Origin: Mesorhizobium sp. SARCC-RB16n
GTDB taxonomy: Bacteria; Pseudomonadota; Alphaproteobacteria; Rhizobiales; Rhizobiaceae
DNA length: 64,000 nucleotides
Assembly: GCF_008520305.1 (NCBI RefSeq)
Contig: NZ_ML703264.1
Span: 373,358-437,357 of the forward strand
Reading direction: 5' to 3'
Shown piece by piece: positions 1-64,000 of the stretch (within the stretch, counting starts at the first letter, position 1; each line of letters begins with the position of its first letter). Made by a program: the position numbers and the translations under genes. Under the pieces are notes generated by a model that searched no databases, was not told the origin of the DNA, and saw nothing but the letters and a program-made list of their open reading frames with translations.

Positions 1-1502
1 CCGCTTCGATCGCCGGCTTCGGACTGGTACAGCAGCAGTTCTTCCCACCTTCCGACCGGCCGGAGCTGATCGTCGATTGGAACCTGCCACAGAACTCCTC
101 GATTGCCGAAACGCGCGACCAGATGGAGCGCTTCGAACAGCGGGCGCTGGTCGGCAATCCCGACATCGACCACTTTTCCTCCTATATCGGTCAGGGTGCC
201 GTGCGCTTCGTGCTGACCTATGACGTGCAGCCGGCCAATCCCTATTTCGGCCAGACCGTGATCGTCACCAAGAGCATCGAGGCGCGCAACCGGGTGAAGC
301 CGGCGCTGGAGAAGCTGCTACGCGCGGAGTTTGTCGGCACCGACGCCTTCGTCAAGCCGCTTGAGCTTGGACCCCCAGTCGGGCGCCCGGTGCAGTACCG
401 CGTCGGCGGTCCCGACATCCAGACGGTGCGAGAACTGGCGCAGCAGTTCGCCGGCGTGGTCTCGGCCAATTCGAAACTTGCAGCGCCGACCTTCGACTGG
501 AACGAACCGCAGCGGGTGCTGAGGGTCGACGTGCTGCAGGACAAGGCGCGGCAGCTCGGCATCACCTCCTCCGACATCGCCAGCGCGCTGAACAGCACGG
601 TCGGCGGCGCCACCATCACCCAGGTGCGCGATGCCACCTATCTGATCGATGTCGTGGCCCGCTCACGGGAAGCCGAGCGTGGCTCGATCGAGACGTTGCA
701 GAACATGCAACTGCCGACCAGCACCGGCGAGGCCATTCCGCTCGCGGCGGTGGCAAATTTCCACTACGACCTGGAGCAGCCGACGGTTTGGCGGCGCGAC
801 CGCATCCCGACCATCACCGTGCGCGCGGGCCTGGTCGGCGACGTGCTGCCGGCAACCGTCGTCAACGAGTTGAAACCGTCGGTCGACGCCTTCATCACCA
901 AGCTGCCGCCTGGCTATTCAGTCGCGACCGCCGGCTCCGTCGAGGAAAGCGCCAAGAGCCAGGGGCCAATCGCGGCCGTGGTGCCACTGATGCTGTTCGT
1001 CATGGCGACCATCCTGATGGTGCAGTTGCAGAGCTTCCAGCGCCTGTTCCTGGTGGTGGCGGTGGCGCCGCTGGGCCTGATCGGCGTGGTGGCGGCCCTG
1101 GTGCCGAGCGGCGCGCCGCTCGGCTTCGTCGCCATCCTCGGCGTGCTGGCGCTGATCGGCATCCTGATCCGCAACTCTGTCATTCTGATCGTGCAGATCG
1201 AGGATCTCGTCGCCGAGGGCAAGCATCGCTGGGCGGCCGTCATCGAAGCGACAGAGCACCGCATGCGGCCGATCGCGCTGACGGCCGCCGCCGCCAGCCT
1301 GGCGCTCATCCCGATCGCGCGCGAAGTGTTCTGGGGTCCGATGGCCTACGCCATGATGGGCGGCATCATCGCGGGCACCGCGATCACACTGCTGTTCCTG
1401 CCGTCGCTTTATGTGACGTGGTTCCGGATCAAGGAGCCGAAAGACGCAGGGGAAGGCGATGCGCAACAGGGAGAGATCCTGCCGGAAAGCGGAGCTGCCT
1501 GA
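1..1502 (+). CDS. RND efflux transporter, inner-membrane permease (5' truncated by window)
   Basis: This is the C-terminal ~499 residues of an AcrB/MexB-type proton-driven efflux permease. The reading frame is open from base 3 with no start, so the gene begins outside the window. The first residues (FGLVQQQFFPPSDRPEL) match the stretch that follows the first transmembrane helix in these pumps. A periplasmic porter/docking region follows, then a cluster of hydrophobic helices from about base 960 containing the conserved RNSVILIVQIEDL and EHRMRPIALTA segments. The short hydrophilic tail ends at the stop. The membrane-fusion partner would be expected upstream, outside the window. The gene converges on the ABC operon with only 15 bp between stops. 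The exported substrate cannot be told from sequence. Confidence 0.93.
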   Translation, partial: ASIAGFGLVQQQFFPPSDRPELIVDWNLPQNSSIAETRDQMERFEQRALVGNPDIDHFSSYIGQGAVRFVLTYDVQPANPYFGQTVIVTKSIEARNRVKPALEKLLRAEFVGTDAFVKPLELGPPVGRPVQYRVGGPDIQTVRELAQQFAGVVSANSKLAAPTFDWNEPQRVLRVDVLQDKARQLGITSSDIASALNSTVGGATITQVRDATYLIDVVARSREAERGSIETLQNMQLPTSTGEAIPLAAVANFHYDLEQPTVWRRDRIPTITVRAGLVGDVLPATVVNELKPSVDAFITKLPPGYSVATAGSVEESAKSQGPIAAVVPLMLFVMATILMVQLQSFQRLFLVVAVAPLGLIGVVAALVPSGAPLGFVAILGVLALIGILIRNSVILIVQIEDLVAEGKHRWAAVIEATEHRMRPIALTAAAASLALIPIAREVFWGPMAYAMMGGIIAGTAITLLFLPSLYVTWFRIKEPKDAGEGDAQQGEILPESGAA

Positions 1503-1517
1503 CGCGGCGTCGGACAG

Positions 1518-2285
1518 CTATCGTGAAATTTGCTCGGGAGCGGTTCTCACAAACCCTTCGCTGGCCCTGAGCAAATTGCGTGTATAATCCTTCGTCACGC
1601 GGCGCTCGACGAGGTCATTTGCAATCAGATTCTCCACCGCCTCGCCGCCCTGCATCACCATCAGCCGCTCGCACATATGGGTGATGATGGCGAGATCGTG
1701 GCTGACCATCAGGAAGGTCAGCTTGCGCCGGCGGCGGATTTCCTCCAGCAGGTTGAGCACTTCCGCCTGCACCGAGGCATCAAGGGCCGAGGTCGGCTCG
1801 TCGAGCAGCAGGATCGAGGGTTCGAGAATGAGTGCACGCGCGATCGCCACGCGTTGGCGCTGGCCGCCCGAGAGCTGGTGTGCGTAGCGGAAGCGGAAGC
1901 CGTTGCCGAGACCGACCTCGTCTAGTGCGCGTTCGATGCGCTTTTCGCCATCGGCAAAGCCGTGGATGGCAAGCGGCTCCTGCAGCAGGCGGTCGACGGT
2001 CTGGCGCGGGTGCAGCGAACCATACGGGTCCTGGAAGACCATCTGCACTTCGCGGTAAAAGGCCTTGTCGCGGCGCGCGCCGAGCGTCTTGCCGTTGACG
2101 GTGATGTTGCCCGAGGCGACCGGCGCGAGGCCGGCGATGGCCCGCAGCAATGTCGATTTGCCGGAGCCGGATTCGCCGACAAGGCCGAAGGATTCACCCG
2201 GCTGCACGTCGAGGCTGACGCCCTTCAGCGCGCGGAAGCGGTCGAAGATCACCTCCAGCCTGTCGACGGCAATCGCTGATGTCAT
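1518..2285 (-). CDS. Oligopeptide/dipeptide ABC transporter ATP-binding protein (DppF/OppF type)
   Basis: Second ATPase of a peptide-type importer, 255 residues. Walker A is [14 protein letters not shown], the signature is [15 protein letters not shown], Walker B is [12 protein letters not shown], and the switch histidine lies in VSHDLAI. The ATG at 2285 overlaps the TGA of the upstream ATPase gene (ATGA), which supports this start over the GTG nine bases upstream. It is the last gene of a five-gene minus-strand operon (binding protein, two permeases, two ATPases). It lacks the long C-terminal Cys-rich oligopeptide domain seen in some family members. The transported ligand is unknown. Confidence 0.93.
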   Translation of the reverse strand: MTSAIAVDRLEVIFDRFRALKGVSLDVQPGESFGLVGESGSGKSTLLRAIAGLAPVASGNITVNGKTLGARRDKAFYREVQMVFQDPYGSLHPRQTVDRLLQEPLAIHGFADGEKRIERALDEVGLGNGFRFRYAHQLSGGQRQRVAIARALILEPSILLLDEPTSALDASVQAEVLNLLEEIRRRRKLTFLMVSHDLAIITHMCERLMVMQGGEAVENLIANDLVERRVTKDYTRNLLRASEGFVRTAPEQISR

Positions 2286-3127
2286 GCCGCCCACTCCGGC
2301 TTGCGGTCGAGCACCGGCAGCGGATGACGGTCGGCGCCGATCTTTGGCATGCAGTTGAGCAGCCCGCGCGTGTAGGGATGCTGGGCCTGGCTGAGCTCCG
2401 AGGCCTTGAGCTGCTCGACCACCTTGCCGGCATACATGACGATGACGCGGTCGCAGAAAGAGGAAACCAGGCGCAGATCGTGCGAGATGAAGATCAGCCC
2501 CATGCCGCGCTCGCTGACCAGCCGGTCGAGGATACCGAGCACGTCGAGTTGCACCGTGACGTCGAGCGCCGAGGTCGGCTCGTCGGCGATCATCATTTCC
2601 GGCCCGGCGATCAGCATCATGGCGATCATGGCGCGCTGGCCCATGCCGCCCGACACTTCGTGCGGATGCAGGTCGAAGACGCGTTTGGGATCGCGGATCT
2701 GCACCGCCTCCAGCATGGCCAGCGCGCGATCGCGCGCCTCGGCCTTGCCGACCTTCTCATGGGTGCGCAGCGTCTCGACGATCTGGCGGCCAATGCTCAT
2801 CACCGGGTCGAGCGAATATTTCGGATCCTGCAGGATCATGGCGATGCGGTTGCCCCGCAACGCCCGGCGTTGGCGTGGCGAGACGCCGAGCAGGTCGATG
2901 CCGTCGAAGATCAATTTGTTGGCCGATATCCGCGCCTGCGGCGGTGTCAGGCCCATGATGGCGCGGCCCGTCTGCGACTTGCCCGAGCCGGACTCGCCGA
3001 CGATGCCGAGGCGTTCGCGGCCAAGCGAAAAGGAAACGCCGCGCACCGCCTCGACCAGACCGGTGCGGGTCGGAAAGGTGACGCGCAGATCATCTACCTC
3101 AAGGAGTGTCACCGTCTGGCCGCTCAT
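2282..3127 (-). CDS. Oligopeptide/dipeptide ABC transporter ATP-binding protein (DppD/OppD type)
   Basis: First ATPase of the importer, 281 residues. It shows Walker [15 protein letters not shown], a signature in the form VSGGMGQRAMIAMML (GM in place of the usual GQ or MR, as often seen in OppD-like proteins), Walker [15 protein letters not shown] and the ISHDLRLV switch region. The C-terminal part with AQHPYTRGLL is the typical oligopeptide-transporter extension. The ATG overlaps the stop of the upstream permease by four bases, and its own stop overlaps the next ATPase the same way, so translation is probably coupled through the operon. Confidence 0.93.
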   Translation of the reverse strand: MSGQTVTLLEVDDLRVTFPTRTGLVEAVRGVSFSLGRERLGIVGESGSGKSQTGRAIMGLTPPQARISANKLIFDGIDLLGVSPRQRRALRGNRIAMILQDPKYSLDPVMSIGRQIVETLRTHEKVGKAEARDRALAMLEAVQIRDPKRVFDLHPHEVSGGMGQRAMIAMMLIAGPEMMIADEPTSALDVTVQLDVLGILDRLVSERGMGLIFISHDLRLVSSFCDRVIVMYAGKVVEQLKASELSQAQHPYTRGLLNCMPKIGADRHPLPVLDRKPEWAA

Positions 3128-4044
3128 TGGTCACCGCTGCGGGGATCGAGTGCGTCGCGCAGGCCGTCGCCGAGCAGGTTGAACCCAAGGCTGACGATGA
3201 GGATGGCGAAGCCAGGCGCGCCGGCCACCCACCATTGGTCGAGGATGAAGCGGCGGCCCGAAGCGATCATGGTGCCCCATTCCGGCAGCGGCGGCTGCGC
3301 GCCAAGGCCGAGGAAGCCGAGGCCCGCGGCCGTCAGGATGATGCCGGCCATGTCGAGCGTCACGCGGACGATCAGCGAGGAGATGCACAACGGCATGATG
3401 TGGCGCAGCACGATGCGGAAAGGCGAGGCGCCCATCAATTGCACTGCCTTGATGTAGTCCGAGTTGCGCACTGTGAGCGTCTCGGCCCGAGCGATGCGCG
3501 CATAGGGCGGCCAGGAGGTGATGGCGATCGCCAGCACGGCGTTCTCGATGCCGGGGCCAAGGGCGGCGACGAAGGCCAGTGCCAGCACCAGCTTGGGGAA
3601 GGCAAGGAAGATGTCGGTGATGCGCATCAAGATGGCATCGGTCCAACCGCCGGCATAGCCGGCGACGGTACCGACCAGCAGGCCGATGGGTGCGGCGATG
3701 ATTGCGACCAGGACAACGACATAAAGCGTCCAGCGGGAGCCGTAGAGAATGCGCGAATAGATGTCGCGGCCAAGGTCGTCGGTGCCGAACCAGTGCTGCG
3801 CACTCGGCGCCAGCAGCCGCGCGTTCTTCAGGTCGCCGAAGGTCGGCGAATATGGCGCCAGCACACCGGCAAGGGCGGCGACGGCCAACAGGGCGATGAT
3901 GATCAGCAGCCCGACAAAGGCCAGACGATTGGCGGAAAAGCGCCGCCAAGCGACATAGGCGCGGCCGAGCCTTGCCTGCATGCGCGATGCCGGCCGCTCG
4001 CTGAGCAGCCAGTCGCGACGGCTTTGGGTCGCCTCGGCGCTCAT
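3124..4044 (-). CDS. Oligopeptide/dipeptide ABC transporter permease (DppC/OppC type)
   Basis: Inner-membrane permease, 306 residues. A cytoplasmic N-terminus is followed by a first helix (LAFVGLLIIIALLAVAALAGV). The typical DppC loop HWFGTDDLGRDIYSRILYGSR and the BPD-type EAA region near RAETLTVRNSDYIKAVQLMGAS follow, and the end is GFNLLGDGLRDALDPR, which is characteristic of the family. It overlaps both neighbours by four bases (ATGA). With the DppB-type partner it forms the transmembrane channel. Confidence 0.94.
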   Translation of the reverse strand: MSAEATQSRRDWLLSERPASRMQARLGRAYVAWRRFSANRLAFVGLLIIIALLAVAALAGVLAPYSPTFGDLKNARLLAPSAQHWFGTDDLGRDIYSRILYGSRWTLYVVVLVAIIAAPIGLLVGTVAGYAGGWTDAILMRITDIFLAFPKLVLALAFVAALGPGIENAVLAIAITSWPPYARIARAETLTVRNSDYIKAVQLMGASPFRIVLRHIMPLCISSLIVRVTLDMAGIILTAAGLGFLGLGAQPPLPEWGTMIASGRRFILDQWWVAGAPGFAILIVSLGFNLLGDGLRDALDPRSGDQ

Positions 4045-5102
4045 GCGGATTTCGTCCTCGGATCGAGCAGCCGGTAAAGCAAGTCGGACAGAAGGTTGAT
4101 GGCTATGAACACCGAGCCGATGACGATGGTGCCGCCGAGTACGGCGTTCATGTCGGCGTTCTGCAGCGAATTGGTGATGTAGAGGCCAATGCCGGGCCAG
4201 GAGAAGACGGTCTCGGTCAGCACCGAGCCCTCGAGCAGCCCGGCATAGGACAACGCGATCACTGTCACCATCGGCACGGCGGCATTGCGCAGCGCGTGGC
4301 CCCAGATGATGCGGGTTTCCGACAGGCCCTTGGCGCGCGCCGCGACGACATATTCCTGGGCGAGCTCATTGAGCATGAACGAGCGCGTCATGCGGCTGAT
4401 GTAGGCGAGCGAGAAATAGCCGAGCAACGAGGCCGGCAAGATGATGTGCCGGAAGGCATCGTAGAAGACGTCCCACTGTCCCTGCATCGCGGAGTCGAGC
4501 AGATAGAAACCGGTGATCGGCGTGAAGGTGTATTCGTAGACGACGTCAAGCCGTGCAGGGAAGGCCACCCATTGCAGCTTGGCATAGAACAGGACGAGCC
4601 CAAGCAGACCGAGCCAGAAGATCGGGACGGAATAACCGATCAGGCCGATGACGCGCACGATCTGGTCGATGAGGCTGCCCCGCTTCACCGCGGCCAGCAC
4701 GCCAAGCGGTACGCCAAACAGCGCGCCGATCAGTGTCCCCAGTGTCGCCAGTTCCGTCGTTGCCGGAAGCGCGCGGCGGATGTCGGTCATGACCGGATTG
4801 GTGGTCAGCACCGAGGTGCCGAAATCGCCGTTCAGGGCGTTTTTCACATAGATGTAGAACTGCTCGATCAGCGGCAGGTCGAGGCCCATCTCGCGGCGCG
4901 TGCGCTCGACGACATTGAGAGGTGCCCGGTCGCCGAGCACCGCCAGCACCGGGTCGATCGGGATGACCCGGCCAATGAAGAAAGTGACCGCGAGCAGACC
5001 AAGATAGGTCGTTACCGCGATGACCAGAAAGCGGCCGAGCGATGATGCAAGGGCGATGGCGCGGGCGCTGCCGCGCCCGCTCTCGTTTTCAATCGCGCTC
5101 AT
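4041..5102 (-). CDS. Oligopeptide/dipeptide ABC transporter permease (DppB/OppB type)
   Basis: Inner-membrane permease, 353 residues. The first helix (FLVIAVTTYLGLLAVTFFIGRVIPIDP) and the DppB-type sequence RTRREMGLDLPLIEQFYIYVKNALNGDFGTS identify the family. The EAA loop contains [24 protein letters not shown]. It ends at LLSDLLYRLLDPRTK, the usual DppB terminus. It lies 18 bp downstream of the binding-protein gene and overlaps the DppC-type gene. Confidence 0.94.
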   Translation of the reverse strand: MSAIENESGRGSARAIALASSLGRFLVIAVTTYLGLLAVTFFIGRVIPIDPVLAVLGDRAPLNVVERTRREMGLDLPLIEQFYIYVKNALNGDFGTSVLTTNPVMTDIRRALPATTELATLGTLIGALFGVPLGVLAAVKRGSLIDQIVRVIGLIGYSVPIFWLGLLGLVLFYAKLQWVAFPARLDVVYEYTFTPITGFYLLDSAMQGQWDVFYDAFRHIILPASLLGYFSLAYISRMTRSFMLNELAQEYVVAARAKGLSETRIIWGHALRNAAVPMVTVIALSYAGLLEGSVLTETVFSWPGIGLYITNSLQNADMNAVLGGTIVIGSVFIAINLLSDLLYRLLDPRTKSA

Positions 5103-5120
5103 GCGGCGCGTCCGTCGGCG

Positions 5121-6764
5121 TTACTCTTTCGAGACCGGCCCGACGAAGTTGGTGTCGAAGCTCGGACCGAGCGCAAAGCTCTTGAGGTTCTTGCGCAGCC
5201 CGGCTACTTCCAATTGCTGATGGATGATGACGAAGGGGCTGGTGTCGAGGACCTTCTGCTGCAGATCCTTGTACATATCAGCGCGCTTGCCCGCGTCCTT
5301 CTCCAGGAGTGCTGCTTCCGTTTCCTTGGTCAGGTCCGGAATGTCCCAGGAATTGCGCCAGGCGAGTGTATGCGACTTGCCGGCATCCGAATTGTCAGGG
5401 TTCGAGGCAAAGGTCTGGGCGTTGGAGTTCGGATCGAAATAGTCCTGGCCCCAATTGCCGATATAGATGTCGTGGTTGCGGGCGCGGTATTTGGTCAGCG
5501 TCTGCTTGCCGTCGCCCGGAATGATCTCCAGCTTGATGCCGGCCTGGCCGAGCGTCTGCTGGATCGATTCCGCCATCCCGGTGGTCGGCTGGCCGGTGCG
5601 TACGTCCATGGTGACGCTGAAGCCATCCGGCAGGCCGGCCTTGGCCAGCAATTCCTTGGCCTTGGCGACATCAAGCTTGAAGGGATTGTCATCCACGGCG
5701 CCGAGGTCGCCCTTGGGCAGGAAGGACTGGTGGATTTCGCCGATGCCCTTGAGGATGGTCGAGCTCAGCGCATCGTAATCGACAAGGTATTTGAAGGCCT
5801 GGCGGACCTCGGGCTTGGCGAGGTTCGGGTTCTTCTGGTTGAGGCTGATATAGTAGACCGTGCCTTTCGGCGCGCTGGTGGTGGTGAGCTTGTCGTTCTT
5901 GGCGATGGCGTCGAGATCATTCGGCTCGAGATTGCGGGCAACGTCGATGTCGCCGGCTTCGAGTGCCAGGCGCTGCGCCGAGCTCTCCTTCATGTTGCGG
6001 TAGATGACGCGGGCGAGCTTGGCCTTTTCACCGTGATAATTGTCGTTGCGCTCCATGACGACGGCTTCGTTGGCACGCCACTCACGCAGCTTGTAGGCGC
6101 CGGAACCGGCATAGCCGGTCTTCAGCCAGGCGTTGCCGAAGTCATTGTCCCATTTGTAGTCGGCGGTGGGCGCTGCCTTGACGACGTGCTCCTTGACCAG
6201 CTTGCCGTCGACGACCGAGGCGACCGTCGCCGACAGGCAGTTCAGGACGAAACTTGGCGCGTAGGCCTTGTCGACAGTGAACTGGAAGGTGGTGTCGTCG
6301 ACCGCCTTGGCCTTTTCGGTGACGTTGTCGCCGCTGATGCCGAACTGGTCGATGATGAAGGCGGGGCTCTTGTCCAGCTTGACGGCGCGCTCGAACGAGT
6401 AGGCAACATCGGCCGCTGTGATCGGGTTCCCGGAGGCGAATTTCAGGCCCGGCTTGAGCTTGAACGTATAGGTCAGGCCGTCGTCGGAGACGGTCCAGCT
6501 TTCGGCGAGATCGGGCTTGACCTTGGAGGTGTCGCTGAGATCGAGGCGGACAAGAAGGTCATAGGTGTTGCCGGTGACTTCGGCGGTCGACAGCTCGAAC
6601 GCCTCGCCCGGATCCATCGAGATGATGTCGTCGATGGCAAAGCCTTCGACAAGTGTGTCGGCGGGGGTGACCGCGCCAGCCGGAGCTCCGGCCAGAAGCA
6701 GTGCCGACATGGCTGCGCCCGCAAGCAGGATGCGGGATCGTAGAGCAAACTTTTCCATCATCAT
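5121..6764 (-). CDS. ABC transporter substrate-binding protein, peptide/nickel family (SBP_bac_5)
   Basis: Periplasmic ligand-binding protein of about 547 residues and first gene of the operon. The frame is open 51 codons further upstream, but the ATG triplet at 6758-6764 has an AGGGAA ribosome site just before it, and only this start gives a proper Sec signal peptide (charged MMMEKFALRSR, then a hydrophobic stretch ending near GAPAGAVTPADT). The mature protein has family 5 features: the AESWTVSDDGLTYTFKLKPGLKFASG segment, the DVAYSFERA segment and an RQAFKYLVDYDAL segment. Ligand unknown; peptides, opines and sugars are all bound by this family. The roughly 260 bp upstream (6765-7028) hold no gene and must contain the operon promoter. 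Confidence 0.93.
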   Translation of the reverse strand: MMMEKFALRSRILLAGAAMSALLLAGAPAGAVTPADTLVEGFAIDDIISMDPGEAFELSTAEVTGNTYDLLVRLDLSDTSKVKPDLAESWTVSDDGLTYTFKLKPGLKFASGNPITAADVAYSFERAVKLDKSPAFIIDQFGISGDNVTEKAKAVDDTTFQFTVDKAYAPSFVLNCLSATVASVVDGKLVKEHVVKAAPTADYKWDNDFGNAWLKTGYAGSGAYKLREWRANEAVVMERNDNYHGEKAKLARVIYRNMKESSAQRLALEAGDIDVARNLEPNDLDAIAKNDKLTTTSAPKGTVYYISLNQKNPNLAKPEVRQAFKYLVDYDALSSTILKGIGEIHQSFLPKGDLGAVDDNPFKLDVAKAKELLAKAGLPDGFSVTMDVRTGQPTTGMAESIQQTLGQAGIKLEIIPGDGKQTLTKYRARNHDIYIGNWGQDYFDPNSNAQTFASNPDNSDAGKSHTLAWRNSWDIPDLTKETEAALLEKDAGKRADMYKDLQQKVLDTSPFVIIHQQLEVAGLRKNLKSFALGPSFDTNFVGPVSKE

Positions 6765-7028
6765 GATGATTGTTCCCTGTTTTGTTGACCTGAGTTCCCG
6801 GCTCAGGATTGTGGTGTTCTTTTCGGGGCCGGCAACGGCCCTCGACCACTTACCGTCGTGGTTTTTGTCCAATTGGTCAACAGCATATCCGGCGGCCTTG
6901 TGGCGGGCAACGAGCATTTATGCGACGGCCCGGTGAACCAGCGCGATAAACCAGAATGGCGGGCTGAGTGCCAAGGCGCGCGCACGCCAATCAAGGCTTG
7001 CGAACAGGGAGAATCCCCCCGTTCTGAA

Positions 7029-8315
7029 TTATTTCAGCGCGGTGACCAGGCCGGCGTCGGGAAAGCAGGTTGCGGGCTGGCCATTCTTGGTCTGCCACGT
7101 GCCGATCGAGCGGCGCGTCTTGAAGCCGGGCAGGCCGTCGGCGCTGCCGACATCATACCCCTTGGCTTCCAGAGCCCGTTGCAGGGCGGCGATGTCGGAG
7201 CGGTGAAGATCGCCGACCGGGCCCCAGCTACCGGAAAAATTCTGATCGCCGTTGGCGATTCGGTCGGCGCCATGGCCAATGAACAGCGCGTAGAGGTCGC
7301 TGGTGTTGTATTCTTTCAGCACGTAGAAATTGGGGGTGGCGATAAAGGCCGGGCCGCTGCGGCCGGCCGGCATCAGCAGGAAACCTTCCGCCTTCAGCTC
7401 GCTGACCGGGAACGCTTTGCCGCCGACGCGCTTAATGCCCATGGCGGCCCATTGCGAAATCTTCTTTCCCTGGTCCGGGCCCTCCAACGAACAGGAGACG
7501 CTCTCGGGCACGGTCACCTCGAAACCCCAGCCGCGTCCCCTCACCCAGCCATAATGGACAAGGTAATTGGCGATCGAGGCCAGCACGTCAGGGGTCGAAT
7601 TCCAGATGTCGGCGCGGCCGTCGCCGTCGAAATCGACGGCATGCTTGAGAAAAGAGGTCGGCATGAATTGCGGCTGGCCGAGCGCACCAGCCCAGGACGA
7701 TTTCATCGCGCCGACCGGGGCCAGCCCGCGCTCGACGATCTCCAGCGCCGCCAGCAGCTCGATGCGGAAGAAATCCTTTTTCGTCGACATGAACGCCTTG
7801 GTGCCCAGCACCTCGAAGGCGTCGTAGGGCATCTTCGCCGCGCCGAAGCCGGTCTCGCGACCCCAGATCGCCAGGAGTATTTCGCCCGGCACGCCATAGC
7901 GCTTCTCGATCGCGGCAAGCGTGCGGGCATTGGCGGCTTCGCGGGTGCGTCCGCCCGATGTCACCGCACGAACCGTCTTCTCGGCAAAATAGGTGCCGGG
8001 CGAGCCGAACTCGGCCTGGTGCTGCTTCTGCGGCGTCTTCGGCTTCTCGCCCGGCACGACAAGGTCGGGGAGATTGACATTGGGCTTGATGCCTTTGAAC
8101 GCGGCGTCGAACGTGTTTTTGGAAATGCCTTTCGCCTTGGCGTCGGGCCAGAGATCGGTTTGGAGCCAGGCGCGGAACTGATCGTCGATCTTGGCGGCGG
8201 ATGCGGGGATGGTGAGGAAGACGGCGAGGAGTGTGGCCAGAAAGAATGCACAGCTAAATTTGCGAACGTCGCGCTCTGTGGCGCGCACCACCAGCTTCGA
8301 TGGAGGCGTAGTCAT
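7029..8315 (-). CDS. Lytic murein transglycosylase, MltB-type, with C-terminal peptidoglycan-binding domain
   Basis: Cleaves the glycan strands of peptidoglycan in the periplasm to give 1,6-anhydro products. The ATG at 8315 follows a GGAGG site by nine bases and gives a 428-residue product; an upstream TTG and ATG are less well placed. An N-terminal signal sequence (FSCAFFLATLLAVFLTIPASAA) is followed by the slt/MltB domain with the catalytic Glu in AIWGRETGFGA and the substrate-groove sequence WAGALGQPQFMPTSF. The last ~60 residues (SDIAALQRALEAKGYDVGSA) form a PG_binding_1 repeat. The gene starts 26 bp after recR and is probably co-transcribed with it. Confidence 0.93.
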   Translation of the reverse strand: MTTPPSKLVVRATERDVRKFSCAFFLATLLAVFLTIPASAAKIDDQFRAWLQTDLWPDAKAKGISKNTFDAAFKGIKPNVNLPDLVVPGEKPKTPQKQHQAEFGSPGTYFAEKTVRAVTSGGRTREAANARTLAAIEKRYGVPGEILLAIWGRETGFGAAKMPYDAFEVLGTKAFMSTKKDFFRIELLAALEIVERGLAPVGAMKSSWAGALGQPQFMPTSFLKHAVDFDGDGRADIWNSTPDVLASIANYLVHYGWVRGRGWGFEVTVPESVSCSLEGPDQGKKISQWAAMGIKRVGGKAFPVSELKAEGFLLMPAGRSGPAFIATPNFYVLKEYNTSDLYALFIGHGADRIANGDQNFSGSWGPVGDLHRSDIAALQRALEAKGYDVGSADGLPGFKTRRSIGTWQTKNGQPATCFPDAGLVTALK

Positions 8316-8341
8316 CGTGCGCATCCTCCCCGCCAACCTTG

Positions 8342-8947
8342 TCAAAACACCGTCCGCGAGCGCAGCGCGGCGGCCAGCGTGCCTTCGTCGAGATAGTCGA
8401 GTTCGCCGCCGACCGGCACACCGTGCGCCAGCCGCGTTATCTTGACCTCGAAGCCGGAGAGCTGATCGGTGAGATAGTGCGCCGTGGTCTGCCCCTCGAC
8501 CGTCGCGTTGACGGCGAGAATGACTTCCTTCACCTCTCCGCCGGCGATACGGTCGATCAGCGAGCGGATGTTGAGCTGATCGGGGCCGATGCCGTCGAGT
8601 GGCGACAGCGTGCCGCCGAGCACGTGGTAGCGTACATTCATCGCTGCTGCCCGCTCCAGCGCCCAGAGATCCGAGACGTCCTCGACGATGATCAGGGTGG
8701 CGGCATCGCGGCGTGGGTCCGTGCAGATCATGCAGGGGTCCGAGGTGTCGACATTGCCGCAGGTCGAGCAGATGCGCACCTTGTCGGCGGCTTCGCCCAT
8801 GGCGGCGGCGAGCGGCGACAGCAATTGTTCCTTCTTCTTGATCAGGTGCAATGCCGCGCGCCTGGCCGAACGGGGGCCAAGCCCCGGCACCTTGGCCAGG
8901 AGCTGGATCAGGCGTTCGATCTCGGGACCGGCGATTCGCTTGGACAT
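8342..8947 (-). CDS. recR: Recombination mediator protein RecR
   Basis: RecR, 201 residues, acts with RecF/RecO to load RecA at gapped DNA. The N-terminal helix-hairpin-helix ([21 protein letters not shown]) is followed by a four-cysteine zinc motif (CSTC..., CMIC) around residues 60-77. The TOPRIM domain has [14 protein letters not shown], and the [15 protein letters not shown] segment is diagnostic. Length is normal for the family. In many bacteria recR directly follows ybaB; here a hypothetical gene and a cell-wall hydrolase gene lie between them on the same strand. Confidence 0.97.
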
Positions 8948-9037
8948 CGCCCTGATCTAGGATTTTTCAGCGCGCTTTGAAACATCCCGCATCCGCGCAT
9001 AGCCCGCCATCCTGCCATTGCGGGTTTGCGACACGCA

Positions 9038-10177
9038 TCAATTGGTTTCGAGCGGCCTGCCCTGGCTGACGATCATGGCGCCGATGGCGTCGGTGTTCTC
9101 AGGCGTCGACTGGAAGCCCATCGCCGCCTCTTGCGGCTCACCCTGGACCGAGGAGATGACCCTCGTGTTCAAGGCTCCGCCAAAACGGGCGGCATCGGGC
9201 TCTTCCATGGGCTCCTGCATCGCAACTTCCATCGGCTTCGCCGAAACCCTTGCGGACTTTGTCGTCGGCGTGGCGGATGCCGTCAGATAGGTCTGCTGAG
9301 CGGGGGCGGTGCGGGCGGGCGAAGGCTTCGTCGCCGGTTCCGCCGCGGCGGCCATGTAGACCTGCTGTGCCGGAGCGGTGCGAGCGGTTGCCGTCTTGCT
9401 GAGGCGTGACGGTTCCGCCGCAGCGGTCATGTAAACCTGCTGTGCCGGCGCGGTGCGAGCGGTTGCCGTCTTGCTGGGGCGTGACGGTTCCGCCGCTGCG
9501 GTCATGTAGACCTGCTGTGGCGGAGCATTGCGAGCGGTCGCCTTGGCGGGGCGCGTCTCGACGGACGCAACACGCGTCGCGGGCACTCCCGGCAAGGTGG
9601 CCGGCGGCTCGGCGGAGGCTACCATCGGTTCGTCGGGCAGCGGCTGCCAGTTGCGGCCGCGCTTTTCGTAGAAGGCATTGCCGCCGGCAACCATGGTGTA
9701 ATGCATGTTCTTGTAGGGGAAGCGCAGACCGGCGGTGTGGAAATACATCGTGTTCTTGAGCTTGGCCTTGCGTTCGCCCTTGAGCACGGCATCGGCCGCC
9801 TCCTCGACATCGGGCATTGCGCGCGAATTCATCGGCCTGGTCATGACGCCCGGCGCGAACTGTCCGGGTTCACCGACCACTTCGCAGATGGTGCTGCCAT
9901 GATTTCCCGAGCGCAGCCGGTTCATCACCACCGTGCCGACGGCGATCATGCCGTCGCGGCTTGACCGGTTGGATTCGAAGAACATCGCCCGTTCCAGGCA
10001 TTCCCTGTCCTTCGGCGTATGGCTGTAGGCGCGCGAACTCAGGAAGCTCGGCGTGATGGCGTCGGTCAGGCTGGCTACGGACATGCCGTGCGAGGTGGTC
10101 TGGCTGCAAGCGGCCAAGAAAAGGGGAGACGTGATGACGCCGAGCAACAGCGGCGCCTTCCATCGCGTAGCAATCAA
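9038..10177 (-). CDS. Cell wall hydrolase (SleB/CwlJ-like) lipoprotein with repeat-rich C-terminus
   Basis: Predicted outer-envelope peptidoglycan hydrolase, 379 residues. The start is a TTG at 10177 preceded by a GAGAGGG ribosome site seven bases away. The N-terminus is a lipoprotein signal with lipobox LAAC (Cys24). Residues ~55-175 form the Hydrolase_2 (SleB) domain, with the conserved CLERAMFFESNRSSRDGMIAVGTVVMNR and YFHTAGLRFPYKNMHYT segments. After residue ~190 the protein is low-complexity and contains tandem 25-residue units centred on TAPAQQVYMTAAAEP. The tail is probably a periplasmic spacer or wall-interaction region. It lies between recR and ybaB on the same strand. Catalytic activity is inferred from the domain only. 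Confidence 0.87.
   Translation of the reverse strand: MIATRWKAPLLLGVITSPLFLAACSQTTSHGMSVASLTDAITPSFLSSRAYSHTPKDRECLERAMFFESNRSSRDGMIAVGTVVMNRLRSGNHGSTICEVVGEPGQFAPGVMTRPMNSRAMPDVEEAADAVLKGERKAKLKNTMYFHTAGLRFPYKNMHYTMVAGGNAFYEKRGRNWQPLPDEPMVASAEPPATLPGVPATRVASVETRPAKATARNAPPQQVYMTAAAEPSRPSKTATARTAPAQQVYMTAAAEPSRLSKTATARTAPAQQVYMAAAAEPATKPSPARTAPAQQTYLTASATPTTKSARVSAKPMEVAMQEPMEEPDAARFGGALNTRVISSVQGEPQEAAMGFQSTPENTDAIGAMIVSQGRPLETN
9364..9513 (-). repeat. 75-bp in-frame tandem repeat in the cell wall hydrolase gene
   Basis: Two near-identical 75-bp units (9364-9438 and 9439-9513) are flanked by degenerate copies, for about four units between roughly 9285 and 9540. Each encodes a 25-residue unit beginning ARTAPAQQVYM. 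The unit length keeps the frame, so copy number can change without breaking the protein. Confidence 0.9.
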
Positions 10178-10428
10178 CAGGTAACCCTCTCACTTCAATG
10201 CCCGCCCCCAGGCTGCGGCAAGAATGAGACACTTTCGGGCAAAATGATGGCCAAAACGTTATTAACGACGGACTGTTGCCGAATTGACACAAATTGAGGC
10301 TTTCCAGATAGATCGAGCCGTCGTTTCACACAGACGATGACCGCTCTCTCTTCGTTTCGCCGCAATTCCCTTGGGTAAACGCGATGCGCTTTTCCCCGGA
10401 AAACCGAGCGAAGCTTTGCCGGAACAGG

Positions 10429-10836
10429 CTATCGCCCGGCGGCGATTGCGGCCGGCTGGCCGGGTTCGACCTCTTCGATCTTCTCCGAAAACAGGCCTCG
10501 CCTGAGAAACAGCGCCCGCGCCTCCCTGGCGGTCGGCGCGATCTTGCCCGGCCAGTCGCTGTCGATGAACTCGGCCTTGGTAAAATCAGGATTCGTTTCG
10601 GAGGCCGCCTCCAGGAACTCGGCGATTTCCAGCACGATCGCGCGTTCGTCCTTCGAAAGCGCCGACGTGCCGGCCTCGATCGAAGGGCGGTGCACGAAAT
10701 CCTCGAAGAGATTGAAGTAGCCCTTGATGCCGACGAGATCGACACCCGCATCGCAATCGGCGAGAATTTCCAAAATCTCGTAGATCCTGTTGCGGATACG
10801 CTGCTCGATCAGTCTTTCGGATGGCTCGTCGATCAT
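10429..10836 (-). CDS. Conserved hypothetical protein
   Basis: A soluble, acidic and mostly helical protein of 135 residues from the ATG at 10836, or two codons longer from a GTG at 10842. I do not recognise a domain. The sequence opens MIDEPSERLIEQRIRNRIYEILEIL and includes YFNLFEDFVHRP, and has no signal peptide or membrane segment. It starts 14 bp downstream of ybaB on the same strand, so it is probably read in the dnaX-ybaB transcript. A frame on the opposite strand covers the same bases but lacks a ribosome site; the minus-strand choice rests on amino-acid composition and the operon direction. Confidence 0.6.
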   Translation of the reverse strand: MIDEPSERLIEQRIRNRIYEILEILADCDAGVDLVGIKGYFNLFEDFVHRPSIEAGTSALSKDERAIVLEIAEFLEAASETNPDFTKAEFIDSDWPGKIAPTAREARALFLRRGLFSEKIEEVEPGQPAAIAAGR

Positions 10837-10850
10837 GAGCACACCGAACG

Positions 10851-11174
10851 CTAGAAGGGCAGTTTCATTCCCGGCGGGATGGGCAGGCCGGCGGTCAGCG
10901 CCTTGGTCTTTTCCTGCATGATCTGCTCGACCTTGGCCTTGGCGTCATTGTGCGCGGCGAGAATCAAATCTTCCAGGATTTCGACCTCGTCTTCCTTGAA
11001 CAAAGACGAGTCGATCTTCAGCGACTTCATGTCGAACTTTCCGCTCAGCGTGACGCTGACCAGGCCGCCGCCGGCCTGGCCGCCAGCTTCGACCGTGGCG
11101 ATTTCGTCCTGCATGGCCTGGAACTTGGCCTGCATTTCCTTCGCCTTGCCCATCAGGCCGAGAAGATCTTTCAT
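10851..11174 (-). CDS. ybaB: YbaB/EbfC family nucleoid-associated protein
   Basis: Small DNA-binding nucleoid protein, 107 residues. The ATG at 11174 has AGGA nine bases upstream. The sequence [25 protein letters not shown] is the family's N-terminal helix, followed by the strand pair ...[19 protein letters not shown] and the [21 protein letters not shown] helix. It is 31 bp downstream of dnaX, the usual order in proteobacteria. The longer open frame upstream overlaps dnaX in another frame and is not coding. Confidence 0.95.
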
Positions 11175-11205
11175 GGTTCCGATCCTTTGCGGATTGTGCT
11201 GGATA

Positions 11206-13035
11206 TCAGGGTTCGTCGTCATCTGCCGGCGGCTCGACCGGCATTTCGGCCTCGCTTGCGTCGGCGTCCGGCGTGTCGGGAATGCGCACATCGATGATCT
11301 TGGCGCCGGGAAAGCGAGCCAGGATGGCAGCCACGGTCGGGTCGTTCCTGGCATCGAGGAAGGCGTTTTCACGCTTCGTCGATTCCATTTCGGCCAGCGT
11401 CTGGCCGCCCTCTTCCTTCGACAGCGACACCAGCCAGCTGCGGCCGGTCCAGGCGCGCAGTTTCGTCGTCAGCTCGTTGAGCAACATCTTGGGCGCATCA
11501 TCGGTCAGGCTGACGTCGATGCGGCCAGGCTCGATGCGCACGAGGCGGATGCAGCGCTTGACCAGTACCTTGAAGGCGATGTCGCGCTGCGCGTCGGCAA
11601 GGGCAACGATGTCGGCCAGCGATTTCAGTGGCGCGGCTTGCGTCTCCGGCGCCGGCTGCGGGGGCGCGACGAAGGCGGCCGGAGCGGGCGTGGCCTCGAC
11701 CAGCCGCATGGTCTGCGCGCCGCCCGACCCGCCAGGCATGCGCGTCTGCGCTACGGCGCTGGCGCCACTGCCGCCAGCACCGCCATTGCCGGGGTTCACG
11801 GGCGCACCGTTCGGGCGCGGCGCGGCGCCAGTTGCCGAGGCGCCGCTCTCCAGCGATCTCAGCGCCTCGTCCAATGTCGGCAGGTCGGCAGCGTGCGCCA
11901 GCCGGATCAGCACCATTTCGGCGGCACTGACCGGCCGGTTGGACGACTGCACCTCGGGAATGCCCTTGAGCAACATCTGCCAGGTCCGCGACAGCACGCG
12001 CACCGACAGCGCCCTGGCGAAATCGGCGCCGCGCTGGCGCTCGTCCTGCGACAGGGAGGCATCGTCCATTGCGGTCGGCACGAAGCGCAGCCGGGTGACG
12101 AGGTGGTTGAACTCGGCCAGATCGGTGAGCACGGCGGCTGGATCGGCGCCGGTGTCGTATTGCGCGCGGAACTCGCCGAGTGCCGCCGCCACATCGCCCT
12201 TCATCACATATTCGAACAGATCGACGATGCGGGCGCGGTCGGCAAGGCCCAGCATGGCGCGCACGGCCTCGGCGCTGACCGAGCCGGCGCCATGGGCGAT
12301 CGCCTGGTCGAGAATGGAGAGCGAATCGCGGGCGGAACCTTCCGCCGCGCGCGCGATCATGGCCAGCGCGTCGTCGTCGACCGAAATGCCTTCCTTGCCG
12401 GCGATCGAGGAGAGATGCGCGACCAGCGCGCCGGCGTCGATGCGCCTGAGGTCGAAACGCTGGCAGCGCGACAAGACGGTGATCGGAACCTTGCGGATCT
12501 CGGTGGTGGCGAAGATGAATTTGACGTGCGGTGGCGGTTCTTCCAGCGTCTTCAACAGGCCATTGAAGGCCTGCGTCGACAGCATGTGCACTTCGTCGAT
12601 GATATAGACCTTGTAGCGGGCTGAAACCGGCGCATAGCGCACGCGCTCGATGATGTCCCTGATGTCGTCGATACCGGTGTGCGAGGCGGCGTCCATCTCG
12701 ATGACGTCGACATGGCGGCCTTCCATGATCGCCTGGCAATGCTCGCCAAGCACGGCGAGGTCGACCGACGGCTGGTCAATGGTGGCGGTTTTATAATTCA
12801 GGGCCCGCGCCAAGATGCGCGCGGTCGTGGTCTTGCCGACGCCGCGCACACCGGTCAGCATCCAGGCCTGGGCGATGCGGCCGGTGGCAAAAGCGTTGGT
12901 GAGGGTGCGCACCATCGGCTCCTGGCCGACCACCTCGGAGAAATTCGACGGACGGTATTTGCGCGCCAGCACGCGGTAGGCAGCGGCCTTGCCCGTCGCC
13001 AGACTATCCGTCCCCGAATTTCCGGCTTCGCTCAT
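11206..13035 (-). CDS. dnaX: DNA polymerase III subunits gamma/tau
   Basis: Clamp-loader ATPase, 609 residues. The N-terminal AAA+ domain starts [20 protein letters not shown], with Walker [19 protein letters not shown], Walker [10 protein letters not shown], sensor 1 [10 protein letters not shown] and an arginine-finger region [10 protein letters not shown]. Where Escherichia coli DnaX has a four-cysteine zinc module, this protein keeps only one Cys ([19 protein letters not shown]). Residues ~390-450 are a Gly/Ala/Pro-rich linker and the C-terminus is the tau region. The ATG at 13035 (MSEAGN) is preferred over an upstream TTG. The SRP RNA gene lies just upstream on the same strand. Confidence 0.97.
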
Positions 13036-13139
13036 TCGCCCGTTAAGCTCCAAAAGGCCGCGCCCGAAGGCGCCGATTCCTGCGCATAGTCTCGCCCGCG
13101 CTGCAATGCGTCGTCAATGTCGCGAGGAGGGTCGATGAG

Positions 13140-13239
13140 GTGGGAGGCTGGAACAATGACCCGTTCCGGGCTCGTTAGGGCTGCTTCCTTCCGGACCTGA
13201 CCCGGTTGGCGAGTGGATCGTCCACCACCAACCTCCCGC
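13140..13239 (-). ncRNA. ffs: Signal recognition particle RNA, small bacterial (4.5S) type
   Basis: On the minus strand the apical domain is clearly present: GGTCAGGTCCGGAAGGAAGC followed by AGCC, the universally conserved Ffh-binding core with its GGAA tetraloop. The two ends pair: GGGAGGTTGG near 13237-13228 with CCAGCCTCCC at 13151-13142, giving a closed ~100-nt hairpin. Ends are estimated from the terminal helix. It sits immediately upstream of dnaX on the same strand, a common alphaproteobacterial location. No protein gene overlaps it. Confidence 0.93.
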
Positions 13240-13380
13240 TGTCCATATCGGCAATTGCGCGACGAAATGCAAGTGCGCAGGCAAATCGGCACCACGAACC
13301 ACGAGATTCGCTTGCAGCCCCGATGCAGCCGTTTTAGCGTTCAGGGTTTGATGAAGCCAAGAAAAGCAAGGGAAACGCCG

Positions 13381-13800
13381 ATGCTGCCGGGCCTGAAGGC
13401 CGGATTCACGCTGGATGCCCGGCTGGAGGCCGACAGCGAGCAGTTGATGTGGCTTGGGCTGTGCGAATTGCGGGTGATGAACGACCGCCGCTGGCCATGG
13501 CTGCTCCTGGTGCCGCAGCGGCCGGGCGCGGAGGAGATCCACGACATGACGCCGCTCGACCAGGCGATGCTGACCTTCGAGACCAATATGGTGGCGCAGG
13601 CGCTGAAGAAGGTGAGCGGCTGCACCAAGATCAATACCGGCGCGCTCGGCAACGTCGTGCGCCAACTGCATGTCCACATCGTCGGACGATCCGAGGGCGA
13701 TCCCGGCTGGCCCGGCCCGGTGTGGGGGCATGGCCTGCGCGAGCCCTATGAGCGTTCCGACCTGCGCCGGTTTGCCGAAACGATAAGGGCGGCGCTATAA
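13381..13800 (+). CDS. HIT (histidine triad) domain protein
   Basis: Probable nucleotide hydrolase/transferase of the HIT superfamily, 139 residues. The ATG at 13381 follows AAGGGA by eight bases; longer starts would run into the SRP RNA on the other strand. The active-site motif reads Q95-L-H97-V-H99-IVGR, so the first His of the classical HxHxH triad is Gln while the presumed nucleophile and third His remain. The following DPGWPGPVWG is typical of this bacterial subgroup. Upstream NTGALGN is the second family motif. Next gene is nudC, 51 bp downstream on the same strand. Confidence 0.88.
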   Translation: MLPGLKAGFTLDARLEADSEQLMWLGLCELRVMNDRRWPWLLLVPQRPGAEEIHDMTPLDQAMLTFETNMVAQALKKVSGCTKINTGALGNVVRQLHVHIVGRSEGDPGWPGPVWGHGLREPYERSDLRRFAETIRAAL

Positions 13801-13851
13801 GCCTTCCCGTGACTATCCCAAGCAAGTCCATCCCAAAGCACCAGAGTCCAC

Positions 13852-14793
13852 ATGAGCTTCCGCCTGTTTGACGCGCCCTTGCGCGAGCCGAGCCAGTTCG
13901 TCGGCTTCGCCGGCAACACGATCGACCGGCAATCGGAGAACCGCGCCGACGATTCGGTCGACAAGGCGCTGGCTGATCCGACGACACGGCTGCTTTTGAT
14001 GAATGGCGGCCGGCTCCACCTGAAACTGGCGGATGGCGGTTTCGACCCCTGGTACCGCGTCGCCGAGAGCGAGCCCTTCAGCCCTTCCTTCGACCAAGGC
14101 GTACTGCTCGGCTTTTCCGAACAGGGGCCGGTGCTGGCGGTGCTGGCGGGCATCGGTGCCGAACAGCTTCCCGAAACCGTCAAGGCGATCGATTACCGCT
14201 CGGTCTACATGCAAGGGCTGATCGACGACGCCGCCGCCGGCGCGATGGCGCAAGGGGCGGCCCTGCTCGCCTGGCACGCAAGCCACCGCTTCTGCAGCAA
14301 ATGCGGCGCCGAATCGCAGATGCGGGCGGGCGGCTACAAACGGCATTGCCCGAATTGCGGCACCGAGCATTTTCCGCGCACCGACCCGGTGGCGATCATG
14401 CTGACCGCGACGCGGGAGAAATGCCTGCTCGGGCGCGGCCGGCATTTTGGGCCAGGCATGTATTCGGCGCTTGCCGGCTTCATCGAGCCCGGCGAGACGA
14501 TTGAGGCGGCGGTCCGCCGCGAAACGCTGGAGGAGGCGGGCATCCGGCTCGGCCGCGTCGTCTACCATGCGAGCCAGCCCTGGCCGTTCCCCTATTCGCT
14601 GATGATCGGATGCTTCGGCGAGCCGCTCAATGAAGACATCCAGGCCGATCTCAATGAATTGGAGGACTGCCGCTGGTTTTTGCGCGACGAGGTGCGCCTG
14701 ATGCTGGAGCGTACGCACCCCGACAACCTGGTCACGCCGCCGAAAGGCGCCATCGCGCACCACCTCATCCGCGCCTGGGTCGACAGCGAATAG
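13852..14793 (+). CDS. nudC: NAD(+)/NADH diphosphatase (Nudix)
   Basis: Hydrolyses NADH to NMNH and AMP, and may also remove NAD caps from RNA as known for the family. 313 residues: an N-terminal domain, a zinc ribbon with Cys148, Cys151, Cys166 and Cys169, then the Nudix box at residues 209-231 (GFIEPGETIEAAVRRETLEE...). About fifteen residues after the box comes SQPWPFPYS, the signature that separates NudC-type NADH pyrophosphatases from other Nudix enzymes. All expected residues are present. Confidence 0.96.
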   Translation: MSFRLFDAPLREPSQFVGFAGNTIDRQSENRADDSVDKALADPTTRLLLMNGGRLHLKLADGGFDPWYRVAESEPFSPSFDQGVLLGFSEQGPVLAVLAGIGAEQLPETVKAIDYRSVYMQGLIDDAAAGAMAQGAALLAWHASHRFCSKCGAESQMRAGGYKRHCPNCGTEHFPRTDPVAIMLTATREKCLLGRGRHFGPGMYSALAGFIEPGETIEAAVRRETLEEAGIRLGRVVYHASQPWPFPYSLMIGCFGEPLNEDIQADLNELEDCRWFLRDEVRLMLERTHPDNLVTPPKGAIAHHLIRAWVDSE

Positions 14794-14823
14794 CGAATAT
14801 CGAAGTCATTGCAGGAGAGACAA

Positions 14824-15123
14824 ATGATCCGTCACACCGTCGTCTTCACGCTGAAGCACCCGCCCCACTCGCTGGAGGAAAAGCGGTTCCTCGTCGACGC
14901 CAGGAAAATCCTCTCGGCGATCCGGGGCGTCACGCATTTCGAGCAATTGCGGCAGATCAGCCCCAAGAACGACTATCAGTTCGGCTTCTCGATGGAGTTC
15001 GCCGACCAGGCCGCTTACACTAGGTACAACGACCATCCCGACCACGTCGCCTTCGTGCGCGACCGCTGGGTGCCGGAGGTCGAAACCTTCATGGAAATCG
15101 ACTATGTGCCGTTGGGCTGGTAG
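14824..15123 (+). CDS. Dabb (stress-responsive alpha/beta barrel) domain protein
   Basis: 99-residue protein of the dimeric alpha/beta barrel superfamily. It begins MIRHTVVFTLKHP, typical of Dabb proteins, and contains GVTHFEQLRQISPKNDYQFGFSMEF and HPDHVAFVRDRWVPEVETF. The ATG at 14824 is preceded by GGAGAGA. Thirty bases separate it from nudC, so it is probably co-transcribed. It converges on pheA with one base between stops. The biochemical role of this subgroup is not established. Confidence 0.87.
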   Translation: MIRHTVVFTLKHPPHSLEEKRFLVDARKILSAIRGVTHFEQLRQISPKNDYQFGFSMEFADQAAYTRYNDHPDHVAFVRDRWVPEVETFMEIDYVPLGW

Positions 15124-15124
15124 C

Positions 15125-15988
15125 TCAATCCGCCACCTTCCACTGCTCGCGTGACTGGCTGGCCGGATAGACGCCGAGTATCCGCACTTCGCGCGAAAAG
15201 AAGCGGAGCTCATCCAGCGCCAGCTTGACCAGCGGATCGTCGGGATGGCCTTCGATGTCGGCGTAGAACAGCGTCGCCGTGAAGGCACCCAATTGGTAGC
15301 TCTCGAGCTTGGTCATGTTGATGCCGTTGGTGGCGAAGCCGCCCATGGCCTTGTAGAGCGCGGCCGGCACGTTGCGGACGCGGAAGATGAAGGTCGTCAT
15401 CATCTTGACGTCCGGTGCCGGGCGCTCTGCCCATTGTTTACTCTTGGTCAGGACGACGAAGCGGGTGACGTTGCTGTCGGTGTCCTCGACATTCTCCTCG
15501 ATAATGTCGAGCCCGTAGAGCGTCGCGGCCAGCGCCGGGGCTAGCGCGGCCATGGTGCGATCCTTGACCTCGGAGACCATTTTGGCGGCGCCCGCCGTGT
15601 CCCCCGCGACTACTCCCTTCCACCCATTCTTGCGGATGTATTTGCGGCACTGGCCGAGCGCGTGGATGTGAGTGTGCACGGTCTTGATTTCGTCGCGCTT
15701 GACGCCCGGCAGCACCATCAGCTGAAAATGGATCGGCAGGAAATACTCGCCGACGATGTGCATCCTCGATTCCGGCAGGAGATGGTGGATGTCTGCGACG
15801 CGTCCGGCGATGGTGTTTTCGATCGGGATCATGGCGAGATCGGCCTTGCCGGTCTCGACGGCATTGAATGCGTCCTCGAAGGTCGGGCACGGCAACGGCT
15901 CCATCGAGGGATAGACGTTGCGGCAGGCGGTGTCGGAATTGGCGCCCGGCTCGCCCTGGAAGGATATTCTGTTGGTCTTTTCAGGCAT
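15125..15988 (-). CDS. pheA: Prephenate dehydratase
   Basis: Converts prephenate to phenylpyruvate in phenylalanine synthesis. 287 residues, the monofunctional dehydratase (no chorismate mutase domain). The N-terminal PDT domain has ISFQGEPGANSDTA and the catalytic Thr in NVTRFVVL. The C-terminal ACT domain (TTFIFRVRNVPAALYKAMGGFATNGINMTKLES) is the allosteric phenylalanine site. It starts nine bases after the kdsB stop on the same strand, an arrangement commonly seen in rhizobia. Confidence 0.96.
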   Translation of the reverse strand: MPEKTNRISFQGEPGANSDTACRNVYPSMEPLPCPTFEDAFNAVETGKADLAMIPIENTIAGRVADIHHLLPESRMHIVGEYFLPIHFQLMVLPGVKRDEIKTVHTHIHALGQCRKYIRKNGWKGVVAGDTAGAAKMVSEVKDRTMAALAPALAATLYGLDIIEENVEDTDSNVTRFVVLTKSKQWAERPAPDVKMMTTFIFRVRNVPAALYKAMGGFATNGINMTKLESYQLGAFTATLFYADIEGHPDDPLVKLALDELRFFSREVRILGVYPASQSREQWKVAD

Positions 15989-15997
15989 GCTGATATC

Positions 15998-16726
15998 TCA
16001 ATTTGAAAGGATTTCCCTGGCACGGTCCAGGTCTTCAGGCGTGTCGACGCCAAGCGGCAGCGACCGGACGATCTCGGCGTCGATGCGCATGCCGGCTTCC
16101 AGCGCCCGGAGCTGCTCCAGCCGTTCGCGGCGCTCCAGCGGCGACGGTTTCAGCGCGACGAAACGCTCGAGCGCGGCGCGGCGATAGGCGTAGAGACCGA
16201 CATGGTGATAAAGCGGCCCCTCGCCCCAAGGTGCCGTGCCCCGGGTGAAATAAAGCGCCCGCAGCCGTGTGCCGGAGAGCGGTGAACCGATAATCTTGAC
16301 GACGTTGGGATTGGTCTTTTCCTCCTCGCGGACGATCTCGACGCCGAGCGTGGCGATGTCCACCGCCTTGTCTTCGAACGGCCTGAGCGAGGCGGCGATG
16401 ATGGCGGGATCGATGGTCGGCAGGTCGCCCTGCACATTGACGATCGTTTCGACCTTGCCCCCGGGATCAAGCGCCAACAGAGCTTCATGGATACGGTCGG
16501 AGCCGGATTCGTGGTCGACGCGCGTCATGACGGCCTCGAAACCGTGCGCGCGCACAGCTTCGGCCACGCTTTGCGTGTCGGTCGCCACCACCACCCGGCC
16601 AAGCCCGGCTTCGGCCGCGCGGCGGGCGACGTGAACGATCATCGGCGCGCCCGATATGTCGGCCAGCGGCTTGCCCGGCAGGCGCGTCGAGGCCATGCGG
16701 GCCGGTATCAGGATCAGGGTGGACAT
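15998..16726 (-). CDS. kdsB: 3-deoxy-manno-octulosonate cytidylyltransferase
   Basis: Activates KDO as CMP-KDO for lipopolysaccharide core assembly in the cytoplasm. 242 residues from the ATG at 16726. Key motifs are [16 protein letters not shown] (CTP-binding loop), [15 protein letters not shown] (metal/CTP site) and [16 protein letters not shown]. The frame is open 30 codons upstream, but the family's N-terminus is [12 protein letters not shown] 193-bp divergent intergenic region separates it from the cytochrome c gene. Confidence 0.96.
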
Positions 16727-16919
16727 CAGTCTGGCAAGGCGTTCAAAAAGAGGAGGGGAAAAGTGGCAAAAGGTCTCACTGGCAGCGCCCTTATAGGTGT
16801 TGCAACGCCCGAGCAAAAGACCTAGTTTCCGCCCGATTTGACCGGCTCTGGAGGGCAGGTCTCGATACCGACGGACGGAGTGGACGGATCAGTCCGCCGG
16901 AAAAGGGAGCAAGGGGCGA

Positions 16920-17609
16920 ATGGATTCCAACGAAGTCAACAAACTGCTCGCCGGATTGCTCGGAACCGTTTTCGTCGTTTTCTCGGTCGGGCTGGTGTCG
17001 GACGCGCTGTTTGCCTCGCCGGCCCCGGAAAAGCCTGGCTTCGCCATCGAGGCAGCGGAACCCGCCGAAGGTGGCGCCGCCGCACCGGCAGCAGCCGAAA
17101 AGCCGATCGCCGACCTCTTGGCCAGCGCCAGCGTCGACCAAGGCGCTGCCATCTTCAAGAAGTGCCAAGCGTGCCATTCCGGCGAAAAGGGCGGTCCCAA
17201 CAAGGTCGGCCCGGATCTCTGGGATCTCGTCGACCGCCCGGTCGCAGAGCATGAAGGCTTCGCCTATTCGGCCGGCATGAAGGAATTCTCCAAGGGCGGC
17301 AGCGAGAAGTGGACCTACGACAACATCAACCACTTCATCACCTCGCCGAAGAAATTCGTGAAGGGCACGGCGATGGGCTTCGCCGGCCTGCCGAAGGAAG
17401 AAGACCGCGCCAACGTCATCGCCTATCTGCGCACGCTGTCGGACAATCCCAAGCCGCTGCCGGCGCCGGGCGCCGCTGCGGACGCCTCGGCGCCCGCCAA
17501 GCCGGCCGGTGGAGCCGCCCCGGCGAAGCCCGCTGACGGCGCCGCACCGGCCAAGCCTGCGGCACCAGCCGCTCCGGCAGCACCAGCTCCCGCTGCACCG
17601 GCCAAATAA
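16920..17609 (+). CDS. Membrane-anchored c-type cytochrome (CycM-like)
   Basis: Electron carrier attached by an uncleaved N-terminal helix (residues ~8-30, [22 protein letters not shown]) with its heme domain in the periplasm. The heme site is C82-QA-C85-H86, with the probable methionine ligand in [10 protein letters not shown]. The domain resembles mitochondrial cytochrome c and rhizobial CycM (cytochrome c552), which donates electrons to an aa3-type oxidase. After residue ~180 there is a tail of about 50 residues made almost entirely of Ala, Pro and Lys, longer than usual. A terminator follows. Confidence 0.93.
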
Positions 17610-17633
17610 CCAGATTTTATCTCGACGATCTTG

Positions 17634-17661
17634 AAAAAGCCGGGTTCAGCCCGGCTTTTTT
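17634..17661 (+). terminator. Rho-independent terminator after cytochrome c gene
   Basis: Six-bp GC stem GCCGGG / CCCGGC with a TTCAG loop, followed by six T. The stem is extended by five A on the left pairing with the T run, so it could work in both directions. Confidence 0.9.
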
Positions 17662-17776
17662 GTTGAGAAAATGCCTGGTGCGGCGACAAAGCCGGGCCAT
17701 TGCGGTTTTCACGAGCGCCAAATCATCTAGGATTGCCCTTCTGGATGATCTGGCACGCATCGCGAAGGGATAGTGC

Positions 17777-19654
17777 ATGACGGTTGGCCGAACGCTTCTC
17801 AGGTCGTTGCTGGCGGTGGCCCTGCTGGCGGCGGGGCTGCAGGCGAGCCGGGCCGACGAGTGGCGCACCACCTCATCGCTGATCGGCGAGTCCAAATATG
17901 GCGACAATTTCCAGCACTACGACTACGTCAACCCGAACGCGCCCAAGGGCGGAACCCTCAACTCAGTGGTGCTCGGCACCTTCGATAGTTTCAACCCCTA
18001 CATCGTCCAGGGAACGCCGGCAGCGGGCCTGTTCGGGTTCGGCGGCGGCCTGCTCTACGACACGCTGATGGAGCAGGCAACCGACGAAGGCAGCACCAGT
18101 CATCCGCTGATTGCCGACGCCTATAAATATCCGGCCGACTACTCCTCGGCGACCTACCGGCTCGATCCGCGTGCCAAATGGCATGACGGCCAGCCGATCA
18201 CCGTCGACGACGTGATCTGGTCATTCCAGGTGCTGAAGGCGAACAGCCCGCAATACAACCGCTATTTCGAGAACGTGACCGATGCCGTGGCGGTCTCCGA
18301 CCGCGAGGTCGAATTCCACTTCAACCAGAAGGGCAACCGCGAACTGCCCAAGATCATGGGCGACCTTGCCGTGCTGCCGAAGCACTGGTGGGAGGGTACC
18401 GATGACAACGGCAAGAAGCGCGACATCACCAAGTCGACGCTGGAAATTCCGCTCGGCTCGGCGGCCTATAAGATCGCCAGCTTCAAGCCTGGCTCCGAAA
18501 TCATCTGGCAGCGCGTGCCGGACTATTGGGCCGCCAAACTACCGGTGAAGATCGGCCGCGAGAATTTCGATACGCGCCGATACACCTACATCCTCGACGA
18601 CAATGCCGCCTGGCTGGCCTTCACCAAGGGCGGGCTGGAAGACATCCACCGCGAAAACAGCTCGCGCAAATGGGCGACGGCCTACAATTTTCCGGCTGTC
18701 CAAGCCGGTGATGTCATCAAGAAGGACTTCCAGACCCAGTCGCCGCAGCCGATGCAGGGCTTCGTTCTCAACCAGCGGCGGCCGCAGTTTCAGGACCGGC
18801 TGGTGCGTGAGGCACTGACCATGCCGTTCGATTTCGAAAGCATGAATCGTACGCTGTTCTTCGGCTTTAATACCCGCACATCAAGCTATTTCCAGGGAAC
18901 CGAACTGGCGTCCAGCGGATTGCCGCAGGGCAAGGAACTGGAGATCCTGGAAAAATACCGCGACAAACTGCCGCCCGAACTCTTCACCCAGGAGTTCAAG
19001 TTGCCCGTCTACGACTCGCCGCAAGCCGAGCGAAAGTATCTGAAGCAGGCCGTCGACCTCTTCGCCAAGGCTGGATGGGTCATCAAGGGCGGCAAGATGG
19101 TCAACGCCAAGACAGGCGCACTGTTCAAGTTCGAGATCCTCGGCTGGAACGACACGGACCAGGTGATTGCCAGCCCCTACATTGCCAACCTACGCAAGAT
19201 CGGCGTCGACGCTACTCTGCGCATCATCGATCAGACGCAGTACATCAACCGCGTGAACAATTTCGATTTCGACGTCGTGACGGGTCTGTTCGGCCAGTCG
19301 GATTCGCCCGGCAACGAGCAGCGCGATTTCTGGAGCTCGAAGGCCGCCGATGCGCCTGGTTCGCGCAACCTTATGGGCATCAAGGATCCAGTCGTCGACG
19401 CGCTGGTCGATCGCATCATCTTTGCCACCGATCGCGATGATCTCGTCGCCGCCACGCACGCGCTCGACCGTGTTCTGCTGTGGAACTTCTACGTCGTGCC
19501 GCAATATTACCGTTCCGCGGTCTGGCTGGCCTATTGGAACAAGTTCAAGTTCCCCGACAAGCAGCCTGCCTATATCGGCGCCGACATCGATTCCTGGTGG
19601 ATCGACCTCGACAAGGAAAAGGCGCTGGCGGCCAAATACAAGGGCGGCAATTGA
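17777..19654 (+). CDS. yejA: ABC transporter substrate-binding protein, YejA type (first copy)
   Basis: Periplasmic family-5 binding protein, 625 residues. A Sec signal peptide (LLRSLLAVALLAAGLQASRA) ends before DEWRTTSS. YejA hallmarks are DYVNPNAPKGGTLNSV near the N-terminus, the MPFDFESMNRTLFFG segment, and AGSxNLMGIKDP-like sequence near residue 530. It opens a five-gene operon: two binding proteins, YejB, YejE and YejF. In rhizobia and enterobacteria Yej systems import peptides, including antimicrobial and murein-derived ones. The ATG of the next gene overlaps its stop. Confidence 0.93.
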   Translation: MTVGRTLLRSLLAVALLAAGLQASRADEWRTTSSLIGESKYGDNFQHYDYVNPNAPKGGTLNSVVLGTFDSFNPYIVQGTPAAGLFGFGGGLLYDTLMEQATDEGSTSHPLIADAYKYPADYSSATYRLDPRAKWHDGQPITVDDVIWSFQVLKANSPQYNRYFENVTDAVAVSDREVEFHFNQKGNRELPKIMGDLAVLPKHWWEGTDDNGKKRDITKSTLEIPLGSAAYKIASFKPGSEIIWQRVPDYWAAKLPVKIGRENFDTRRYTYILDDNAAWLAFTKGGLEDIHRENSSRKWATAYNFPAVQAGDVIKKDFQTQSPQPMQGFVLNQRRPQFQDRLVREALTMPFDFESMNRTLFFGFNTRTSSYFQGTELASSGLPQGKELEILEKYRDKLPPELFTQEFKLPVYDSPQAERKYLKQAVDLFAKAGWVIKGGKMVNAKTGALFKFEILGWNDTDQVIASPYIANLRKIGVDATLRIIDQTQYINRVNNFDFDVVTGLFGQSDSPGNEQRDFWSSKAADAPGSRNLMGIKDPVVDALVDRIIFATDRDDLVAATHALDRVLLWNFYVVPQYYRSAVWLAYWNKFKFPDKQPAYIGADIDSWWIDLDKEKALAAKYKGGN

Positions 19655-21522
19655 TGGCGGCTCTTTCCCGCCGCGATTTCCTGACGCTCGGCACGACTAG
19701 CTTTGCCGCAGCACTGTTGCCGGGTCGCGTCTTCGCCGATATCGCTACCGGCACCAAACTGCACGGCCTCTCGGCCTTCGGCGACCTCAAGTACAAGGCT
19801 GACTTCACGCATTTCGACTACGTCAATGTCGACGCGCCCAAGGGCGGCATCTTCAATTTCTCGCCGCCGAATTGGGGCTACAACCAGGACACGCAGACCT
19901 TCAACACGCTGAACTCCTTCGCCAACAAGGGCGACGCGCCGCCACGCATGGAGATGTGTTTCGACGCGCTGATGGTGCGGGCGCTCGACGAGCCCGACGC
20001 GGTCTATGGCCAGATCGCGGATGGCGTGACGCTCTCCGGCGACCGCAATGGCTTCACCTTCTCGCTTCGACCCGAGGCGCGTTTCCATGACGGCACGCCG
20101 CTGACGGCGCAGGACGCAGCCTTTACCTTCAAGCTCTACAAGGAGAAGGGGCACCCCGACCTATCGCTGTCGCTAACGCATATGGTCGACGCCATAGCCG
20201 TCGACGACCGCACGTTGCGGCTTACTTTTTCCGGCAAGCAATCCGCCCGCACCGTGCTCAACGTGGTGGAATTCCCGATCCTGTCCAAGGCCTTCTACAC
20301 GGCAAATCCATTCGATTCCTCGCAATTGAACCCGCCGCTCGGCTCGGGCGCCTATAAGGTCGGGCGCCTCTCGGCCGGGGCGTGGATCGAGTACGACCGG
20401 GTTGAGAACTATTGGGGCCGTGACCTCCCGGTCAATCGCGGCCAGAACAATTTCGATCGCGTCCGCATCGAGTTCTACCAGAACCGCAATGCCGGATTCG
20501 AAGCCTTCAAGAAGGGTGAGATCACCTATCGCGAGGAATTCGTTTCGCGTGTCTGGGCCACCGCCTATGATTTCCCTGCAATGACCGAAGGCAAAGTGGC
20601 CAAGCATGAATTCCCGGCCGAAAAGCGACCCTCCATGCAGGCGACCGCGGTCAATCAGCGGCGAGAGCAGTTTCGCGACCCCAGGGTGAGGCGGGCGCTC
20701 GCACTATGTTTCGATTTCGAGTGGACGCGCCGCAACTTCTTCTACGGCTCGTACGAGCGTTCGCAATCTTGCTTCGAGAAATCGGACTTTCGCGCCGAGG
20801 GGGCACCGTCGCCGCAAGAACTGGCTCTGCTGGGGCCGCTGCGAAGCCAGCTTCCGGCAGAGGTCTTCGGCGAGGCAGTGACCCAGCCCGCGTCCGATGG
20901 CTCCGGCCGCGACCGCAAGCTGCTTGGCCAGGCGACAAAGCTCCTATCCGCCGCCGGTTGGAAGCGGTCGGGCGACTTCGTCGTCGACGACAAGGGCGGT
21001 CGGCTTTCAGCCGAGTTCATGGTCGATGACGACACGTTCGTCCAGGTCTATTCGCCTTGGGTCGCCAACATGAAAGCGATCGGCATCGACGCCACGATCC
21101 GGTTGGTGGATTCCGCGCAATACCAGTCCAGGCAGGCGAGTTTCGACTTCGATCTCTTATCTGCGGCTTTTTCGTTCGGTGCGACGCCGACGCGCGACGA
21201 CCTCGAAGTTTTCTTCCATTCGAGCACCGCCGGCGTCTCCGGTTCCCGTAACCTGCCGGGCATCTCCGATCCCGCGGTCGACGCACTGATCAATGCCGTT
21301 GGCGCGGCAAAAGACCGTGAAAACCTGACTGTGGCGATGCGGGCGCTCGACCGGGTCTTGCGCGCGCGGTGCGATTGGATTCCAAGTTGGTTCCTGGCGA
21401 ATCACCGAAGCGCCTATTGGGACATGTTCGGCTTTCCAGAACAGAAACCCGATTTCGGCTTTCCGGTCGAGGCGCTGTGGTGGTTCGATAAGGGCAAGGC
21501 GGCAAAAATTGGCAAAGGCTGA
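19654..21522 (+). CDS. yejA: ABC transporter substrate-binding protein, YejA type (second copy, Tat-exported)
   Basis: 622-residue paralogue of the preceding protein. The ATG at 19654 shares a base with the upstream stop (TGATG). The N-terminus, SRRDFLTLGTTSFAAALLPGRVFA, is a twin-arginine signal, unlike the Sec signal of the first copy. Conserved YejA features include YVNVDAPKGGIFNFSPPNW, LCFDFEWTRRNFFYG and SGSRNLPGISDPAVDAL. Divergence between the two copies is strong, so they probably bind different ligands or are used under different conditions with one membrane complex. Confidence 0.93.
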   Translation: MAALSRRDFLTLGTTSFAAALLPGRVFADIATGTKLHGLSAFGDLKYKADFTHFDYVNVDAPKGGIFNFSPPNWGYNQDTQTFNTLNSFANKGDAPPRMEMCFDALMVRALDEPDAVYGQIADGVTLSGDRNGFTFSLRPEARFHDGTPLTAQDAAFTFKLYKEKGHPDLSLSLTHMVDAIAVDDRTLRLTFSGKQSARTVLNVVEFPILSKAFYTANPFDSSQLNPPLGSGAYKVGRLSAGAWIEYDRVENYWGRDLPVNRGQNNFDRVRIEFYQNRNAGFEAFKKGEITYREEFVSRVWATAYDFPAMTEGKVAKHEFPAEKRPSMQATAVNQRREQFRDPRVRRALALCFDFEWTRRNFFYGSYERSQSCFEKSDFRAEGAPSPQELALLGPLRSQLPAEVFGEAVTQPASDGSGRDRKLLGQATKLLSAAGWKRSGDFVVDDKGGRLSAEFMVDDDTFVQVYSPWVANMKAIGIDATIRLVDSAQYQSRQASFDFDLLSAAFSFGATPTRDDLEVFFHSSTAGVSGSRNLPGISDPAVDALINAVGAAKDRENLTVAMRALDRVLRARCDWIPSWFLANHRSAYWDMFGFPEQKPDFGFPVEALWWFDKGKAAKIGKG

Positions 21523-21552
21523 GATTTTCGCTCGAGCAGGACGCAAGGCCTG

Positions 21553-22647
21553 ATGGGCGCCTATATACTGCGCCGCATCCTTTTGATGATCCCGACCCTG
21601 TTCGGCATCATGGCGATCTCCTTCGCCGTCATCCAGTTCGCGCCCGGCGGACCGGTCGAGCAGGTCATCGCCAAGCTGACCAACCAGGGCGGCAGCGACC
21701 GCCTCGGCGGTGGCGGCGGTGACGCGGGCGGTTCCAATTTCGATGTCGCCGGCGACGTCAGTTCGAAATATCGCGGCGCCCAGGGTCTCGACCCGGAATT
21801 CATCAAGAAGCTGGAGAAGCAATTCGGCTTCGACAAGCCGCCTCTCGAGCGCTTCGGCATGATGCTGTGGAATTATGCCAGGTTCGATTTCGGCAACAGC
21901 TACTTCCGCGATATTTCGGTGCTGGACCTGATCCTCGAAAAGATGCCCGTTTCGATTTCGATCGGGCTCTGGATCACGCTGCTGTCCTATCTGATCTCGA
22001 TCCCGCTCGGCATTCGCAAGGCGGTGAAGGACGGCACCCCCTTCGATGTCTGGACCAGCGGCGTCGTCATCGTCGGCTATGCCATTCCGGGCTTCCTGTT
22101 CGGCATCCTTTTGATGGTGCTGTTTGCCGGCGGCTCGTTCTGGGACTGGTTCCCGTTGCGCGGCATCGTTTCCGACAATTGGGACCAGTTGTCGTGGCCG
22201 GCCAAGATCGCCGATTATTTCTGGCACATGACCCTGCCGCTGACGGCGCTGGTGCTATCGGCCTTCGCCACGACGACGCTTTTGACCAAGAACTCGTTCC
22301 TGGAGGAGATCCGCAAACAGTATGTGGTGACGGCGCGCGCCAAGGGCCTGTCGGAACGGCAGGTGCTTTACGGCCACGTCTTCCGCAACGCCATGCTGAT
22401 CGTCATCGCCGGCTTCCCGGGCGCCTTCATCTCGGCCTTCTTCACCGGCTCGCTGCTGATCGAGAACATTTTTTCCCTGGACGGGCTCGGCCTGCTCGGC
22501 TTCCGGTCCGTCGTCGAGCGCGACTATCCCGTGGTGTTCGCCAATCTCTACATCTTCTCGCTTCTCGGCCTGTTCATCGGGCTGTTGTCCGACCTGATGT
22601 ACACTTGGGTCGATCCGCGCATCGATTTCGAGCGGAGAGACGTCTGA
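21553..22647 (+). CDS. yejB: Microcin C/peptide ABC transporter permease YejB
   Basis: 364-residue inner-membrane permease. It begins [24 protein letters not shown], then [14 protein letters not shown], diagnostic for YejB. A Gly-rich insertion near residues 55-70 precedes the [17 protein letters not shown] segment. The EAA loop is [24 protein letters not shown]. The stop overlaps the yejE start by one base (TGATG). Confidence 0.95.
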
Positions 22648-23792
22648 TGTCGGAGGCAACCGTCACCGCCGGTGTCTTGCCGGAGCGGCTTCCACGGCCG
22701 TTCCTGTCGCCGCTCAACAAGCGCCGCCTGCAGAATTTCAAGGCCAATAAACGCGGTTTCTGGTCTTTGTGGATTTTCCTCGTCTTGTTCGTTTTGTCGC
22801 TGTTTGCCGAATTCATCGCCAACGACAAGCCGATCATCGCGTCGTACAAGGGCGAAATCCTTTTCCCGGTGCTCGTCGCCTATCCGGAAGAAAAGTTCGG
22901 CGGCTTTTATGCTGTCACGGATTATCGCGACCCGGTGATCCAGGACGAGATCAACGCCCATGGCTGGATGATCTGGCCGCCGATCCGCTACTCCTACCAG
23001 ACCGTCAACAATGCCATTCCGGAAGCGGCACCCGCCAAGCCATCGTGGGAATATGACGCCAAGACGCGCTGCAACCAATATCCGCAAGGAGCGGCCGATC
23101 CGGCCTGCAATGTCGGCAACTGGAACTGGCTCGGCACCGATGACCAGGCACGCGACGTGCTGGCACGCGTCATCTACGGTTTCCGCATTTCGGTGCTGTT
23201 CGGCCTGATCCTGACCGCCGGCTCGGCGCTGATCGGCGTCGGCGCCGGTGCCGTGCAGGGCTATTTCGGCGGCTGGACGGATCTGCTGTTCCAGCGCTTC
23301 ATCGAGATCTGGTCGGCCATTCCCGTGCTCTATCTCTTGCTCATCGTCGCCGCCATCCTGCCGCCTGGTTTCTTCATCCTGCTCGGCCTGATGCTGTTGT
23401 TCTCCTGGGTGGCGCTGGTCGGCGTGGTGCGGGCGGAATTCCTGCGCGCCCGCAACTTCGAATATGTCAACGCGGCCCGCGCGCTCGGTGTGCCCAACCG
23501 CACCATCATGTTCCGGCATTTGCTGCCCAACGCCATGGTGGCGACGTTGACCTTCCTGCCCTTTTTGCTGAGCGGGTCGATCTCGACGCTGACCTCGCTC
23601 GATTATCTCGGCTTCGGCCTGCCTCCGGGTTCGGCCTCGCTTGGCGAACTGCTCAAGCAGGCGCAGCGCAACCTCAACGCGCCGTGGCTCGGCATCTCCG
23701 GCTTCGTCGTCATCTCGCTGATGCTGTCGCTGCTGGTCTTTGTCGGCGAGGCAACGCGCGACGCCTTCGACCCGCGCAAGACGTTCAAATGA
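22647..23792 (+). CDS. yejE: Microcin C/peptide ABC transporter permease YejE
   Basis: 381-residue permease. The N-terminus (LSPLNKRRLQNFKANKRGFWSLWIF) and a large periplasmic loop with GFYAVTDYRDPVIQDEI and HGWMIWPPIRYSY are typical of YejE and not of DppC. The loop ends WNWLGTDDQARDVLARVIYG. The C-terminus reads [16 protein letters not shown]. It overlaps yejB by one base and yejF by four (ATGA), so translation is coupled. Confidence 0.95.
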   Translation: MSEATVTAGVLPERLPRPFLSPLNKRRLQNFKANKRGFWSLWIFLVLFVLSLFAEFIANDKPIIASYKGEILFPVLVAYPEEKFGGFYAVTDYRDPVIQDEINAHGWMIWPPIRYSYQTVNNAIPEAAPAKPSWEYDAKTRCNQYPQGAADPACNVGNWNWLGTDDQARDVLARVIYGFRISVLFGLILTAGSALIGVGAGAVQGYFGGWTDLLFQRFIEIWSAIPVLYLLLIVAAILPPGFFILLGLMLLFSWVALVGVVRAEFLRARNFEYVNAARALGVPNRTIMFRHLLPNAMVATLTFLPFLLSGSISTLTSLDYLGFGLPPGSASLGELLKQAQRNLNAPWLGISGFVVISLMLSLLVFVGEATRDAFDPRKTFK

Positions 23793-25420
23793 GCCAAGCC
23801 CCCTTGCTCAGCGTCCAGGACCTCAGTGTCGCCTTCAGCCAGGGAGGCGGCCAGTCTATCGCCGTCGACCATATCTCGTTCGACATCGCCAAGGGCGAAA
23901 CGGTGGCGCTGGTCGGCGAATCCGGTTCCGGCAAATCGGTCTCGGCGCTGTCGGTGCTGAAGCTGCTGCCCTATCCCAGCGCCAGCCATCCCTCGGGCAA
24001 GATCCTGTTCCAGGGCGCCGACCTCCTGGCCATGACCGAGAAGCTGTTGCGGCGGGTGCGTGGCAACAAGATCACCATGATCTTCCAGGAGCCGATGACC
24101 TCGCTCAATCCGTTGCACACGATCGAGCACCAGATCGTCGAAATCCTGAAGCTGCATCAAGGCATGGGCGACCGCCCAGCCAAGGCGCGCACGCTGGCGC
24201 TGCTGAAGGAGGTCGGCATCCGCGATCCGGAAAAGCGGCTCGACGCCTATCCACACCAGCTTTCGGGGGGCCAACGCCAACGCGTCATGATCGCCATGGC
24301 GCTCGCCAACGAGCCGGAACTGTTGATCGCCGACGAGCCGACGACGGCGCTCGACGTCACCGTGCAGGCGCAGATCCTCGAACTGCTCGCGGGCCTCAAA
24401 AGCCGCAAGGGCATGTCGATGCTGTTCATCACCCACGACCTCGGCATCGTGCGCAAGATCGCCGACCGGGTCTGCGTGATGACCAAGGGCAAGATCGTCG
24501 AGACCGGCCCGACCACGGACATCTTCGCCAATCCGCAGCACCCCTATACGCGCCACCTCCTGGCCGCCGAGCCGAAAGGCAAGCCGCCGGCCGCCAATGC
24601 CGGCGCCAAGCCTGTCATGACCGGCAGGGACATCAAGGTCTGGTTTCCGATCAAGCAGGGCTTCTTCCGGCGTGTCGTCGATCATGTGAAGGCGGTCGAC
24701 GGCATCGATGTCACGGTGCGCGCCGGCCAGACGCTGGGCGTGGTCGGGGAATCCGGTTCGGGCAAGACGACGCTTGGCCTAGCGCTGGCGCGCATGATCT
24801 CGTCGACCGGAACCATCCAGTTCAACGGCCGCGACATCAACCAGCTCACCTTCAATGCCATGCGGCCGCTGAGAAAAGAATTGCAGATCGTCTTCCAGGA
24901 TCCGTTCGGCTCGCTCAGCCCGCGCATGTCGATCGCCGAGATCATCGAGGAAGGCCTGAAGATCCACGAGCCGAAACTGTCGCCCGACGAGCGCGACGAC
25001 AAGGTGGCCGCCGTGCTGAAAGAGGTCGGGCTCGACCCGGCGACCCGCAATCGCTATCCGCACGAGTTTTCCGGCGGCCAGCGCCAGCGTGTCGCCATCG
25101 CGCGCGCCATGGTGCTCAACCCGCGCTTCGTCATGCTGGACGAGCCGACATCGGCGCTCGACATGAGCGTGCAAGCGCAGGTCGTAGACCTCCTGCGCAA
25201 TCTGCAGGCCAAGCACGACCTCGCCTATCTCTTCATCAGCCATGATCTCAAGGTCATCCGGGCGCTGGCCAACGACGTCATCGTCATGCGCAATGGCCAG
25301 ATCGTCGAAGCCGGCCCTTCCGAACAGATTTTTGGAAATCCGCAAACCGACTATACTCGGGCGCTGATCTCGGCCGCCTTCAAGATCGAGACGGCACCGA
25401 CAGGCGTGGTCAGCGAGTGA
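23789..25420 (+). CDS. yejF: Microcin C/peptide ABC transporter ATP-binding protein YejF (two ATPase domains)
   Basis: 543-residue tandem ATPase. Domain 1 has [29 protein letters not shown] and [14 protein letters not shown]. Domain 2 (from about residue 280) has [30 protein letters not shown] and [14 protein letters not shown]. Both halves keep all catalytic motifs, so one polypeptide can serve as the whole nucleotide-binding dimer. The start overlaps the yejE stop (ATGA). Confidence 0.95.
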
Positions 25421-25450
25421 TCCGCACACGGAAGGACTGAACGAATCGCG

Positions 25451-26392
25451 ATGGAAAAAGGCCGTATCCTGCTTGCCGTCACCGGCTTTCATCCGCAGCG
25501 CTGGCGCGAGCTGTTGTCGGCCGAGCGCGAGGTGGTGCTGGAGCCGGACGGCGCCAAGGATCCGTCGATCACCTATGCGGTGGTGTGGAAGCAGAAGCCC
25601 AATTTGTTGTCGTCGCTGCCTAATTTGCGCGCCATCTTCTCGATCGGCGCCGGCGTCGACCACGTCTTCGCCGACCCCGGCCTGCCCGATGTGCCGATCG
25701 TCAGGGTCGTCGCCGACAATCTCACGCAGTACATGACCGAGTACGTCGTCTGGCGGGTGCTCGATCACCATCGCCAGGGCCTGCTCTACCGGTCGCAGCA
25801 GCTGAAGAAAATCTGGCACGAGCCGCAACAGCGGCCGGCCGGCGACATTTCCGTCGGCATCATGGGGCTGGGCAATCTCGGCCGCGCCGCGGCCTCGGTG
25901 CTTCTGTCGCTCGGCTTCGCGGTCAACGGCTGGTCGCGCACCGACCGGCCGATGAAGGGGGTGGCGACCTATTCCGGCGAGGCTGGCCTGATCCCGTTCC
26001 TCAACGCCACCGACATTCTCGTGGTGCTTCTGCCGCTGACGCCGGACACGCAAGGCATCATCAACTACGGCGTGCTGAAGGAGTTGCGCAAGCGCAATGG
26101 CCTTGGCGGCTCGGTGCTGATCAATGCCGGGCGTGGGCGCCTGCAGAAGGACGCCGACATCGTGCGGGCATTGGACGACGGCACGCTGAAGGAAGCGAGC
26201 CTCGACGTGTTCGAGGTCGAACCGCTGCCGAAGACCAGTCCGCTGTGGCGCCATCCGAAAGTGTTCGTGACGCCGCATGCCGCGGCGACCTCCGATCCCG
26301 TCCACCTGGCGCCGATCATGCTGCGCCAGATGGACGCTTTCGAACGCGGTGAGAAGCTCGACAATCTGGTGGACCGCAAGGCGGGATATTAG
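25451..26392 (+). CDS. ghrA: Glyoxylate/hydroxypyruvate reductase A-like D-2-hydroxyacid dehydrogenase
   Basis: NAD(P)H-dependent 2-hydroxyacid dehydrogenase, 313 residues. Rossmann motif GIMGLGNLGRAAASVL. Catalytic residues are visible as Arg in INAGRGRL, Glu in DVFEVEPLP and His in VTPHAAA. The N-terminal catalytic domain with FSIGAGVDHVFADPGLP resembles GhrA. It follows yejF by 30 bp and may be expressed with the operon, although a metabolic link is not evident. Substrate (glyoxylate or hydroxypyruvate) is inferred from family. Confidence 0.88.
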   Translation: MEKGRILLAVTGFHPQRWRELLSAEREVVLEPDGAKDPSITYAVVWKQKPNLLSSLPNLRAIFSIGAGVDHVFADPGLPDVPIVRVVADNLTQYMTEYVVWRVLDHHRQGLLYRSQQLKKIWHEPQQRPAGDISVGIMGLGNLGRAAASVLLSLGFAVNGWSRTDRPMKGVATYSGEAGLIPFLNATDILVVLLPLTPDTQGIINYGVLKELRKRNGLGGSVLINAGRGRLQKDADIVRALDDGTLKEASLDVFEVEPLPKTSPLWRHPKVFVTPHAAATSDPVHLAPIMLRQMDAFERGEKLDNLVDRKAGY

Positions 26393-26405
26393 CCGGGCGC
26401 TGTTC

Positions 26406-26933
26406 TCATCTGGCCAAGTCCCAGTCCCGGAAGCATTCCTTGATTGCCCCGACGGATGACAACTGCAGCTTCGGCAGATCGATCTGCTCGAACATCGCCC
26501 GGTATCTCGAGCGATTTTTCGGCGTGACCACGGCGATGTGGCGGATCATGTCCCATTTGATGCTGTCGCGCCCGCCTTCCAAGCCACCGCGCCTCTCCCT
26601 CTCGAACAGGGTCCGCCTGAAATAGCGCAGCAGACTTGCAGAGGTGGAGATGTCCAGCAGGATCAATCCTGTCGCACGATGGAAGCGTTGCGGCATGCAA
26701 ATCGAGTAGTTGCCGTCCATCACCCATCGCTCGCCGGCGATCGCGGCGTCATGCAAGGCAATGAACTCGTCCCTCGGACGCTGCCCCCAATCCGTGTTGG
26801 GCAGATGAAAGAGCAGATCGAGATGAACGGGCGTCAGGCCACGCTTGCGCGCGATAGCGTCGGCAAGCGTCGACTTGCCGCTGTTGGACGGCCCCAGGAT
26901 ACAGATGCGGTCGCCGAGGTCCGAGAGGTTCAT
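26406..26933 (-). CDS. P-loop nucleoside kinase-like ATPase (FlaR/adenylate-kinase-like)
   Basis: 175-residue P-loop protein from the ATG at 26933. Walker A is ILGPSNSGKSTLADAIA near residues 12-28. HLDLLFHLPNTDWGQRP and ERWVMDGNYSICMPQRF follow, the pattern of small 'topology modulation' or adenylate-kinase-like NTPases. No signal peptide or membrane segment. It converges on ghrA with 13 bp between stops. The substrate is not known; the product could be a small-molecule kinase. Confidence 0.78.
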   Translation of the reverse strand: MNLSDLGDRICILGPSNSGKSTLADAIARKRGLTPVHLDLLFHLPNTDWGQRPRDEFIALHDAAIAGERWVMDGNYSICMPQRFHRATGLILLDISTSASLLRYFRRTLFERERRGGLEGGRDSIKWDMIRHIAVVTPKNRSRYRAMFEQIDLPKLQLSSVGAIKECFRDWDLAR

Positions 26934-26997
26934 CGGATGGGAGCCTTGCAAGATGGACGATAGGAACTCGACCGAAAACGGCTTTGCCTGAGGCCAC

Positions 26998-27046
26998 ATG
27001 CATGTCGTGGTCCCAAGACCGGGGCCACTTTTTTAACAACATGCAT
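26998..27046. repeat. Rhizobial intergenic palindrome, copy 1
   Basis: Imperfect ~49-bp inverted repeat: ATGCATGTCGTGGTCCCAAG on the left and a degenerate complement ending AACAACATGCAT on the right. It is related to the copy at 49299-49346. It abuts the stop codon of the adjacent minus-strand gene and may serve as a transcript end. Confidence 0.75.
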
Positions 27047-27402
27047 CAGCCTGGCAGAGCGAACTTCTTCTTGTCCGGCTTGCCGCAGTCGCGGCGGTCG
27101 ATGGACCGGTTCATGGCATCGATCTCGCCTGACGCCTTGTCGCTGTCACGCTGGGCCTTGGAGCGCATGTCGGGCGTGAACGGGCCGAAGCCCATGGCGG
27201 GATTGGAGAAGGTCGGCTTGGCGGTCGTCGGGAGATTATATTGCTGCGCCAACCCGTTGCGCTGCGCCAGTAACTGATCGCATGGCACGCTGTCATATTG
27301 CAGCGAGGACTCGATGTTGGCGTCCTGCCGCTCGGACGCTGAATTGCCCACGCAGCCGGTGGTCGCCAGGCAGGACGCCAAGATCATCATGTTCCAGCGC
27401 AT
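27046..27402 (-). CDS. Small putative lipoprotein, function unknown
   Basis: 118 residues from the ATG at 27402, which has AGGAGA about nine bases upstream. The N-terminus (MMILASCLATTGC) is a lipoprotein signal with lipobox ATTGC. The mature part has a pair of Cys (VPCDQLLAQRN and RRDCGKP) and otherwise charged, helix-prone sequence. I do not recognise a family. It is on the same strand as, and downstream of, the methyltransferase gene. Confidence 0.7.
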   Translation of the reverse strand: MRWNMMILASCLATTGCVGNSASERQDANIESSLQYDSVPCDQLLAQRNGLAQQYNLPTTAKPTFSNPAMGFGPFTPDMRSKAQRDSDKASGEIDAMNRSIDRRDCGKPDKKKFALPG

Positions 27403-27508
27403 CGAAGTGCTTCTCCTGATATCCCGCTCTGATGCGACCCAGATCGCAAATATCAGTCGCGCATGCAAATCGGACTTTTTCGCAGCAGGTCGGAGCAGTC
27501 CTCGCACT

Positions 27509-28426
27509 TCACTCGGCATGAGCTTTCCGTGCCACGACGGCCAAGCCGTTGACGGGCTCGCGGCGATCCTGGCGGATGGTCGTTGGCTCCAGCGCGACGA
27601 TCGAGAAGCCGTTGGCCTCGAGGGTCCGCGTGACATAGCCGACCGAATGGGCGTAGCGCCGCGACGGCTGCAGCGCGAAGTCGCCGCCATCCGCCAGGCT
27701 CTCGACGGAGAACGCAAACAGGCCGCCCTCGGCGAGCAGGCCGGCAACCGCTGCCACCAAACCTTCGAGCCGGCCGATGTAAATCAGCACGTCGGCTGAC
27801 GTCACCAGATCGAGCTTGTCGCCCGAATAGGAAAAATCCTGCAAATCCGCTTTTGTCAGCGCGTCATAGATATTTTTTGCCCGCGCCTTCCTCAGCATCC
27901 TTGCCGAGATATCCACCCCCTCCAGCCGGTCGACGATCGGCCTCAGCCTCTCGCCCATCAGTCCGGTGCCGCAACCCAAGTCGAGCGCCAGGCGGAAGCG
28001 GCCCGGCCTTGCCTTGCGGATGGCAGCATCGAGCACCTCGGGCAGCCGGTAGTGGAGCTTGCCGACCAGCATTTCCTCGAATGTCTCGGCATAGTGGTCG
28101 AACAGCGTTTCGACAAAGGCACTGGGCGGCGCCATGGAGGCCGGACCTTTGCCGATCAGCTGCAGTTTGAGGGCCGCGCCCTGGCGATCGGCCGGATCGA
28201 GTTTCAGCGACGTCGTCCAGGCTTGCGCCGCGAGGTCAAGCCTGCCTGATGCCTCCTGCATCTCGCCGAGCCGAAACCAGCCCATTGCCCATTGCGGCGC
28301 CAGTTCCAGCGCGCCGCGCAGCAGCTCGGCCGCTGCGGCACGATCGTCTGAGGCAAAAAGCATCTCGGCATAGTCGGCACGACGATCGGCATTCGGGTCG
28401 CCCGACGAGGTCTGAAGCGGTTTCAT
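27509..28426 (-). CDS. SAM-dependent methyltransferase with N-terminal TPR region
   Basis: 305 residues. Residues ~15-90 contain about two tetratricopeptide-like helices pairs (AELLRGALELAPQWAMGWFRLGEMQEASGRLDLA...). A class I methyltransferase domain follows, with SAM-binding motif LALDLGCGTGLMGERL and acidic post-motif EGVDISARML. The partner bound by the TPR part and the methyl acceptor are unknown. Such TPR-methyltransferase fusions are common in rhizobia. A 151-bp divergent promoter region separates it from the exonuclease gene. Confidence 0.85.
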   Translation of the reverse strand: MKPLQTSSGDPNADRRADYAEMLFASDDRAAAAELLRGALELAPQWAMGWFRLGEMQEASGRLDLAAQAWTTSLKLDPADRQGAALKLQLIGKGPASMAPPSAFVETLFDHYAETFEEMLVGKLHYRLPEVLDAAIRKARPGRFRLALDLGCGTGLMGERLRPIVDRLEGVDISARMLRKARAKNIYDALTKADLQDFSYSGDKLDLVTSADVLIYIGRLEGLVAAVAGLLAEGGLFAFSVESLADGGDFALQPSRRYAHSVGYVTRTLEANGFSIVALEPTTIRQDRREPVNGLAVVARKAHAE

Positions 28427-28577
28427 GATGATGGTTCCACCGGCAGGGTAGCCGGCCGCGCATCTCTGTAGAGCAAAGCATGCCGAAGCTGAACCGAATT
28501 GAGCAGGCTTTGCCTGGCGAGTCAGCAGTCTTGGGCAACAGGCTTCCCGCAGCGGAATTATATCCTATCTTGGGACC

Positions 28578-29588
28578 ATGCGCGCCAGCGACCTGCTTCA
28601 TCCCCGGCCCGAAGGCCTCTACTGTCCGCCGGGCGATTTCTTCATCGACCCGGTGCGACCGGTGAACCGGGCGCTGATCACGCACGGCCATTCCGACCAT
28701 GCGCGTTCCGGCCACGGCTCGGTGCTTGCTACGCAGCAGACGCTCGACATCATGGGACTTCGCTATGGTGAGGATTTTGCCGGGACGACACAGGCAGCTG
28801 CGCTCGGCGAGAGGATTGCCCTCGACGGCGTCGATGTCAGCTTCCATCCGGCCGGCCATGTGCTGGGTTCGGCGCAGATATCGGTCGAGCACCAAGGCCG
28901 GCGCATCGTCGCGTCCGGCGACTACAAGCGGCAGAAGGATGCGACCTGCCTGCCGTTCGAGCCGATCCGCTGCGACGTCTTCATCACCGAGGCGACCTTC
29001 GGCCTGCCGGTGTTTCGCCATCCGCCCGACACGGAAGAGATCGCGCGCCTCTTGAAATCAGCGGCGCAGTTTCCCGAGCGGTCGCATCTGGTCGGGGCCT
29101 ACGCGCTGGGGAAGGCGCAGCGCGTGATGCGACTGCTGCGCGACGCCGGTTACGACAGGCCGCTCTACATCCATGGCGCGCTGGCCAAGCTCAGCGCGTA
29201 TTACCAGAGCCAGGGCATCGATCTCGGCGAACTCGAGCCGGCGACGGTGGAAGACGGCGGCAAGCAGGATTTCGCCGGCGCCATCGTGGTCGGCCCGCCA
29301 TCGGCCTTCGCCGACCGCTGGGCGCGGCGCTTTCCCGATCCGATCTCGTGCTTCGCGTCCGGCTGGATGCGCATCCGCCAGCGCGCCAAGCAAGGCGGCG
29401 TCGAACTGCCGCTGATCATCTCGGACCATGCCGACTGGGACGAACTCACCGCCACCATCAAGGAGACCGGCGCCGCCGAAATCTGGGTCACGCACGGCCG
29501 CGAGGAAGCACTGGTGCGCTGGTGCGAACTGGAAGGCATCGCCGCCCGTCCGCTGCATCTGGTGGGCTATGAGGACGAGGGCGATTGA
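28578..29588 (+). CDS. Ligase-associated DNA exonuclease (metallo-beta-lactamase/CPSF fold)
   Basis: 336-residue metal-dependent nuclease. Motif 2 is THGHSDHARSG, followed by FHPAGHVLGSAQI, ASGDYKRQKDATC and DVFITEATFG, as in the beta-CASP/CPSF-like exonucleases encoded beside bacterial ATP-dependent DNA ligases. It ends four bases before the ligase ATG, so the two are one transcript. Expected role is end processing in DNA repair; this follows from the gene pairing rather than direct evidence. It is not a beta-lactamase. Confidence 0.9.
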   Translation: MRASDLLHPRPEGLYCPPGDFFIDPVRPVNRALITHGHSDHARSGHGSVLATQQTLDIMGLRYGEDFAGTTQAAALGERIALDGVDVSFHPAGHVLGSAQISVEHQGRRIVASGDYKRQKDATCLPFEPIRCDVFITEATFGLPVFRHPPDTEEIARLLKSAAQFPERSHLVGAYALGKAQRVMRLLRDAGYDRPLYIHGALAKLSAYYQSQGIDLGELEPATVEDGGKQDFAGAIVVGPPSAFADRWARRFPDPISCFASGWMRIRQRAKQGGVELPLIISDHADWDELTATIKETGAAEIWVTHGREEALVRWCELEGIAARPLHLVGYEDEGD

Positions 29589-29592
29589 GGTC

Positions 29593-31194
29593 ATGAACCG
29601 CTTCGCCGAACTTCTCGACCGCCTGGTGCTGACGCCGTCGCGCAACGGCAAGCTGACGCTTTTGACCGACTATTTCCGCAGCGTCGAGGATCCCGATCGC
29701 GGCCTGGCGCTGGCCGCCATCACCGGCGATCTCAAGATAGCCGCGGTCAAGCCGGCGATGCTGCGCATGCTGGTCACCGAACGCATGGACCCGGTGCTGT
29801 TCGGCTATTCCTACGACTATGTCGGCGACCTCGCCGAGACGGTGTCGCTGGTCTGGCCGCAAACGCCTGGCAGGATCGCGAACCGCGAGCCGACGCTTGG
29901 CGAGGTGGTGGCGAAGCTGCAGGCGGCAAGCCGCTCCGACGGACCGAAGGTGCTGACGGGGCTGCTCGACAGCGCCGGAATCTCGGCACGCTTTGCCATC
30001 ATCAAGCTGGTCACCGGCGGCCTGCGCATCGGCGTCTCGGCGCGGCTGGCCAAACAGGCGCTGGCCGATTTCGGCAAGGTCGACGTCGCCGAGATCGAGG
30101 AGCTCTGGCACGGGCTCTCGCCGCCCTACACGGTGCTGTTCGCCTGGCTGGAAGGCAAGGCCGAAAAACCGCGCAACACGGCTATGGCGCTGTTTCGCCC
30201 GGTCATGCTGTCGAACCCGGTTGGCGACGGCGATCTCGAAAAACTCGATCCGGCGGATTACGCCGCCGAATGGAAATGGGACGGGATCCGCGTCCAGGCG
30301 GTGGCCGAAGGCGGCATCCGCCGGCTCTATTCGCGCACCGGCGACGATGTCTCAGGCGCTTTTCCAGATCTCGCCGACGCCATGCACTTTTCCGCGGCGC
30401 TCGACGGCGAATTGCTGGTCGGCGATCCGCGTGAAGCGACGGGAACCTTCTCGGACCTGCAGCAGCGGCTGAACCGCAAGACGGTGACGCCGAAGATGCA
30501 GCAGCAGTATCCGGCCTTCATGCGCTGCTATGATGTGCTGCAGATCGGCGCGGAGGATCTGCGCCCGCTGTCCTTCCGCGAGCGGCGCGGCCGCCTCGAA
30601 GCCTTCATCGGCACGCTTGACCCCAGCCGCTTCGATCTCTCTCCCTTCGTCGACTTCGCGGACTGGCAGGCGCTCGAGGACCTACGCCGCGCACCGCCGC
30701 ACCCGATCATCGAGGGCGTGATGCTGAAGCGCTGGGATTCGCCCTATGTCGCCGGCCGGCCGAAAGGTCCATGGTTCAAATGGAAGCGCGATCCGCACAC
30801 GGTGGACGCCGTGCTGATGTATGCCCAGCGTGGCCACGGCAAGCGCTCGAGCTTCTATTCCGACTACACGTTCGGCGTCTGGTCCGGGGTCGAGGGCGCG
30901 GAGGAACTCGTCCCGGTCGGCAAGGCCTATTTCGGCTTCACCGACGAAGAACTGAAACAGATCGACAAATATGTCCGCGACAACACGGTCGAGCGCTTTG
31001 GACCGGTGCGCTCGGTGCGCGCCGACCGCGACAACGGCCTGGTGCTGGAAGTTGCCTTCGAGGGGCTCAACCGCTCGACCCGGCACAAATCGGGCGTGGC
31101 CATGCGCTTCCCCAGGATTTCACGGTTGCGCTGGGACAAGCCGGCCAACGAGGCCGACCGCATAGAAACCCTGCAGGCGCTGCTCGACCGCTAA
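29593..31194 (+). CDS. ATP-dependent DNA ligase
   Basis: 533-residue ligase from the ATG at 29593. The N-terminal ~200 residues form the DNA-binding domain. The nucleotidyltransferase domain has the adenylated lysine in AEWKWDGIRVQ, motif III ALDGELLVGD, motif IV EGVMLKRW and motif V FKWKRDPHTVDAVL. The C-terminal OB fold ends with RSTRHKSGVAMRFPRISRLRWDK (motif VI region). This is the bacterial LigB/cisplatin-resistance-associated type that works with the preceding exonuclease and usually an Lhr-like helicase; no helicase gene follows here. Confidence 0.93.
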   Translation: MNRFAELLDRLVLTPSRNGKLTLLTDYFRSVEDPDRGLALAAITGDLKIAAVKPAMLRMLVTERMDPVLFGYSYDYVGDLAETVSLVWPQTPGRIANREPTLGEVVAKLQAASRSDGPKVLTGLLDSAGISARFAIIKLVTGGLRIGVSARLAKQALADFGKVDVAEIEELWHGLSPPYTVLFAWLEGKAEKPRNTAMALFRPVMLSNPVGDGDLEKLDPADYAAEWKWDGIRVQAVAEGGIRRLYSRTGDDVSGAFPDLADAMHFSAALDGELLVGDPREATGTFSDLQQRLNRKTVTPKMQQQYPAFMRCYDVLQIGAEDLRPLSFRERRGRLEAFIGTLDPSRFDLSPFVDFADWQALEDLRRAPPHPIIEGVMLKRWDSPYVAGRPKGPWFKWKRDPHTVDAVLMYAQRGHGKRSSFYSDYTFGVWSGVEGAEELVPVGKAYFGFTDEELKQIDKYVRDNTVERFGPVRSVRADRDNGLVLEVAFEGLNRSTRHKSGVAMRFPRISRLRWDKPANEADRIETLQALLDR

Positions 31195-31289
31195 TCAGTA
31201 AACGAATCCGAGCTTGCGCGGTCATGAGGACACACGGCATTATAAGCTGATCGCAGTATGCAGCTTCATGAAGGGAATGAGGTAGTCGG

Positions 31290-31544
31290 GTGCAATACGC
31301 AACGGGACAGACGATCAAGATCGGCGACGAGGTTATCGCCGATGGCATGAAAGGAGTGGTCGTTTGCGACTTCGATAATCGTAAGTTCGCAGAAGGCTAT
31401 GAGACTTTGGACATGCCCACGATTGAAATGCTTGGCGGCGGCACTCTGTCCTCAGGCGTCATGATTGAGACCGTTGAGGCAGGCATGATCCACTACGTGG
31501 ATGGAATTGGCGTGATCGATTTCGTCCAACCCGCCAGCCGATAG
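31290..31544 (+). CDS. Small hypothetical protein
   Basis: 84 residues from a GTG at 31290, preceded by GAGGT seven bases upstream. The sequence is beta-rich (YATGQTIKIGDEVIADGMKG, then MIHYVDGIGVIDFV), like a small SH3/barrel fold, with no signal peptide. I do not recognise a family. It stands alone between the ligase gene and a convergent gene. Confidence 0.62.
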   Translation: MQYATGQTIKIGDEVIADGMKGVVVCDFDNRKFAEGYETLDMPTIEMLGGGTLSSGVMIETVEAGMIHYVDGIGVIDFVQPASR

Positions 31545-31581
31545 CCGGAAAAACCGTTTCAAATTTTTTCGTGGCATTGAT

Positions 31582-32727
31582 TTAAGGCTCGATCGAGACG
31601 CGGATCTCGTAGACGTTGACCGCCTTGCCCTGCTTGTCGAAATCGGAATTGACGGCGATGGTTCCAGCCGAGCCCGGATGCTTGTCGGGAAACTTCACGT
31701 CGAACAGATATTCGTTTTTCTGCTGGCCGACCGCGTAACGCTTGCGGCCGCAGTCGCCGAGTTCGCCGAAATTGCAGTCGACGGAGATCTGCGTGTCCTT
31801 GCCGTCCTCGGCGCGGGCGATGATGTCGAACATGGCGTGCTTGCCGGCGAGCTTTTCCAGCACGCCCTGCCCGACATCGAAGGCGATCGCCGAGCCGGAG
31901 GCGCCGGACTGGATGCGCAGGAACGGCCCGCTGTCGTCCTTCATCACCTCGGCCTTGGCGTCCGACGGGGCGGCGACATGGGTCGGGTCGGTCGGCGAAA
32001 ACACGTTGATCCAGTTACGCGACTGGTCCGCAGCGCCGGGCTTTGCCGGCGCGTTGGCGCCGTCAGCGGGGGTGAAATCGTCGCCCTCGACGGTCGGCGG
32101 TGCTTCCGGCGGCGCGGTATTAAGCTGCGCCGCCGACTTGAACACCCCGGTCTGCATGGCAAAAAACAGGCCGATGCCAATCGCCGCGAGCAGCGTCACC
32201 GTGAAGAAAATGGCGGTCAGCGGCAAGCGGCGTCCGCGAATGCGTCGCTCATCGCGGTCCGGCGCCACTTCCGTCGCGGCTCCCGGCGCGGCGGGAGCCG
32301 ACATGTCGATGGACGGTGCAGCCGAGAGGGTGGCGTCCGGCATGATGTCGGGAACGACCGGCAGCACGCGCGAGCGCGGAGCGTCGGATCCGGGCTGCCC
32401 GGGCCCGTCGACGGTGACAGCGGGCGATGGCGCCCTCGGGCCGGCCTCGACCGCAGGCGCTGCGCCGGCCGCGGCCTCTCCCGCCGGCGCGTCGATCTGC
32501 GGCGCAACATCGGGCACCGCCGGCAGGTACTCGGATTCGATCTCGGTGATTTTCGCCTGAATGGCCTTGCGTCGCTTGATGGCGACTTCCACCGTCACGC
32601 CGGGATTGGCCTGGAGCGCACGGTCGAGCGCGGCGAAGGCCGACCGATAGACCTTCTCGCGGAACGCGCGGTCCTCGGCGTTGCCCTTTTCCAAGGCGTT
32701 CCGGATCGCTTTTTCGATCGCGTCCAA
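31582..32727 (-). CDS. Hypothetical single-pass membrane protein with C-terminal extracytoplasmic domain
   Basis: 381 residues if translation starts at the TTG at 32727, which has GAGGG seven bases upstream; the frame is open for another 70 codons but these have atypical composition. Residues ~1-65 are helical and charged (DAIEKAIRNALEKGNAEDRAFREKVYRSAF). A Pro/Ala-rich region follows, then one transmembrane helix (LTAIFFTVTLLAAIGIGLFFAM). The C-terminal ~150 residues (from NWINVFSPTDP) look like a folded beta domain with a pair of Cys. The arrangement suggests a cytoplasmic N-terminus and a periplasmic C-terminus. No function can be assigned. Confidence 0.7.
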   Translation of the reverse strand: MDAIEKAIRNALEKGNAEDRAFREKVYRSAFAALDRALQANPGVTVEVAIKRRKAIQAKITEIESEYLPAVPDVAPQIDAPAGEAAAGAAPAVEAGPRAPSPAVTVDGPGQPGSDAPRSRVLPVVPDIMPDATLSAAPSIDMSAPAAPGAATEVAPDRDERRIRGRRLPLTAIFFTVTLLAAIGIGLFFAMQTGVFKSAAQLNTAPPEAPPTVEGDDFTPADGANAPAKPGAADQSRNWINVFSPTDPTHVAAPSDAKAEVMKDDSGPFLRIQSGASGSAIAFDVGQGVLEKLAGKHAMFDIIARAEDGKDTQISVDCNFGELGDCGRKRYAVGQQKNEYLFDVKFPDKHPGSAGTIAVNSDFDKQGKAVNVYEIRVSIEP

Positions 32728-33015
32728 GCGAGGTCCCTCTGCAAATTGCCACAAGCTTTCATGATGGTTAGCGGCAGGCGACCAATCAATCAACGGGCGG
32801 GCAGCCGCATTCTGCCTCGACGGGCCGTCCAAAGTCCATCTTCGCCATGTTCCGGCAAACAAAATCGAAATATGTCGGTGATTCCAGCATGCAGGACGCC
32901 CGAACCCCGGTTTCGATCGTGGCGGGGCTCTTCGCATGATTTGCCAAGTCGCATCTTGAATTCGCGGCCGGTTGAGTCTATCACCCTGCCCATCTTGGAG
33001 GCCTTGGCCTCCCGG

Positions 33016-33091
33016 GCCGCTTTAGCTCAGTTGGTAGAGCACATCATTCGTAATGATGGGGTCAGGTGTTCGAGTCACCTAAGCGGCACCA
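33016..33091 (+). tRNA. tRNA-Thr (anticodon CGU), CCA encoded
   Basis: A full cloverleaf can be folded. The acceptor stem is GCCGCTT / AAGCGGC, the D arm is TAGCTCAGTTGGTAGAGC, the anticodon stem-loop is CATCA-TTCGTAA-TGATG with anticodon CGT, the T arm is AGGTG-TTCGAGT-CACCT, and it ends ACCA. It reads threonine ACG codons. Its 3' 29 bases are duplicated at 35303-35331. Confidence 0.95.
33063..33091 (+). repeat. attL-like direct repeat (3' end of tRNA-Thr)
   Basis: Starts in the variable loop, covers the T arm and acceptor 3' strand and ends with CCA: CAGGTGTTCGAGTCACCTAA then GCGGCACCA. Identical to 35303-35331. Confidence 0.8.
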
Positions 33092-33194
33092 ATATTTCCC
33101 AAGGCTTTGCGGGCTTTCGAGGTGTAGAGCGGAAAACGCCCTGCCAACAGCCTGCCAACATTCCCCCGCGCCGCTTTTTGCCCGTTTGTTCTCA

Positions 33195-33420
33195 TCAGGC
33201 AAAGGCCTTCGGCGAGGTGTCCGCGCTGATATAGAGCGGGTGCCCCGGAAAACCTTCGGCTGTAACCTTGAGCGCGAGAGGTTCGGCGCCGGCCTCGCAA
33301 GCACCGCCAGGGCGAAGCGGCCTCGGTCGTTCAATGCGCCGTGGGTGCCCCATCCGCAAACCGGCGTGCCGTCGCTCGGGCCGCTTGCAAAATAAGAAAG
33401 TGCCGTTGCGTGAACTGTGG
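33195..33420 (-). pseudogene. Possible degraded gene fragment in the island
   Basis: In the roughly 390 bp between the tRNA and the oxidoreductase gene there is no intact gene. On the minus strand one frame gives SDGTPVCGWGTHGALNDRGR and continues coherently only after a shift of frame into EPLALKVTAEGFPGHPLYIS ending at a stop at 33195. This looks like the C-terminal end of a secreted protein broken by a frameshift, but I do not recognise the family. Confidence 0.25.
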
Positions 33421-33480
33421 AAAGTGTTCTCTGTAACTTGAACCGGCGAGATCGGCGACGCTCCTCTCCAATCTCTGCTC

Positions 33481-34374
33481 TCAAACCAGCATCGACTGCT
33501 GGGCGAAGATACCCGCCGTCGCGCCCTGCGATATTGCCGTGGTGACCGAGGCCATGGCTGGATTTGCAAGATCGCCGGCGGCGTAGATGCCGGGCATGCT
33601 GGTTTCGCGTCGCTCGTCGACCTTGAGGGCGGTGCCGAGCGGCGTATTGACCGTGGCGAGGCCCAGTGATTCATGCAGGCTTGCGGAAGGCTTGTTGCGC
33701 GGATGAGCGAACAGGATGTCGACCGCGGCATTGAGGCCGCTATCGAGATTAACGGTGGTGATATGGCCCCGGTGATGGGCGATTTCGGCGATCTGGCCAT
33801 CAACGACGGGTATGTTGCGGCGCGCCAGATCGGCCCGGATATCGGGTGAAATGTCGTGACTATCGGCGAAGACCGTCAACGTTTCGGTCCAGTCGTGGTA
33901 AAGCCTGACATAATTATGCGACGACGGACCGGACCAGACGAGGCCCCAATGCTGGTCGGCGACTTCAAAGCCATCGCAGTAGGGGCAGGGCACGATGGAT
34001 GTGCCCCAGCTTTCGGTAAAGCCCGGAACATCAGGCATCTGGTCGGCAACGCCATAACTCAGGATCAGGCGGCGCGCCCCAAGGCTTTCGTCATCGCCAG
34101 TGAGGACGGAGAAATTATCGATGGTGCCGGAGATGCTGTCGGCCCGGGCATCGACCAGCTTGACTGTGGGATAACGCGCCAGTTGCCGCCGCGCCTCGGC
34201 CAGGATGTCCAGCGGTGGCTTGTGATCGTGGCCGAGCACACCATGCGAGTGGCCGGCGAAGCGATTGCGCGGCAGGCCGGTATCGAGAACGGTGACCTTG
34301 CGGCGGGCACGGCCCAGCTGCAGGGCGCCGGCGAGGCCGGCAAAGCTACCGCCGATAATGATGACGTCATCCAT
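33481..34374 (-). CDS. Thioredoxin-reductase-like FAD/NAD(P)-dependent oxidoreductase
   Basis: 297 residues from the ATG at 34374. The FAD-binding Rossmann motif is IIIGGSFAGLAGALQLGRARR; the redox-active pair is C130-P-Y-C133 (VPCPYCDGFE), and the C-terminal FAD motif is GIYAAGDLANPA. The expected GxGxxA of the NADPH domain is poorly conserved, the region reading LVWSGPSSHNYVRLY. These small proteins are often called NAD(P)/FAD-dependent oxidoreductases and accompany TetR regulators; the natural partner is not known. The divergent neighbour is a TetR gene with a palindrome between them. It lies inside the tRNA-flanked segment. Confidence 0.85.
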   Translation of the reverse strand: MDDVIIIGGSFAGLAGALQLGRARRKVTVLDTGLPRNRFAGHSHGVLGHDHKPPLDILAEARRQLARYPTVKLVDARADSISGTIDNFSVLTGDDESLGARRLILSYGVADQMPDVPGFTESWGTSIVPCPYCDGFEVADQHWGLVWSGPSSHNYVRLYHDWTETLTVFADSHDISPDIRADLARRNIPVVDGQIAEIAHHRGHITTVNLDSGLNAAVDILFAHPRNKPSASLHESLGLATVNTPLGTALKVDERRETSMPGIYAAGDLANPAMASVTTAISQGATAGIFAQQSMLV

Positions 34375-34490
34375 GGTGATGGGCTCCGTGTTGTGGATGG
34401 AGGGGGTTCGGCTGAGCCTTGCGCGATGGCGGCCCAGAGAAACTCGAGTTGAAGGACAGGGTAAAATCCAATCTTTGGCTTGCATATTTC

Positions 34491-34508
34491 CGATACTACG
34501 TGGTATCG
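34491..34508. promoter_or_regulatory. Probable TetR operator between oxidoreductase and tetR genes
   Basis: CGATACTACGTGGTATCG is an 18-bp palindrome with 16 of 18 positions matching (arms CGATAC/GTATCG). It lies in the 174-bp divergent intergenic region, 40 bp before the TetR start, where it could control both genes. Confidence 0.6.
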
Positions 34509-34548
34509 TAATTCGATAATTAGGATACTGTCAAGGACTGGAATTGTC

Positions 34549-35214
34549 GTGACTGAAAATAGCCAGGGCCGGCGCGGCCGGCCCGCCAACGAGGCGCTTG
34601 GCCAAACCATAGTCGACGCCGCGGGCGAACTCTTTGCGGAACTGGGTTTTCAAGCGACGACATTGGACATGGTCGCTCAGCGGGCGAAGATATCCAAGCT
34701 CAGCATCTACAGGCACTTCGAGAACAAGGAGGCCCTGTTCAGCGCGGCCTTTGCGGCCCGCTGCCATCAGTTAATACCACAGGCCCTTTTTGAAGACGTT
34801 GACGGTTCGGCCGAAGATCAGCTCATGGCGGTGGGATCATCCCTGCTTCGCACGCTGTTGCGCCCGGGCGTCCGCAGCGTCGAAGCCATGGTCATGACCG
34901 ACAGCACGAATCAACAAGCGTTGAGCAAGCTCCATTACGAAGCCGGCCCCGCCCACGTCATCGCTCAAATCGAGGCCTTGCTGCGTCAGTTGCACGCGAA
35001 GGCGGTTCTGAACGTGCCCGATCCTCTCCGGTCCGCCCGCTTGTTTGCCGCGCTTTTCAAAGGATGCGATCTCCTGATTATCGCACGTTTCGATGAGGCG
35101 AGAGCAGAGAACGACAGCGAAATCGAATCCTATTGCCGGTCGGCCGTCGACATGTTCATCGCCGCGCACGGTGCTGAAAGCGGTCTTCGGCCCCCTGCCC
35201 CACTGGCGTTCTAA
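34549..35214 (+). CDS. TetR/AcrR family transcriptional regulator
   Basis: 221 residues from the GTG at 34549 (AAGGA about eleven bases upstream); the frame is open upstream but crosses the operator. The N-terminal helix-turn-helix is TIVDAAGELFAELGFQATTLDMVAQRAKISKLSIYRHFENKEALF, the classic TetR pattern. The C-terminal ligand domain resembles the AefR-like TetR_C group. By position it probably represses the divergent oxidoreductase gene and itself. Confidence 0.9.
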   Translation: MTENSQGRRGRPANEALGQTIVDAAGELFAELGFQATTLDMVAQRAKISKLSIYRHFENKEALFSAAFAARCHQLIPQALFEDVDGSAEDQLMAVGSSLLRTLLRPGVRSVEAMVMTDSTNQQALSKLHYEAGPAHVIAQIEALLRQLHAKAVLNVPDPLRSARLFAALFKGCDLLIIARFDEARAENDSEIESYCRSAVDMFIAAHGAESGLRPPAPLAF

Positions 35215-35277
35215 ACGATATCGGGGAAGGTCAAAAGAGCGGCGCCAGCCACCGGCAGGCCGCTTGAAGGCCGATCA

Positions 35278-35298
35278 GCACAAGCGAGTCGCTTGTGC
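35278..35298 (+). terminator. Hairpin downstream of tetR, next to the attR-like repeat
   Basis: GCACAAGCG-AGT-CGCTTGTGC is a perfect 9-bp stem with a 3-base loop, 64 bp after the tetR stop and four bases before the 29-bp repeat. No T run follows, so termination is possible but unproven. It may instead be part of the recombination site. Confidence 0.45.
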
Positions 35299-35302
35299 AG
35301 GC

Positions 35303-35331
35303 CAGGTGTTCGAGTCACCTAAGCGGCACCA
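35303..35331 (+). repeat. attR-like direct repeat of the tRNA-Thr 3' end
   Basis: 29-bp exact copy of 33063-33091. The sequence upstream does not form the rest of a tRNA, so this is not a second tRNA gene. The following ~280 bp (35332-35613) carry no recognisable gene and contain a short tandem repeat. Confidence 0.8.
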
Positions 35332-35527
35332 GTTTTTCAAACCGATGATCGAAGCAGCTTGGATGTGCGGAACATGGCCTGAATCCCGGCCGCTTGCTTC
35401 TGCCAGGCCGGGTAGTCGTGCGACTTGCAGATATCGGCACAGGTGCGAGGTCCTCCGGGCCCGGAAATTCGCTGGCAAGCGAGCGATCCTGCATTTCAAC
35501 AACAAATGATGGAGATCGCATTTCTAT

Positions 35528-35567
35528 TTTTTTGGAACAGACGCCTGTTTTTTGGAACAGACGCTTG
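35528..35567 (+). repeat. 20-bp tandem direct repeat
   Basis: Two adjacent copies of TTTTTTGGAACAGACGCCTG (second copy has one change, CTTG). It lies in the gene-free stretch 35332-35613, upstream of a small coding gene. A regulatory role is possible but unsupported. Confidence 0.75.
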
Positions 35568-35613
35568 GGTCGCACATTTCCTGCCGACGGTTCTAGAGAC
35601 AGGAGGTTTTGAA

Positions 35614-35823
35614 GTGCCGAGGCGTGTCGACAAGGAAAGGCTTGAAAGAGCGGACCGCGAGGCGAAGCTGGTGCTGGATGCCGAGCGTCACGCAAGGGAC
35701 GCCAAGACAACCCGCCTGAGGGAGCAGAGACTGCGGCAGGAGGCATCGGCGGACAAGTCTCCGCCTGCGCGCCGACGCGAGCCGGTCAGGAAGCCGGTCC
35801 GGCGTGTGATCGAGGTGGACTGA
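35614..35823 (+). CDS. Small basic charged protein, function unknown
   Basis: 69 residues from a GTG at 35614. A perfect AGGAGG ribosome site lies seven bases upstream, the strongest in this part of the window, and fixes the start. The protein is very rich in Arg, Lys and Glu (RRVDKERLERADREAKLVLD), predicted to be one long helix or coiled coil, with a proline-containing basic tail. Similar short proteins are frequent in rhizobial genomes, without known function. Confidence 0.68.
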   Translation: MPRRVDKERLERADREAKLVLDAERHARDAKTTRLREQRLRQEASADKSPPARRREPVRKPVRRVIEVD

Positions 35824-35953
35824 TCTGCGGAGGCCCCGAGGGCGCAATCCGCCTCCGCATCGCCGCATGGGACAGCAACCCAGACGACCCATATGCCATT
35901 GTCGGGACCCCGGTTTTGGTATGAAATAACCGGTGTCAGCATGGGAGGTCCAA

Positions 35954-36142
35954 ATGCCCAACACTTTCAAGACCGGAGACGTCGTCAAGCTGAGGTCGGG
36001 AGGCCCGAAGATGACGGTCAGCGACGGCGCCGCTTCCGGCATGTATCTGTGCCACTGGTTCAACAAAGAGGGCGATGTTTGGACCCCGCAGCACGCCGGC
36101 TTCAAATCGGATCAGCTGGTAGCCGCCGACCAATCGGCGTAA
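35954..36142 (+). CDS. YodC-like small protein (DUF2158)
   Basis: 62 residues from the ATG at 35954, with GGGAGGT just upstream. It has the family pattern FKTGDVVKLRSGGPKMTV then CHWFNKEGDVW and a C-terminal FKSDQL. DUF2158 proteins are small beta-barrel-like proteins of unknown function. Monocistronic as far as can be seen. The 196 bp that follow hold no gene. Confidence 0.82.
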   Translation: MPNTFKTGDVVKLRSGGPKMTVSDGAASGMYLCHWFNKEGDVWTPQHAGFKSDQLVAADQSA

Positions 36143-36338
36143 TCCCCGCTTTCGCCAAGGGCCAACGCGAATCCAGACGCGGCGGACTGCTGCTTAGCTG
36201 GGTCGCCAAGGTCCGTCATCGCCGGCACGCAGCGTGATCGGCATCGACGACCGACGGATTTCTCCGATCGCGACGTTTAACGGTTGAAGCCTGACATGGC
36301 ATTGGGCCATGGCAACGCGCCAACCGGAGACGTGAAGC

Positions 36339-36776
36339 ATGATACGCCGTTCGATCCTTGCCGCTGCCTTGAGCCTGCTGACCACCGCGGCTCTGGCCCA
36401 GACAGCGACACAGCCACCGGCCGCCACGCCGCCCGCTGCCACGCCACCTGCCGCCACGTCGTCGGCTGCCAAGTCCGACATCACACTGGCCAAGTTCCAG
36501 AAACGGCGGGAGAAGGCGATCATGGCCGCCGACACGGACGGCGACGGCAAGATCAGCCTGGTGGAGTGGGAGGCCTTTCAGGCCAAGCGCAACGTCAAGG
36601 GCGACCCCGCCAAATCCTTCGCGCGCATCGATTCCAATCATGACGGCTTCATCGACCGGGCCGAGCTCGATGCGTTCTTCGCCAAGCGCTTTGCCAGGCT
36701 GGACAAGAATGGCGACGGCATTCTGACGGCCGATGAGATGCCGGGCCACAAATCCGCTCCCAAGCCGGAGCAGTGA
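36339..36776 (+). CDS. Secreted EF-hand calcium-binding protein
   Basis: 145 residues. A signal peptide (residues 1-20, ending AALA) is followed by a Pro/Ala-rich linker with PPAAT repeats. Three EF-hand loops are complete: Asp65-Glu76, Asp98-Glu109 and Asp122-Glu133, each with the DxDxDG-type spacing. It should bind Ca2+ in the periplasm. It lies 45 bp upstream of an ECF sigma gene on the same strand and may share its transcript. Confidence 0.88.
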   Translation: MIRRSILAAALSLLTTAALAQTATQPPAATPPAATPPAATSSAAKSDITLAKFQKRREKAIMAADTDGDGKISLVEWEAFQAKRNVKGDPAKSFARIDSNHDGFIDRAELDAFFAKRFARLDKNGDGILTADEMPGHKSAPKPEQ

Positions 36777-36821
36777 CCAAGAGGCTATGACGTGTGATGG
36801 ATATCGGGAGTACGCCAGCCG

Positions 36822-37364
36822 ATGAGCGCCGATCCGGACGAGGAGCTGGTTCGTCGGGTCGGTGCTGGCGACCCCGCGGCGGTGCAGGCGCTCGTCGCGC
36901 GCAAGCTGCCGCGCATCCTTTCGCTTGCCGTGCGCATGCTGGGCGATGCGGCGGAGGCCGAGGATGTCGCGCAGGAAACCTTCGTGCGCATCTGGCGCCA
37001 TGCCTCGAAGTGGCGGCGAGGCAATGCACGCTTCGACACCTGGATCCACCGGGTGACGCTAAACCTTTGCTACGACCGGTTGCGCCGGCGCCGCGAATGG
37101 GTGACCGACGAGATGCCGGACATTGTCGACCCTGCCCCGCTTCCCGATTCCCATCCCGGCGAAGAGGCGCATCGGGTCGAGCGGGCCTTGCAGGCAATCG
37201 CGCCACGCCAGCGCGAGGCGATCATCCTGGTCTACTACCAGGAGATGTCCAACATCGAGGCGGCCGCGACCTTGGAGATCAGTGTCGATGCGCTGGAGAG
37301 CCTGCTGTCGCGCGGCCGGCGGGCGCTGCAGACGATGCTGGCCAGGGATGGCGGCCATGATTGA
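36822..37364 (+). CDS. ECF-type RNA polymerase sigma factor
   Basis: 180 residues. Sigma region 2 is visible as LGDAAEAEDVAQETFVRIWRHASKW, and region 4 as ALQAIAPRQREAIILVYYQEMSNIEAAATLEISVDALESLLSRGR with its helix-turn-helix. There is no sigma-1.1 or region 3, as expected for the extracytoplasmic function class. The two genes that follow look like an anti-sigma and a periplasmic sensor, resembling the CnrH/CnrY/CnrX layout of metal-responsive systems. Confidence 0.92.
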   Translation: MSADPDEELVRRVGAGDPAAVQALVARKLPRILSLAVRMLGDAAEAEDVAQETFVRIWRHASKWRRGNARFDTWIHRVTLNLCYDRLRRRREWVTDEMPDIVDPAPLPDSHPGEEAHRVERALQAIAPRQREAIILVYYQEMSNIEAAATLEISVDALESLLSRGRRALQTMLARDGGHD

Positions 37365-37477
37365 GAAAGGCGCGAATGGTGGACATTCATCGCGCCTTGC
37401 GCGCGTCCGGTGGGAACCGGCCTGCGTCGTTTTCAACCCGTGCGGGCACGCGGCACCAAGAGGCCAGGGGAAAACAG

Positions 37478-37930
37478 ATGGCTAGAGACATCGAAGACAA
37501 CACGGCAATGGATGCCAAGCGTTTCGCGGCGCTCGCGGAAGCCTATGGTGGCGATTTGCGCCGCTGGCCGGAAGCGGAACGCGAAGCCGCAACGGCCTTT
37601 GCTTCGAGCGAAGCAGGCCAGGCCATTTCGCGGCACGCCGGCACGCTTGACGCCCTGCTCGACGGCTATAGCGTCCAGCATCCCGGCAAGGCGCTGCACG
37701 ACAGCATCCTGCGCGCGGCCGACCGGCACCTCGTCCGGCGCCGGCGCCAGCGGGTCTGGTGGCTGGGTCTGGGACTAGCCGGCATTGGTCTGGCCGGCGC
37801 CGTCGCCGGGCTGGCCCTGGTAAGCATTGTCACGCCGGAAGCCGGATCGGATCACTATGTGCTGGATGCAAACGCGACGGCGTTTGGCGATGCCAACCCC
37901 GATGCCGAAAATGGTGAGGAGAGCCTATGA
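37478..37930 (+). CDS. Putative anti-sigma factor-like membrane protein
   Basis: 150 residues from the ATG at 37478 (AGGGGA upstream). The cytoplasmic N-terminus (~85 residues, FAALAEAYGGDLRRWPEAER) precedes one transmembrane helix (WWLGLGLAGIGLAGAVAGLALVSIV) and a short acidic periplasmic end. No zinc-binding HxxxCxxC anti-sigma motif is present. Assignment as the anti-sigma factor rests on topology and on its position between the sigma and sensor genes. It overlaps the next gene by four bases (ATGA). Confidence 0.65.
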   Translation: MARDIEDNTAMDAKRFAALAEAYGGDLRRWPEAEREAATAFASSEAGQAISRHAGTLDALLDGYSVQHPGKALHDSILRAADRHLVRRRRQRVWWLGLGLAGIGLAGAVAGLALVSIVTPEAGSDHYVLDANATAFGDANPDAENGEESL

Positions 37931-38388
37931 GCACACGCTGGATTCGTGTTCTGGTCATCGCCTCGGTCGTGCTGAACGTCTTTCTTGCCGGGGCATTCGT
38001 CAGCGGGGCCGTCTGGCTGAGAAATGCCAGGGCGGGCGCCGGGTATTCGTTGGAGTCGGCCGGGGGACAGCTTCCCGAAAAAGACCGCAAGTCCTTTCGC
38101 AAGGCGCTGCGGCAAGTACGCATGGAGGCCCGCCAGACTATTCTTGACGGCCAGCAGGCAAGGCAGGAGGCGGCGGACCTGTTGCGCCAACCGGTTGTGG
38201 ACACCGCGGCTTTGTCCGCCGCCCTGGAGCGGGCGCGCAACGCTGACGTGACCGTGCGCACTCGGCTTGAACAGGCCATTGTCGAGTTCGCGGCGAACAC
38301 ATCGCCGCAGAACCGGAGCGCGCTGGCTGCGGCACTGATGCGCCATGTGGAACGCCGCGCGGCCGTAGTACCAAAAAAATCGCCGTGA
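37927..38388 (+). CDS. Periplasmic heavy-metal sensor-like protein (CnrX/ZraP/CpxP type)
   Basis: 153 residues. An N-terminal membrane anchor (VLVIASVVLNVFLAGAFVSGAVWL) is followed by a helical periplasmic domain with the LTxxQ-free but recognisable pattern LPEKDRKSFRKALRQVRMEARQTI and RRAAVVP. This topology matches CnrX-type sensors that hold an anti-sigma factor. The usual His/Met metal ligands are sparse, so the signal may be something other than a metal. Translationally coupled to the anti-sigma-like gene. Confidence 0.75.
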   Translation: MSTRWIRVLVIASVVLNVFLAGAFVSGAVWLRNARAGAGYSLESAGGQLPEKDRKSFRKALRQVRMEARQTILDGQQARQEAADLLRQPVVDTAALSAALERARNADVTVRTRLEQAIVEFAANTSPQNRSALAAALMRHVERRAAVVPKKSP

Positions 38389-38501
38389 CGACCGACGGAA
38401 AATCCCGGCGACGCCGTTCAACGAAAGGAAGGGACAAGCCGATCCAATCTCGTGATGCGGGCCGGTTATCTTCAAACTCGAAAAGCACTCGGAGTTCGAC
38501 C

Positions 38502-38780
38502 ATGAACCGTCTGACAAAGTATGCAGCAGCCGCTACCCTGGCCGTTAGTGGAACGGTCGCGACTGCCGCGACGTCCAATGCAATGCCGATCGTGTCCGTC
38601 GCCCAACCGGCGGCTCCAGCGGTGGTGGAGCATGTCCGCTGGGGCTGCGGGATCGGCTGGCATCCGAACCGCTGGGGGCGCTGCGTGCCGAACCGCGTTG
38701 TCGTGCGCCCTTACATTGTCGGCCCTGCCTTCTATGTCGGGCATCCGCACCGTCACTGGCACCGCTGGCATCGCTGGTAA
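38502..38780 (+). CDS. Small secreted His/Trp/Arg-rich protein
   Basis: 92 residues from the ATG at 38502 (GGAG seven bases upstream). Signal peptide MNRLTKYAAAATLAVSGTVATAATSNA is followed by a short mature protein with GCGIGWHPNRWGRCVPNR and an HPHRHWHRWHRW tail. The two Cys and the Arg/Trp/His-rich tail are typical of a widespread rhizobial family of unknown function. It follows the sigma/sensor operon by 114 bp on the same strand and might be a target of it. Confidence 0.78.
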   Translation: MNRLTKYAAAATLAVSGTVATAATSNAMPIVSVAQPAAPAVVEHVRWGCGIGWHPNRWGRCVPNRVVVRPYIVGPAFYVGHPHRHWHRWHRW

Positions 38781-38787
38781 AGGCCTC

Positions 38788-38811
38788 GGGGCCGACAACG
38801 TCGTCGGCCCC
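38788..38811 (+). terminator. GC-rich hairpin after the small secreted protein gene
   Basis: GGGGCCGAC-AACGTC-GTCGGCCCC, a perfect 9-bp stem, seven bases after the stop. There is no T tract, so it may rely on Rho or simply stabilise the 3' end. Confidence 0.55.
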
Positions 38812-38889
38812 ACGGCTCCGTTCGAACTGGCATGATATAGAACGGCTTCATGCGCGTCGCGCAGGAAGCCCAAGACGTGGAGAGCTGAC

Positions 38890-40380
38890 TTGGCTATCCC
38901 GACCCCCAATTCCCCGCCCGATCCAACCCTCGTCGCCTTCAACCGATTCGGGCTTGGAGCCCGCCCCGGCGACCGCGACAGACTGGGCGCCGATCCGCGC
39001 GGCTATCTCAAGGCGGAACTGCGGCGGCCCGACATCGCCATGATATCGCTTGACGATCCGGCCTACGCCGACCTCCTGGGGAGCACAGCAGCCATCCAGG
39101 CCAGCATGGCGGCACGCTTCCAGCGCAGGCTCGACAGGAGTCTGATGAAAGCGGCCGCCGAGCAGCCGGCAAATGGCCCGGCCGCGACAAACGCGCCGGC
39201 CATGGCGAGCGCTCCCGTCAAAGTGGACGCTCCAGCCGCAGCACCCCCCAAGCCCACGCCTGCCACCCCTCCGGTCGAAGCCACCTTGTACCGGGCTGAA
39301 GCCCAGGCCCGCTTCGACAAGGCCTTGCGAGCAGAAGCCGGCTTCGTCGAGCGTCTGGTCTATTTCTGGTCGAACCATTTCTGCGTCTCCGTGGCCAAGG
39401 GCAACATCGTGCGCGCCAGCGCCGGGGCCTTCGAACGGGAAGCCATCCGGCCCTTCGTGCTCGGGCGCTTCGCCGACATGCTGATGGCGGTGGAGCGGCA
39501 TCCGGCCATGCTGTTCTATCTCGACAACCAGCAGTCGATCGGCCCGGACTCCCGCGCCGGCAGGAACCGCCAGCGCGGCCTCAACGAGAACCTCGCCCGC
39601 GAGATCCTGGAACTGCACACGCTGGGTGTCGGCGGCTACAGCCAGGCCGACGTCACCAGCTTCGCGCGCATCCTGACCGGCTGGACGATGGCCGGACGGG
39701 AAGGACGGTTGGGCGAACCCGGCAGTTTCGTCTTCAACGCCAATGCGCATGAGCCGGGCGAAGCGGTGCTGCTCGGCAAAATCTATCCGGCCGGCGGCAT
39801 GGGCCAGGCCGAGGCCGCGCTCAACGACATCGCCCATCATCCCGCGACCGCGCAACACATCGCCACACAACTTGCCCGCCATTTCATAGCGGACGAACCG
39901 CCGCCGGCGGCGGTCGCCCGTCTGGCCAAAGTGTTCATCAAGAACGACGGCAATCTCAGGGCATTGGCGGCGGCGCTCATCGACATGCCGGAGGCGTGGT
40001 CGACGCCATTGGCCAAGATGCGCTCGCCATTCGACTATGTCGCAGCCATCAGGCGGGCGGCCGGCCCGGGACCGAACGACCCCGGCCAGTCGCTAAACTG
40101 GCTCAACGCGCTGGGCGAGCCGCTCTGGCGGCCGCCCGGACCGAACGGCTTTCCCGACCAGGCGGACAGCTGGGCATCGGCCGAAGGCATGAAGACACGC
40201 CTCGACATCGCCTGGCAGGCCGCCAGGCAAGTGAAGGATATCGGCAATCCCAACGACATGCTCGACGCGGTCATCGGTCCCTCCGTCTCGCCGGAGACGC
40301 GCCAGGCGGTCGCCCGCGCCGAATCCAAGCAGCAAGGCCTGGCGCTGCTGCTGATGGCGCCCGAGTTCCAGAGACGATAG
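38890..40380 (+). CDS. DUF1800 family protein
   Basis: 496 residues from a TTG at 38890 with GGAGAG just upstream. The pattern AFNRFGLGARPGD at the N-terminus, FWSNHFCVSV, RGLNENLAREILELHTLGVGG and SFARILTGWT identifies DUF1800. Residues ~90-135 are an Ala/Pro-rich insertion. There is no obvious signal peptide. The pair DUF1800-DUF1501 is widespread and functionally uncharacterised; the second gene begins 30 bp downstream. Confidence 0.88.
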   Translation: MAIPTPNSPPDPTLVAFNRFGLGARPGDRDRLGADPRGYLKAELRRPDIAMISLDDPAYADLLGSTAAIQASMAARFQRRLDRSLMKAAAEQPANGPAATNAPAMASAPVKVDAPAAAPPKPTPATPPVEATLYRAEAQARFDKALRAEAGFVERLVYFWSNHFCVSVAKGNIVRASAGAFEREAIRPFVLGRFADMLMAVERHPAMLFYLDNQQSIGPDSRAGRNRQRGLNENLAREILELHTLGVGGYSQADVTSFARILTGWTMAGREGRLGEPGSFVFNANAHEPGEAVLLGKIYPAGGMGQAEAALNDIAHHPATAQHIATQLARHFIADEPPPAAVARLAKVFIKNDGNLRALAAALIDMPEAWSTPLAKMRSPFDYVAAIRRAAGPGPNDPGQSLNWLNALGEPLWRPPGPNGFPDQADSWASAEGMKTRLDIAWQAARQVKDIGNPNDMLDAVIGPSVSPETRQAVARAESKQQGLALLLMAPEFQRR

Positions 40381-40409
40381 CGCCAGCGCCGACGGATGGA
40401 GACCAAGTC

Positions 40410-41648
40410 ATGAGCCTGCTGTGTGAAACCCCTCACCCTTCCCGCCGCGCCGTGCTGATGACCGGCGGCGCGCTGTTCGCCTGGGCCTATCTGCCGCGGC
40501 TTGCGCGTGCCGCCGACAATCGCGACCCTCGCCTGATCGTCATCGTGCTACGCGGCGCGCTGGACGGCCTGTCGGCAGTCGGTCCGGTCGGCGATCCCGA
40601 CTATGCCGGCTTGCATGGCGACATCGCCTTGTCACTTTCCGGCCCGCATGCGGCGCTGCCGCTCGACGGTTTCTTCGCGGTCAATCCGGCAATGCCGGTG
40701 TTTGCGCGCCTGTTCAAGGCAAACCAGGCGGCTGTCGTGCACGCGGCGGCGACAGGCTACCGCGAGCGCTCGCATTTCGATGGCCAGGATGTGCTGGAAA
40801 GCGGCTTTGCCGGCCCCGGCCATGTCGCCACCGGCTGGCTCAACCGGGCGCTGGAAAGCCTGCCGGCAGGCGACCGCGTGGCAACGCTTGGCGGCCTGGC
40901 CGTAGGACCGTCGACGCCACTGGTGATCCGCGGAGCGGCACCGGTGCTAGGCTGGGCGCCGCAATCGCTGCCGGCGCCGGCAGGTGATCTCGCGACGCGC
41001 GTTCTCGATCTCTACCAGCACCGCGATCCGGTGCTGGCGGCGGCGCTGAAAAAAGGCCTCGACGCCGACCGCATGGCGCTCGACGACCAGATGAGCGCCA
41101 TGCCGATGAAACCGAAAGGCGGCCTCGACAGCGCCGCCGGCATGCGGCAGGCCGCGCAAGGCGCGGCCAAGCTGATCGCGGCCGATGACGGGCCGCGCGT
41201 CGCGGCACTCGCCTTCGACGGCTGGGATACCCATGTCAACGAAGGGGGCGCGACCGGCCGGCTCGCGACCTTGCTCGGCGGCCTCGACGGCGCCTTCGAG
41301 GAATTCGAAAAGGGCCTCGGCGAGCGCTGGAAGGATACAGCGATCGTCGCCATCACCGAATTCGGCCGCACGGCGCAGATCAACGGCACGGTCGGTACCG
41401 ATCACGGCACCGGCACCGTGGTGCTGCTCGCCGGCGGCGCGATCAAGGGCGGCCGGGTCATCGCCGACTGGCCGGGGCTGAAGCCGGCGCAACTTTATCA
41501 GCAACGCGACCTTGCGCCGACCAGCGATGTCAGGGCGGTGCTGAAGGGCCTGCTCGCCGACCAGTTCGGCCTTTCGGCCGCGGTGCTTGGCGAGAAGGTG
41601 TTTCCGGACTCGAACGCAGTGAAGTCGATGCCGAACCTGATCGCCTGA
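40410..41648 (+). CDS. DUF1501 family protein, Tat-exported
   Basis: 412 residues from the ATG at 40410. N-terminal twin-arginine signal SRRAVLMTGGALFAWAYLPRLARA. The mature domain has an alkaline-phosphatase/sulfatase-like fold in this family: RDPRLIVIVLRGALDGLSAV, FAVNPAMPVFARL, HFDGQDVLESG, DGWDTHVNEG and TEFGRTAQINGTVGTDHGTG. The conserved His/Asp residues suggest a metal site, but no reaction is known. Translated after its DUF1800 partner. Confidence 0.88.
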   Translation: MSLLCETPHPSRRAVLMTGGALFAWAYLPRLARAADNRDPRLIVIVLRGALDGLSAVGPVGDPDYAGLHGDIALSLSGPHAALPLDGFFAVNPAMPVFARLFKANQAAVVHAAATGYRERSHFDGQDVLESGFAGPGHVATGWLNRALESLPAGDRVATLGGLAVGPSTPLVIRGAAPVLGWAPQSLPAPAGDLATRVLDLYQHRDPVLAAALKKGLDADRMALDDQMSAMPMKPKGGLDSAAGMRQAAQGAAKLIAADDGPRVAALAFDGWDTHVNEGGATGRLATLLGGLDGAFEEFEKGLGERWKDTAIVAITEFGRTAQINGTVGTDHGTGTVVLLAGGAIKGGRVIADWPGLKPAQLYQQRDLAPTSDVRAVLKGLLADQFGLSAAVLGEKVFPDSNAVKSMPNLIA

Positions 41649-41654
41649 GACTCT

Positions 41655-41686
41655 GGCAACGCCGCGTTTCCTGACGCGGCGTTGCC
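41655..41686. terminator. Strong hairpin between convergent DUF1501 and aas genes
   Basis: GGCAACGCCGCG / CGCGGCGTTGCC, a perfect 12-bp stem with an eight-base loop, centred in the 52-bp convergent gap. It would act for both genes. No T tract on the plus strand. Confidence 0.75.
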
Positions 41687-41700
41687 ACGCTCTTGCCGGA

Positions 41701-44700
41701 TCAGGCGGCCTCGACCTTGGCGGCCGCGAAGTCTTCGCCGCGCACCAGCCGGGTCACGCCGACGAAGTCGATCTTGCCCGAGCCAAGCACCGGCACATGC
41801 GCCACGATACGCACTTCGGCCGGCACCATCAGGTCCATCGCGCCGTTGGTCTTGGCAAAGGCCAGAAACTCGGCGCGCGTCGCCTTTTCGGCCTCGGTGA
41901 TGAGCACCAGCTTTTCGCCCTTGCGCGGATCCGGCACGGTCGCGACCGCCGACAGCGAACCCTTCCACAGCTCGCCCGCCAACGCCTCGACGGCCGCCAG
42001 CGAAATCATCTCGCCGCCGATCTTGGCGAAGCGCTTGGCGCGGCCGCGAATGCTGACGAAGCCGGCATCGTCAATGCTGACGATGTCGCCGGTGTCGTGC
42101 CAGCCGTCTTGCAGCGGTTCGAGCACGCCCGGCTTTTCGGCCCTGAGATAGCCCGCCATGACGTTCGGGCCACGCACGAACAACCGCCCGCCACCTTCGA
42201 CGCCGATCACCGGTTCCAGGCGGTATTCCATGCCGGGCATGATTTTTCCGACCGTGCCTGATTTGTTGTACATGGGCGTGTTGATGGAGATCACCGGCGC
42301 CGTCTCGGTAACGCCGTAGCCTTCGAGAATGCGCAGGCCGAATTTCTCCATATAGGTTTCGCGCGTCGAGGCCTTGACCGGCTCGGCGCCGGAAAAGCAG
42401 TAGCGCACCGAGCGGAAATCATAGGGATGCGCGGTACGCGCATAGCCGCTGAGGAAGGTGTCGGTGCCGAAGATGATCGTCGCGTTCGAGGCATAAACCA
42501 GCTCCGGCACGATACGGTAGTGCAGCGGCGAAGGGTAGAAATAGACGGGAACGCCGGACACCAGCGGCAGCACCGTGCCCGCCGTCAGGCCGAACGAATG
42601 GAAGATCGGCAGTACGTTGAACACCTTGTCGCCCGAATGGAAATCGATGCGCGAGGCGGCCTGCGCGGCATTCGCCAGGATGTTGCGGTGGGTGAGCACC
42701 ACGCCCTTCGGCGTGCCTTCCGAGCCCGAGGTGAACAGGATCACCGCCGGATCGGTGGCTTTGCGGGCAACCCTGGGCGTGCTCTTGCGCAGCAGGCCAA
42801 GCAGCTTGTCCTTGAGGCCGATGGTGGCGCGCAGATCGTCGAGCCAGACGATGTTCACCGACCGGCCGATCTCCTCGACCACCGCGCCGAGCTTGGCCTG
42901 CTCGACAAAGGCCCGGGAGGTCAGAATGGTGGTTACCCGCGCCGCCTTGCAAGCGGACAGGATGTTGGCGGCGCCGGCGGTGAAGTTGATCATCGCGGGA
43001 ACCTTGCCGGCGGACATGACGCCGAGCAGCGCGGCACAGGCGCCATTGGCGTTGGGCAGCATGATGCCGAGCGTGTCCTGTCCGGCATAGAGCGTCTCGA
43101 ACTTCTCGCCGAGCACCGCGACACCAGTGAGCAGCTTGCCGTAGCTCAGCGAACCGGTAACCGGATCCTGCACGGCAAGTTGCTTCATGCCGCGCTCGGT
43201 CGCCGTCTCGATAATCCTTTCGAGCACGGTCTTGTCGATATGCTGGGTGCGGAAGACGAGATCGGACATCACCTGATAAAGGGCAGCGCCGGCGGCGGCC
43301 CGGCGCTTGCGGCCTTTCAGTTCATCGGCGACCTTGAGCTTCACCGGCGGCAGGATGGTAACCTTGACCTTGGGGAACAGGCGGCGGCGCACGTGCTGCG
43401 CCGTCAGCCGCGAGAAGGGGCTTTTCTCCAGCCCCTCGATACGGATCGGCACCACCATCGAGCCGGTCTTGTCGGCCACCATGGCGGCGCCGTCATAGAC
43501 CTTCATCAGCCCGCCGGTGACGGTGATGCGGCCCTCGGGGAAGATGACCAGCGGATCGCCGTTCTGGACGATCTTGATCAGCGTGCGCGTCGACATCGGC
43601 TTGGCCGGATTGAGCGGCAGGGCGCGGGTCAATTTGAGGAACGGCTTCATCCACCAGGCCTGCGCGATCGTATAGTCGATGGCGAAGACCGGCTCTTCGT
43701 CGGTCAGCGTCAGAGCCAGCGGACCGTCGAGGAAGCTGACATGGTTGAGCGCCAGGATCGGCGCCGGGCCCGCGGCCTTGAGGTTCTCCAGGCCCTCCAC
43801 TTCCAGACGATGGAAGGCGCGGAAGAGGATGGAGACGAAATCGCGGAAGGCGTTGGTCGGCAAGTATTTCAGCATCAGCCAGGCGGCCACGGCATTGAAG
43901 GCGGCAAGCCCGAACAGCACGCTGGCAATAGAGACGCCCGCGGCCTGAATGGCGGCGACGAGGATGCCGCCGATCGTCATGAAGCCGGCGTTGACGATGC
44001 TGACGGCGGCGACGACGCGGGCGCGGCGCGCCTCGGGCGACCAGGCCTGCACGGCAGCGAAGGTCGGCACCACCAGGAAGGCACTGGAAATGGCCATGCC
44101 GGCAAGGTCGATCGCAACACGGATGGTGTTCGACCCGGCGAAGAAGAGGCCAAGGGTTTCCGCCTTGGGCGAGGGCTGCATGCTCCAGATCGTCCAGGCA
44201 AGGTGCAAGCCGAACAGCGCCAGCAGCGCCGTGCCGACCGGCGCCGGAAGGAGCACCATGCGGCCCTGCGACATCCAGGCGGCGATCGCCGAGCCGATGG
44301 CGATGGAGACGGCGAACACCGCGAGATAGGCGGTGACCGCGATCTCGTTGCCGCCGAGCTGATCCTTGATCAGCGTGGGCAGGATCGAAAGCACGATGGC
44401 GCCGATCAGCCAGAACCACGAGGTCATCAATCCGGCGCGCCAGATGCGCGTGTCGGTGCGCAATTCACTGACCTGCCGCCATGTCGAGCGGAAGATGTTC
44501 CAGTCGATGACAAGGTTCGGCGCGGCGGAGCCGGTCGAAGGAATGGAGCGGCTGACGACCCAGCAGCCGACCGCCAGGATCATCATCATCGGGCCGAAGA
44601 TGGCGACACCAATGCCGTCGGCGGAGACCACGCCGCCCACGATCGTGCCGCCAAGGATGGCGGCGAAGGTCGCCGACTCGATCCAGGCGTTGGCGCGGGG

Positions 44701-45111
44701 CAATTCCTTGCGCTCGAGATGATCGGGCAGGATGCCGTACTTGATCGGCCCGAACAGTGCCGAGATGACGCCGAACATCAACAGCGCCGTCATCAGCACG
44801 GGAATGGAGGACAGCGCGATGCCGACGACCGCGACGGCGGCGGCACCGATCTCGGCAAATTTCAGCCGGCGCGCGATGAGCGCCTTGTCGAAGCGGTCGG
44901 CAATCTCGCCGCCCAGCGCCGACAGGAGCAGGAACGGAGCCATGAACACGGCGCCGGCCAAAGTGACCAGCGAGGCCGCCTGATCGGCAGCCAGTGTGAA
45001 GAGGATCAGGAACACCAGTGTGTTCTTGAGGAAATTGTCGTTGAAGGCGGACAGGAACTGCGTCCAGAAAAGCGGCGCGAAGCGCCGCGAAAGCATGAGA
45101 TGCGTGTTCAT
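41701..45111 (-). CDS. aas: Acyl-[ACP]-phospholipid acyltransferase fusion (LplT-PlsC-acyl-ACP synthetase)
   Basis: 1136-residue membrane enzyme for lysophospholipid recycling. Residues ~1-405 are an MFS/LplT-type flippase with about twelve helices (FAPLFWTQFLSAFNDNFLKN at the start). Residues ~430-620 are a PlsC acyltransferase with NHVSFLD (HxxxxD catalytic pair) and FPEGRIT. Residues ~650-1130 are an AMP-forming acyl-ACP synthetase with ILFTSGSEGTPKGV and GYGVTETAPV. In enterobacteria LplT and Aas are separate proteins; this fused form occurs in alphaproteobacteria. Three palindromic operators and a broken tetR lie upstream. Confidence 0.93.
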   Translation of the reverse strand: MNTHLMLSRRFAPLFWTQFLSAFNDNFLKNTLVFLILFTLAADQAASLVTLAGAVFMAPFLLLSALGGEIADRFDKALIARRLKFAEIGAAAVAVVGIALSSIPVLMTALLMFGVISALFGPIKYGILPDHLERKELPRANAWIESATFAAILGGTIVGGVVSADGIGVAIFGPMMMILAVGCWVVSRSIPSTGSAAPNLVIDWNIFRSTWRQVSELRTDTRIWRAGLMTSWFWLIGAIVLSILPTLIKDQLGGNEIAVTAYLAVFAVSIAIGSAIAAWMSQGRMVLLPAPVGTALLALFGLHLAWTIWSMQPSPKAETLGLFFAGSNTIRVAIDLAGMAISSAFLVVPTFAAVQAWSPEARRARVVAAVSIVNAGFMTIGGILVAAIQAAGVSIASVLFGLAAFNAVAAWLMLKYLPTNAFRDFVSILFRAFHRLEVEGLENLKAAGPAPILALNHVSFLDGPLALTLTDEEPVFAIDYTIAQAWWMKPFLKLTRALPLNPAKPMSTRTLIKIVQNGDPLVIFPEGRITVTGGLMKVYDGAAMVADKTGSMVVPIRIEGLEKSPFSRLTAQHVRRRLFPKVKVTILPPVKLKVADELKGRKRRAAAGAALYQVMSDLVFRTQHIDKTVLERIIETATERGMKQLAVQDPVTGSLSYGKLLTGVAVLGEKFETLYAGQDTLGIMLPNANGACAALLGVMSAGKVPAMINFTAGAANILSACKAARVTTILTSRAFVEQAKLGAVVEEIGRSVNIVWLDDLRATIGLKDKLLGLLRKSTPRVARKATDPAVILFTSGSEGTPKGVVLTHRNILANAAQAASRIDFHSGDKVFNVLPIFHSFGLTAGTVLPLVSGVPVYFYPSPLHYRIVPELVYASNATIIFGTDTFLSGYARTAHPYDFRSVRYCFSGAEPVKASTRETYMEKFGLRILEGYGVTETAPVISINTPMYNKSGTVGKIMPGMEYRLEPVIGVEGGGRLFVRGPNVMAGYLRAEKPGVLEPLQDGWHDTGDIVSIDDAGFVSIRGRAKRFAKIGGEMISLAAVEALAGELWKGSLSAVATVPDPRKGEKLVLITEAEKATRAEFLAFAKTNGAMDLMVPAEVRIVAHVPVLGSGKIDFVGVTRLVRGEDFAAAKVEAA

Positions 45112-45313
45112 GGCGATTTCCCATTTGGCGGAACCACGCGGCGATGCTCCGGTGATCCCGCGGGTTCATGCGCGTTTCGATCGTTGTGATAAGGTGAGCT
45201 GGTTAAACTTCTTACCGCGTTTGATTCTCCCGGGGATCGCAGGTCCAGGCTCGTTCCGGCCAGCGGCCCCGCGCCGCGTCTATGTGGAGTGTTTCAACAT
45301 TTCCGCTTCTCTC

Positions 45314-45385
45314 TATGAACAATGTTCATAAGGCCAATCTATCACAACGTGAACAATGTTCAAGTACAAAAATGAACGACGTTCA
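45314..45385. promoter_or_regulatory. Three palindromic operators upstream of aas
   Basis: Perfect palindromes at 45316-45328 (TGAACAATGTTCA, extendable to 17 bp at 45314-45330), 45350-45362 (TGAACAATGTTCA) and 45373-45385 (TGAACGACGTTCA). Centres are 34 and 23 bp apart. They lie in the 298-bp region between aas and a truncated tetR start, and are the kind of sites a TetR-family repressor binds. The rest of the 45112-45409 stretch has no gene. Confidence 0.72.
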
Positions 45386-45409
45386 CAAAGGCGACGAAGC
45401 TAAGAAGCG

Positions 45410-45529
45410 ATGAGCAAGAAGATGCACTCGGGTGGCGACCGGCCGCGTTCCACCTCCGGCTTCAATACCAGAGAGCGCCTGGCGACCGGCAATCGGCGGA
45501 GCGCTGGAATCTCAAGAGGCCGGAGATGA
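45410..45529 (+). pseudogene. Truncated TetR-family regulator (N-terminal fragment)
   Basis: An ATG at 45410 opens a 39-codon frame: MSKKMHSGGDRPRSTSGFNT then RERLATGNRR. The first ~24 residues resemble the start of a TetR regulator just before the helix-turn-helix (typical xTRERLLxAA), but the reading then passes into unrelated residues and stops; no DNA-binding or ligand domain follows. Its 3' end overlaps the end of the convergent iorB gene by 18 bases, so the rest of the gene seems to have been deleted at this junction. Identification as TetR is tentative because so little remains. Confidence 0.5.
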
Positions 45530-47092
45530 TCCCAGTGTTGCCACGGTCTTCAGCGCACCGTCGAGCATGTCGCCCTTCTCGTCCTTGAGCGCCGCCTCGC
45601 GCAGGCGGCGGATCCAGTCGGAGGCGTCGTCGCGGTCCTTGAGCAAGTCGAGAGCTGAGAGTACCCGGTCGAACTTCGACTGGGCGCGGACATGGGTGTC
45701 GCTGTAGCCCTTGATCAGCCGGCGGCAGTTGAGGATTTCGACGGCCAGCGCATAGTCTGAGGGTACGTAGCCAAGCGCCAGCGTATACCAACGTTCCAGA
45801 TGCTCCGTCTCGACCTTGTGACGCAGCAGGCCGCGGCGCCAGCGGCGCAGACCGCCGATGAACCAGAGGGCGGCAAAGCCGGCAAAGCTGTCGGTGCGGA
45901 TGCGGCGGCCACGGTTGATGCGGCGGTCGAGGAAGGCTGCGAGCTTGGGCCGGTTCTCGACGTAGCTGCCGAGCCCCGCCGGCAGCGTGCCGCAGAACTC
46001 CTCGATGCGCGGATGGAAATATTCGGTCACTTGCAGGACCGAATCGTCATTGACGCCAACCTCCTTGCGCACACGCCTGTCACGCGTCGAACGCGTTTTC
46101 AGGTCGGCGACGCGGATCATGTCGTCGTAGCACATGGCATTGGCCAGATGCTTGGCGGCAGCGATGGACAGCGCATGGACATGGTCGACGCCATCCAGTG
46201 CGACGGCCTTGTCCAGCCGGTCGAGATAGTCGCGCCCATAGGCGATGTCCTGATAGTCGACGACCTTTCTCAGGCCGCGAAGCGCCATGTCGCGCACGGC
46301 TCCGGGCATCAGGTCGATGCGAGCGGCCTGGGCCTGCCATCCTTGCAGCAGATTTTGCGGACCGCTGACGCGCCCGGTATCCAGGGTGGATTCGACAATC
46401 GCTGGCTCCCCCGGCTTCGAAGAAGGTGCTGCCGCCACGCCGCGCGCGCGATCGAACGCAGCGCCGAAAGCGGCGAGGCTGGCCTTGACGCCACGGCCGC
46501 CAGTGCCGATCGCCTGCTCATAACTTTCACGGGTAAACGGCAGTGCGTCGGAGCCGGCCAGCGCGCCAAGCAGGCTGGCCGAGATCATCGAGCCGTTGTC
46601 GGCGGCGATCTTCTCCATGTCGAAAGCGATGAAGCGCTTCGATGCGGCTTCCGTCGTCGCGTGGACCTTGGACGACGAGGCGCGGCCGTCACCCGGTTCG
46701 ATCTTTTCCGACACGGCGGCGATGCGATGCGATGAAGCGATCAGAGTGGTGCGCTCGGGCGTGACGAAGCCCCTGATGATCGCACGGCCGGCTTCCATCA
46801 ACTCGGCGGCGATTAATATGTCGACGTCGCCTTGCGAAGGTGACAGGGCGAAGACTGGCAGCCGGCCGGTGTCGCGGGCCATTTCGATATAATAGATCGT
46901 GGCGCCGGTGCGCTGGGCGACGCCGGCGACCGAGGTCGACTGGGCGACATAGCCATTGCGCTCGGCGACATCGGTGATCCAGTCGGCCAGCACGCCGCCG
47001 CCCTGGCCGCCAACCGCCAGCACGGCGAGTTTGATCACCGGCTCATCGGCAGCGCCGGACTTGGGACGCAGGGAAGGAACGGGCTCAAGCAT
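45512..47092 (-). CDS. iorB: Indolepyruvate:ferredoxin oxidoreductase family, beta/gamma-type subunit
   Basis: 526-residue partner of the gene upstream. The N-terminal ~200 residues are the pyruvate:ferredoxin-type gamma domain (IKLAVLAVGGQGGGVLADWI, then AGVAQRTGATIYYIEMA). A long C-terminal extension (from about residue 250) of DUF6537-like character, found in large alphaproteobacterial IorB proteins, has YDDMIRVADLKTRSTRDRRVR. It starts inside the last eight bases of iorA. Together they should decarboxylate an aryl 2-oxo acid to an aryl-acyl-CoA, passing electrons to a ferredoxin-like carrier. Confidence 0.85.
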   Translation of the reverse strand: MLEPVPSLRPKSGAADEPVIKLAVLAVGGQGGGVLADWITDVAERNGYVAQSTSVAGVAQRTGATIYYIEMARDTGRLPVFALSPSQGDVDILIAAELMEAGRAIIRGFVTPERTTLIASSHRIAAVSEKIEPGDGRASSSKVHATTEAASKRFIAFDMEKIAADNGSMISASLLGALAGSDALPFTRESYEQAIGTGGRGVKASLAAFGAAFDRARGVAAAPSSKPGEPAIVESTLDTGRVSGPQNLLQGWQAQAARIDLMPGAVRDMALRGLRKVVDYQDIAYGRDYLDRLDKAVALDGVDHVHALSIAAAKHLANAMCYDDMIRVADLKTRSTRDRRVRKEVGVNDDSVLQVTEYFHPRIEEFCGTLPAGLGSYVENRPKLAAFLDRRINRGRRIRTDSFAGFAALWFIGGLRRWRRGLLRHKVETEHLERWYTLALGYVPSDYALAVEILNCRRLIKGYSDTHVRAQSKFDRVLSALDLLKDRDDASDWIRRLREAALKDEKGDMLDGALKTVATLGSSPAS

Positions 47093-49238
47093 CGGCGAAT
47101 GTCAAGCGGCGGCTTTCGCGCCGCCTCTGCAGGAAGCCGATCGTCGCGCGACGCGTGGCTTCGAGGAAACGATCCCAGCGGCTCGGATTGTGCACGACGT
47201 CGGCGCGATAGAAGGAAGGGCACAGCACCGCCGCATCGGCGACCTCGCCGCAATTGCCGCAGCCGACGCAGTTCTGGTCGATGCTCGCCACCGGATCGTC
47301 GCGCAGCGGATCGTCGAGCGACTTGACCGACAGCGACGGGCAGCCGGACAGCCGCATGCAGGCATGGTCGCCGGTGCAGATGTCTTCGTCGACGCCGAAC
47401 TTCGGCTTGACCACGCGCTCGCCGCCTTTGATCGCCTTGTCGACCAGCGGCTTTTCGCGGCGCTGCCGGTTGAGCATGCACTCGGACGAGGCGACGATGA
47501 CTTTCGGACCCTTCTCGTCCGTCGTCAGTGCCTCGCGCAAGGTGTCCTGCATCTTGCCGACATCATAGGTGCGGTCGACATGGCGCAGCCATTTGACGCC
47601 CATGCCTTTCACCGCCTCGGTGATCGGATGCTTGGTCGACTTGGTCTTGTTGCCCGCACGCGAAGACAGAATGTCCTGCCCGCCGGTCGCGGCCGAGTAG
47701 AAATTATCGACGATGACGATGACGCCGTCGTTCTTGTTGAACACCGCATTGCCGATCGAGGAGGTGAGGCCGTTGTGCCAGAAGCCGCCGTCGCCAACGA
47801 AAGAGATCGAGCGGCGCTTGGCGTCGGGCGAATTGAAGGCGGAGGCCGAGGCCGGCCCCAGCCCATAGCCCATCGTGGTGGCGCCGAGTTCGAACGGCGG
47901 CATGATCGAGAACAGATGACAGCCGATGTCGGAGGCGATGTGGTGCTTGCCGAGCTCCTGCTCGACCAGTTTTGTCGCTGCAAAGATCGGCCGTTCCGGA
48001 CAGCCTATGCAGAAGCCGGGCGGGCGGCCTGGCACAACGTTGATCAGATCAGCCGTGTCGACGCCGTCGCCGACCTTGTTGGGCGCGCGCACCTCGCCCG
48101 GCAAAAGATGCGGCGTTTCAGCGCGCAGGAAGGAGCCGATGCCGTCGAGCATGACCTGGCCGGTGTACTCGCCGGCCATCGGCAGATGCTCCTTGCCGAC
48201 CAGGCGGGTGCCGCGCCCGGCCTTGTGCAGCATGGCGGCAAAGGCCTGCTCGATATAGTTGGGCTGGCCTTCCTCGACCACCAGCACCGCCTGCTTGCCC
48301 TCGCAGAAGGCGAGGAACTCGTCGTCGATCAGCGGATAGACGGCGTTGAGCACGTAGAGCGGCACATCCGTGTCGCCATAGGTGTCGGCAAGGCCAAGCC
48401 GCTGCAGCGCACGGATGACCGAATTGTACATGCCGCCCTGCATAACGATGCCGACCGAGCCGTGATCCGAGCCGAAAAACTCGTTGATCTTGTTCTTGGC
48501 GATGAACTCCACCGCCGCGGGCCAGCGCTTCGTGACCTTCTCCTTCTCGTGCAGGAAAGAGGCGGGCGGCAGCACGATGCGTCCGGTATCGCGGCGGGGC
48601 GCTTCGAGCGCATCGGCCACCGTCATCGGCGGACGCTTGTTGTCCTTGGCGATGAAATGGCCATGCACATGGCAGCAGCGAATGCGCACCTGCAGCATGA
48701 CCGGCGTGTTGGAGATTTCCGACAGCTCGAAACCGTCCTCCACCGCCTTGACGATCGACGGCAGGTTCGGACGCGGATCGAGCAGCCAGACCTGACTCTT
48801 CATGGCGAAGGCATGGCTGCGCTCCTGCATGATCGAGGAGCCTTCGCCATAATCCTCGCCGACGATGATCAACGCGCCGCCGGTGACACCGCCCGAAGCG
48901 AGATTGGCCAGCGCGTCTGAAGCGACATTAGTGCCGACGGTCGACTTGAAGGTCGCGGCACCACGGATCGGGTAATGCACAGAGGCGGCCAGCATGGCGG
49001 TGGCGGTGGCTTCCGAGGCGCTGGCCTCGAAATGCACGCCGAGCTCGCCCAGAATGTCCTGCGCGTCGGCCAGCACGTCCATCAGATGGCTGATCGGCGC
49101 GCCCTGATAGCCGCCGACATAGCCGACGCCGCATTGCAGCAGCGCCTTGGTGATGGCGAGGATGCCCTCGCCGGCGAATTCCTCGCCGGCACCGAGCCTG
49201 AGTTTTTCGACTTCCTTGGCAAAAGACCGTTCGGCCAT
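47085..49238 (-). CDS. iorA: Indolepyruvate:ferredoxin oxidoreductase family, alpha subunit
   Basis: 717 residues. The N-terminal pyrimidine-binding and core domains include YVGGYQGAPISHLMD and FKSTVGTNVASDAL. The thiamine diphosphate motif is GDGGFWHNGLTSSIGNAVFNKNDGVIVIVDN (GDG...N). The C-terminus carries two iron-sulfur motifs (CTGDHACMRLSGCP and CVGCGNCGEV). In characterised archaea this enzyme makes indoleacetyl-CoA from indolepyruvate. In an aerobe the electron acceptor is uncertain. GGAGG lies just before the ATG. Position within the cluster suggests degradation of an indole or aryl 2-oxo acid, which is an inference. Confidence 0.88.
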   Translation of the reverse strand: MAERSFAKEVEKLRLGAGEEFAGEGILAITKALLQCGVGYVGGYQGAPISHLMDVLADAQDILGELGVHFEASASEATATAMLAASVHYPIRGAATFKSTVGTNVASDALANLASGGVTGGALIIVGEDYGEGSSIMQERSHAFAMKSQVWLLDPRPNLPSIVKAVEDGFELSEISNTPVMLQVRIRCCHVHGHFIAKDNKRPPMTVADALEAPRRDTGRIVLPPASFLHEKEKVTKRWPAAVEFIAKNKINEFFGSDHGSVGIVMQGGMYNSVIRALQRLGLADTYGDTDVPLYVLNAVYPLIDDEFLAFCEGKQAVLVVEEGQPNYIEQAFAAMLHKAGRGTRLVGKEHLPMAGEYTGQVMLDGIGSFLRAETPHLLPGEVRAPNKVGDGVDTADLINVVPGRPPGFCIGCPERPIFAATKLVEQELGKHHIASDIGCHLFSIMPPFELGATTMGYGLGPASASAFNSPDAKRRSISFVGDGGFWHNGLTSSIGNAVFNKNDGVIVIVDNFYSAATGGQDILSSRAGNKTKSTKHPITEAVKGMGVKWLRHVDRTYDVGKMQDTLREALTTDEKGPKVIVASSECMLNRQRREKPLVDKAIKGGERVVKPKFGVDEDICTGDHACMRLSGCPSLSVKSLDDPLRDDPVASIDQNCVGCGNCGEVADAAVLCPSFYRADVVHNPSRWDRFLEATRRATIGFLQRRRESRRLTFADA

Positions 49239-49298
49239 CTCTGCCTCCCTCCGTTGCCGCCGACATCCGGCGGCGCGTGCGTTCTAGAATCCTTGTTT

Positions 49299-49346
49299 AT
49301 GCATGTCGTTTCCCCAAAACCGGGTCCACTTTTGGGCGACATGCAT
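49299..49346. repeat. Rhizobial intergenic palindrome, copy 2
   Basis: 48-bp inverted repeat: ATGCATGTCGTTTCCCCAAA on the left, complemented by CTTTTGGGCGACATGCAT on the right. Arms pair over about 18 bp. Like copy 1 (26998-27046) it abuts a minus-strand stop codon, here of the marR gene. Confidence 0.82.
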
Positions 49347-49828
49347 TAGATGTCGTGCTTGCGAATGTTCTTCAGCATCTTCAAAAGCGTCGCGATGAGC
49401 GCTGCATATTCGGCATCGTCGATGTCGTCGAACATGGCCTCGAACGCGTCATGCATGGCCGGCCAGGCGCGGGTGAACTCGGCGCGGCCCTCGTCGGTCA
49501 GGAACACATGGCGGATGCGGCTGTCGGTGACGCCCTGCTCGCGCCGCACGAACCCTTGTCCTTCCAGCGTGTCCAGCGTGCGACTCAAGGTCGACTGCTC
49601 GATCACCGTATAGACCGAGAGGTCGTTGACGGTGACGCCGTCGGTGACCGACAGCACGGCCAGCGTGCGCACCTGCGAAATGCTCAGGCCCTGCTTGCGG
49701 AAATCGTCACGCAAGGTGGCATTGTAGCGGCCCATGATGCGGTTCATCAGATAGGGCGCGAATTGCTGCAGGCCGATCTGACCGAGGGTCGAAATGCGCT
49801 GGCATTTTTCGGCGACCTTCTGTTCCAT
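49346..49828 (-). CDS. MarR family transcriptional regulator (first of two)
   Basis: 160 residues from the ATG at 49828. Winged helix-turn-helix with LSVTDGVTVNDLSVYTVIEQSTLSRTLDTLEGQGFVRREQGVTDSRIRHVFLTDEG. The start overlaps the stop of the flavoprotein gene (TGATG), so the two are co-translated. MarR proteins of this type respond to aromatic acids or their CoA esters. Likely controls the divergent catabolic promoters near 52.5 kb. An intergenic palindrome lies at its stop. Confidence 0.9.
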   Translation of the reverse strand: MEQKVAEKCQRISTLGQIGLQQFAPYLMNRIMGRYNATLRDDFRKQGLSISQVRTLAVLSVTDGVTVNDLSVYTVIEQSTLSRTLDTLEGQGFVRREQGVTDSRIRHVFLTDEGRAEFTRAWPAMHDAFEAMFDDIDDAEYAALIATLLKMLKNIRKHDI

Positions 49829-51399
49829 CACAGCTTCCCCGCCAGCAGGAAACCGGAGCCGCCGCCGAGGCCAGCACCGGGATGGGTCGAGGCACCGATA
49901 TGATGGAGGCTCTTGATGCCGGTCTGGTGGTTGCGGCTGGTCTTGAACGGCCGCCACAGGAACGACTGGTCGATAACAGACGAACCACCATAGGGGTCGC
50001 CGCCGACCAGATTGATGTTCATCGCCTCGAGATCGGCAGGCGAATAGGCGCGGCGCGCGATCACGCTGTCCCGGAAGCCGTCGATATGGCTGGCGAGGAT
50101 GGCTTCGGCGCGATCGGCATAGGCCTCGCGCAGCGCCTCGGTCCATTGTCCATCAGCCGGCGCCTGCAATTTGCCGGCGGCGTCGCCCTTGATGTGGCGC
50201 GGCGCCTCGGGCAGTTGCAGCCAGAGAATCGCCTTGCCTTCCGGGCAGCGCGATGGATCGAGCGCGTGCGGCTGGCCGACACAGAGGGTCGGCACCTCAG
50301 GCAGCATGCCACGCGCCGCCTCGTTGCAGGCCTTTGAGACACCATCAAGTCCCGGCGTCAGATGCAACAGCGCCACCTTGTCGAGGCCCTCGCCACGCCA
50401 GGCCGGTGGCTTGTCGAGGGCGTAGTGGATCTGGAAGTTGCCTTTGCCATAGCGGTATTTCCGCGTCGCTTCGACGTCGTCCTTCGGAGCGTCCTTGCCG
50501 AGCAGACGACCGTAAAGCTGCGTCGGCGTGACCGAGCAGATGACGCTCTTGGTGGCGTGAACCATTTCGCCCGAGGCCAGCTGTACGCCTGTGGCGCGAC
50601 CTCCGTCCAGGAGGATGGAGGCAACGTCCGCTTCGGTGGAAATGACGCCGCCGCGCTCCTTGATGAGCGCCTCGAAAGCCGACAGCAGGTTCTGCGCTCC
50701 GCCCTTGACGATCGGCGCGCCGGCCGCCTCCAGCGCGAAGGCGATCACCTTGGCGATCTGGCCGGAAAAGGCATCTTCCGGGCCAAGCCCGGCATGCAGC
50801 ACCCACGGCGCCCAGAGCGCGCGAACGGTCTCGGACTGATACGTGCTTTCCAGCCAGCCGCGCGCAGGCATCAGCGCGTCGCCGAGAAAGTTGGCAAGCC
50901 CGCGCGGGCCACGCCGCCATGCATCGCCGGCCAGCAGCTTTGCGGTCGGATAGGACCAAAGCGCGCCGCCGAGCAAGCCGAACAGCAGGCCGGCATTGCG
51001 TTCGATGCCGCCGACATCTTCCGCGTGGCGGTCACCGTCTCCGGCCGCGATCCTGTTGAGCGCGGCGATGTTGGCGGCGCGGTCGGTGGCGAGCACCGCG
51101 TGGCTGCCGTCCGGCCGCAGCACGCCGGTCGGTGTGCTGGTATGGCAGAATTCCAGCCCGTGGCGAGCGAGGTCGGCGCCCAGCGCGGCAAAGGCCGGCG
51201 AGGTGATGAACAGCACGAAGGTCGTCGCCATCACGTCGTGGATGAAGCCGGGCGCGGTGATCTCCTCGGTGCGCATGCAGCCGCCGATGCGGTCGTTGCG
51301 TTCGAGAACGAGCACTTTCGCGCCCTTGCCGCCGAGCATCGCCGCGCAGACCAGTGCATTGATGCCGCTTCCGACGATGATGTGATCGGGGGTGTTCAT
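49828..51399 (-). CDS. Phytoene dehydrogenase-like FAD-dependent oxidoreductase (first copy)
   Basis: 523 residues from the ATG at 51399. FAD-binding motif DHIIVGSGINALVCAAMLGGKGAKVLVLERND and the second conserved motif GGCMRTEE. It ends GASTHPGAGLGGGSGFLLAGKL, typical of the phytoene dehydrogenase/CrtI-like clade. No carotenoid genes are nearby, so the substrate is not a carotene; a role in oxidising an aromatic or amine side chain is guessed from context. It is about 30% identical by eye to the protein at 52600-54174, including the INLVGGDPYGGSS motif. It overlaps marR. Confidence 0.85.
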   Translation of the reverse strand: MNTPDHIIVGSGINALVCAAMLGGKGAKVLVLERNDRIGGCMRTEEITAPGFIHDVMATTFVLFITSPAFAALGADLARHGLEFCHTSTPTGVLRPDGSHAVLATDRAANIAALNRIAAGDGDRHAEDVGGIERNAGLLFGLLGGALWSYPTAKLLAGDAWRRGPRGLANFLGDALMPARGWLESTYQSETVRALWAPWVLHAGLGPEDAFSGQIAKVIAFALEAAGAPIVKGGAQNLLSAFEALIKERGGVISTEADVASILLDGGRATGVQLASGEMVHATKSVICSVTPTQLYGRLLGKDAPKDDVEATRKYRYGKGNFQIHYALDKPPAWRGEGLDKVALLHLTPGLDGVSKACNEAARGMLPEVPTLCVGQPHALDPSRCPEGKAILWLQLPEAPRHIKGDAAGKLQAPADGQWTEALREAYADRAEAILASHIDGFRDSVIARRAYSPADLEAMNINLVGGDPYGGSSVIDQSFLWRPFKTSRNHQTGIKSLHHIGASTHPGAGLGGGSGFLLAGKL

Positions 51400-51444
51400 T
51401 GATGATCCCACGGGGCCAGCAGGTAGGCATGCGAGGTCAGCCCT

Positions 51445-51614
51445 CTACGGCGCCCCCCTCTGTCCTGCCGGACATCTCCCCCACGAGGGGGGAGATCGAT
51501 TGCCACGCCGGCTTTCGCCAATCGGCGACGTTGCAAGAATGAGCGAGGCGTCAAAGCTGCCAATCTCCCCCCTCGTGGGGGAGATGTCCGGTAGGACAGA
51601 GGGGGGCGCCGTAG
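51445..51614. repeat. Long inverted repeat pair with inner palindromes
   Basis: Arms 51445-51496 and 51563-51614 are complementary over 52 bp with one mismatch, separated by 66 bp. Each arm itself contains a hairpin (ATCTCCCCC / GGGGGGAGAT). The whole 290-bp stretch between the flavoprotein and cyclase genes has no protein gene. The sequence resembles intergenic elements repeated in rhizobial genomes. Confidence 0.85.
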
Positions 51615-51689
51615 TGCGCTAGTAGCGCCAACCTGCCTCTCTATCGCCTCGCCAACCCGCATGATCTTCTCCCGAAGACCGCCCTCGCC

Positions 51690-52481
51690 CTATTTCCCCG
51701 GCACCAATGCCAGTGCGCGGATCGGGCTGCCGGTGCCGTGCTCGATCTTGAGCGGTGCGGCGATCAGGATCGCGCCCTTCGGCGGCAGCTGGTCGAGATT
51801 GCACAGACTGGCCAGGCCGTAGCGGTTGGCTTTGTGCATCAGCGTGTGCGCCGGGAAGGGCGGCTCCATGCCGCCGGCCTTGCCGGCATCGGTGCCGATC
51901 GTCTCCGAGCCCCAGCCCTTGATGTCCTTGCTGATCAGGAACTGGATGGCTTCGGCCGTCGGGCCGGGCGTGTGCGGGCCGGTTTCGTTGGCATTGAGGA
52001 ACTCGGCTTCCGAGCCGTTGCGCTTGTACCAGTCGGTGCGCATCACCACCCATTCGCCGGCATTGATGGCGCCATGCTTGGCTTCCCAGGCCTTGATGTG
52101 GTCGACGGTGAGCAGGAAATCGTGATCGGCGGCGGCTTCCGTCGAACAGTCGATGACATTGACCGGGCCAATGAAGTTCTGCGCCGGAATGGTGTCCGTG
52201 GCGCCGTCCGGATAGTCCTTGCCGGAGATCCAATGCTGCGGCGCGTCGAAATGCGTGCCGGAATGCTCGCCGAGCTTCAGCCAGTTCCACGCCCACCACG
52301 GACCGTTCTTGTCATAGCGGGAGATCGAGTGAATCTCGACTTTCGGCGTGTCGACGGCAAGCTCCGGCGGCAGCTTGATCAGCGGTGTGTCCGGTCCGAG
52401 CGGCGCCGTCAGGTCGACCACCTTGATGGCGCCGGAAAGGAGTTGGCCGGCGACTTCGCCGAGGAGTTTTTGGGTGTCCAT
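51690..52481 (-). CDS. Cyclase family protein (kynurenine formamidase/isatin hydrolase-like amidohydrolase)
   Basis: 263 residues from the ATG at 52481. Metal-binding motif GEHSGTHFDAPQHW is the HxGTHxDxPxH signature of PF04199, which includes kynurenine formamidase (KynB) and isatin hydrolase, both amide hydrolases of tryptophan- or indole-derived compounds. The C-terminal GTDAGKAGGMEPPFPAHTLMHKANRY forms the second part of the site. It is larger than KynB (about 210 residues). The divergent promoter with the second flavoprotein gene supports membership in the catabolic cluster. Exact substrate unknown. Confidence 0.87.
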   Translation of the reverse strand: MDTQKLLGEVAGQLLSGAIKVVDLTAPLGPDTPLIKLPPELAVDTPKVEIHSISRYDKNGPWWAWNWLKLGEHSGTHFDAPQHWISGKDYPDGATDTIPAQNFIGPVNVIDCSTEAAADHDFLLTVDHIKAWEAKHGAINAGEWVVMRTDWYKRNGSEAEFLNANETGPHTPGPTAEAIQFLISKDIKGWGSETIGTDAGKAGGMEPPFPAHTLMHKANRYGLASLCNLDQLPPKGAILIAAPLKIEHGTGSPIRALALVPGK

Positions 52482-52569
52482 GGTCTCTGTTCCCTCTTGT
52501 CTGACATGATCAAGGCTCGTCTCGGCCCTTAATATCCTACTAGACGAAAACATATGCATCTGCAATTAT

Positions 52570-52583
52570 CTTTAAGCATAAAG
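52570..52583. promoter_or_regulatory. Candidate MarR operator in the divergent promoter
   Basis: CTTTAAGCATAAAG, palindromic in 12 of 14 positions, in the 118-bp region between the cyclase and second flavoprotein genes. A similar sequence is found at 59567-59580. This AT-rich palindrome stands out from the surrounding high-GC sequence. Confidence 0.5.
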
Positions 52584-52599
52584 GAAATGGGAACGGGGC

Positions 52600-54174
52600 G
52601 TGAGCGAGTTCGACGCCATCTTTGTCGGGGCGGGCCACAACACTCTGGCATGCGCCGCGCATCTGGCGCTCAAGGGCTGGAAAACCGGGGTTTTCGAGCG
52701 CAGCGCAACAATCGGCGGCGCCGTCCAGACCCGAGAATTCACCCTCCCCGGCTTCCGCCACGACTTCGGCGCGATGAATCTGAGCCTGTTCGCCGGCTCC
52801 GCCTTTCACCGGAAATATGCAAATGAATTGAAAGCGCAGGGGCTGGAGTTCGCGCCGGTCGCCGACTGTTTCGCCAGCGCCTTTCCGGATGGACACTGGT
52901 TCGGCGTCAGCAACGATCTGGAAAAGACCGCCGGCCGCATGGCTGCCTTTTCAGCCGCCGATGCCGCGACATGGCGCAGGCTGGTCGCCGCCTTCCCGGC
53001 CGAGGCCGAGCATTTGTTCAAGCTGCTGGGCTTGCCGATGAGCGCCCGTGCGCTTGCCGGCACAGCCTGGAACCTGTGGCGCAAGAAGGGTGTTTCCGGC
53101 GCGCTCGACAGCGGCCGGCTGCTGTTGTCGTCGCCGCGCGCGTGGCTGGAGGAAAACTTCGAGTCTCCACACATCAGGGCGACGCTCGCCACTTGGGGAA
53201 TGCATCTCGACTTCGCCCCCGACATCGCCGGTGGCGCCGTGTTTCCCTATCTGGAATCGATGGCCAACCAGAGTTTCGGCATGGTGCTGGGCAAGGGCGG
53301 CGCCGATACCATCATCCGGGCGCTGGCCGGCATGGTGACGTCGGCAGGCGGCAAGATCGTCACCGGCGCCGATGTCGCCGAGATCAAGGTCTCCGGCGGC
53401 AAGGCGACCGGTGTGCGGCTCGCTTCCGGCGAAACGCATACGGCCACCAGGGCGATCATCGCAGGCGTCGCGCCCAAGGCGCTGACCGGCAAGCTGCTGC
53501 CCGGCGGTTCCGGCAACGCCGGCTTCGACATGGCGATGCAAAAATTCCGGCATGCGCCGGGCACAATGATGATCCATCTGGCGCAGGACGACCTGCCGGA
53601 CTGGCGCGCCGGGGCCGAGCTTCGGCAGTTTGCCTATGTGCATCTGGCGCCATCGCTCGACCAGATGGCCCGCACCTATCAGCAGGCGATGGCAGGCATG
53701 TTGCCGGACGAACCGGTGCTGGTCGTCGGCCAGCCGACGGCGGTCGATCCGTCGCGCGCGCCTGCGGGCAAACATGTTCTGTGGGTGCAGGTGCGCATGC
53801 TGCCCGCCGAAATCGTGGGCGACGCCTCGGCCAAGATCGCGCCAGCGCATTGGGACGAGGTCAAGGAGGCCTATGCCGACCGGGTGCTCGACATCATCGA
53901 GACCTACGCGCCAGGCCTGCGAAGCAAGATCCTCGGCCGTGCGGTGTTTTCGCCCATCGATCTCCAGCGCGAGAACCCGAACCTGGTCGGTGGCGACCAG
54001 GTCTGCGGCAGTCATCATCTGTCCCAGAACTTTTTGTTTCGCCCGGCGCGCGGCTATGCCGGCTGGAACACGCCGATCGGCAATCTGCACCTCACCGGCG
54101 CCGCGACATGGCCCGGTGCCGGCACGGGTGCCGCCTCGGGCTTCATGCTCGCGCAACAGCTTGGCGGGAGGTAG
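52600..54174 (+). CDS. Phytoene dehydrogenase-like FAD-dependent oxidoreductase (second copy)
   Basis: 524 residues from a GTG at 52600. FAD motif FDAIFVGAGHNTLACAAHLALKGWKTGVFERSATIGG, and C-terminal LTGAATWPGAGTGAASGFMLAQQLGGR. It is paralogous to the gene at 49828-51399 and shares the N-P-N-LVGGD motif near the C-terminus. The two may act together or on related substrates. First gene of the rightward operon; the binding-protein gene of the transporter follows after 109 bp. Confidence 0.86.
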   Translation: MSEFDAIFVGAGHNTLACAAHLALKGWKTGVFERSATIGGAVQTREFTLPGFRHDFGAMNLSLFAGSAFHRKYANELKAQGLEFAPVADCFASAFPDGHWFGVSNDLEKTAGRMAAFSAADAATWRRLVAAFPAEAEHLFKLLGLPMSARALAGTAWNLWRKKGVSGALDSGRLLLSSPRAWLEENFESPHIRATLATWGMHLDFAPDIAGGAVFPYLESMANQSFGMVLGKGGADTIIRALAGMVTSAGGKIVTGADVAEIKVSGGKATGVRLASGETHTATRAIIAGVAPKALTGKLLPGGSGNAGFDMAMQKFRHAPGTMMIHLAQDDLPDWRAGAELRQFAYVHLAPSLDQMARTYQQAMAGMLPDEPVLVVGQPTAVDPSRAPAGKHVLWVQVRMLPAEIVGDASAKIAPAHWDEVKEAYADRVLDIIETYAPGLRSKILGRAVFSPIDLQRENPNLVGGDQVCGSHHLSQNFLFRPARGYAGWNTPIGNLHLTGAATWPGAGTGAASGFMLAQQLGGR

Positions 54175-54283
54175 ATCCGACGATTCATAGAGGCGACGAG
54201 AGCAAGGCGCTGCTGCCTACGAAGCCCGAACCAATGACCGGACGAAGCCGCGCAAAGACAATAAACCAACAAGGGGAACGACC

Positions 54284-55813
54284 ATGACAATCAACAGACG
54301 CGAATTGCTCGGATACAGTGCCGCGGCACTTGGCGTGGCCGCCGTCGGCCTGCCGAAGATCGCCAAGGCTGCCGCCGGCGAACTGACCATCGCCTACAAT
54401 GTGAACCTGCCGTCCTGGGATCCGACCACCGGACCGTCGGCCGTCAACCCGACCATCCAGGGCCTCTACCAGTCGGTGTTCGATCAGTTTATCCCGCAGA
54501 AGCCGGACCTGTCTTTCGCGCCAGGCCTGCTCACCGAATGGGGTTGGAACGACGACCGCACCAAGGTGATGATGACGGTGCGCGAGGGCGTGAAATGGCA
54601 TGACGGTTCGCCGTTCACGCCGGAAGACGTTGTCTGGTCGCTGCAACGGGCGGGCGACGAAAAGACCGGCAACCCGATCCAGTTCGTCTGGAAGAACGTC
54701 AACAATTTCAAGATCGACGGCTACAAGATCACTGGCGACGTGGTGCAGTTCGACCCGGTCTATTTCAAATGGATGTCGTTCCTGACCGGCTACATCATGC
54801 CTAAGGCCTATTACGAGAAGGTCGGCGCCGAAGGCTTCGAGAAGGCGCCGATCGGCACCGGCCCCTACATGGTCGAAAAATTCGAGCGCAACGCCTTCCT
54901 GCGGCTGAAGGCCAACCCGAACTACTGGGGCGGCAAGCCGGCCTTCGAGAATGTGACGATCAAGTTCGTCACCGACGCCGCGAGCCGCGTCGCCGAGGTC
55001 GAATCCGGCTCCTCTCAGGTAACGCTTGAAATCCCTTATGAGGAGTATGACCGGCTGATCGCCAAGGACGGGCTTGCCGGCTCGATTAAGAACGTTTCCG
55101 ACATCGGCATGATCTTCTTCAACAACAAGGATGCCATGCTCGACAAGAACGTCCGCCAGGCGGCCGTGATGGCTGTCGACAAGGACCTTCTGGTCAAGCG
55201 GCTGCTGCGCGGCTACGGCCAGCCGATCGACACGCTGGAGACGCCGGAATACGCCGCCTACGACGCCTCGATCAAGGTCGAGCACAATCCTGAGAAGGCC
55301 AAGGAACTGCTCGCCGCTTCAGGCTATTCACAGGAGAAGCCGGCCAAGATCACCATCCAGACGACCAAGGGCTTCAAGCCCAAGGATTACGAAATGGTAC
55401 AGGCGATCGTCGGCATGTGGCGCAAGGTCGGCATCGAGGCAACGATCGAAGTCTACGAGATCGCCAAGCACTACGAGCTGCGCGCCGCGCACAAGCTGGC
55501 GCCGGCGGCCTTCTACAACTGGGGCAACGCCATCGGCGATCCGACCACCTCGACGGGCTTCGCCATGTTCGGGCCATCGCCGCACTCGTCATGGAAGACC
55601 GACGATCTCGACGCCAAGATCGGCCCGCTCTGGGGCGAAAAGGACGAGGCCAAGCGCATCGCCGGCTGGAAGGCGGTCGACAAATACATCGCCGAGCAGG
55701 CCTATGTGCTGCCGCTGCTGCAGTTCGCGCAGCCGATCGTGCATGCCAAGGGCGTCAACGTGGTGCAGCATATTTCCGGCGCGCTGCTGCCGGCGCTGAT
55801 GACCCCGGCCTGA
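54284..55813 (+). CDS. ABC transporter substrate-binding protein (SBP_bac_5 family), cluster-associated
   Basis: 509 residues. N-terminal NRRELLGYSAAALGVAAVGLPKIAKA is a twin-arginine-like signal. Family-5 features: NVNLPSWDPTTGPSAVNPTIQGLYQSVFD, GVKWHDGSPFTPEDVVWSLQRA and NVRQAAVMAVDKDLLVKRLLRGYGQP. It is the ligand-binding component for the permeases and ATPases that follow. The pairing with aromatic-degradation genes suggests a non-peptide ligand, as is known for some family members. A hairpin follows the stop. Confidence 0.92.
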   Translation: MTINRRELLGYSAAALGVAAVGLPKIAKAAAGELTIAYNVNLPSWDPTTGPSAVNPTIQGLYQSVFDQFIPQKPDLSFAPGLLTEWGWNDDRTKVMMTVREGVKWHDGSPFTPEDVVWSLQRAGDEKTGNPIQFVWKNVNNFKIDGYKITGDVVQFDPVYFKWMSFLTGYIMPKAYYEKVGAEGFEKAPIGTGPYMVEKFERNAFLRLKANPNYWGGKPAFENVTIKFVTDAASRVAEVESGSSQVTLEIPYEEYDRLIAKDGLAGSIKNVSDIGMIFFNNKDAMLDKNVRQAAVMAVDKDLLVKRLLRGYGQPIDTLETPEYAAYDASIKVEHNPEKAKELLAASGYSQEKPAKITIQTTKGFKPKDYEMVQAIVGMWRKVGIEATIEVYEIAKHYELRAAHKLAPAAFYNWGNAIGDPTTSTGFAMFGPSPHSSWKTDDLDAKIGPLWGEKDEAKRIAGWKAVDKYIAEQAYVLPLLQFAQPIVHAKGVNVVQHISGALLPALMTPA

Positions 55814-55829
55814 TCGGCCTGGAATTGCC

Positions 55830-55855
55830 GCGCGCCGTCGCCAATGACGGCGCGC
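55830..55855 (+). terminator. Hairpin between binding-protein and permease genes
   Basis: GCGCGCCGTC-GCCAAT-GACGGCGCGC, a perfect 10-bp stem followed by ATTTT, 16 bases after the binding-protein stop. It could be a partial terminator or stabiliser giving more binding protein than permease, a common arrangement in ABC operons. Confidence 0.6.
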
Positions 55856-55901
55856 ATTTTCCATCAGGCATAAGAGCCCACGGGCTCCTGCAAAGACTTA
55901 C

Positions 55902-56909
55902 ATGCTCCTGCAACGATTCCTGATCCGTCTATTGACGATGCTGGTCACGCTGTTCGGCGTGGCCGTCGTTGTATTCGTGGTCATCCGCGTCGCGCCCGGC
56001 GATCCGATCGCCATGATGCTGCCGCCCGGTGCGACGGATGCCGATATAGCCCGTCTGCGCGCGCTCTACGGGCTGGACAAGACTATCGTCGAGCAATTCT
56101 TCATCTGGCTGTCCGGTGTCGCCAGGGGCGATTTCGGAACCTCGATCTCGCTGCGGCAAGACGTGCTCGGCCTCGTCTTCAACCGGCTGCCGGCCACGCT
56201 GGAGCTTGCCATCGTCGCGCTGGTCATGGCGGTGGCGATCGGCGGCACGACGGCGATCCTCGGCGCGCGCGAGCGCGGCACGGCGATCGAGGCCGGCATC
56301 GACATCGCCAGCGGTGCTGCCCTTTCCATTCCCGATTTCCTCTGGGGCCTGGTGCTGATCCTGCTGTTCGGCGTGCTGGTGCCGATCTTCGACATTTCCG
56401 GGCGCGTGTCGCCGCAACTCGACCTGCCCTTCGTCACCCAGTTCTATTTCTTCGAGAGCCTGCTTCGGCTGCGCTTCGACCTGACCTGGGATCTGTTGAA
56501 GCATATGTTGATGCCGGCGATTGCCTTGGCGCTGCCGCTGGCGGCAATCATCTCGCAGCTTCTCAAACAGTCGCTGAAAGAAGTGCTCGACCTCGATTAT
56601 GTCGTGCTGGCGCGGGTCAAGGGTTTCTCGGAAACGCAGGTCATCCTGCGCGAGGCGCTGAAGAACGCCGCACTGCCGACACTGACCCTGATCGGCGTGC
56701 AATTCACCTTCCTCATCGGCGGCACGGTCATCGTCGAGCGGCTGTTCTCCTATGAGGGCCTCGGCAACATGGCAATCGATGCCGTCATCAACCGCGACCT
56801 GCCATTGATTCAGGGCATCGTGCTGGTCTTCGCGCTGCTGTTCGTGCTGATCAACCTTGCCGTCGACATGATGTATGCGCTGCTCAATCCGAGGCTGCGC
56901 CATGGATGA
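55902..56909 (+). CDS. ABC transporter permease (DppB type), cluster-associated
   Basis: 335 residues. Begins LLQRFLIRLLTMLVTLFGVAVVVFVVIRVAPGDPI, then LRALYGLDKTIVEQFFIWLSGVARGDFGTSISLRQ, both DppB-type. The EAA loop reads YVVLARVKGFSETQVILREALKNA. Stops after NLAVDMMYALLNPRLR. It overlaps the next permease gene by eight bases. Confidence 0.93.
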   Translation: MLLQRFLIRLLTMLVTLFGVAVVVFVVIRVAPGDPIAMMLPPGATDADIARLRALYGLDKTIVEQFFIWLSGVARGDFGTSISLRQDVLGLVFNRLPATLELAIVALVMAVAIGGTTAILGARERGTAIEAGIDIASGAALSIPDFLWGLVLILLFGVLVPIFDISGRVSPQLDLPFVTQFYFFESLLRLRFDLTWDLLKHMLMPAIALALPLAAIISQLLKQSLKEVLDLDYVVLARVKGFSETQVILREALKNAALPTLTLIGVQFTFLIGGTVIVERLFSYEGLGNMAIDAVINRDLPLIQGIVLVFALLFVLINLAVDMMYALLNPRLRHG

Positions 56910-57750
56910 GGCACGCATTTCGCGGCGCGGATGGAGCCCGAGGCTGTGGCTGGCCGGCGGCTGGCTGCTCATCGCGTTGCTGGCGGCGATCTTCGCGCCG
57001 CTGGTGGCGCCGCAGGATCCGCTGGCACAGGATTTGATGCTGGAGCGTTTGCCGCCGTTCTGGCTCGATGGCGCAGAGCCCGGCTATTGGCTTGGCACCG
57101 ACAGCCTCGGCCGCGACCTGCTCTCGCGCCTGATTTTCGGCGGCCGCATCGCCTTCATCGTTGCTTTCGCGGCGGCCAGCGCCGCCTGCCTCGTCGGTTC
57201 GACGCTGGGACTGATCGCGGGCTATTTCGGCGGCTGGGCCGATCGCATCATCTCGCGCATCGTCGACATCTGGATGGCGTTCCCGCCTGTGCTGTTCGCC
57301 ATCCTGCTGGTGGCCGTGCTCGGCACCGGCCTCAGCTCCGTCATTCTCGCCATCGCGATCATCGACTGGACGCGTTTCTGCCGGGTCATCCGCGCCGAAG
57401 CCATGGGCCAGTCGCGCATGGACTATGTCGAGAATGCCCGCATTGCCGGCTACGGCCGTATCGGCATCATGCTGCGCGAGGTGCTGCCCAATGTTGTGCC
57501 TTCGATCGTGGCGCTGCTGTCGCTGGAAATGGGCATCGCCGTCATCGTCGAGGCGATCCTGTCCTTCGTCAATCTGTCGATCTCGACCGATGATCCGACC
57601 TGGGGCGGCATCATCGCCGAGGGCCGGCTGTCGATCCATCAAGCCTGGTGGGTGTTGGTGTTTCCGCTGGTCACGCTCATCCTCACCGTATTGTCATTCA
57701 GCCAGTTCGGCGAAGCGCTGAAGTCGCGTTTCGATCCGGTGCTGCGATGA
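56902..57750 (+). CDS. ABC transporter permease (DppC type), cluster-associated
   Basis: 282 residues from the ATG at 56902. First helix WLAGGWLLIALLAAIFAPLVAPQDPL, then YWLGTDSLGRDLLSRLIFGGR, the DppC loop, and EAA region RVIRAEAMGQSRMDYVENARIAG. Ends FSQFGEALKSRFDPVLR. It overlaps both neighbours (8 and 4 bases). Confidence 0.93.
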   Translation: MDEARISRRGWSPRLWLAGGWLLIALLAAIFAPLVAPQDPLAQDLMLERLPPFWLDGAEPGYWLGTDSLGRDLLSRLIFGGRIAFIVAFAAASAACLVGSTLGLIAGYFGGWADRIISRIVDIWMAFPPVLFAILLVAVLGTGLSSVILAIAIIDWTRFCRVIRAEAMGQSRMDYVENARIAGYGRIGIMLREVLPNVVPSIVALLSLEMGIAVIVEAILSFVNLSISTDDPTWGGIIAEGRLSIHQAWWVLVFPLVTLILTVLSFSQFGEALKSRFDPVLR

Positions 57751-58625
57751 GCGCCTGCCTCGACATCGCCAATCTGAGCGCCGTGCTGGCCAACGGCCAA
57801 CGCGTGCTGCGCTCTGTTTCGCTCACCGTGCAACCCGGCGAGGTGCGCGCGCTGGTGGGTGAGAGCGGCGCCGGCAAGACGATGATCGGCAAGGCGGTGC
57901 TTGGCGTCCTGCCATCGAGCGTGAGCATCGTCGAGGGCGATATGCGGCTCGAGGGCGAGGACCTCGGCAAGCTTCCACCGAAGGCACGGCGCGCGCTGAT
58001 CGGCGCGCGCACGGCGCTGATCCCGCAGGATCCGCTGACCGCGCTCAACCCGTCGCGCCGCATCGGCCCGCAGATGACCGACCGGCTGGTGCGCATTCTC
58101 GGCTGGAGCGGCGACGGGGCCGATCGGCGGACCCGCCAGTTGCTGGACGAGGTGCAGATCCGCGACCCCGACCGCGTGCTGAAAAGTTATCCGCACGAAT
58201 TGTCCGGCGGCATGCGCCAGCGCGTGCTGATTGCGGCGGCCTTTGCCGCCGAGCCACGGCTGATCGTCGCGGACGAGCCGACCACGGCGCTCGACGTCAC
58301 CGTACAGAAACAGATACTTCGGCTGATCGCCGCCTTGCAGCGCGAGCACGGCACCGCGATCCTGTTCGTCACCCATGATCTCGGCGTCGTTGCCAAGATC
58401 AGCCAGAAAGTGTCGGTGCTCTATGCCGGCAAGGTGGTGGAAGAGGCCGGGACGGCTGATCTCTTCGCCGCACCTCGGCATCCGTACACCCGGGCGCTGA
58501 TGGCTGCGACGCCGCGCTACACCGATCCCTTCGCTTCGCTGAAGCCGGTGGACGAGACGGTGCTGGCCGGACTCGCCGCCGAGATCGCCGCCGCCGACCA
58601 GGCCTGGAGGCGCCCGAATGGCTGA
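57747..58625 (+). CDS. ABC transporter ATP-binding protein (DppD type), cluster-associated
   Basis: 292 residues from the ATG at 57747. Walker A VGESGAGKTMIGKA, signature LSGGMRQRVLIAAAF, Walker [15 protein letters not shown], switch VTHDLGVV, and C-terminal RHPYTRALMAATPR extension. The start overlaps the permease stop (ATGA) and the next ATPase overlaps by eight bases. Confidence 0.93.
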   Translation: MSACLDIANLSAVLANGQRVLRSVSLTVQPGEVRALVGESGAGKTMIGKAVLGVLPSSVSIVEGDMRLEGEDLGKLPPKARRALIGARTALIPQDPLTALNPSRRIGPQMTDRLVRILGWSGDGADRRTRQLLDEVQIRDPDRVLKSYPHELSGGMRQRVLIAAAFAAEPRLIVADEPTTALDVTVQKQILRLIAALQREHGTAILFVTHDLGVVAKISQKVSVLYAGKVVEEAGTADLFAAPRHPYTRALMAATPRYTDPFASLKPVDETVLAGLAAEIAAADQAWRRPNG

Positions 58626-59436
58626 GCCGCTGTTTTCCGTCCACGGGCTGAAGGTCGCGCTGCCCGACATGACGCGCAAGCCACTGATCGGCCGCGCACC
58701 TTTTGCCGAGATTCTGAAAGGCCTGGATTTCGACCTGCCCAAGGGCTCGGTCACGGGCATCGTCGGCGAATCCGGGTCCGGGAAATCGACGCTCGGCCGC
58801 GCGCTGGTGCGGCTGCTGGAGCCGAGCGCCGGCAGCATCCGTTTCGAGGGCCGCGATATCACCCATCTGCCGGAAGCGGCACTGCGGCCGCTGCGCTGCG
58901 ACCTGCAGATGATCTTCCAGGATCCGATGTCGTCGCTCAACCCGCGCCGCACCATTGCCAGCATCATCGCCGCACCGCTCAAGCAGAACGGGCTTGGCGA
59001 CAAACTGAAGACGCGCGTCGCCGAGGCACTGCAACGCGTCGGCCTGCCGCAAAGCTTCGCCGGCCGCTACCGCCACCAACTGTCGGGCGGCCAGCGCCAG
59101 CGCGTCGGCATTGCGCGCGCGCTGGCGCTGTCACCGAAATTCGTGCTGGCCGACGAGATCGTCTCCGGGCTCGACGTCTCTACGCAGGCGCAGATCCTCA
59201 CCCTGCTGGAAAAGCTTGCCGCGGAGATGGGCCTGACGGTCGCCTTCATCAGCCACGATCTGTCGGTCATCCGGCGACTCTGCCAACAGGTGATCGTCAT
59301 GCGCGAGGGCAGCATCGTCGAGGCGAGCGCCACGGACGCGCTGTTCGACAATCCCAGGGAGACTTACACGCGAGACCTGCTTGCCGCCATTCCGCTTCCC
59401 GAGATCGACGCGGACTGGCTGCGGCCGCCCGCATAA
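58618..59436 (+). CDS. ABC transporter ATP-binding protein (DppF type), cluster-associated
   Basis: 272 residues. Walker [17 protein letters not shown], signature [15 protein letters not shown], a Walker B of the form FVLADEIVSGLDVST (DEIVSGLD in place of the usual DEPTSALD) and switch ISHDLSVI. Last gene of the transporter; 198 bp follow before the monooxygenase gene, containing a candidate operator but no other gene. Confidence 0.92.
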   Translation: MAEPLFSVHGLKVALPDMTRKPLIGRAPFAEILKGLDFDLPKGSVTGIVGESGSGKSTLGRALVRLLEPSAGSIRFEGRDITHLPEAALRPLRCDLQMIFQDPMSSLNPRRTIASIIAAPLKQNGLGDKLKTRVAEALQRVGLPQSFAGRYRHQLSGGQRQRVGIARALALSPKFVLADEIVSGLDVSTQAQILTLLEKLAAEMGLTVAFISHDLSVIRRLCQQVIVMREGSIVEASATDALFDNPRETYTRDLLAAIPLPEIDADWLRPPA

Positions 59437-59566
59437 GACTTTTCATCGCGCAGACCCAAGGCCGGCGTGCTCCTGTTCGGCTCAATCGGTGCGGCGGCGC
59501 CGGCTACGCCTGCAGGACGTTGCGCAAGCGCCACCCAAGGCCTGGATAATCATTTCGACATAAAAC

Positions 59567-59580
59567 TTTAAGCTTGAAAT
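59567..59580. promoter_or_regulatory. Candidate MarR operator upstream of the monooxygenase gene
   Basis: CTTTAAGCTTGAAA matches 11 of 14 positions of the candidate site at 52570-52583 and includes a palindromic TAAGCTT(A) core. It is 54 bp before the ATG of the monooxygenase gene in an AT-rich patch, suggesting that these genes have their own regulated promoter. Confidence 0.45.
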
Positions 59581-59634
59581 ATCTTACCTCCGGCGCGATA
59601 CTGAGGCATAGCAAGCGAAGAGGAGATCGCACAG

Positions 59635-61929
59635 ATGAAGGTTGCGGTTCTCGGCGGCGGACCAGCCGGCCTCTATTTCGCCATTTCGATGAAACTGAGG
59701 GACGCCGCGCACGACGTGACGGTTTTCGAGCGCAACCGCGCCGACGACACGTTCGGCTGGGGCGTGGTGCTCTCGGCCGAGACTCTCGACAATCTTGCGA
59801 AGAATGATCCGGTCAGCGCGGTCTGGATCAAGAAGCATTTTGCCTATTGGGACGACATCGCCGTCATCCATGACGGCGTGCGCACGGTTTCGTCGGGCCA
59901 CGGCTTCTGCGGCATCGGCCGTAAGCGTCTGCTGGTCCTCTTGCAGCGGCGCGCGCGCGAACTCGGCGTCAAGCTGATGTTCGAAACCGACATCGCCGAC
60001 CCCCTGCCCTATATGGAGACGCATGATCTGGTCGTCGCCGCCGACGGGTTGAACTCCAGGGCGCGCAATACCTTCGTCGATATCTTCAAGCCCGACATCG
60101 ACACGCGCAAATGCAAGTTCGTGTGGCTGGGCACCAACCAGAAATTCGACGACGCTTTCACCTTCATCTTCGAAAAGACCGAGCATGGCTGGGTGTGGGC
60201 GCACGCCTACCAGTTCGACAGCGACACGGCGACCTTCATCGTCGAGTGCAGCGAACAGACCTGGGCTGCCTTCGGCTTCGGTGCGATGTCGCAGCAGGAA
60301 TCGATCGCTGTCTGCGAACGCATCTTCGAAAAGCATCTCGGCGGCCACGCGCTGATGACCAATGCCAACCACATCCGTGGCTCGGCCTGGATCAATTTCC
60401 CGCGCGTTTTGTGCGAGCGCTGGTCCTACAAGAACCTCGCGCTGATGGGCGACGCGGCGGCCTCGGCGCATTTCTCGATCGGCTCCGGCACTAAACTCGC
60501 CCTGGAAAGTGCGGTGGCGCTGGCCGAGTACGTCGAAACCGAACCCGATCTCGAGGGCGCGTTCCGTAGATATGAGGATGCTCGCCGCACCGAGGTGCTG
60601 AAGCTGCAATCAGCGGCGCGCAATTCGCTCGAATGGTTCGAGGAGGTGGAGCGCTATCTCGGCCTTGATCCGGTGCAGTTCAACTATTCGCTTTTGACCC
60701 GTTCGCAACGGATCAGCCACGAGAATCTTCGGTTGCGAGACGCCGAGTGGCTGGGCAGAGCGGAAGAATGGTTCCAGCGCCAGGCCGGCGCCGGCGGCAA
60801 CAGGCTGCGCCGAGCGCCGATGTTCGCGCCCTTCAAGCTGCGCGACCTCAGCCTCAACAACCGCGTCGTCGTTTCGCCGATGGCGCAGTACAAGGCCGTC
60901 GACGGCTGCCCGACCGACTGGCATTTCACCCATTATGCCGAGCGCGCCAAGGGCGGCGCCGGACTCGTCTATATCGAGATGACCTGCGTCAGCCCGGAAG
61001 GGCGCATCACGCCCGGCTGCCCCGGATTTTATGCGCCGGAACATGAAGTGGCCTGGAAGCGACTGGTTGGTTTCGTTCATACCGAAACCGAAGCCAGGAT
61101 TTGCGCCCAGATCGGCCATTCCGGCGCCAAGGGTTCGACCCGTATCGGTTGGGAAGGCACCGACGTGCCGCTGGCTTCGGGCAACTGGCCCGTCATGGCG
61201 GCATCGGCCGTCGCGTGGTCGCCTGAGAACCAGATGCCGAAGGCGATGGACCGCGCCGACATGGATTTGGTGCGCGATCAATTCGTGGCCTCGGCCGAAA
61301 TGGCCGATCGTTGCGGCTTCGACATGCTCGAAATCCACGCCGCCCACGGCTATCTCCTGTCGTCCTTCATCACGCCGGTCACCAACCGGCGCACGGACGC
61401 CTATGGCGGTTCGCTGGAAAACCGCATGCGCTATCCCCTGGAAATCTTCCACGCGGTGCGCGCCGCCTGGCCGGCGGGAAAGCCGATCTCGGTGCGCATT
61501 TCGGCCAATGACTGGGTCGGGATCGAAGGCGTGACGCCGGCAGATGCCGTCGAGATCGCTGGGATGCTGCACGAGGCCGGCGTCGATATCTGCGACGTAT
61601 CGGCCGGCCAGACCTCGGTTGCCGCCAAGCCGGTCTATGGCCGCATGTTCCAGACACCGTTCTCGGACCGCATCCGCAATGAGGTCGGCATGGCGACCAT
61701 GGCGGTCGGCAACATCTACGAGCCCGATCATGTCAATTCGATCCTTATGGCCGGCCGCGCCGACCTGGTGGCGCTGGCACGGCCGCATCTCGCCGATCCC
61801 TACTGGACGCTCCATGCGGCGGTGACGCTCGGCGACCGTGGCGTCAGATGGCCGGATCCCTATCTGCCCGGACGCGACCAGCTCTACCGGCTGGCAGAGC
61901 GCGACGCGGCCGCGGGGCTGAAAGTATGA
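59635..61929 (+). CDS. Bifunctional 2-aminobenzoyl-CoA monooxygenase/reductase-type enzyme (annotated in relatives as salicylyl-CoA 5-hydroxylase/oxidoreductase)
   Basis: 764 residues with two modules. Residues ~1-380 are a flavin monooxygenase: [20 protein letters not shown], then [15 protein letters not shown] and [18 protein letters not shown]. Residues ~395-760 are an old-yellow-enzyme reductase: [54 protein letters not shown] and [13 protein letters not shown]. The fusion and length match 2-aminobenzoyl-CoA monooxygenase/reductase of Azoarcus, which dearomatises anthraniloyl-CoA aerobically. Salicylyl-CoA is an alternative substrate. It overlaps the SDR gene by four bases (ATGA). Confidence 0.88.
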
Positions 61930-62699
61930 CGACGTCGGCGACACTCCACGGCAAGCACGCGCTGGTCACCGGCGGCGGATCCGGCGTCGGCCGGGCCATC
62001 GCGTTCACCTTGGCCGAGGCTGGTGTCGACGTGACCATATGCGGGCGCCGCGAAGCTGAACTCGCCAGGGTTGCCGGCGAAAACGGCCGCATCCATGGCA
62101 TTGTCGCCGACGTCACCGATGAGGCGGCGATGGCGGCGCTCTACACGCAAGCGGAGGCCGCGCGCGGACCGTTCGACATCGTCATCGCCAATGCCGGCAT
62201 GGCCGGCAGCACGCCGGCGCACAAGACCTCGCTGGCCGATTGGCAGCGGACGCTCGACGTCAATCTGACCGGGGCCTTCCTGACGGTGAAGCCGGCGCTG
62301 CCCGGCATGGCCGCGCGCAAGGCAGGCCGCATCGTCTTCATCGCCTCGACCGCCGGACTGAAAGGCTACGCCTACGTCGCGCCTTACGTCGCGGCCAAGC
62401 ATGGCGTTGTCGGCCTGATGCGGGCGGTGGCCGCCGAGACGGCGAAATCCGGCGTCACCGTCAACGCGGTGTGCCCGGGCTTCGTCGAGACCGACATGCT
62501 GGAAGAGTCCATCCAGCGCATCATCGAAAAGACGGGCCGCTCGGCAGAGCAGGCGCGAGCGAGCCTTGTCTCGACCAATCCGCAAGGCCGTTTCATCCAG
62601 CCGCAGGAGATTGCCGAAGCCGTGCTGTGGCTGTGCGGTGATGCGGCGCAATCGATCACCGGACAGGCGATTTCGATCTCGGGAGGTGAAACATGGTAG
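61926..62699 (+). CDS. SDR family oxidoreductase
   Basis: 257 residues from the ATG at 61926, overlapping the previous stop. Cofactor motif [17 protein letters not shown] motif at VIANAGMAG; catalytic Ser in [10 protein letters not shown] and YVAAK as Tyr-x-x-x-Lys. The fold is complete with a C-terminal [10 protein letters not shown]. Possibly a 3-hydroxyacyl-CoA-type dehydrogenase of the pathway. Coupled to the monooxygenase and followed by marR with a seven-base overlap. Confidence 0.9.
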
Positions 62700-63163
62700 C
62701 CGGCCCCCTGCCCGTGCCATCGGGACCCGGCAAGGACCGGCTGCGTCTTTGGATCAGGCTGCTGCGTGCCTCGCGCACGATCGAGGCCGAACTGCGCGAG
62801 CGCCTGAAGAAAGAATTCGATACGACGCTGCCGCGCTTCGACGTCATGGCAGCACTCTACCGGGCGCCGGAAGGCATGCTGATGAGCGACCTGTCGCGCT
62901 TCCTGCTGGTGTCCAACGGCAATGTCACCGGCATTGTCGACCGGCTCGTGTCGGAAGGACTCGTCGCCCGTGCGCGCCGCAATGGCGACCGCCGCACCTC
63001 GATGGTGCGGCTTACCGAGGAAGGCACGAAGTCCTTCGCGACAATCGCCGCCGCGCATGAGGGCTGGATCGGTGAATTGCTGGGCAAGGTCAGCGAGGAG
63101 GATGCGCGCCGGCTGACCGGCATGCTGACCTCGTTCCGCAGCAACTGGGAGGGACGCGAATGA
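62693..63163 (+). CDS. MarR family transcriptional regulator (second of two)
   Basis: 156 residues. Winged helix: [57 protein letters not shown]. The long N-terminal helix has [36 protein letters not shown]. It overlaps the SDR stop and the next start (ATGA), so it is part of the catabolic operon and probably senses an aromatic CoA ester of the pathway. Confidence 0.92.
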
Positions 63164-63972
63164 CTGCAATGGCCGGCCTCAAGCCGAAGCATTTCCTCTG
63201 GGAGGTCGAAGGCAGGATCGCCAAGGTCCGGCTCGACCGGCCGGAGCGCAAGAACCCGCTGACTTTCGAAAGCTATGCGGAACTCCGCGACACGTTCCGC
63301 GACCTTGTCTATGCCGACGATATCGACGCCGTGGTGTTCCTCTCCAACGGTGGCAATTTCTGCTCCGGCGGCGATGTCCACGACATCATCGGGCCGCTAG
63401 TCAAGATGGACATGAAGCAACTCCTGGCCTTCACCCGGATGACCGGCGACTTCGTCAAGGCGATGCTCAATTGCGGCAAGCCGATCATCGCGGCGGTGGA
63501 TGGTGTCGCGGTCGGCGCCGGCGCCATTATCGCCATGAGCGCCGACATCCGCATCGCCACGCCGGAAGCCAAGACGGCGTTCCTGTTCACCCGCGTCGGC
63601 CTTGCCGGCTGCGACATGGGCGCCTGCGCGATCCTGCCGCGCATCATCGGCCAGGGCCGCGCCGCCGAATTGCTTTACACCGGCCGGACCATGACGGCTG
63701 ATGAAGGCGAGCGCTGGGGATTCTACAACAGGCTGGTAGCGGCAGACGCACTCGAGGCCAACGCGCTCGACATGGCGGCGCGCATCGTCTCCGGCCCGAC
63801 CTTCGCCCACGGCATCACCAAGACGCAGCTCAACCAGGAATGGTCGATGGGCCTGGACCAGGCGATCGAGGCCGAAGCGCAGGCGCAGGCGATCTGCATG
63901 CAGACGCGCGATTTCGAGCGGGCGTATCGGGCTTTCGTGGCCAAGGAAAAGCCGGTGTTCGAGGGGAATTGA
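63160..63972 (+). CDS. Enoyl-CoA hydratase/isomerase family protein
   Basis: 270-residue crotonase-fold enzyme. Oxyanion-hole sequences are visible as [17 protein letters not shown] and [25 protein letters not shown], with [22 protein letters not shown] following. The conserved catalytic Glu of enoyl-CoA hydratase is not obvious in the last segment (GCDMGA), so it may be a hydrolase or isomerase type. Overlaps marR by four bases. Expected to act on ring-reduced CoA intermediates. The remaining 28 bases of the window hold nothing further. Confidence 0.9.
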
Positions 63973-64000
63973 GGATGATCTGTTCAATAGAGAGGTTGGC

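Follow-up and report, generated by a model that had tools for sequence, protein, structure and literature searches.

A Mesorhizobium gene cluster proposed to degrade isatin by way of anthraniloyl-CoA

Two gene modules stand side by side in the window, the whole 64,000-nucleotide stretch of Mesorhizobium sp. SARCC-RB16n DNA that was analyzed: an 11-gene divergent core and the first genes of an anthraniloyl-CoA (ABMO) operon. Together they form a compact set of genes whose most likely role is to take up an oxidised indole, open it as isatin and pass CoA-bound anthranilate into a ring-destroying pathway. Judging from sequence, we think it probable that the cluster degrades isatin obtained from an imported oxidised indole and that IorAB forms anthraniloyl-CoA, which would feed ABMO. 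The relatives are Mesorhizobium.

In the proposed pathway, a Dpp-type importer may take up an oxindole- or dioxindole-like precursor, which FAD1 and FAD2, dehydrogenases of the carotenoid-desaturase fold, may oxidise to isatin. Isatin hydrolase, a step well supported by homology, would convert isatin to isatinate (2-aminophenylglyoxylate, a 2-oxoacid). The main claim is that IorAB, using TPP and 4Fe-4S, would turn isatinate and CoA into anthraniloyl-CoA and CO2 by oxidative decarboxylation; because the CoA ester would arise directly, no CoA ligase would be spent. ABMO would hydroxylate and reduce anthraniloyl-CoA, and SDR, ECH, ACDH and RidA would finish the ring by beta-oxidation-like steps, the ABMO operon presumably acting as an adjoining module with its own regulator, MarR2.

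The annotated genes occupy positions 45512..63972, and the gene order and coordinates listed in a first-pass annotation were confirmed by open reading frames and by Pfam, NCBIfam and PDB matches. The core reads iorB-iorA-MarR-FAD1-isatin hydrolase in one direction and FAD2-Dpp-type importer in the other, diverging from a 118-bp gap (52482-52599).

The PF04199 cyclase (51690..52481, minus strand; ATG at 52481) is well supported by homology as an isatin hydrolase (type B), one of two enzymes that the first-pass annotation named for this family: identity to LaIHB, a crystallised and published isatin hydrolase, is 71.3% over 258 aligned residues, and PDB 4j0n is matched at E 6e-128. The HxGTHxDxPxH metal motif is present in 79/79 hydrolase homologues found in 80 loci; the window protein keeps it and appears to have no function-relevant difference from LaIHA and LaIHB. 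Kynurenine formamidase was rejected as the identity of the cyclase, TIGR03035 scoring 34.6 bits with a cut-off of 223.05. In a Roseibium iad operon, the cyclase is matched by isatin hydrolase A (5nnb). Given the 71% identity, the indolepyruvate reading of the first-pass annotation was replaced by a predicted route from isatin through isatinate and anthraniloyl-CoA to ABMO.

The genes iorB (45512..47092; POR domain plus DUF6537, Pfam PF01558 and PF20169) and iorA (47085..49238; TPP_enzyme_C, TPP/4Fe-4S subunit), both on the minus strand, encode IadB- and IadA-type subunits proposed to form an isatinate:CoA oxidoreductase. IorB scores 700.7 bits with NF006179, above the cut-off of 348; a PDB sequence search with IorA gave 0 matches at E 0.1. 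An IorA tree, which holds no Variovorax or Bradyrhizobium IadA sequence and leaves out L194 and L096 (a Variovorax plasmid with iorA in two pieces), grouped every row whose gene neighbours hydrolase, iad genes or thioesterase into a single clade of 32 rows (support 100). Window IorA sits in this clade with iorA found beside iad genes (L093 and L142); seven C-terminal cysteines are invariant in 32/32 rows, and 7 of the 32 rows have no recognised partner. It had earlier been suggested that IorAB converts indolepyruvate to indoleacetyl-CoA and that the cluster, with a CoA ligase close by, joins the oxidation of tryptophan side chains to the metabolism of anthraniloyl-CoA. Related proteins do bear the name indolepyruvate oxidoreductase, by annotation transfer, and IorA matches TIGR03336 at 274.1 bits, but this is far below the cut-off of 650.9, neither aminotransferase nor ligase is among the cluster genes, and the IorA clade links to isatin hydrolase. 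Indolepyruvate was rejected as the IorAB substrate on the score and the clade, and we regard that reading as improbable.

The association was surveyed across the class in 289 genomes, a strong hydrolase relative being one of at least 271 bits, a cut chosen after the gap down to 130 bits had been seen. Such a relative occurs in nine genomes, every one of which also has the IorA family, present in 42/289 overall (P 1.3e-8; kinship not corrected); among genomes with a weaker cyclase, 0/13 have IorA. The IorA clade of the cluster, found in 10 genomes, occurs in 4/9 hydrolase genomes and is adjacent in all 4 (P 8.5e-5; kinship not corrected). In five of the nine (G069, G189, G191, G283 and G285), IorA comes only from outside the clade and lies on a different contig from the cyclase, and strong hydrolase is absent in 6/10 IorA-clade genomes. 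Because of these two counts and the partnerless clade rows, our confidence in the main reading, isatin degradation with IorAB forming anthraniloyl-CoA, was lowered slightly.

The iorAB pair corresponds to iadA/iadB, described in the available part of one source as exclusive markers of auxin-degrading iad loci (PMC9613470), which qualifies the first-pass statement that no described pathway contains exactly this set. In the portions of the iad-locus literature available to us, no step assigned to iadA/iadB was found. We tentatively suggest that the IorAB/IadAB clade is a new isatinate:acceptor oxidoreductase (anthraniloyl-CoA-forming) that serves iad auxin degraders as well as a separate cluster for oxindole/isatin and stands in for the ABMO-pathway ligase, with FAD1 and FAD2 as successive dehydrogenases from oxindole through dioxindole to isatin. 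Against IorAB/IadAB as the isatinate step counts a result from Variovorax, in which a segment of nine genes, iadC-K2, restored anthranilate (PMC12633357); by the gene numbering in the accessible part of the iad report (iadA is gene 72, iadC gene 70; PMC9613470), that segment is without iadA/iadB, so IadAB is not needed for anthranilate there.

A search with FAD2 found 80 loci, and the 65 with at least 8.5 kb to the left and at least 7.5 kb to the right of FAD2 were judged (15 with a short flank were excluded). Genes were counted as present at >45% identity and 60% coverage, MarR1 being accepted at any identity. All 11 core genes occur in 64 of the 65 judged loci and 10 in the remaining one; the core is thus not a chance assembly. 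Outside the Mesorhizobium group the core is complete in 9/9 judged loci, and in 9/9 fully covered loci it stands without ABMO in the flank. Separate inheritance of the two halves, which had been named as evidence against a joint cluster, thus holds for core versus ABMO but not within the core, where the hydrolase, the FAD pair and the importer are conserved along with IorAB and a putative operator is shared in Sulfitobacter. In most Mesorhizobium-group loci a VOC gene separates the importer from ABMO; it is missing in the window. Minimal cyclase-MarR-iorA-iorB operons were found in Sulfitobacter and Paracoccus. In L078, excluded for its short flank, a crotonase 82% like that of the window adjoins the core, so the ABMO module may adjoin the core there.

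The ABMO operon begins with a fused FAD monooxygenase/old-yellow-enzyme reductase (59635..61929), followed by an SDR (61926..62699; Pfam/NCBIfam and operon context), MarR2 (62693..63163) and an enoyl-CoA hydratase, or crotonase (63160..63972; NF006107, 481.3 bits against a cut-off of 330), all on the plus strand. The first protein matches NF006101, a family of fused hydroxylases/oxidoreductases (ABMO/salicylyl-CoA 5-hydroxylase), over its full length (residues 1-760; 1257.4 bits against a cut-off of 1078), and we propose from genomic context that it is a 2-aminobenzoyl-CoA monooxygenase/reductase. The broader first-pass idea, that an indolic route with its own importer leads to anthraniloyl-CoA and the ABMO enzyme, is supported. 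The operon continues past the right edge with ACDH and RidA in 4/4 Mesorhizobium genomes; the 2-aminobenzoate-CoA ligase expected there was not borne out, no aminobenzoate-type CoA ligase being found within 13-15 kb in 4/4 Mesorhizobium relatives. An ABMO-type ligase is absent in 9/10 iorAB-linked ABMO loci and present in 17/20 unlinked ones, the latter being the highest-scoring unlinked among 55 matches (Fisher P 1.3e-4). Counted by lineage, it is lacking in 5/6 linked versus 3/20 unlinked (P 0.0045), and in 4/5 lineages versus 3/20 (P 0.012) without L149 and L153, which were counted as iorAB-linked and carry IorA from outside the clade. Two ABMO-like loci (L163 and L164; 37-42%) were excluded from the count, and neither shows a ligase; the IadF-type AMP ligase of L093 and L142 (25-26% to the ligase counted) was not taken as an ABMO ligase. 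Alloyangia has both iorAB and ligase.

The core might instead make anthranilate or anthraniloyl-CoA for other uses, with ABMO a mere neighbour serving tryptophan via kynureninase and ligase, an arrangement we consider unlikely. It is favoured by the ABMO-free flanks outside the Mesorhizobium group, by the lack of any element common to core and ABMO operon and by three relatives (G002-G004) that carry the ligase elsewhere in the genome, beside kynureninase in G002 and G004, a possible alternative reason for its absence at the cluster. However, G001 retains core and ABMO, and neither ligase nor kynureninase was found in its genome. Linkage of iorAB and ABMO also recurs in other lineages: iad genes, hydrolase, iorAB and the ABMO operon are grouped in one place in G206, and iorAB head an iad operon running on into ABMO in Azospirillum. 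ABMO occurs in 32/42 IorA genomes versus 53/289 overall.

FAD1 (49828..51411, minus strand) and FAD2 (52600..54174, plus strand), 38% identical to each other, have the carotenoid-desaturase (CrtI/CrtO) fold and score below the curated cut-offs (NF045689, 215.5 for FAD2 and 167.4 for FAD1 against 1000; TIGR02734, 137.4 and 102.8 against 238.1). A PDB sequence search with FAD2 gave two distant matches, and its predicted structure comes closest to the solved folds of carotenoid desaturases, protoporphyrinogen oxidases and amine oxidases, a likeness that does not point to one substrate; no characterised homologue showing the role of FAD1/FAD2 was found by these two comparisons. The importer comprises a Dpp/Opp-type solute-binding protein (54284..55813; family profile match), permeases 1 (55902..56909; also by conserved place) and 2 (56875..57750) and ATPases 1 (57747..58625) and 2 (58618..59436), all on the plus strand, the last four matching annotated genes of relatives. 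That FAD pair and importer handle an oxindole-type compound is a guess. They could handle another nitrogen compound, with the hydrolase acting on a related cyclic amide, and Dpp-type binding proteins usually take larger ligands. Relatives of FAD1/FAD2 and importer do lie without hydrolase nearby on a plasmid of Mesorhizobium loti that also carries molybdenum hydroxylase genes, and away from hydrolase beside hydroxyproline genes in Sulfitobacter. A non-indolic substrate nonetheless seems quite unlikely, given the close identity to a published isatin hydrolase, the 30-bp element common to the separated halves in Sulfitobacter and an indole-monooxygenase-type gene near the core, with flavin reductase and SDR, in three relatives (best PDB match of the G005 protein, 7z4x). 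Searches of four Mesorhizobium genomes (G001-G004) gave no close Rieske IadD (best, 38% over part) and, run without a positive control genome, no indole monooxygenase match; on these searches, either enzyme elsewhere in those genomes was rejected.

MarR1 (49346..49828, minus strand; Pfam MarR; best PDB matches 3cjn, E 7e-43, and 7kym, E 3e-22) probably controls the divergent core through a conserved 30-bp element in the gap (52540..52569), a putative operator/promoter element judged by its recurrence in relatives. In two Sulfitobacter species the core is split into separated halves and the element precedes each of them; the core would thus be one regulon. Scanning the gap for inverted repeats turned up no consistent palindrome, and the ABMO operon lacks the element. 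Its pattern had one extra match (G262) in 289 genomes at 2 mismatches, versus 2 in the reversed control, and three in six genomes at 3 mismatches, versus 2; with extra matches near control level, G001-G004 gave no second member of the regulon. The best PDB match of MarR2 (3boq, E 4e-24) corresponds over its whole length to the MarR that neighbours iorAB-thioesterase in R. pomeroyi.

On the isatin reading, iadA/iadB, markers of iad auxin loci, gain a concrete, testable job, a ligase-free entry into anthraniloyl-CoA metabolism is predicted, and many Mesorhizobium species, plant symbionts, may use oxidised indoles, perhaps breakdown products of plant auxin. Among known systems, the WHOP/iif-type indole route, as far as the accessible text describes it (PMC12538310), does not fit: its flavin monooxygenase and SDR have counterparts near the core in three relatives and are absent from the cluster. 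The iad auxin locus of Variovorax, Bradyrhizobium and Ruegeria, with isatin, isatinic acid and anthranilate given as intermediates in the available part of its description (PMC9613470), shares iadA/iadB, an isatin-hydrolase-type cyclase and MarR control with the cluster. Its Rieske oxygenase IadCDE, ligase IadF and thiolase IadG are all absent from the cluster, its binding protein is of the B-III type (PMC10374108, seen in part) rather than Dpp-type, and the FAD pair is an addition of the cluster, which was not classed as iad because the IadDE Rieske oxygenase is absent from its genes and has no close match in four relatives. With the ligase-bearing ABMO operon the cluster shares the order ABMO-SDR-MarR2-ECH-ACDH, seen in 9/17 ligase-bearing loci examined, its own version being without the ligase gene and set against an isatin core.

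The cluster is real, conserved and catabolic. Family searches found every gene named in the first-pass annotation at its stated place and in its stated family; the permeases and ATPases of the importer were assigned by match to annotated relatives. The cyclase is predicted to be a type B isatin hydrolase (71.3% identity to PDB 4j0n over 258 aligned residues), whose reaction and product, isatinate, have been published (PMC6117287, in part). The first-pass annotation had reached anthraniloyl-CoA by oxidation of an indolic side chain; that endpoint is upheld, and isatin opening replaces the route. The binding protein starts with an RR-containing signal (54284-54380), a candidate Tat signal. A VOC-family gene lies between importer and ABMO module (the fused monooxygenase/old-yellow-enzyme, SDR, MarR2 and ECH genes) in most Mesorhizobium-group loci; 60 of the 80 FAD2-bearing loci have a VOC relative, a few of them at a different position. 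The gene is absent from the window (59436-59635) and from six further short-gap loci.

FAD2 was found at 84-94% identity in 65 loci, 62 of them in Mesorhizobium. Module counts use those of the 80 FAD2-bearing loci with sufficient flank (n = 65). Where FAD2 exceeded 75% identity (n = 56), the 11-gene core (iorB to importer) was complete in 55 loci and 10 core genes were present in one, and 53 of the 56 also carried two or more of the four genes of the ABMO module. All nine distant loci (FAD2 at 62-67% identity) had the complete core, and none had the ABMO module in the flank. Judged by these counts, the core behaves as a block in inheritance, and the adjoining ABMO module behaves as a distinct entity. 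Tritonibacter has the identical 11-gene core set; in Alloyangia both modules are present in a different order. A second FAD2-importer set on Mesorhizobium loti plasmid pML2037, with a FAD1 relative further along, is surrounded by molybdenum hydroxylase, amidohydrolase and RidA genes; neither hydrolase nor iorAB was seen there within 31.6 kb.

Isatinate is an aryl 2-oxoacid, and IorAB-type enzymes convert 2-oxoacids and CoA to acyl-CoA. The main claim of our proposal is that IorAB would convert isatinate and CoA to anthraniloyl-CoA. The IorA family occurred in 42 of 289 class genomes (47 matches, E 1e-150 or better). A hydrolase relative of at least 271 bits occurred in nine, all among these 42 (P 1.3e-8, kinship ignored); none of 13 genomes with a weaker cyclase had IorA. 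In a tree of 68 IorA proteins, partly picked through FAD2, all rows beside hydrolase, iad (auxin-degradation) or thioesterase genes fell in one 32-row clade (support 100, midpoint root), which includes seven rows without a recognised partner and in which seven C-terminal cysteines are invariant (32/32). This clade holds 10 survey genomes; strong hydrolase was present in four, adjacent in all four (P 8.5e-5, kinship ignored), and absent from six. The remaining five hydrolase genomes carry IorA outside the clade and not on the cyclase contig, their cyclase sitting in a thiolase-SDR-cyclase operon. Whole-genome co-occurrence therefore mixes two groups, so that only within-clade adjacency bears directly on the proposed IorAB step. 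At four loci (L090, L094, L095 and L098), iorAB is followed by a thioesterase, with cupin, FAH, carbon-nitrogen hydrolase and racemase genes nearby (the L095 cupin reaches 330, below the gentisate 1,2-dioxygenase cut-off of 442). The arrangement suggests another lower pathway via hydroxylated anthranilate.

A CoA ligase had been expected past the right edge, a prediction that fails in an informative way: all four Mesorhizobium genomes have ACDH-RidA there, then an unrelated importer. Counting benzoate-CoA-ligase-like genes with at least 50% identity to that of Alloyangia, we found a ligase in 17 of 20 ABMO loci without iorAB in the stretch (the highest-scoring unlinked ones of 55 matches). The gene adjoined ACDH in 14 of the 17 and followed ECH in the other three; two of the three ligase-less loci were short contigs. 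Among 10 iorAB-near ABMO loci, nine lacked it (L093, L095, L142, L149, L153 and L099-L102), leaving L097 as the sole carrier. With the four Mesorhizobium taken as one lineage and L149/L153 as sisters, absence was 5/6 against 3/20 (P 0.0045, kinship uncorrected beyond this grouping), or 4/5 (P 0.012) without L149/L153, whose IorA lies outside the clade. The ligase substrate is only putative, because the score falls just below the benzoate-CoA ligase cut-off (365.5 versus 375.25). Three Mesorhizobium relatives (G002-G004) have this ligase elsewhere in the genome, beside kynureninase in G002 and G004, which counts against a simple story. The fourth, G001, keeps the whole cluster despite having no ligase (limit E 1e-60) and no kynureninase (limit E 1e-40). 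In two Mesorhizobium genomes (L226, L227), an aminobenzoate-type CoA ligase adjoins kynureninase away from ABMO, in one with tryptophan 2,3-dioxygenase nearby.

The hydrolase-FAD2 gap contains a 30-bp element, CTAGAC-N8-WTGCRTNTGCAANTAT (52,540-52,569), kept between Mesorhizobium and Rhodobacterales in gaps otherwise unlike. A matrix built on 19 sites, taken from the window and from 18 of the 80 loci, detects the element in 79 loci out of 80, the exception starting at FAD2; five random first-order controls (238 kb) reached at most 7.5. In non-training sequence of Sulfitobacter indolifex and S. dubius, close kin and nearly one case, the element scores 42.3 in the FAD1-FAD2 gap of each species, and 41.8 ahead of a separate hydrolase-MarR-iorAB operon ~64 kb away. 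Weaker matches occupy the corresponding place in Paracoccus saliphilus, at 14.5, and in Alloyangia, at 11.6; in Paracoccus SMMA_5_TC there is no match scoring 10 or higher. The region ahead of the ABMO operon yielded no copy of the element. With no more than one mismatch allowed, the pattern occurred in only three of 289 genomes, those with FAD2. From its gene place, MarR1 is the putative binder.

In titles, abstract starts and selected passages of openly available papers, no IorAB-type enzyme was found assigned to isatinate, which does not prove absence in print. In the abstract, sections 5 and 6 and selected passages of the 2025 iad paper (PMC12633357), the word iadA (iorAB being the iadA/iadB markers of iad loci) is absent, and the iadC-K2 segment restores anthranilate, which argues against a strict need for IadAB. 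The same parts report strong accumulation of C8H7NO3 only in strains overexpressing the whole segment; by our calculation this is the formula of isatinate, and its build-up would be consistent with the lack of a step that consumes isatinate. A second isatin hydrolase with a crystal structure, LaIHA (5nnb), aligns end to end with the cyclase of the Roseibium aggregatum iad operon (583 bits). By position, the counterpart of that cyclase is Variovorax IadI, described as carrying a kynurenine formamidase annotation and as a possible broad amidase (PMC12633357, in part).
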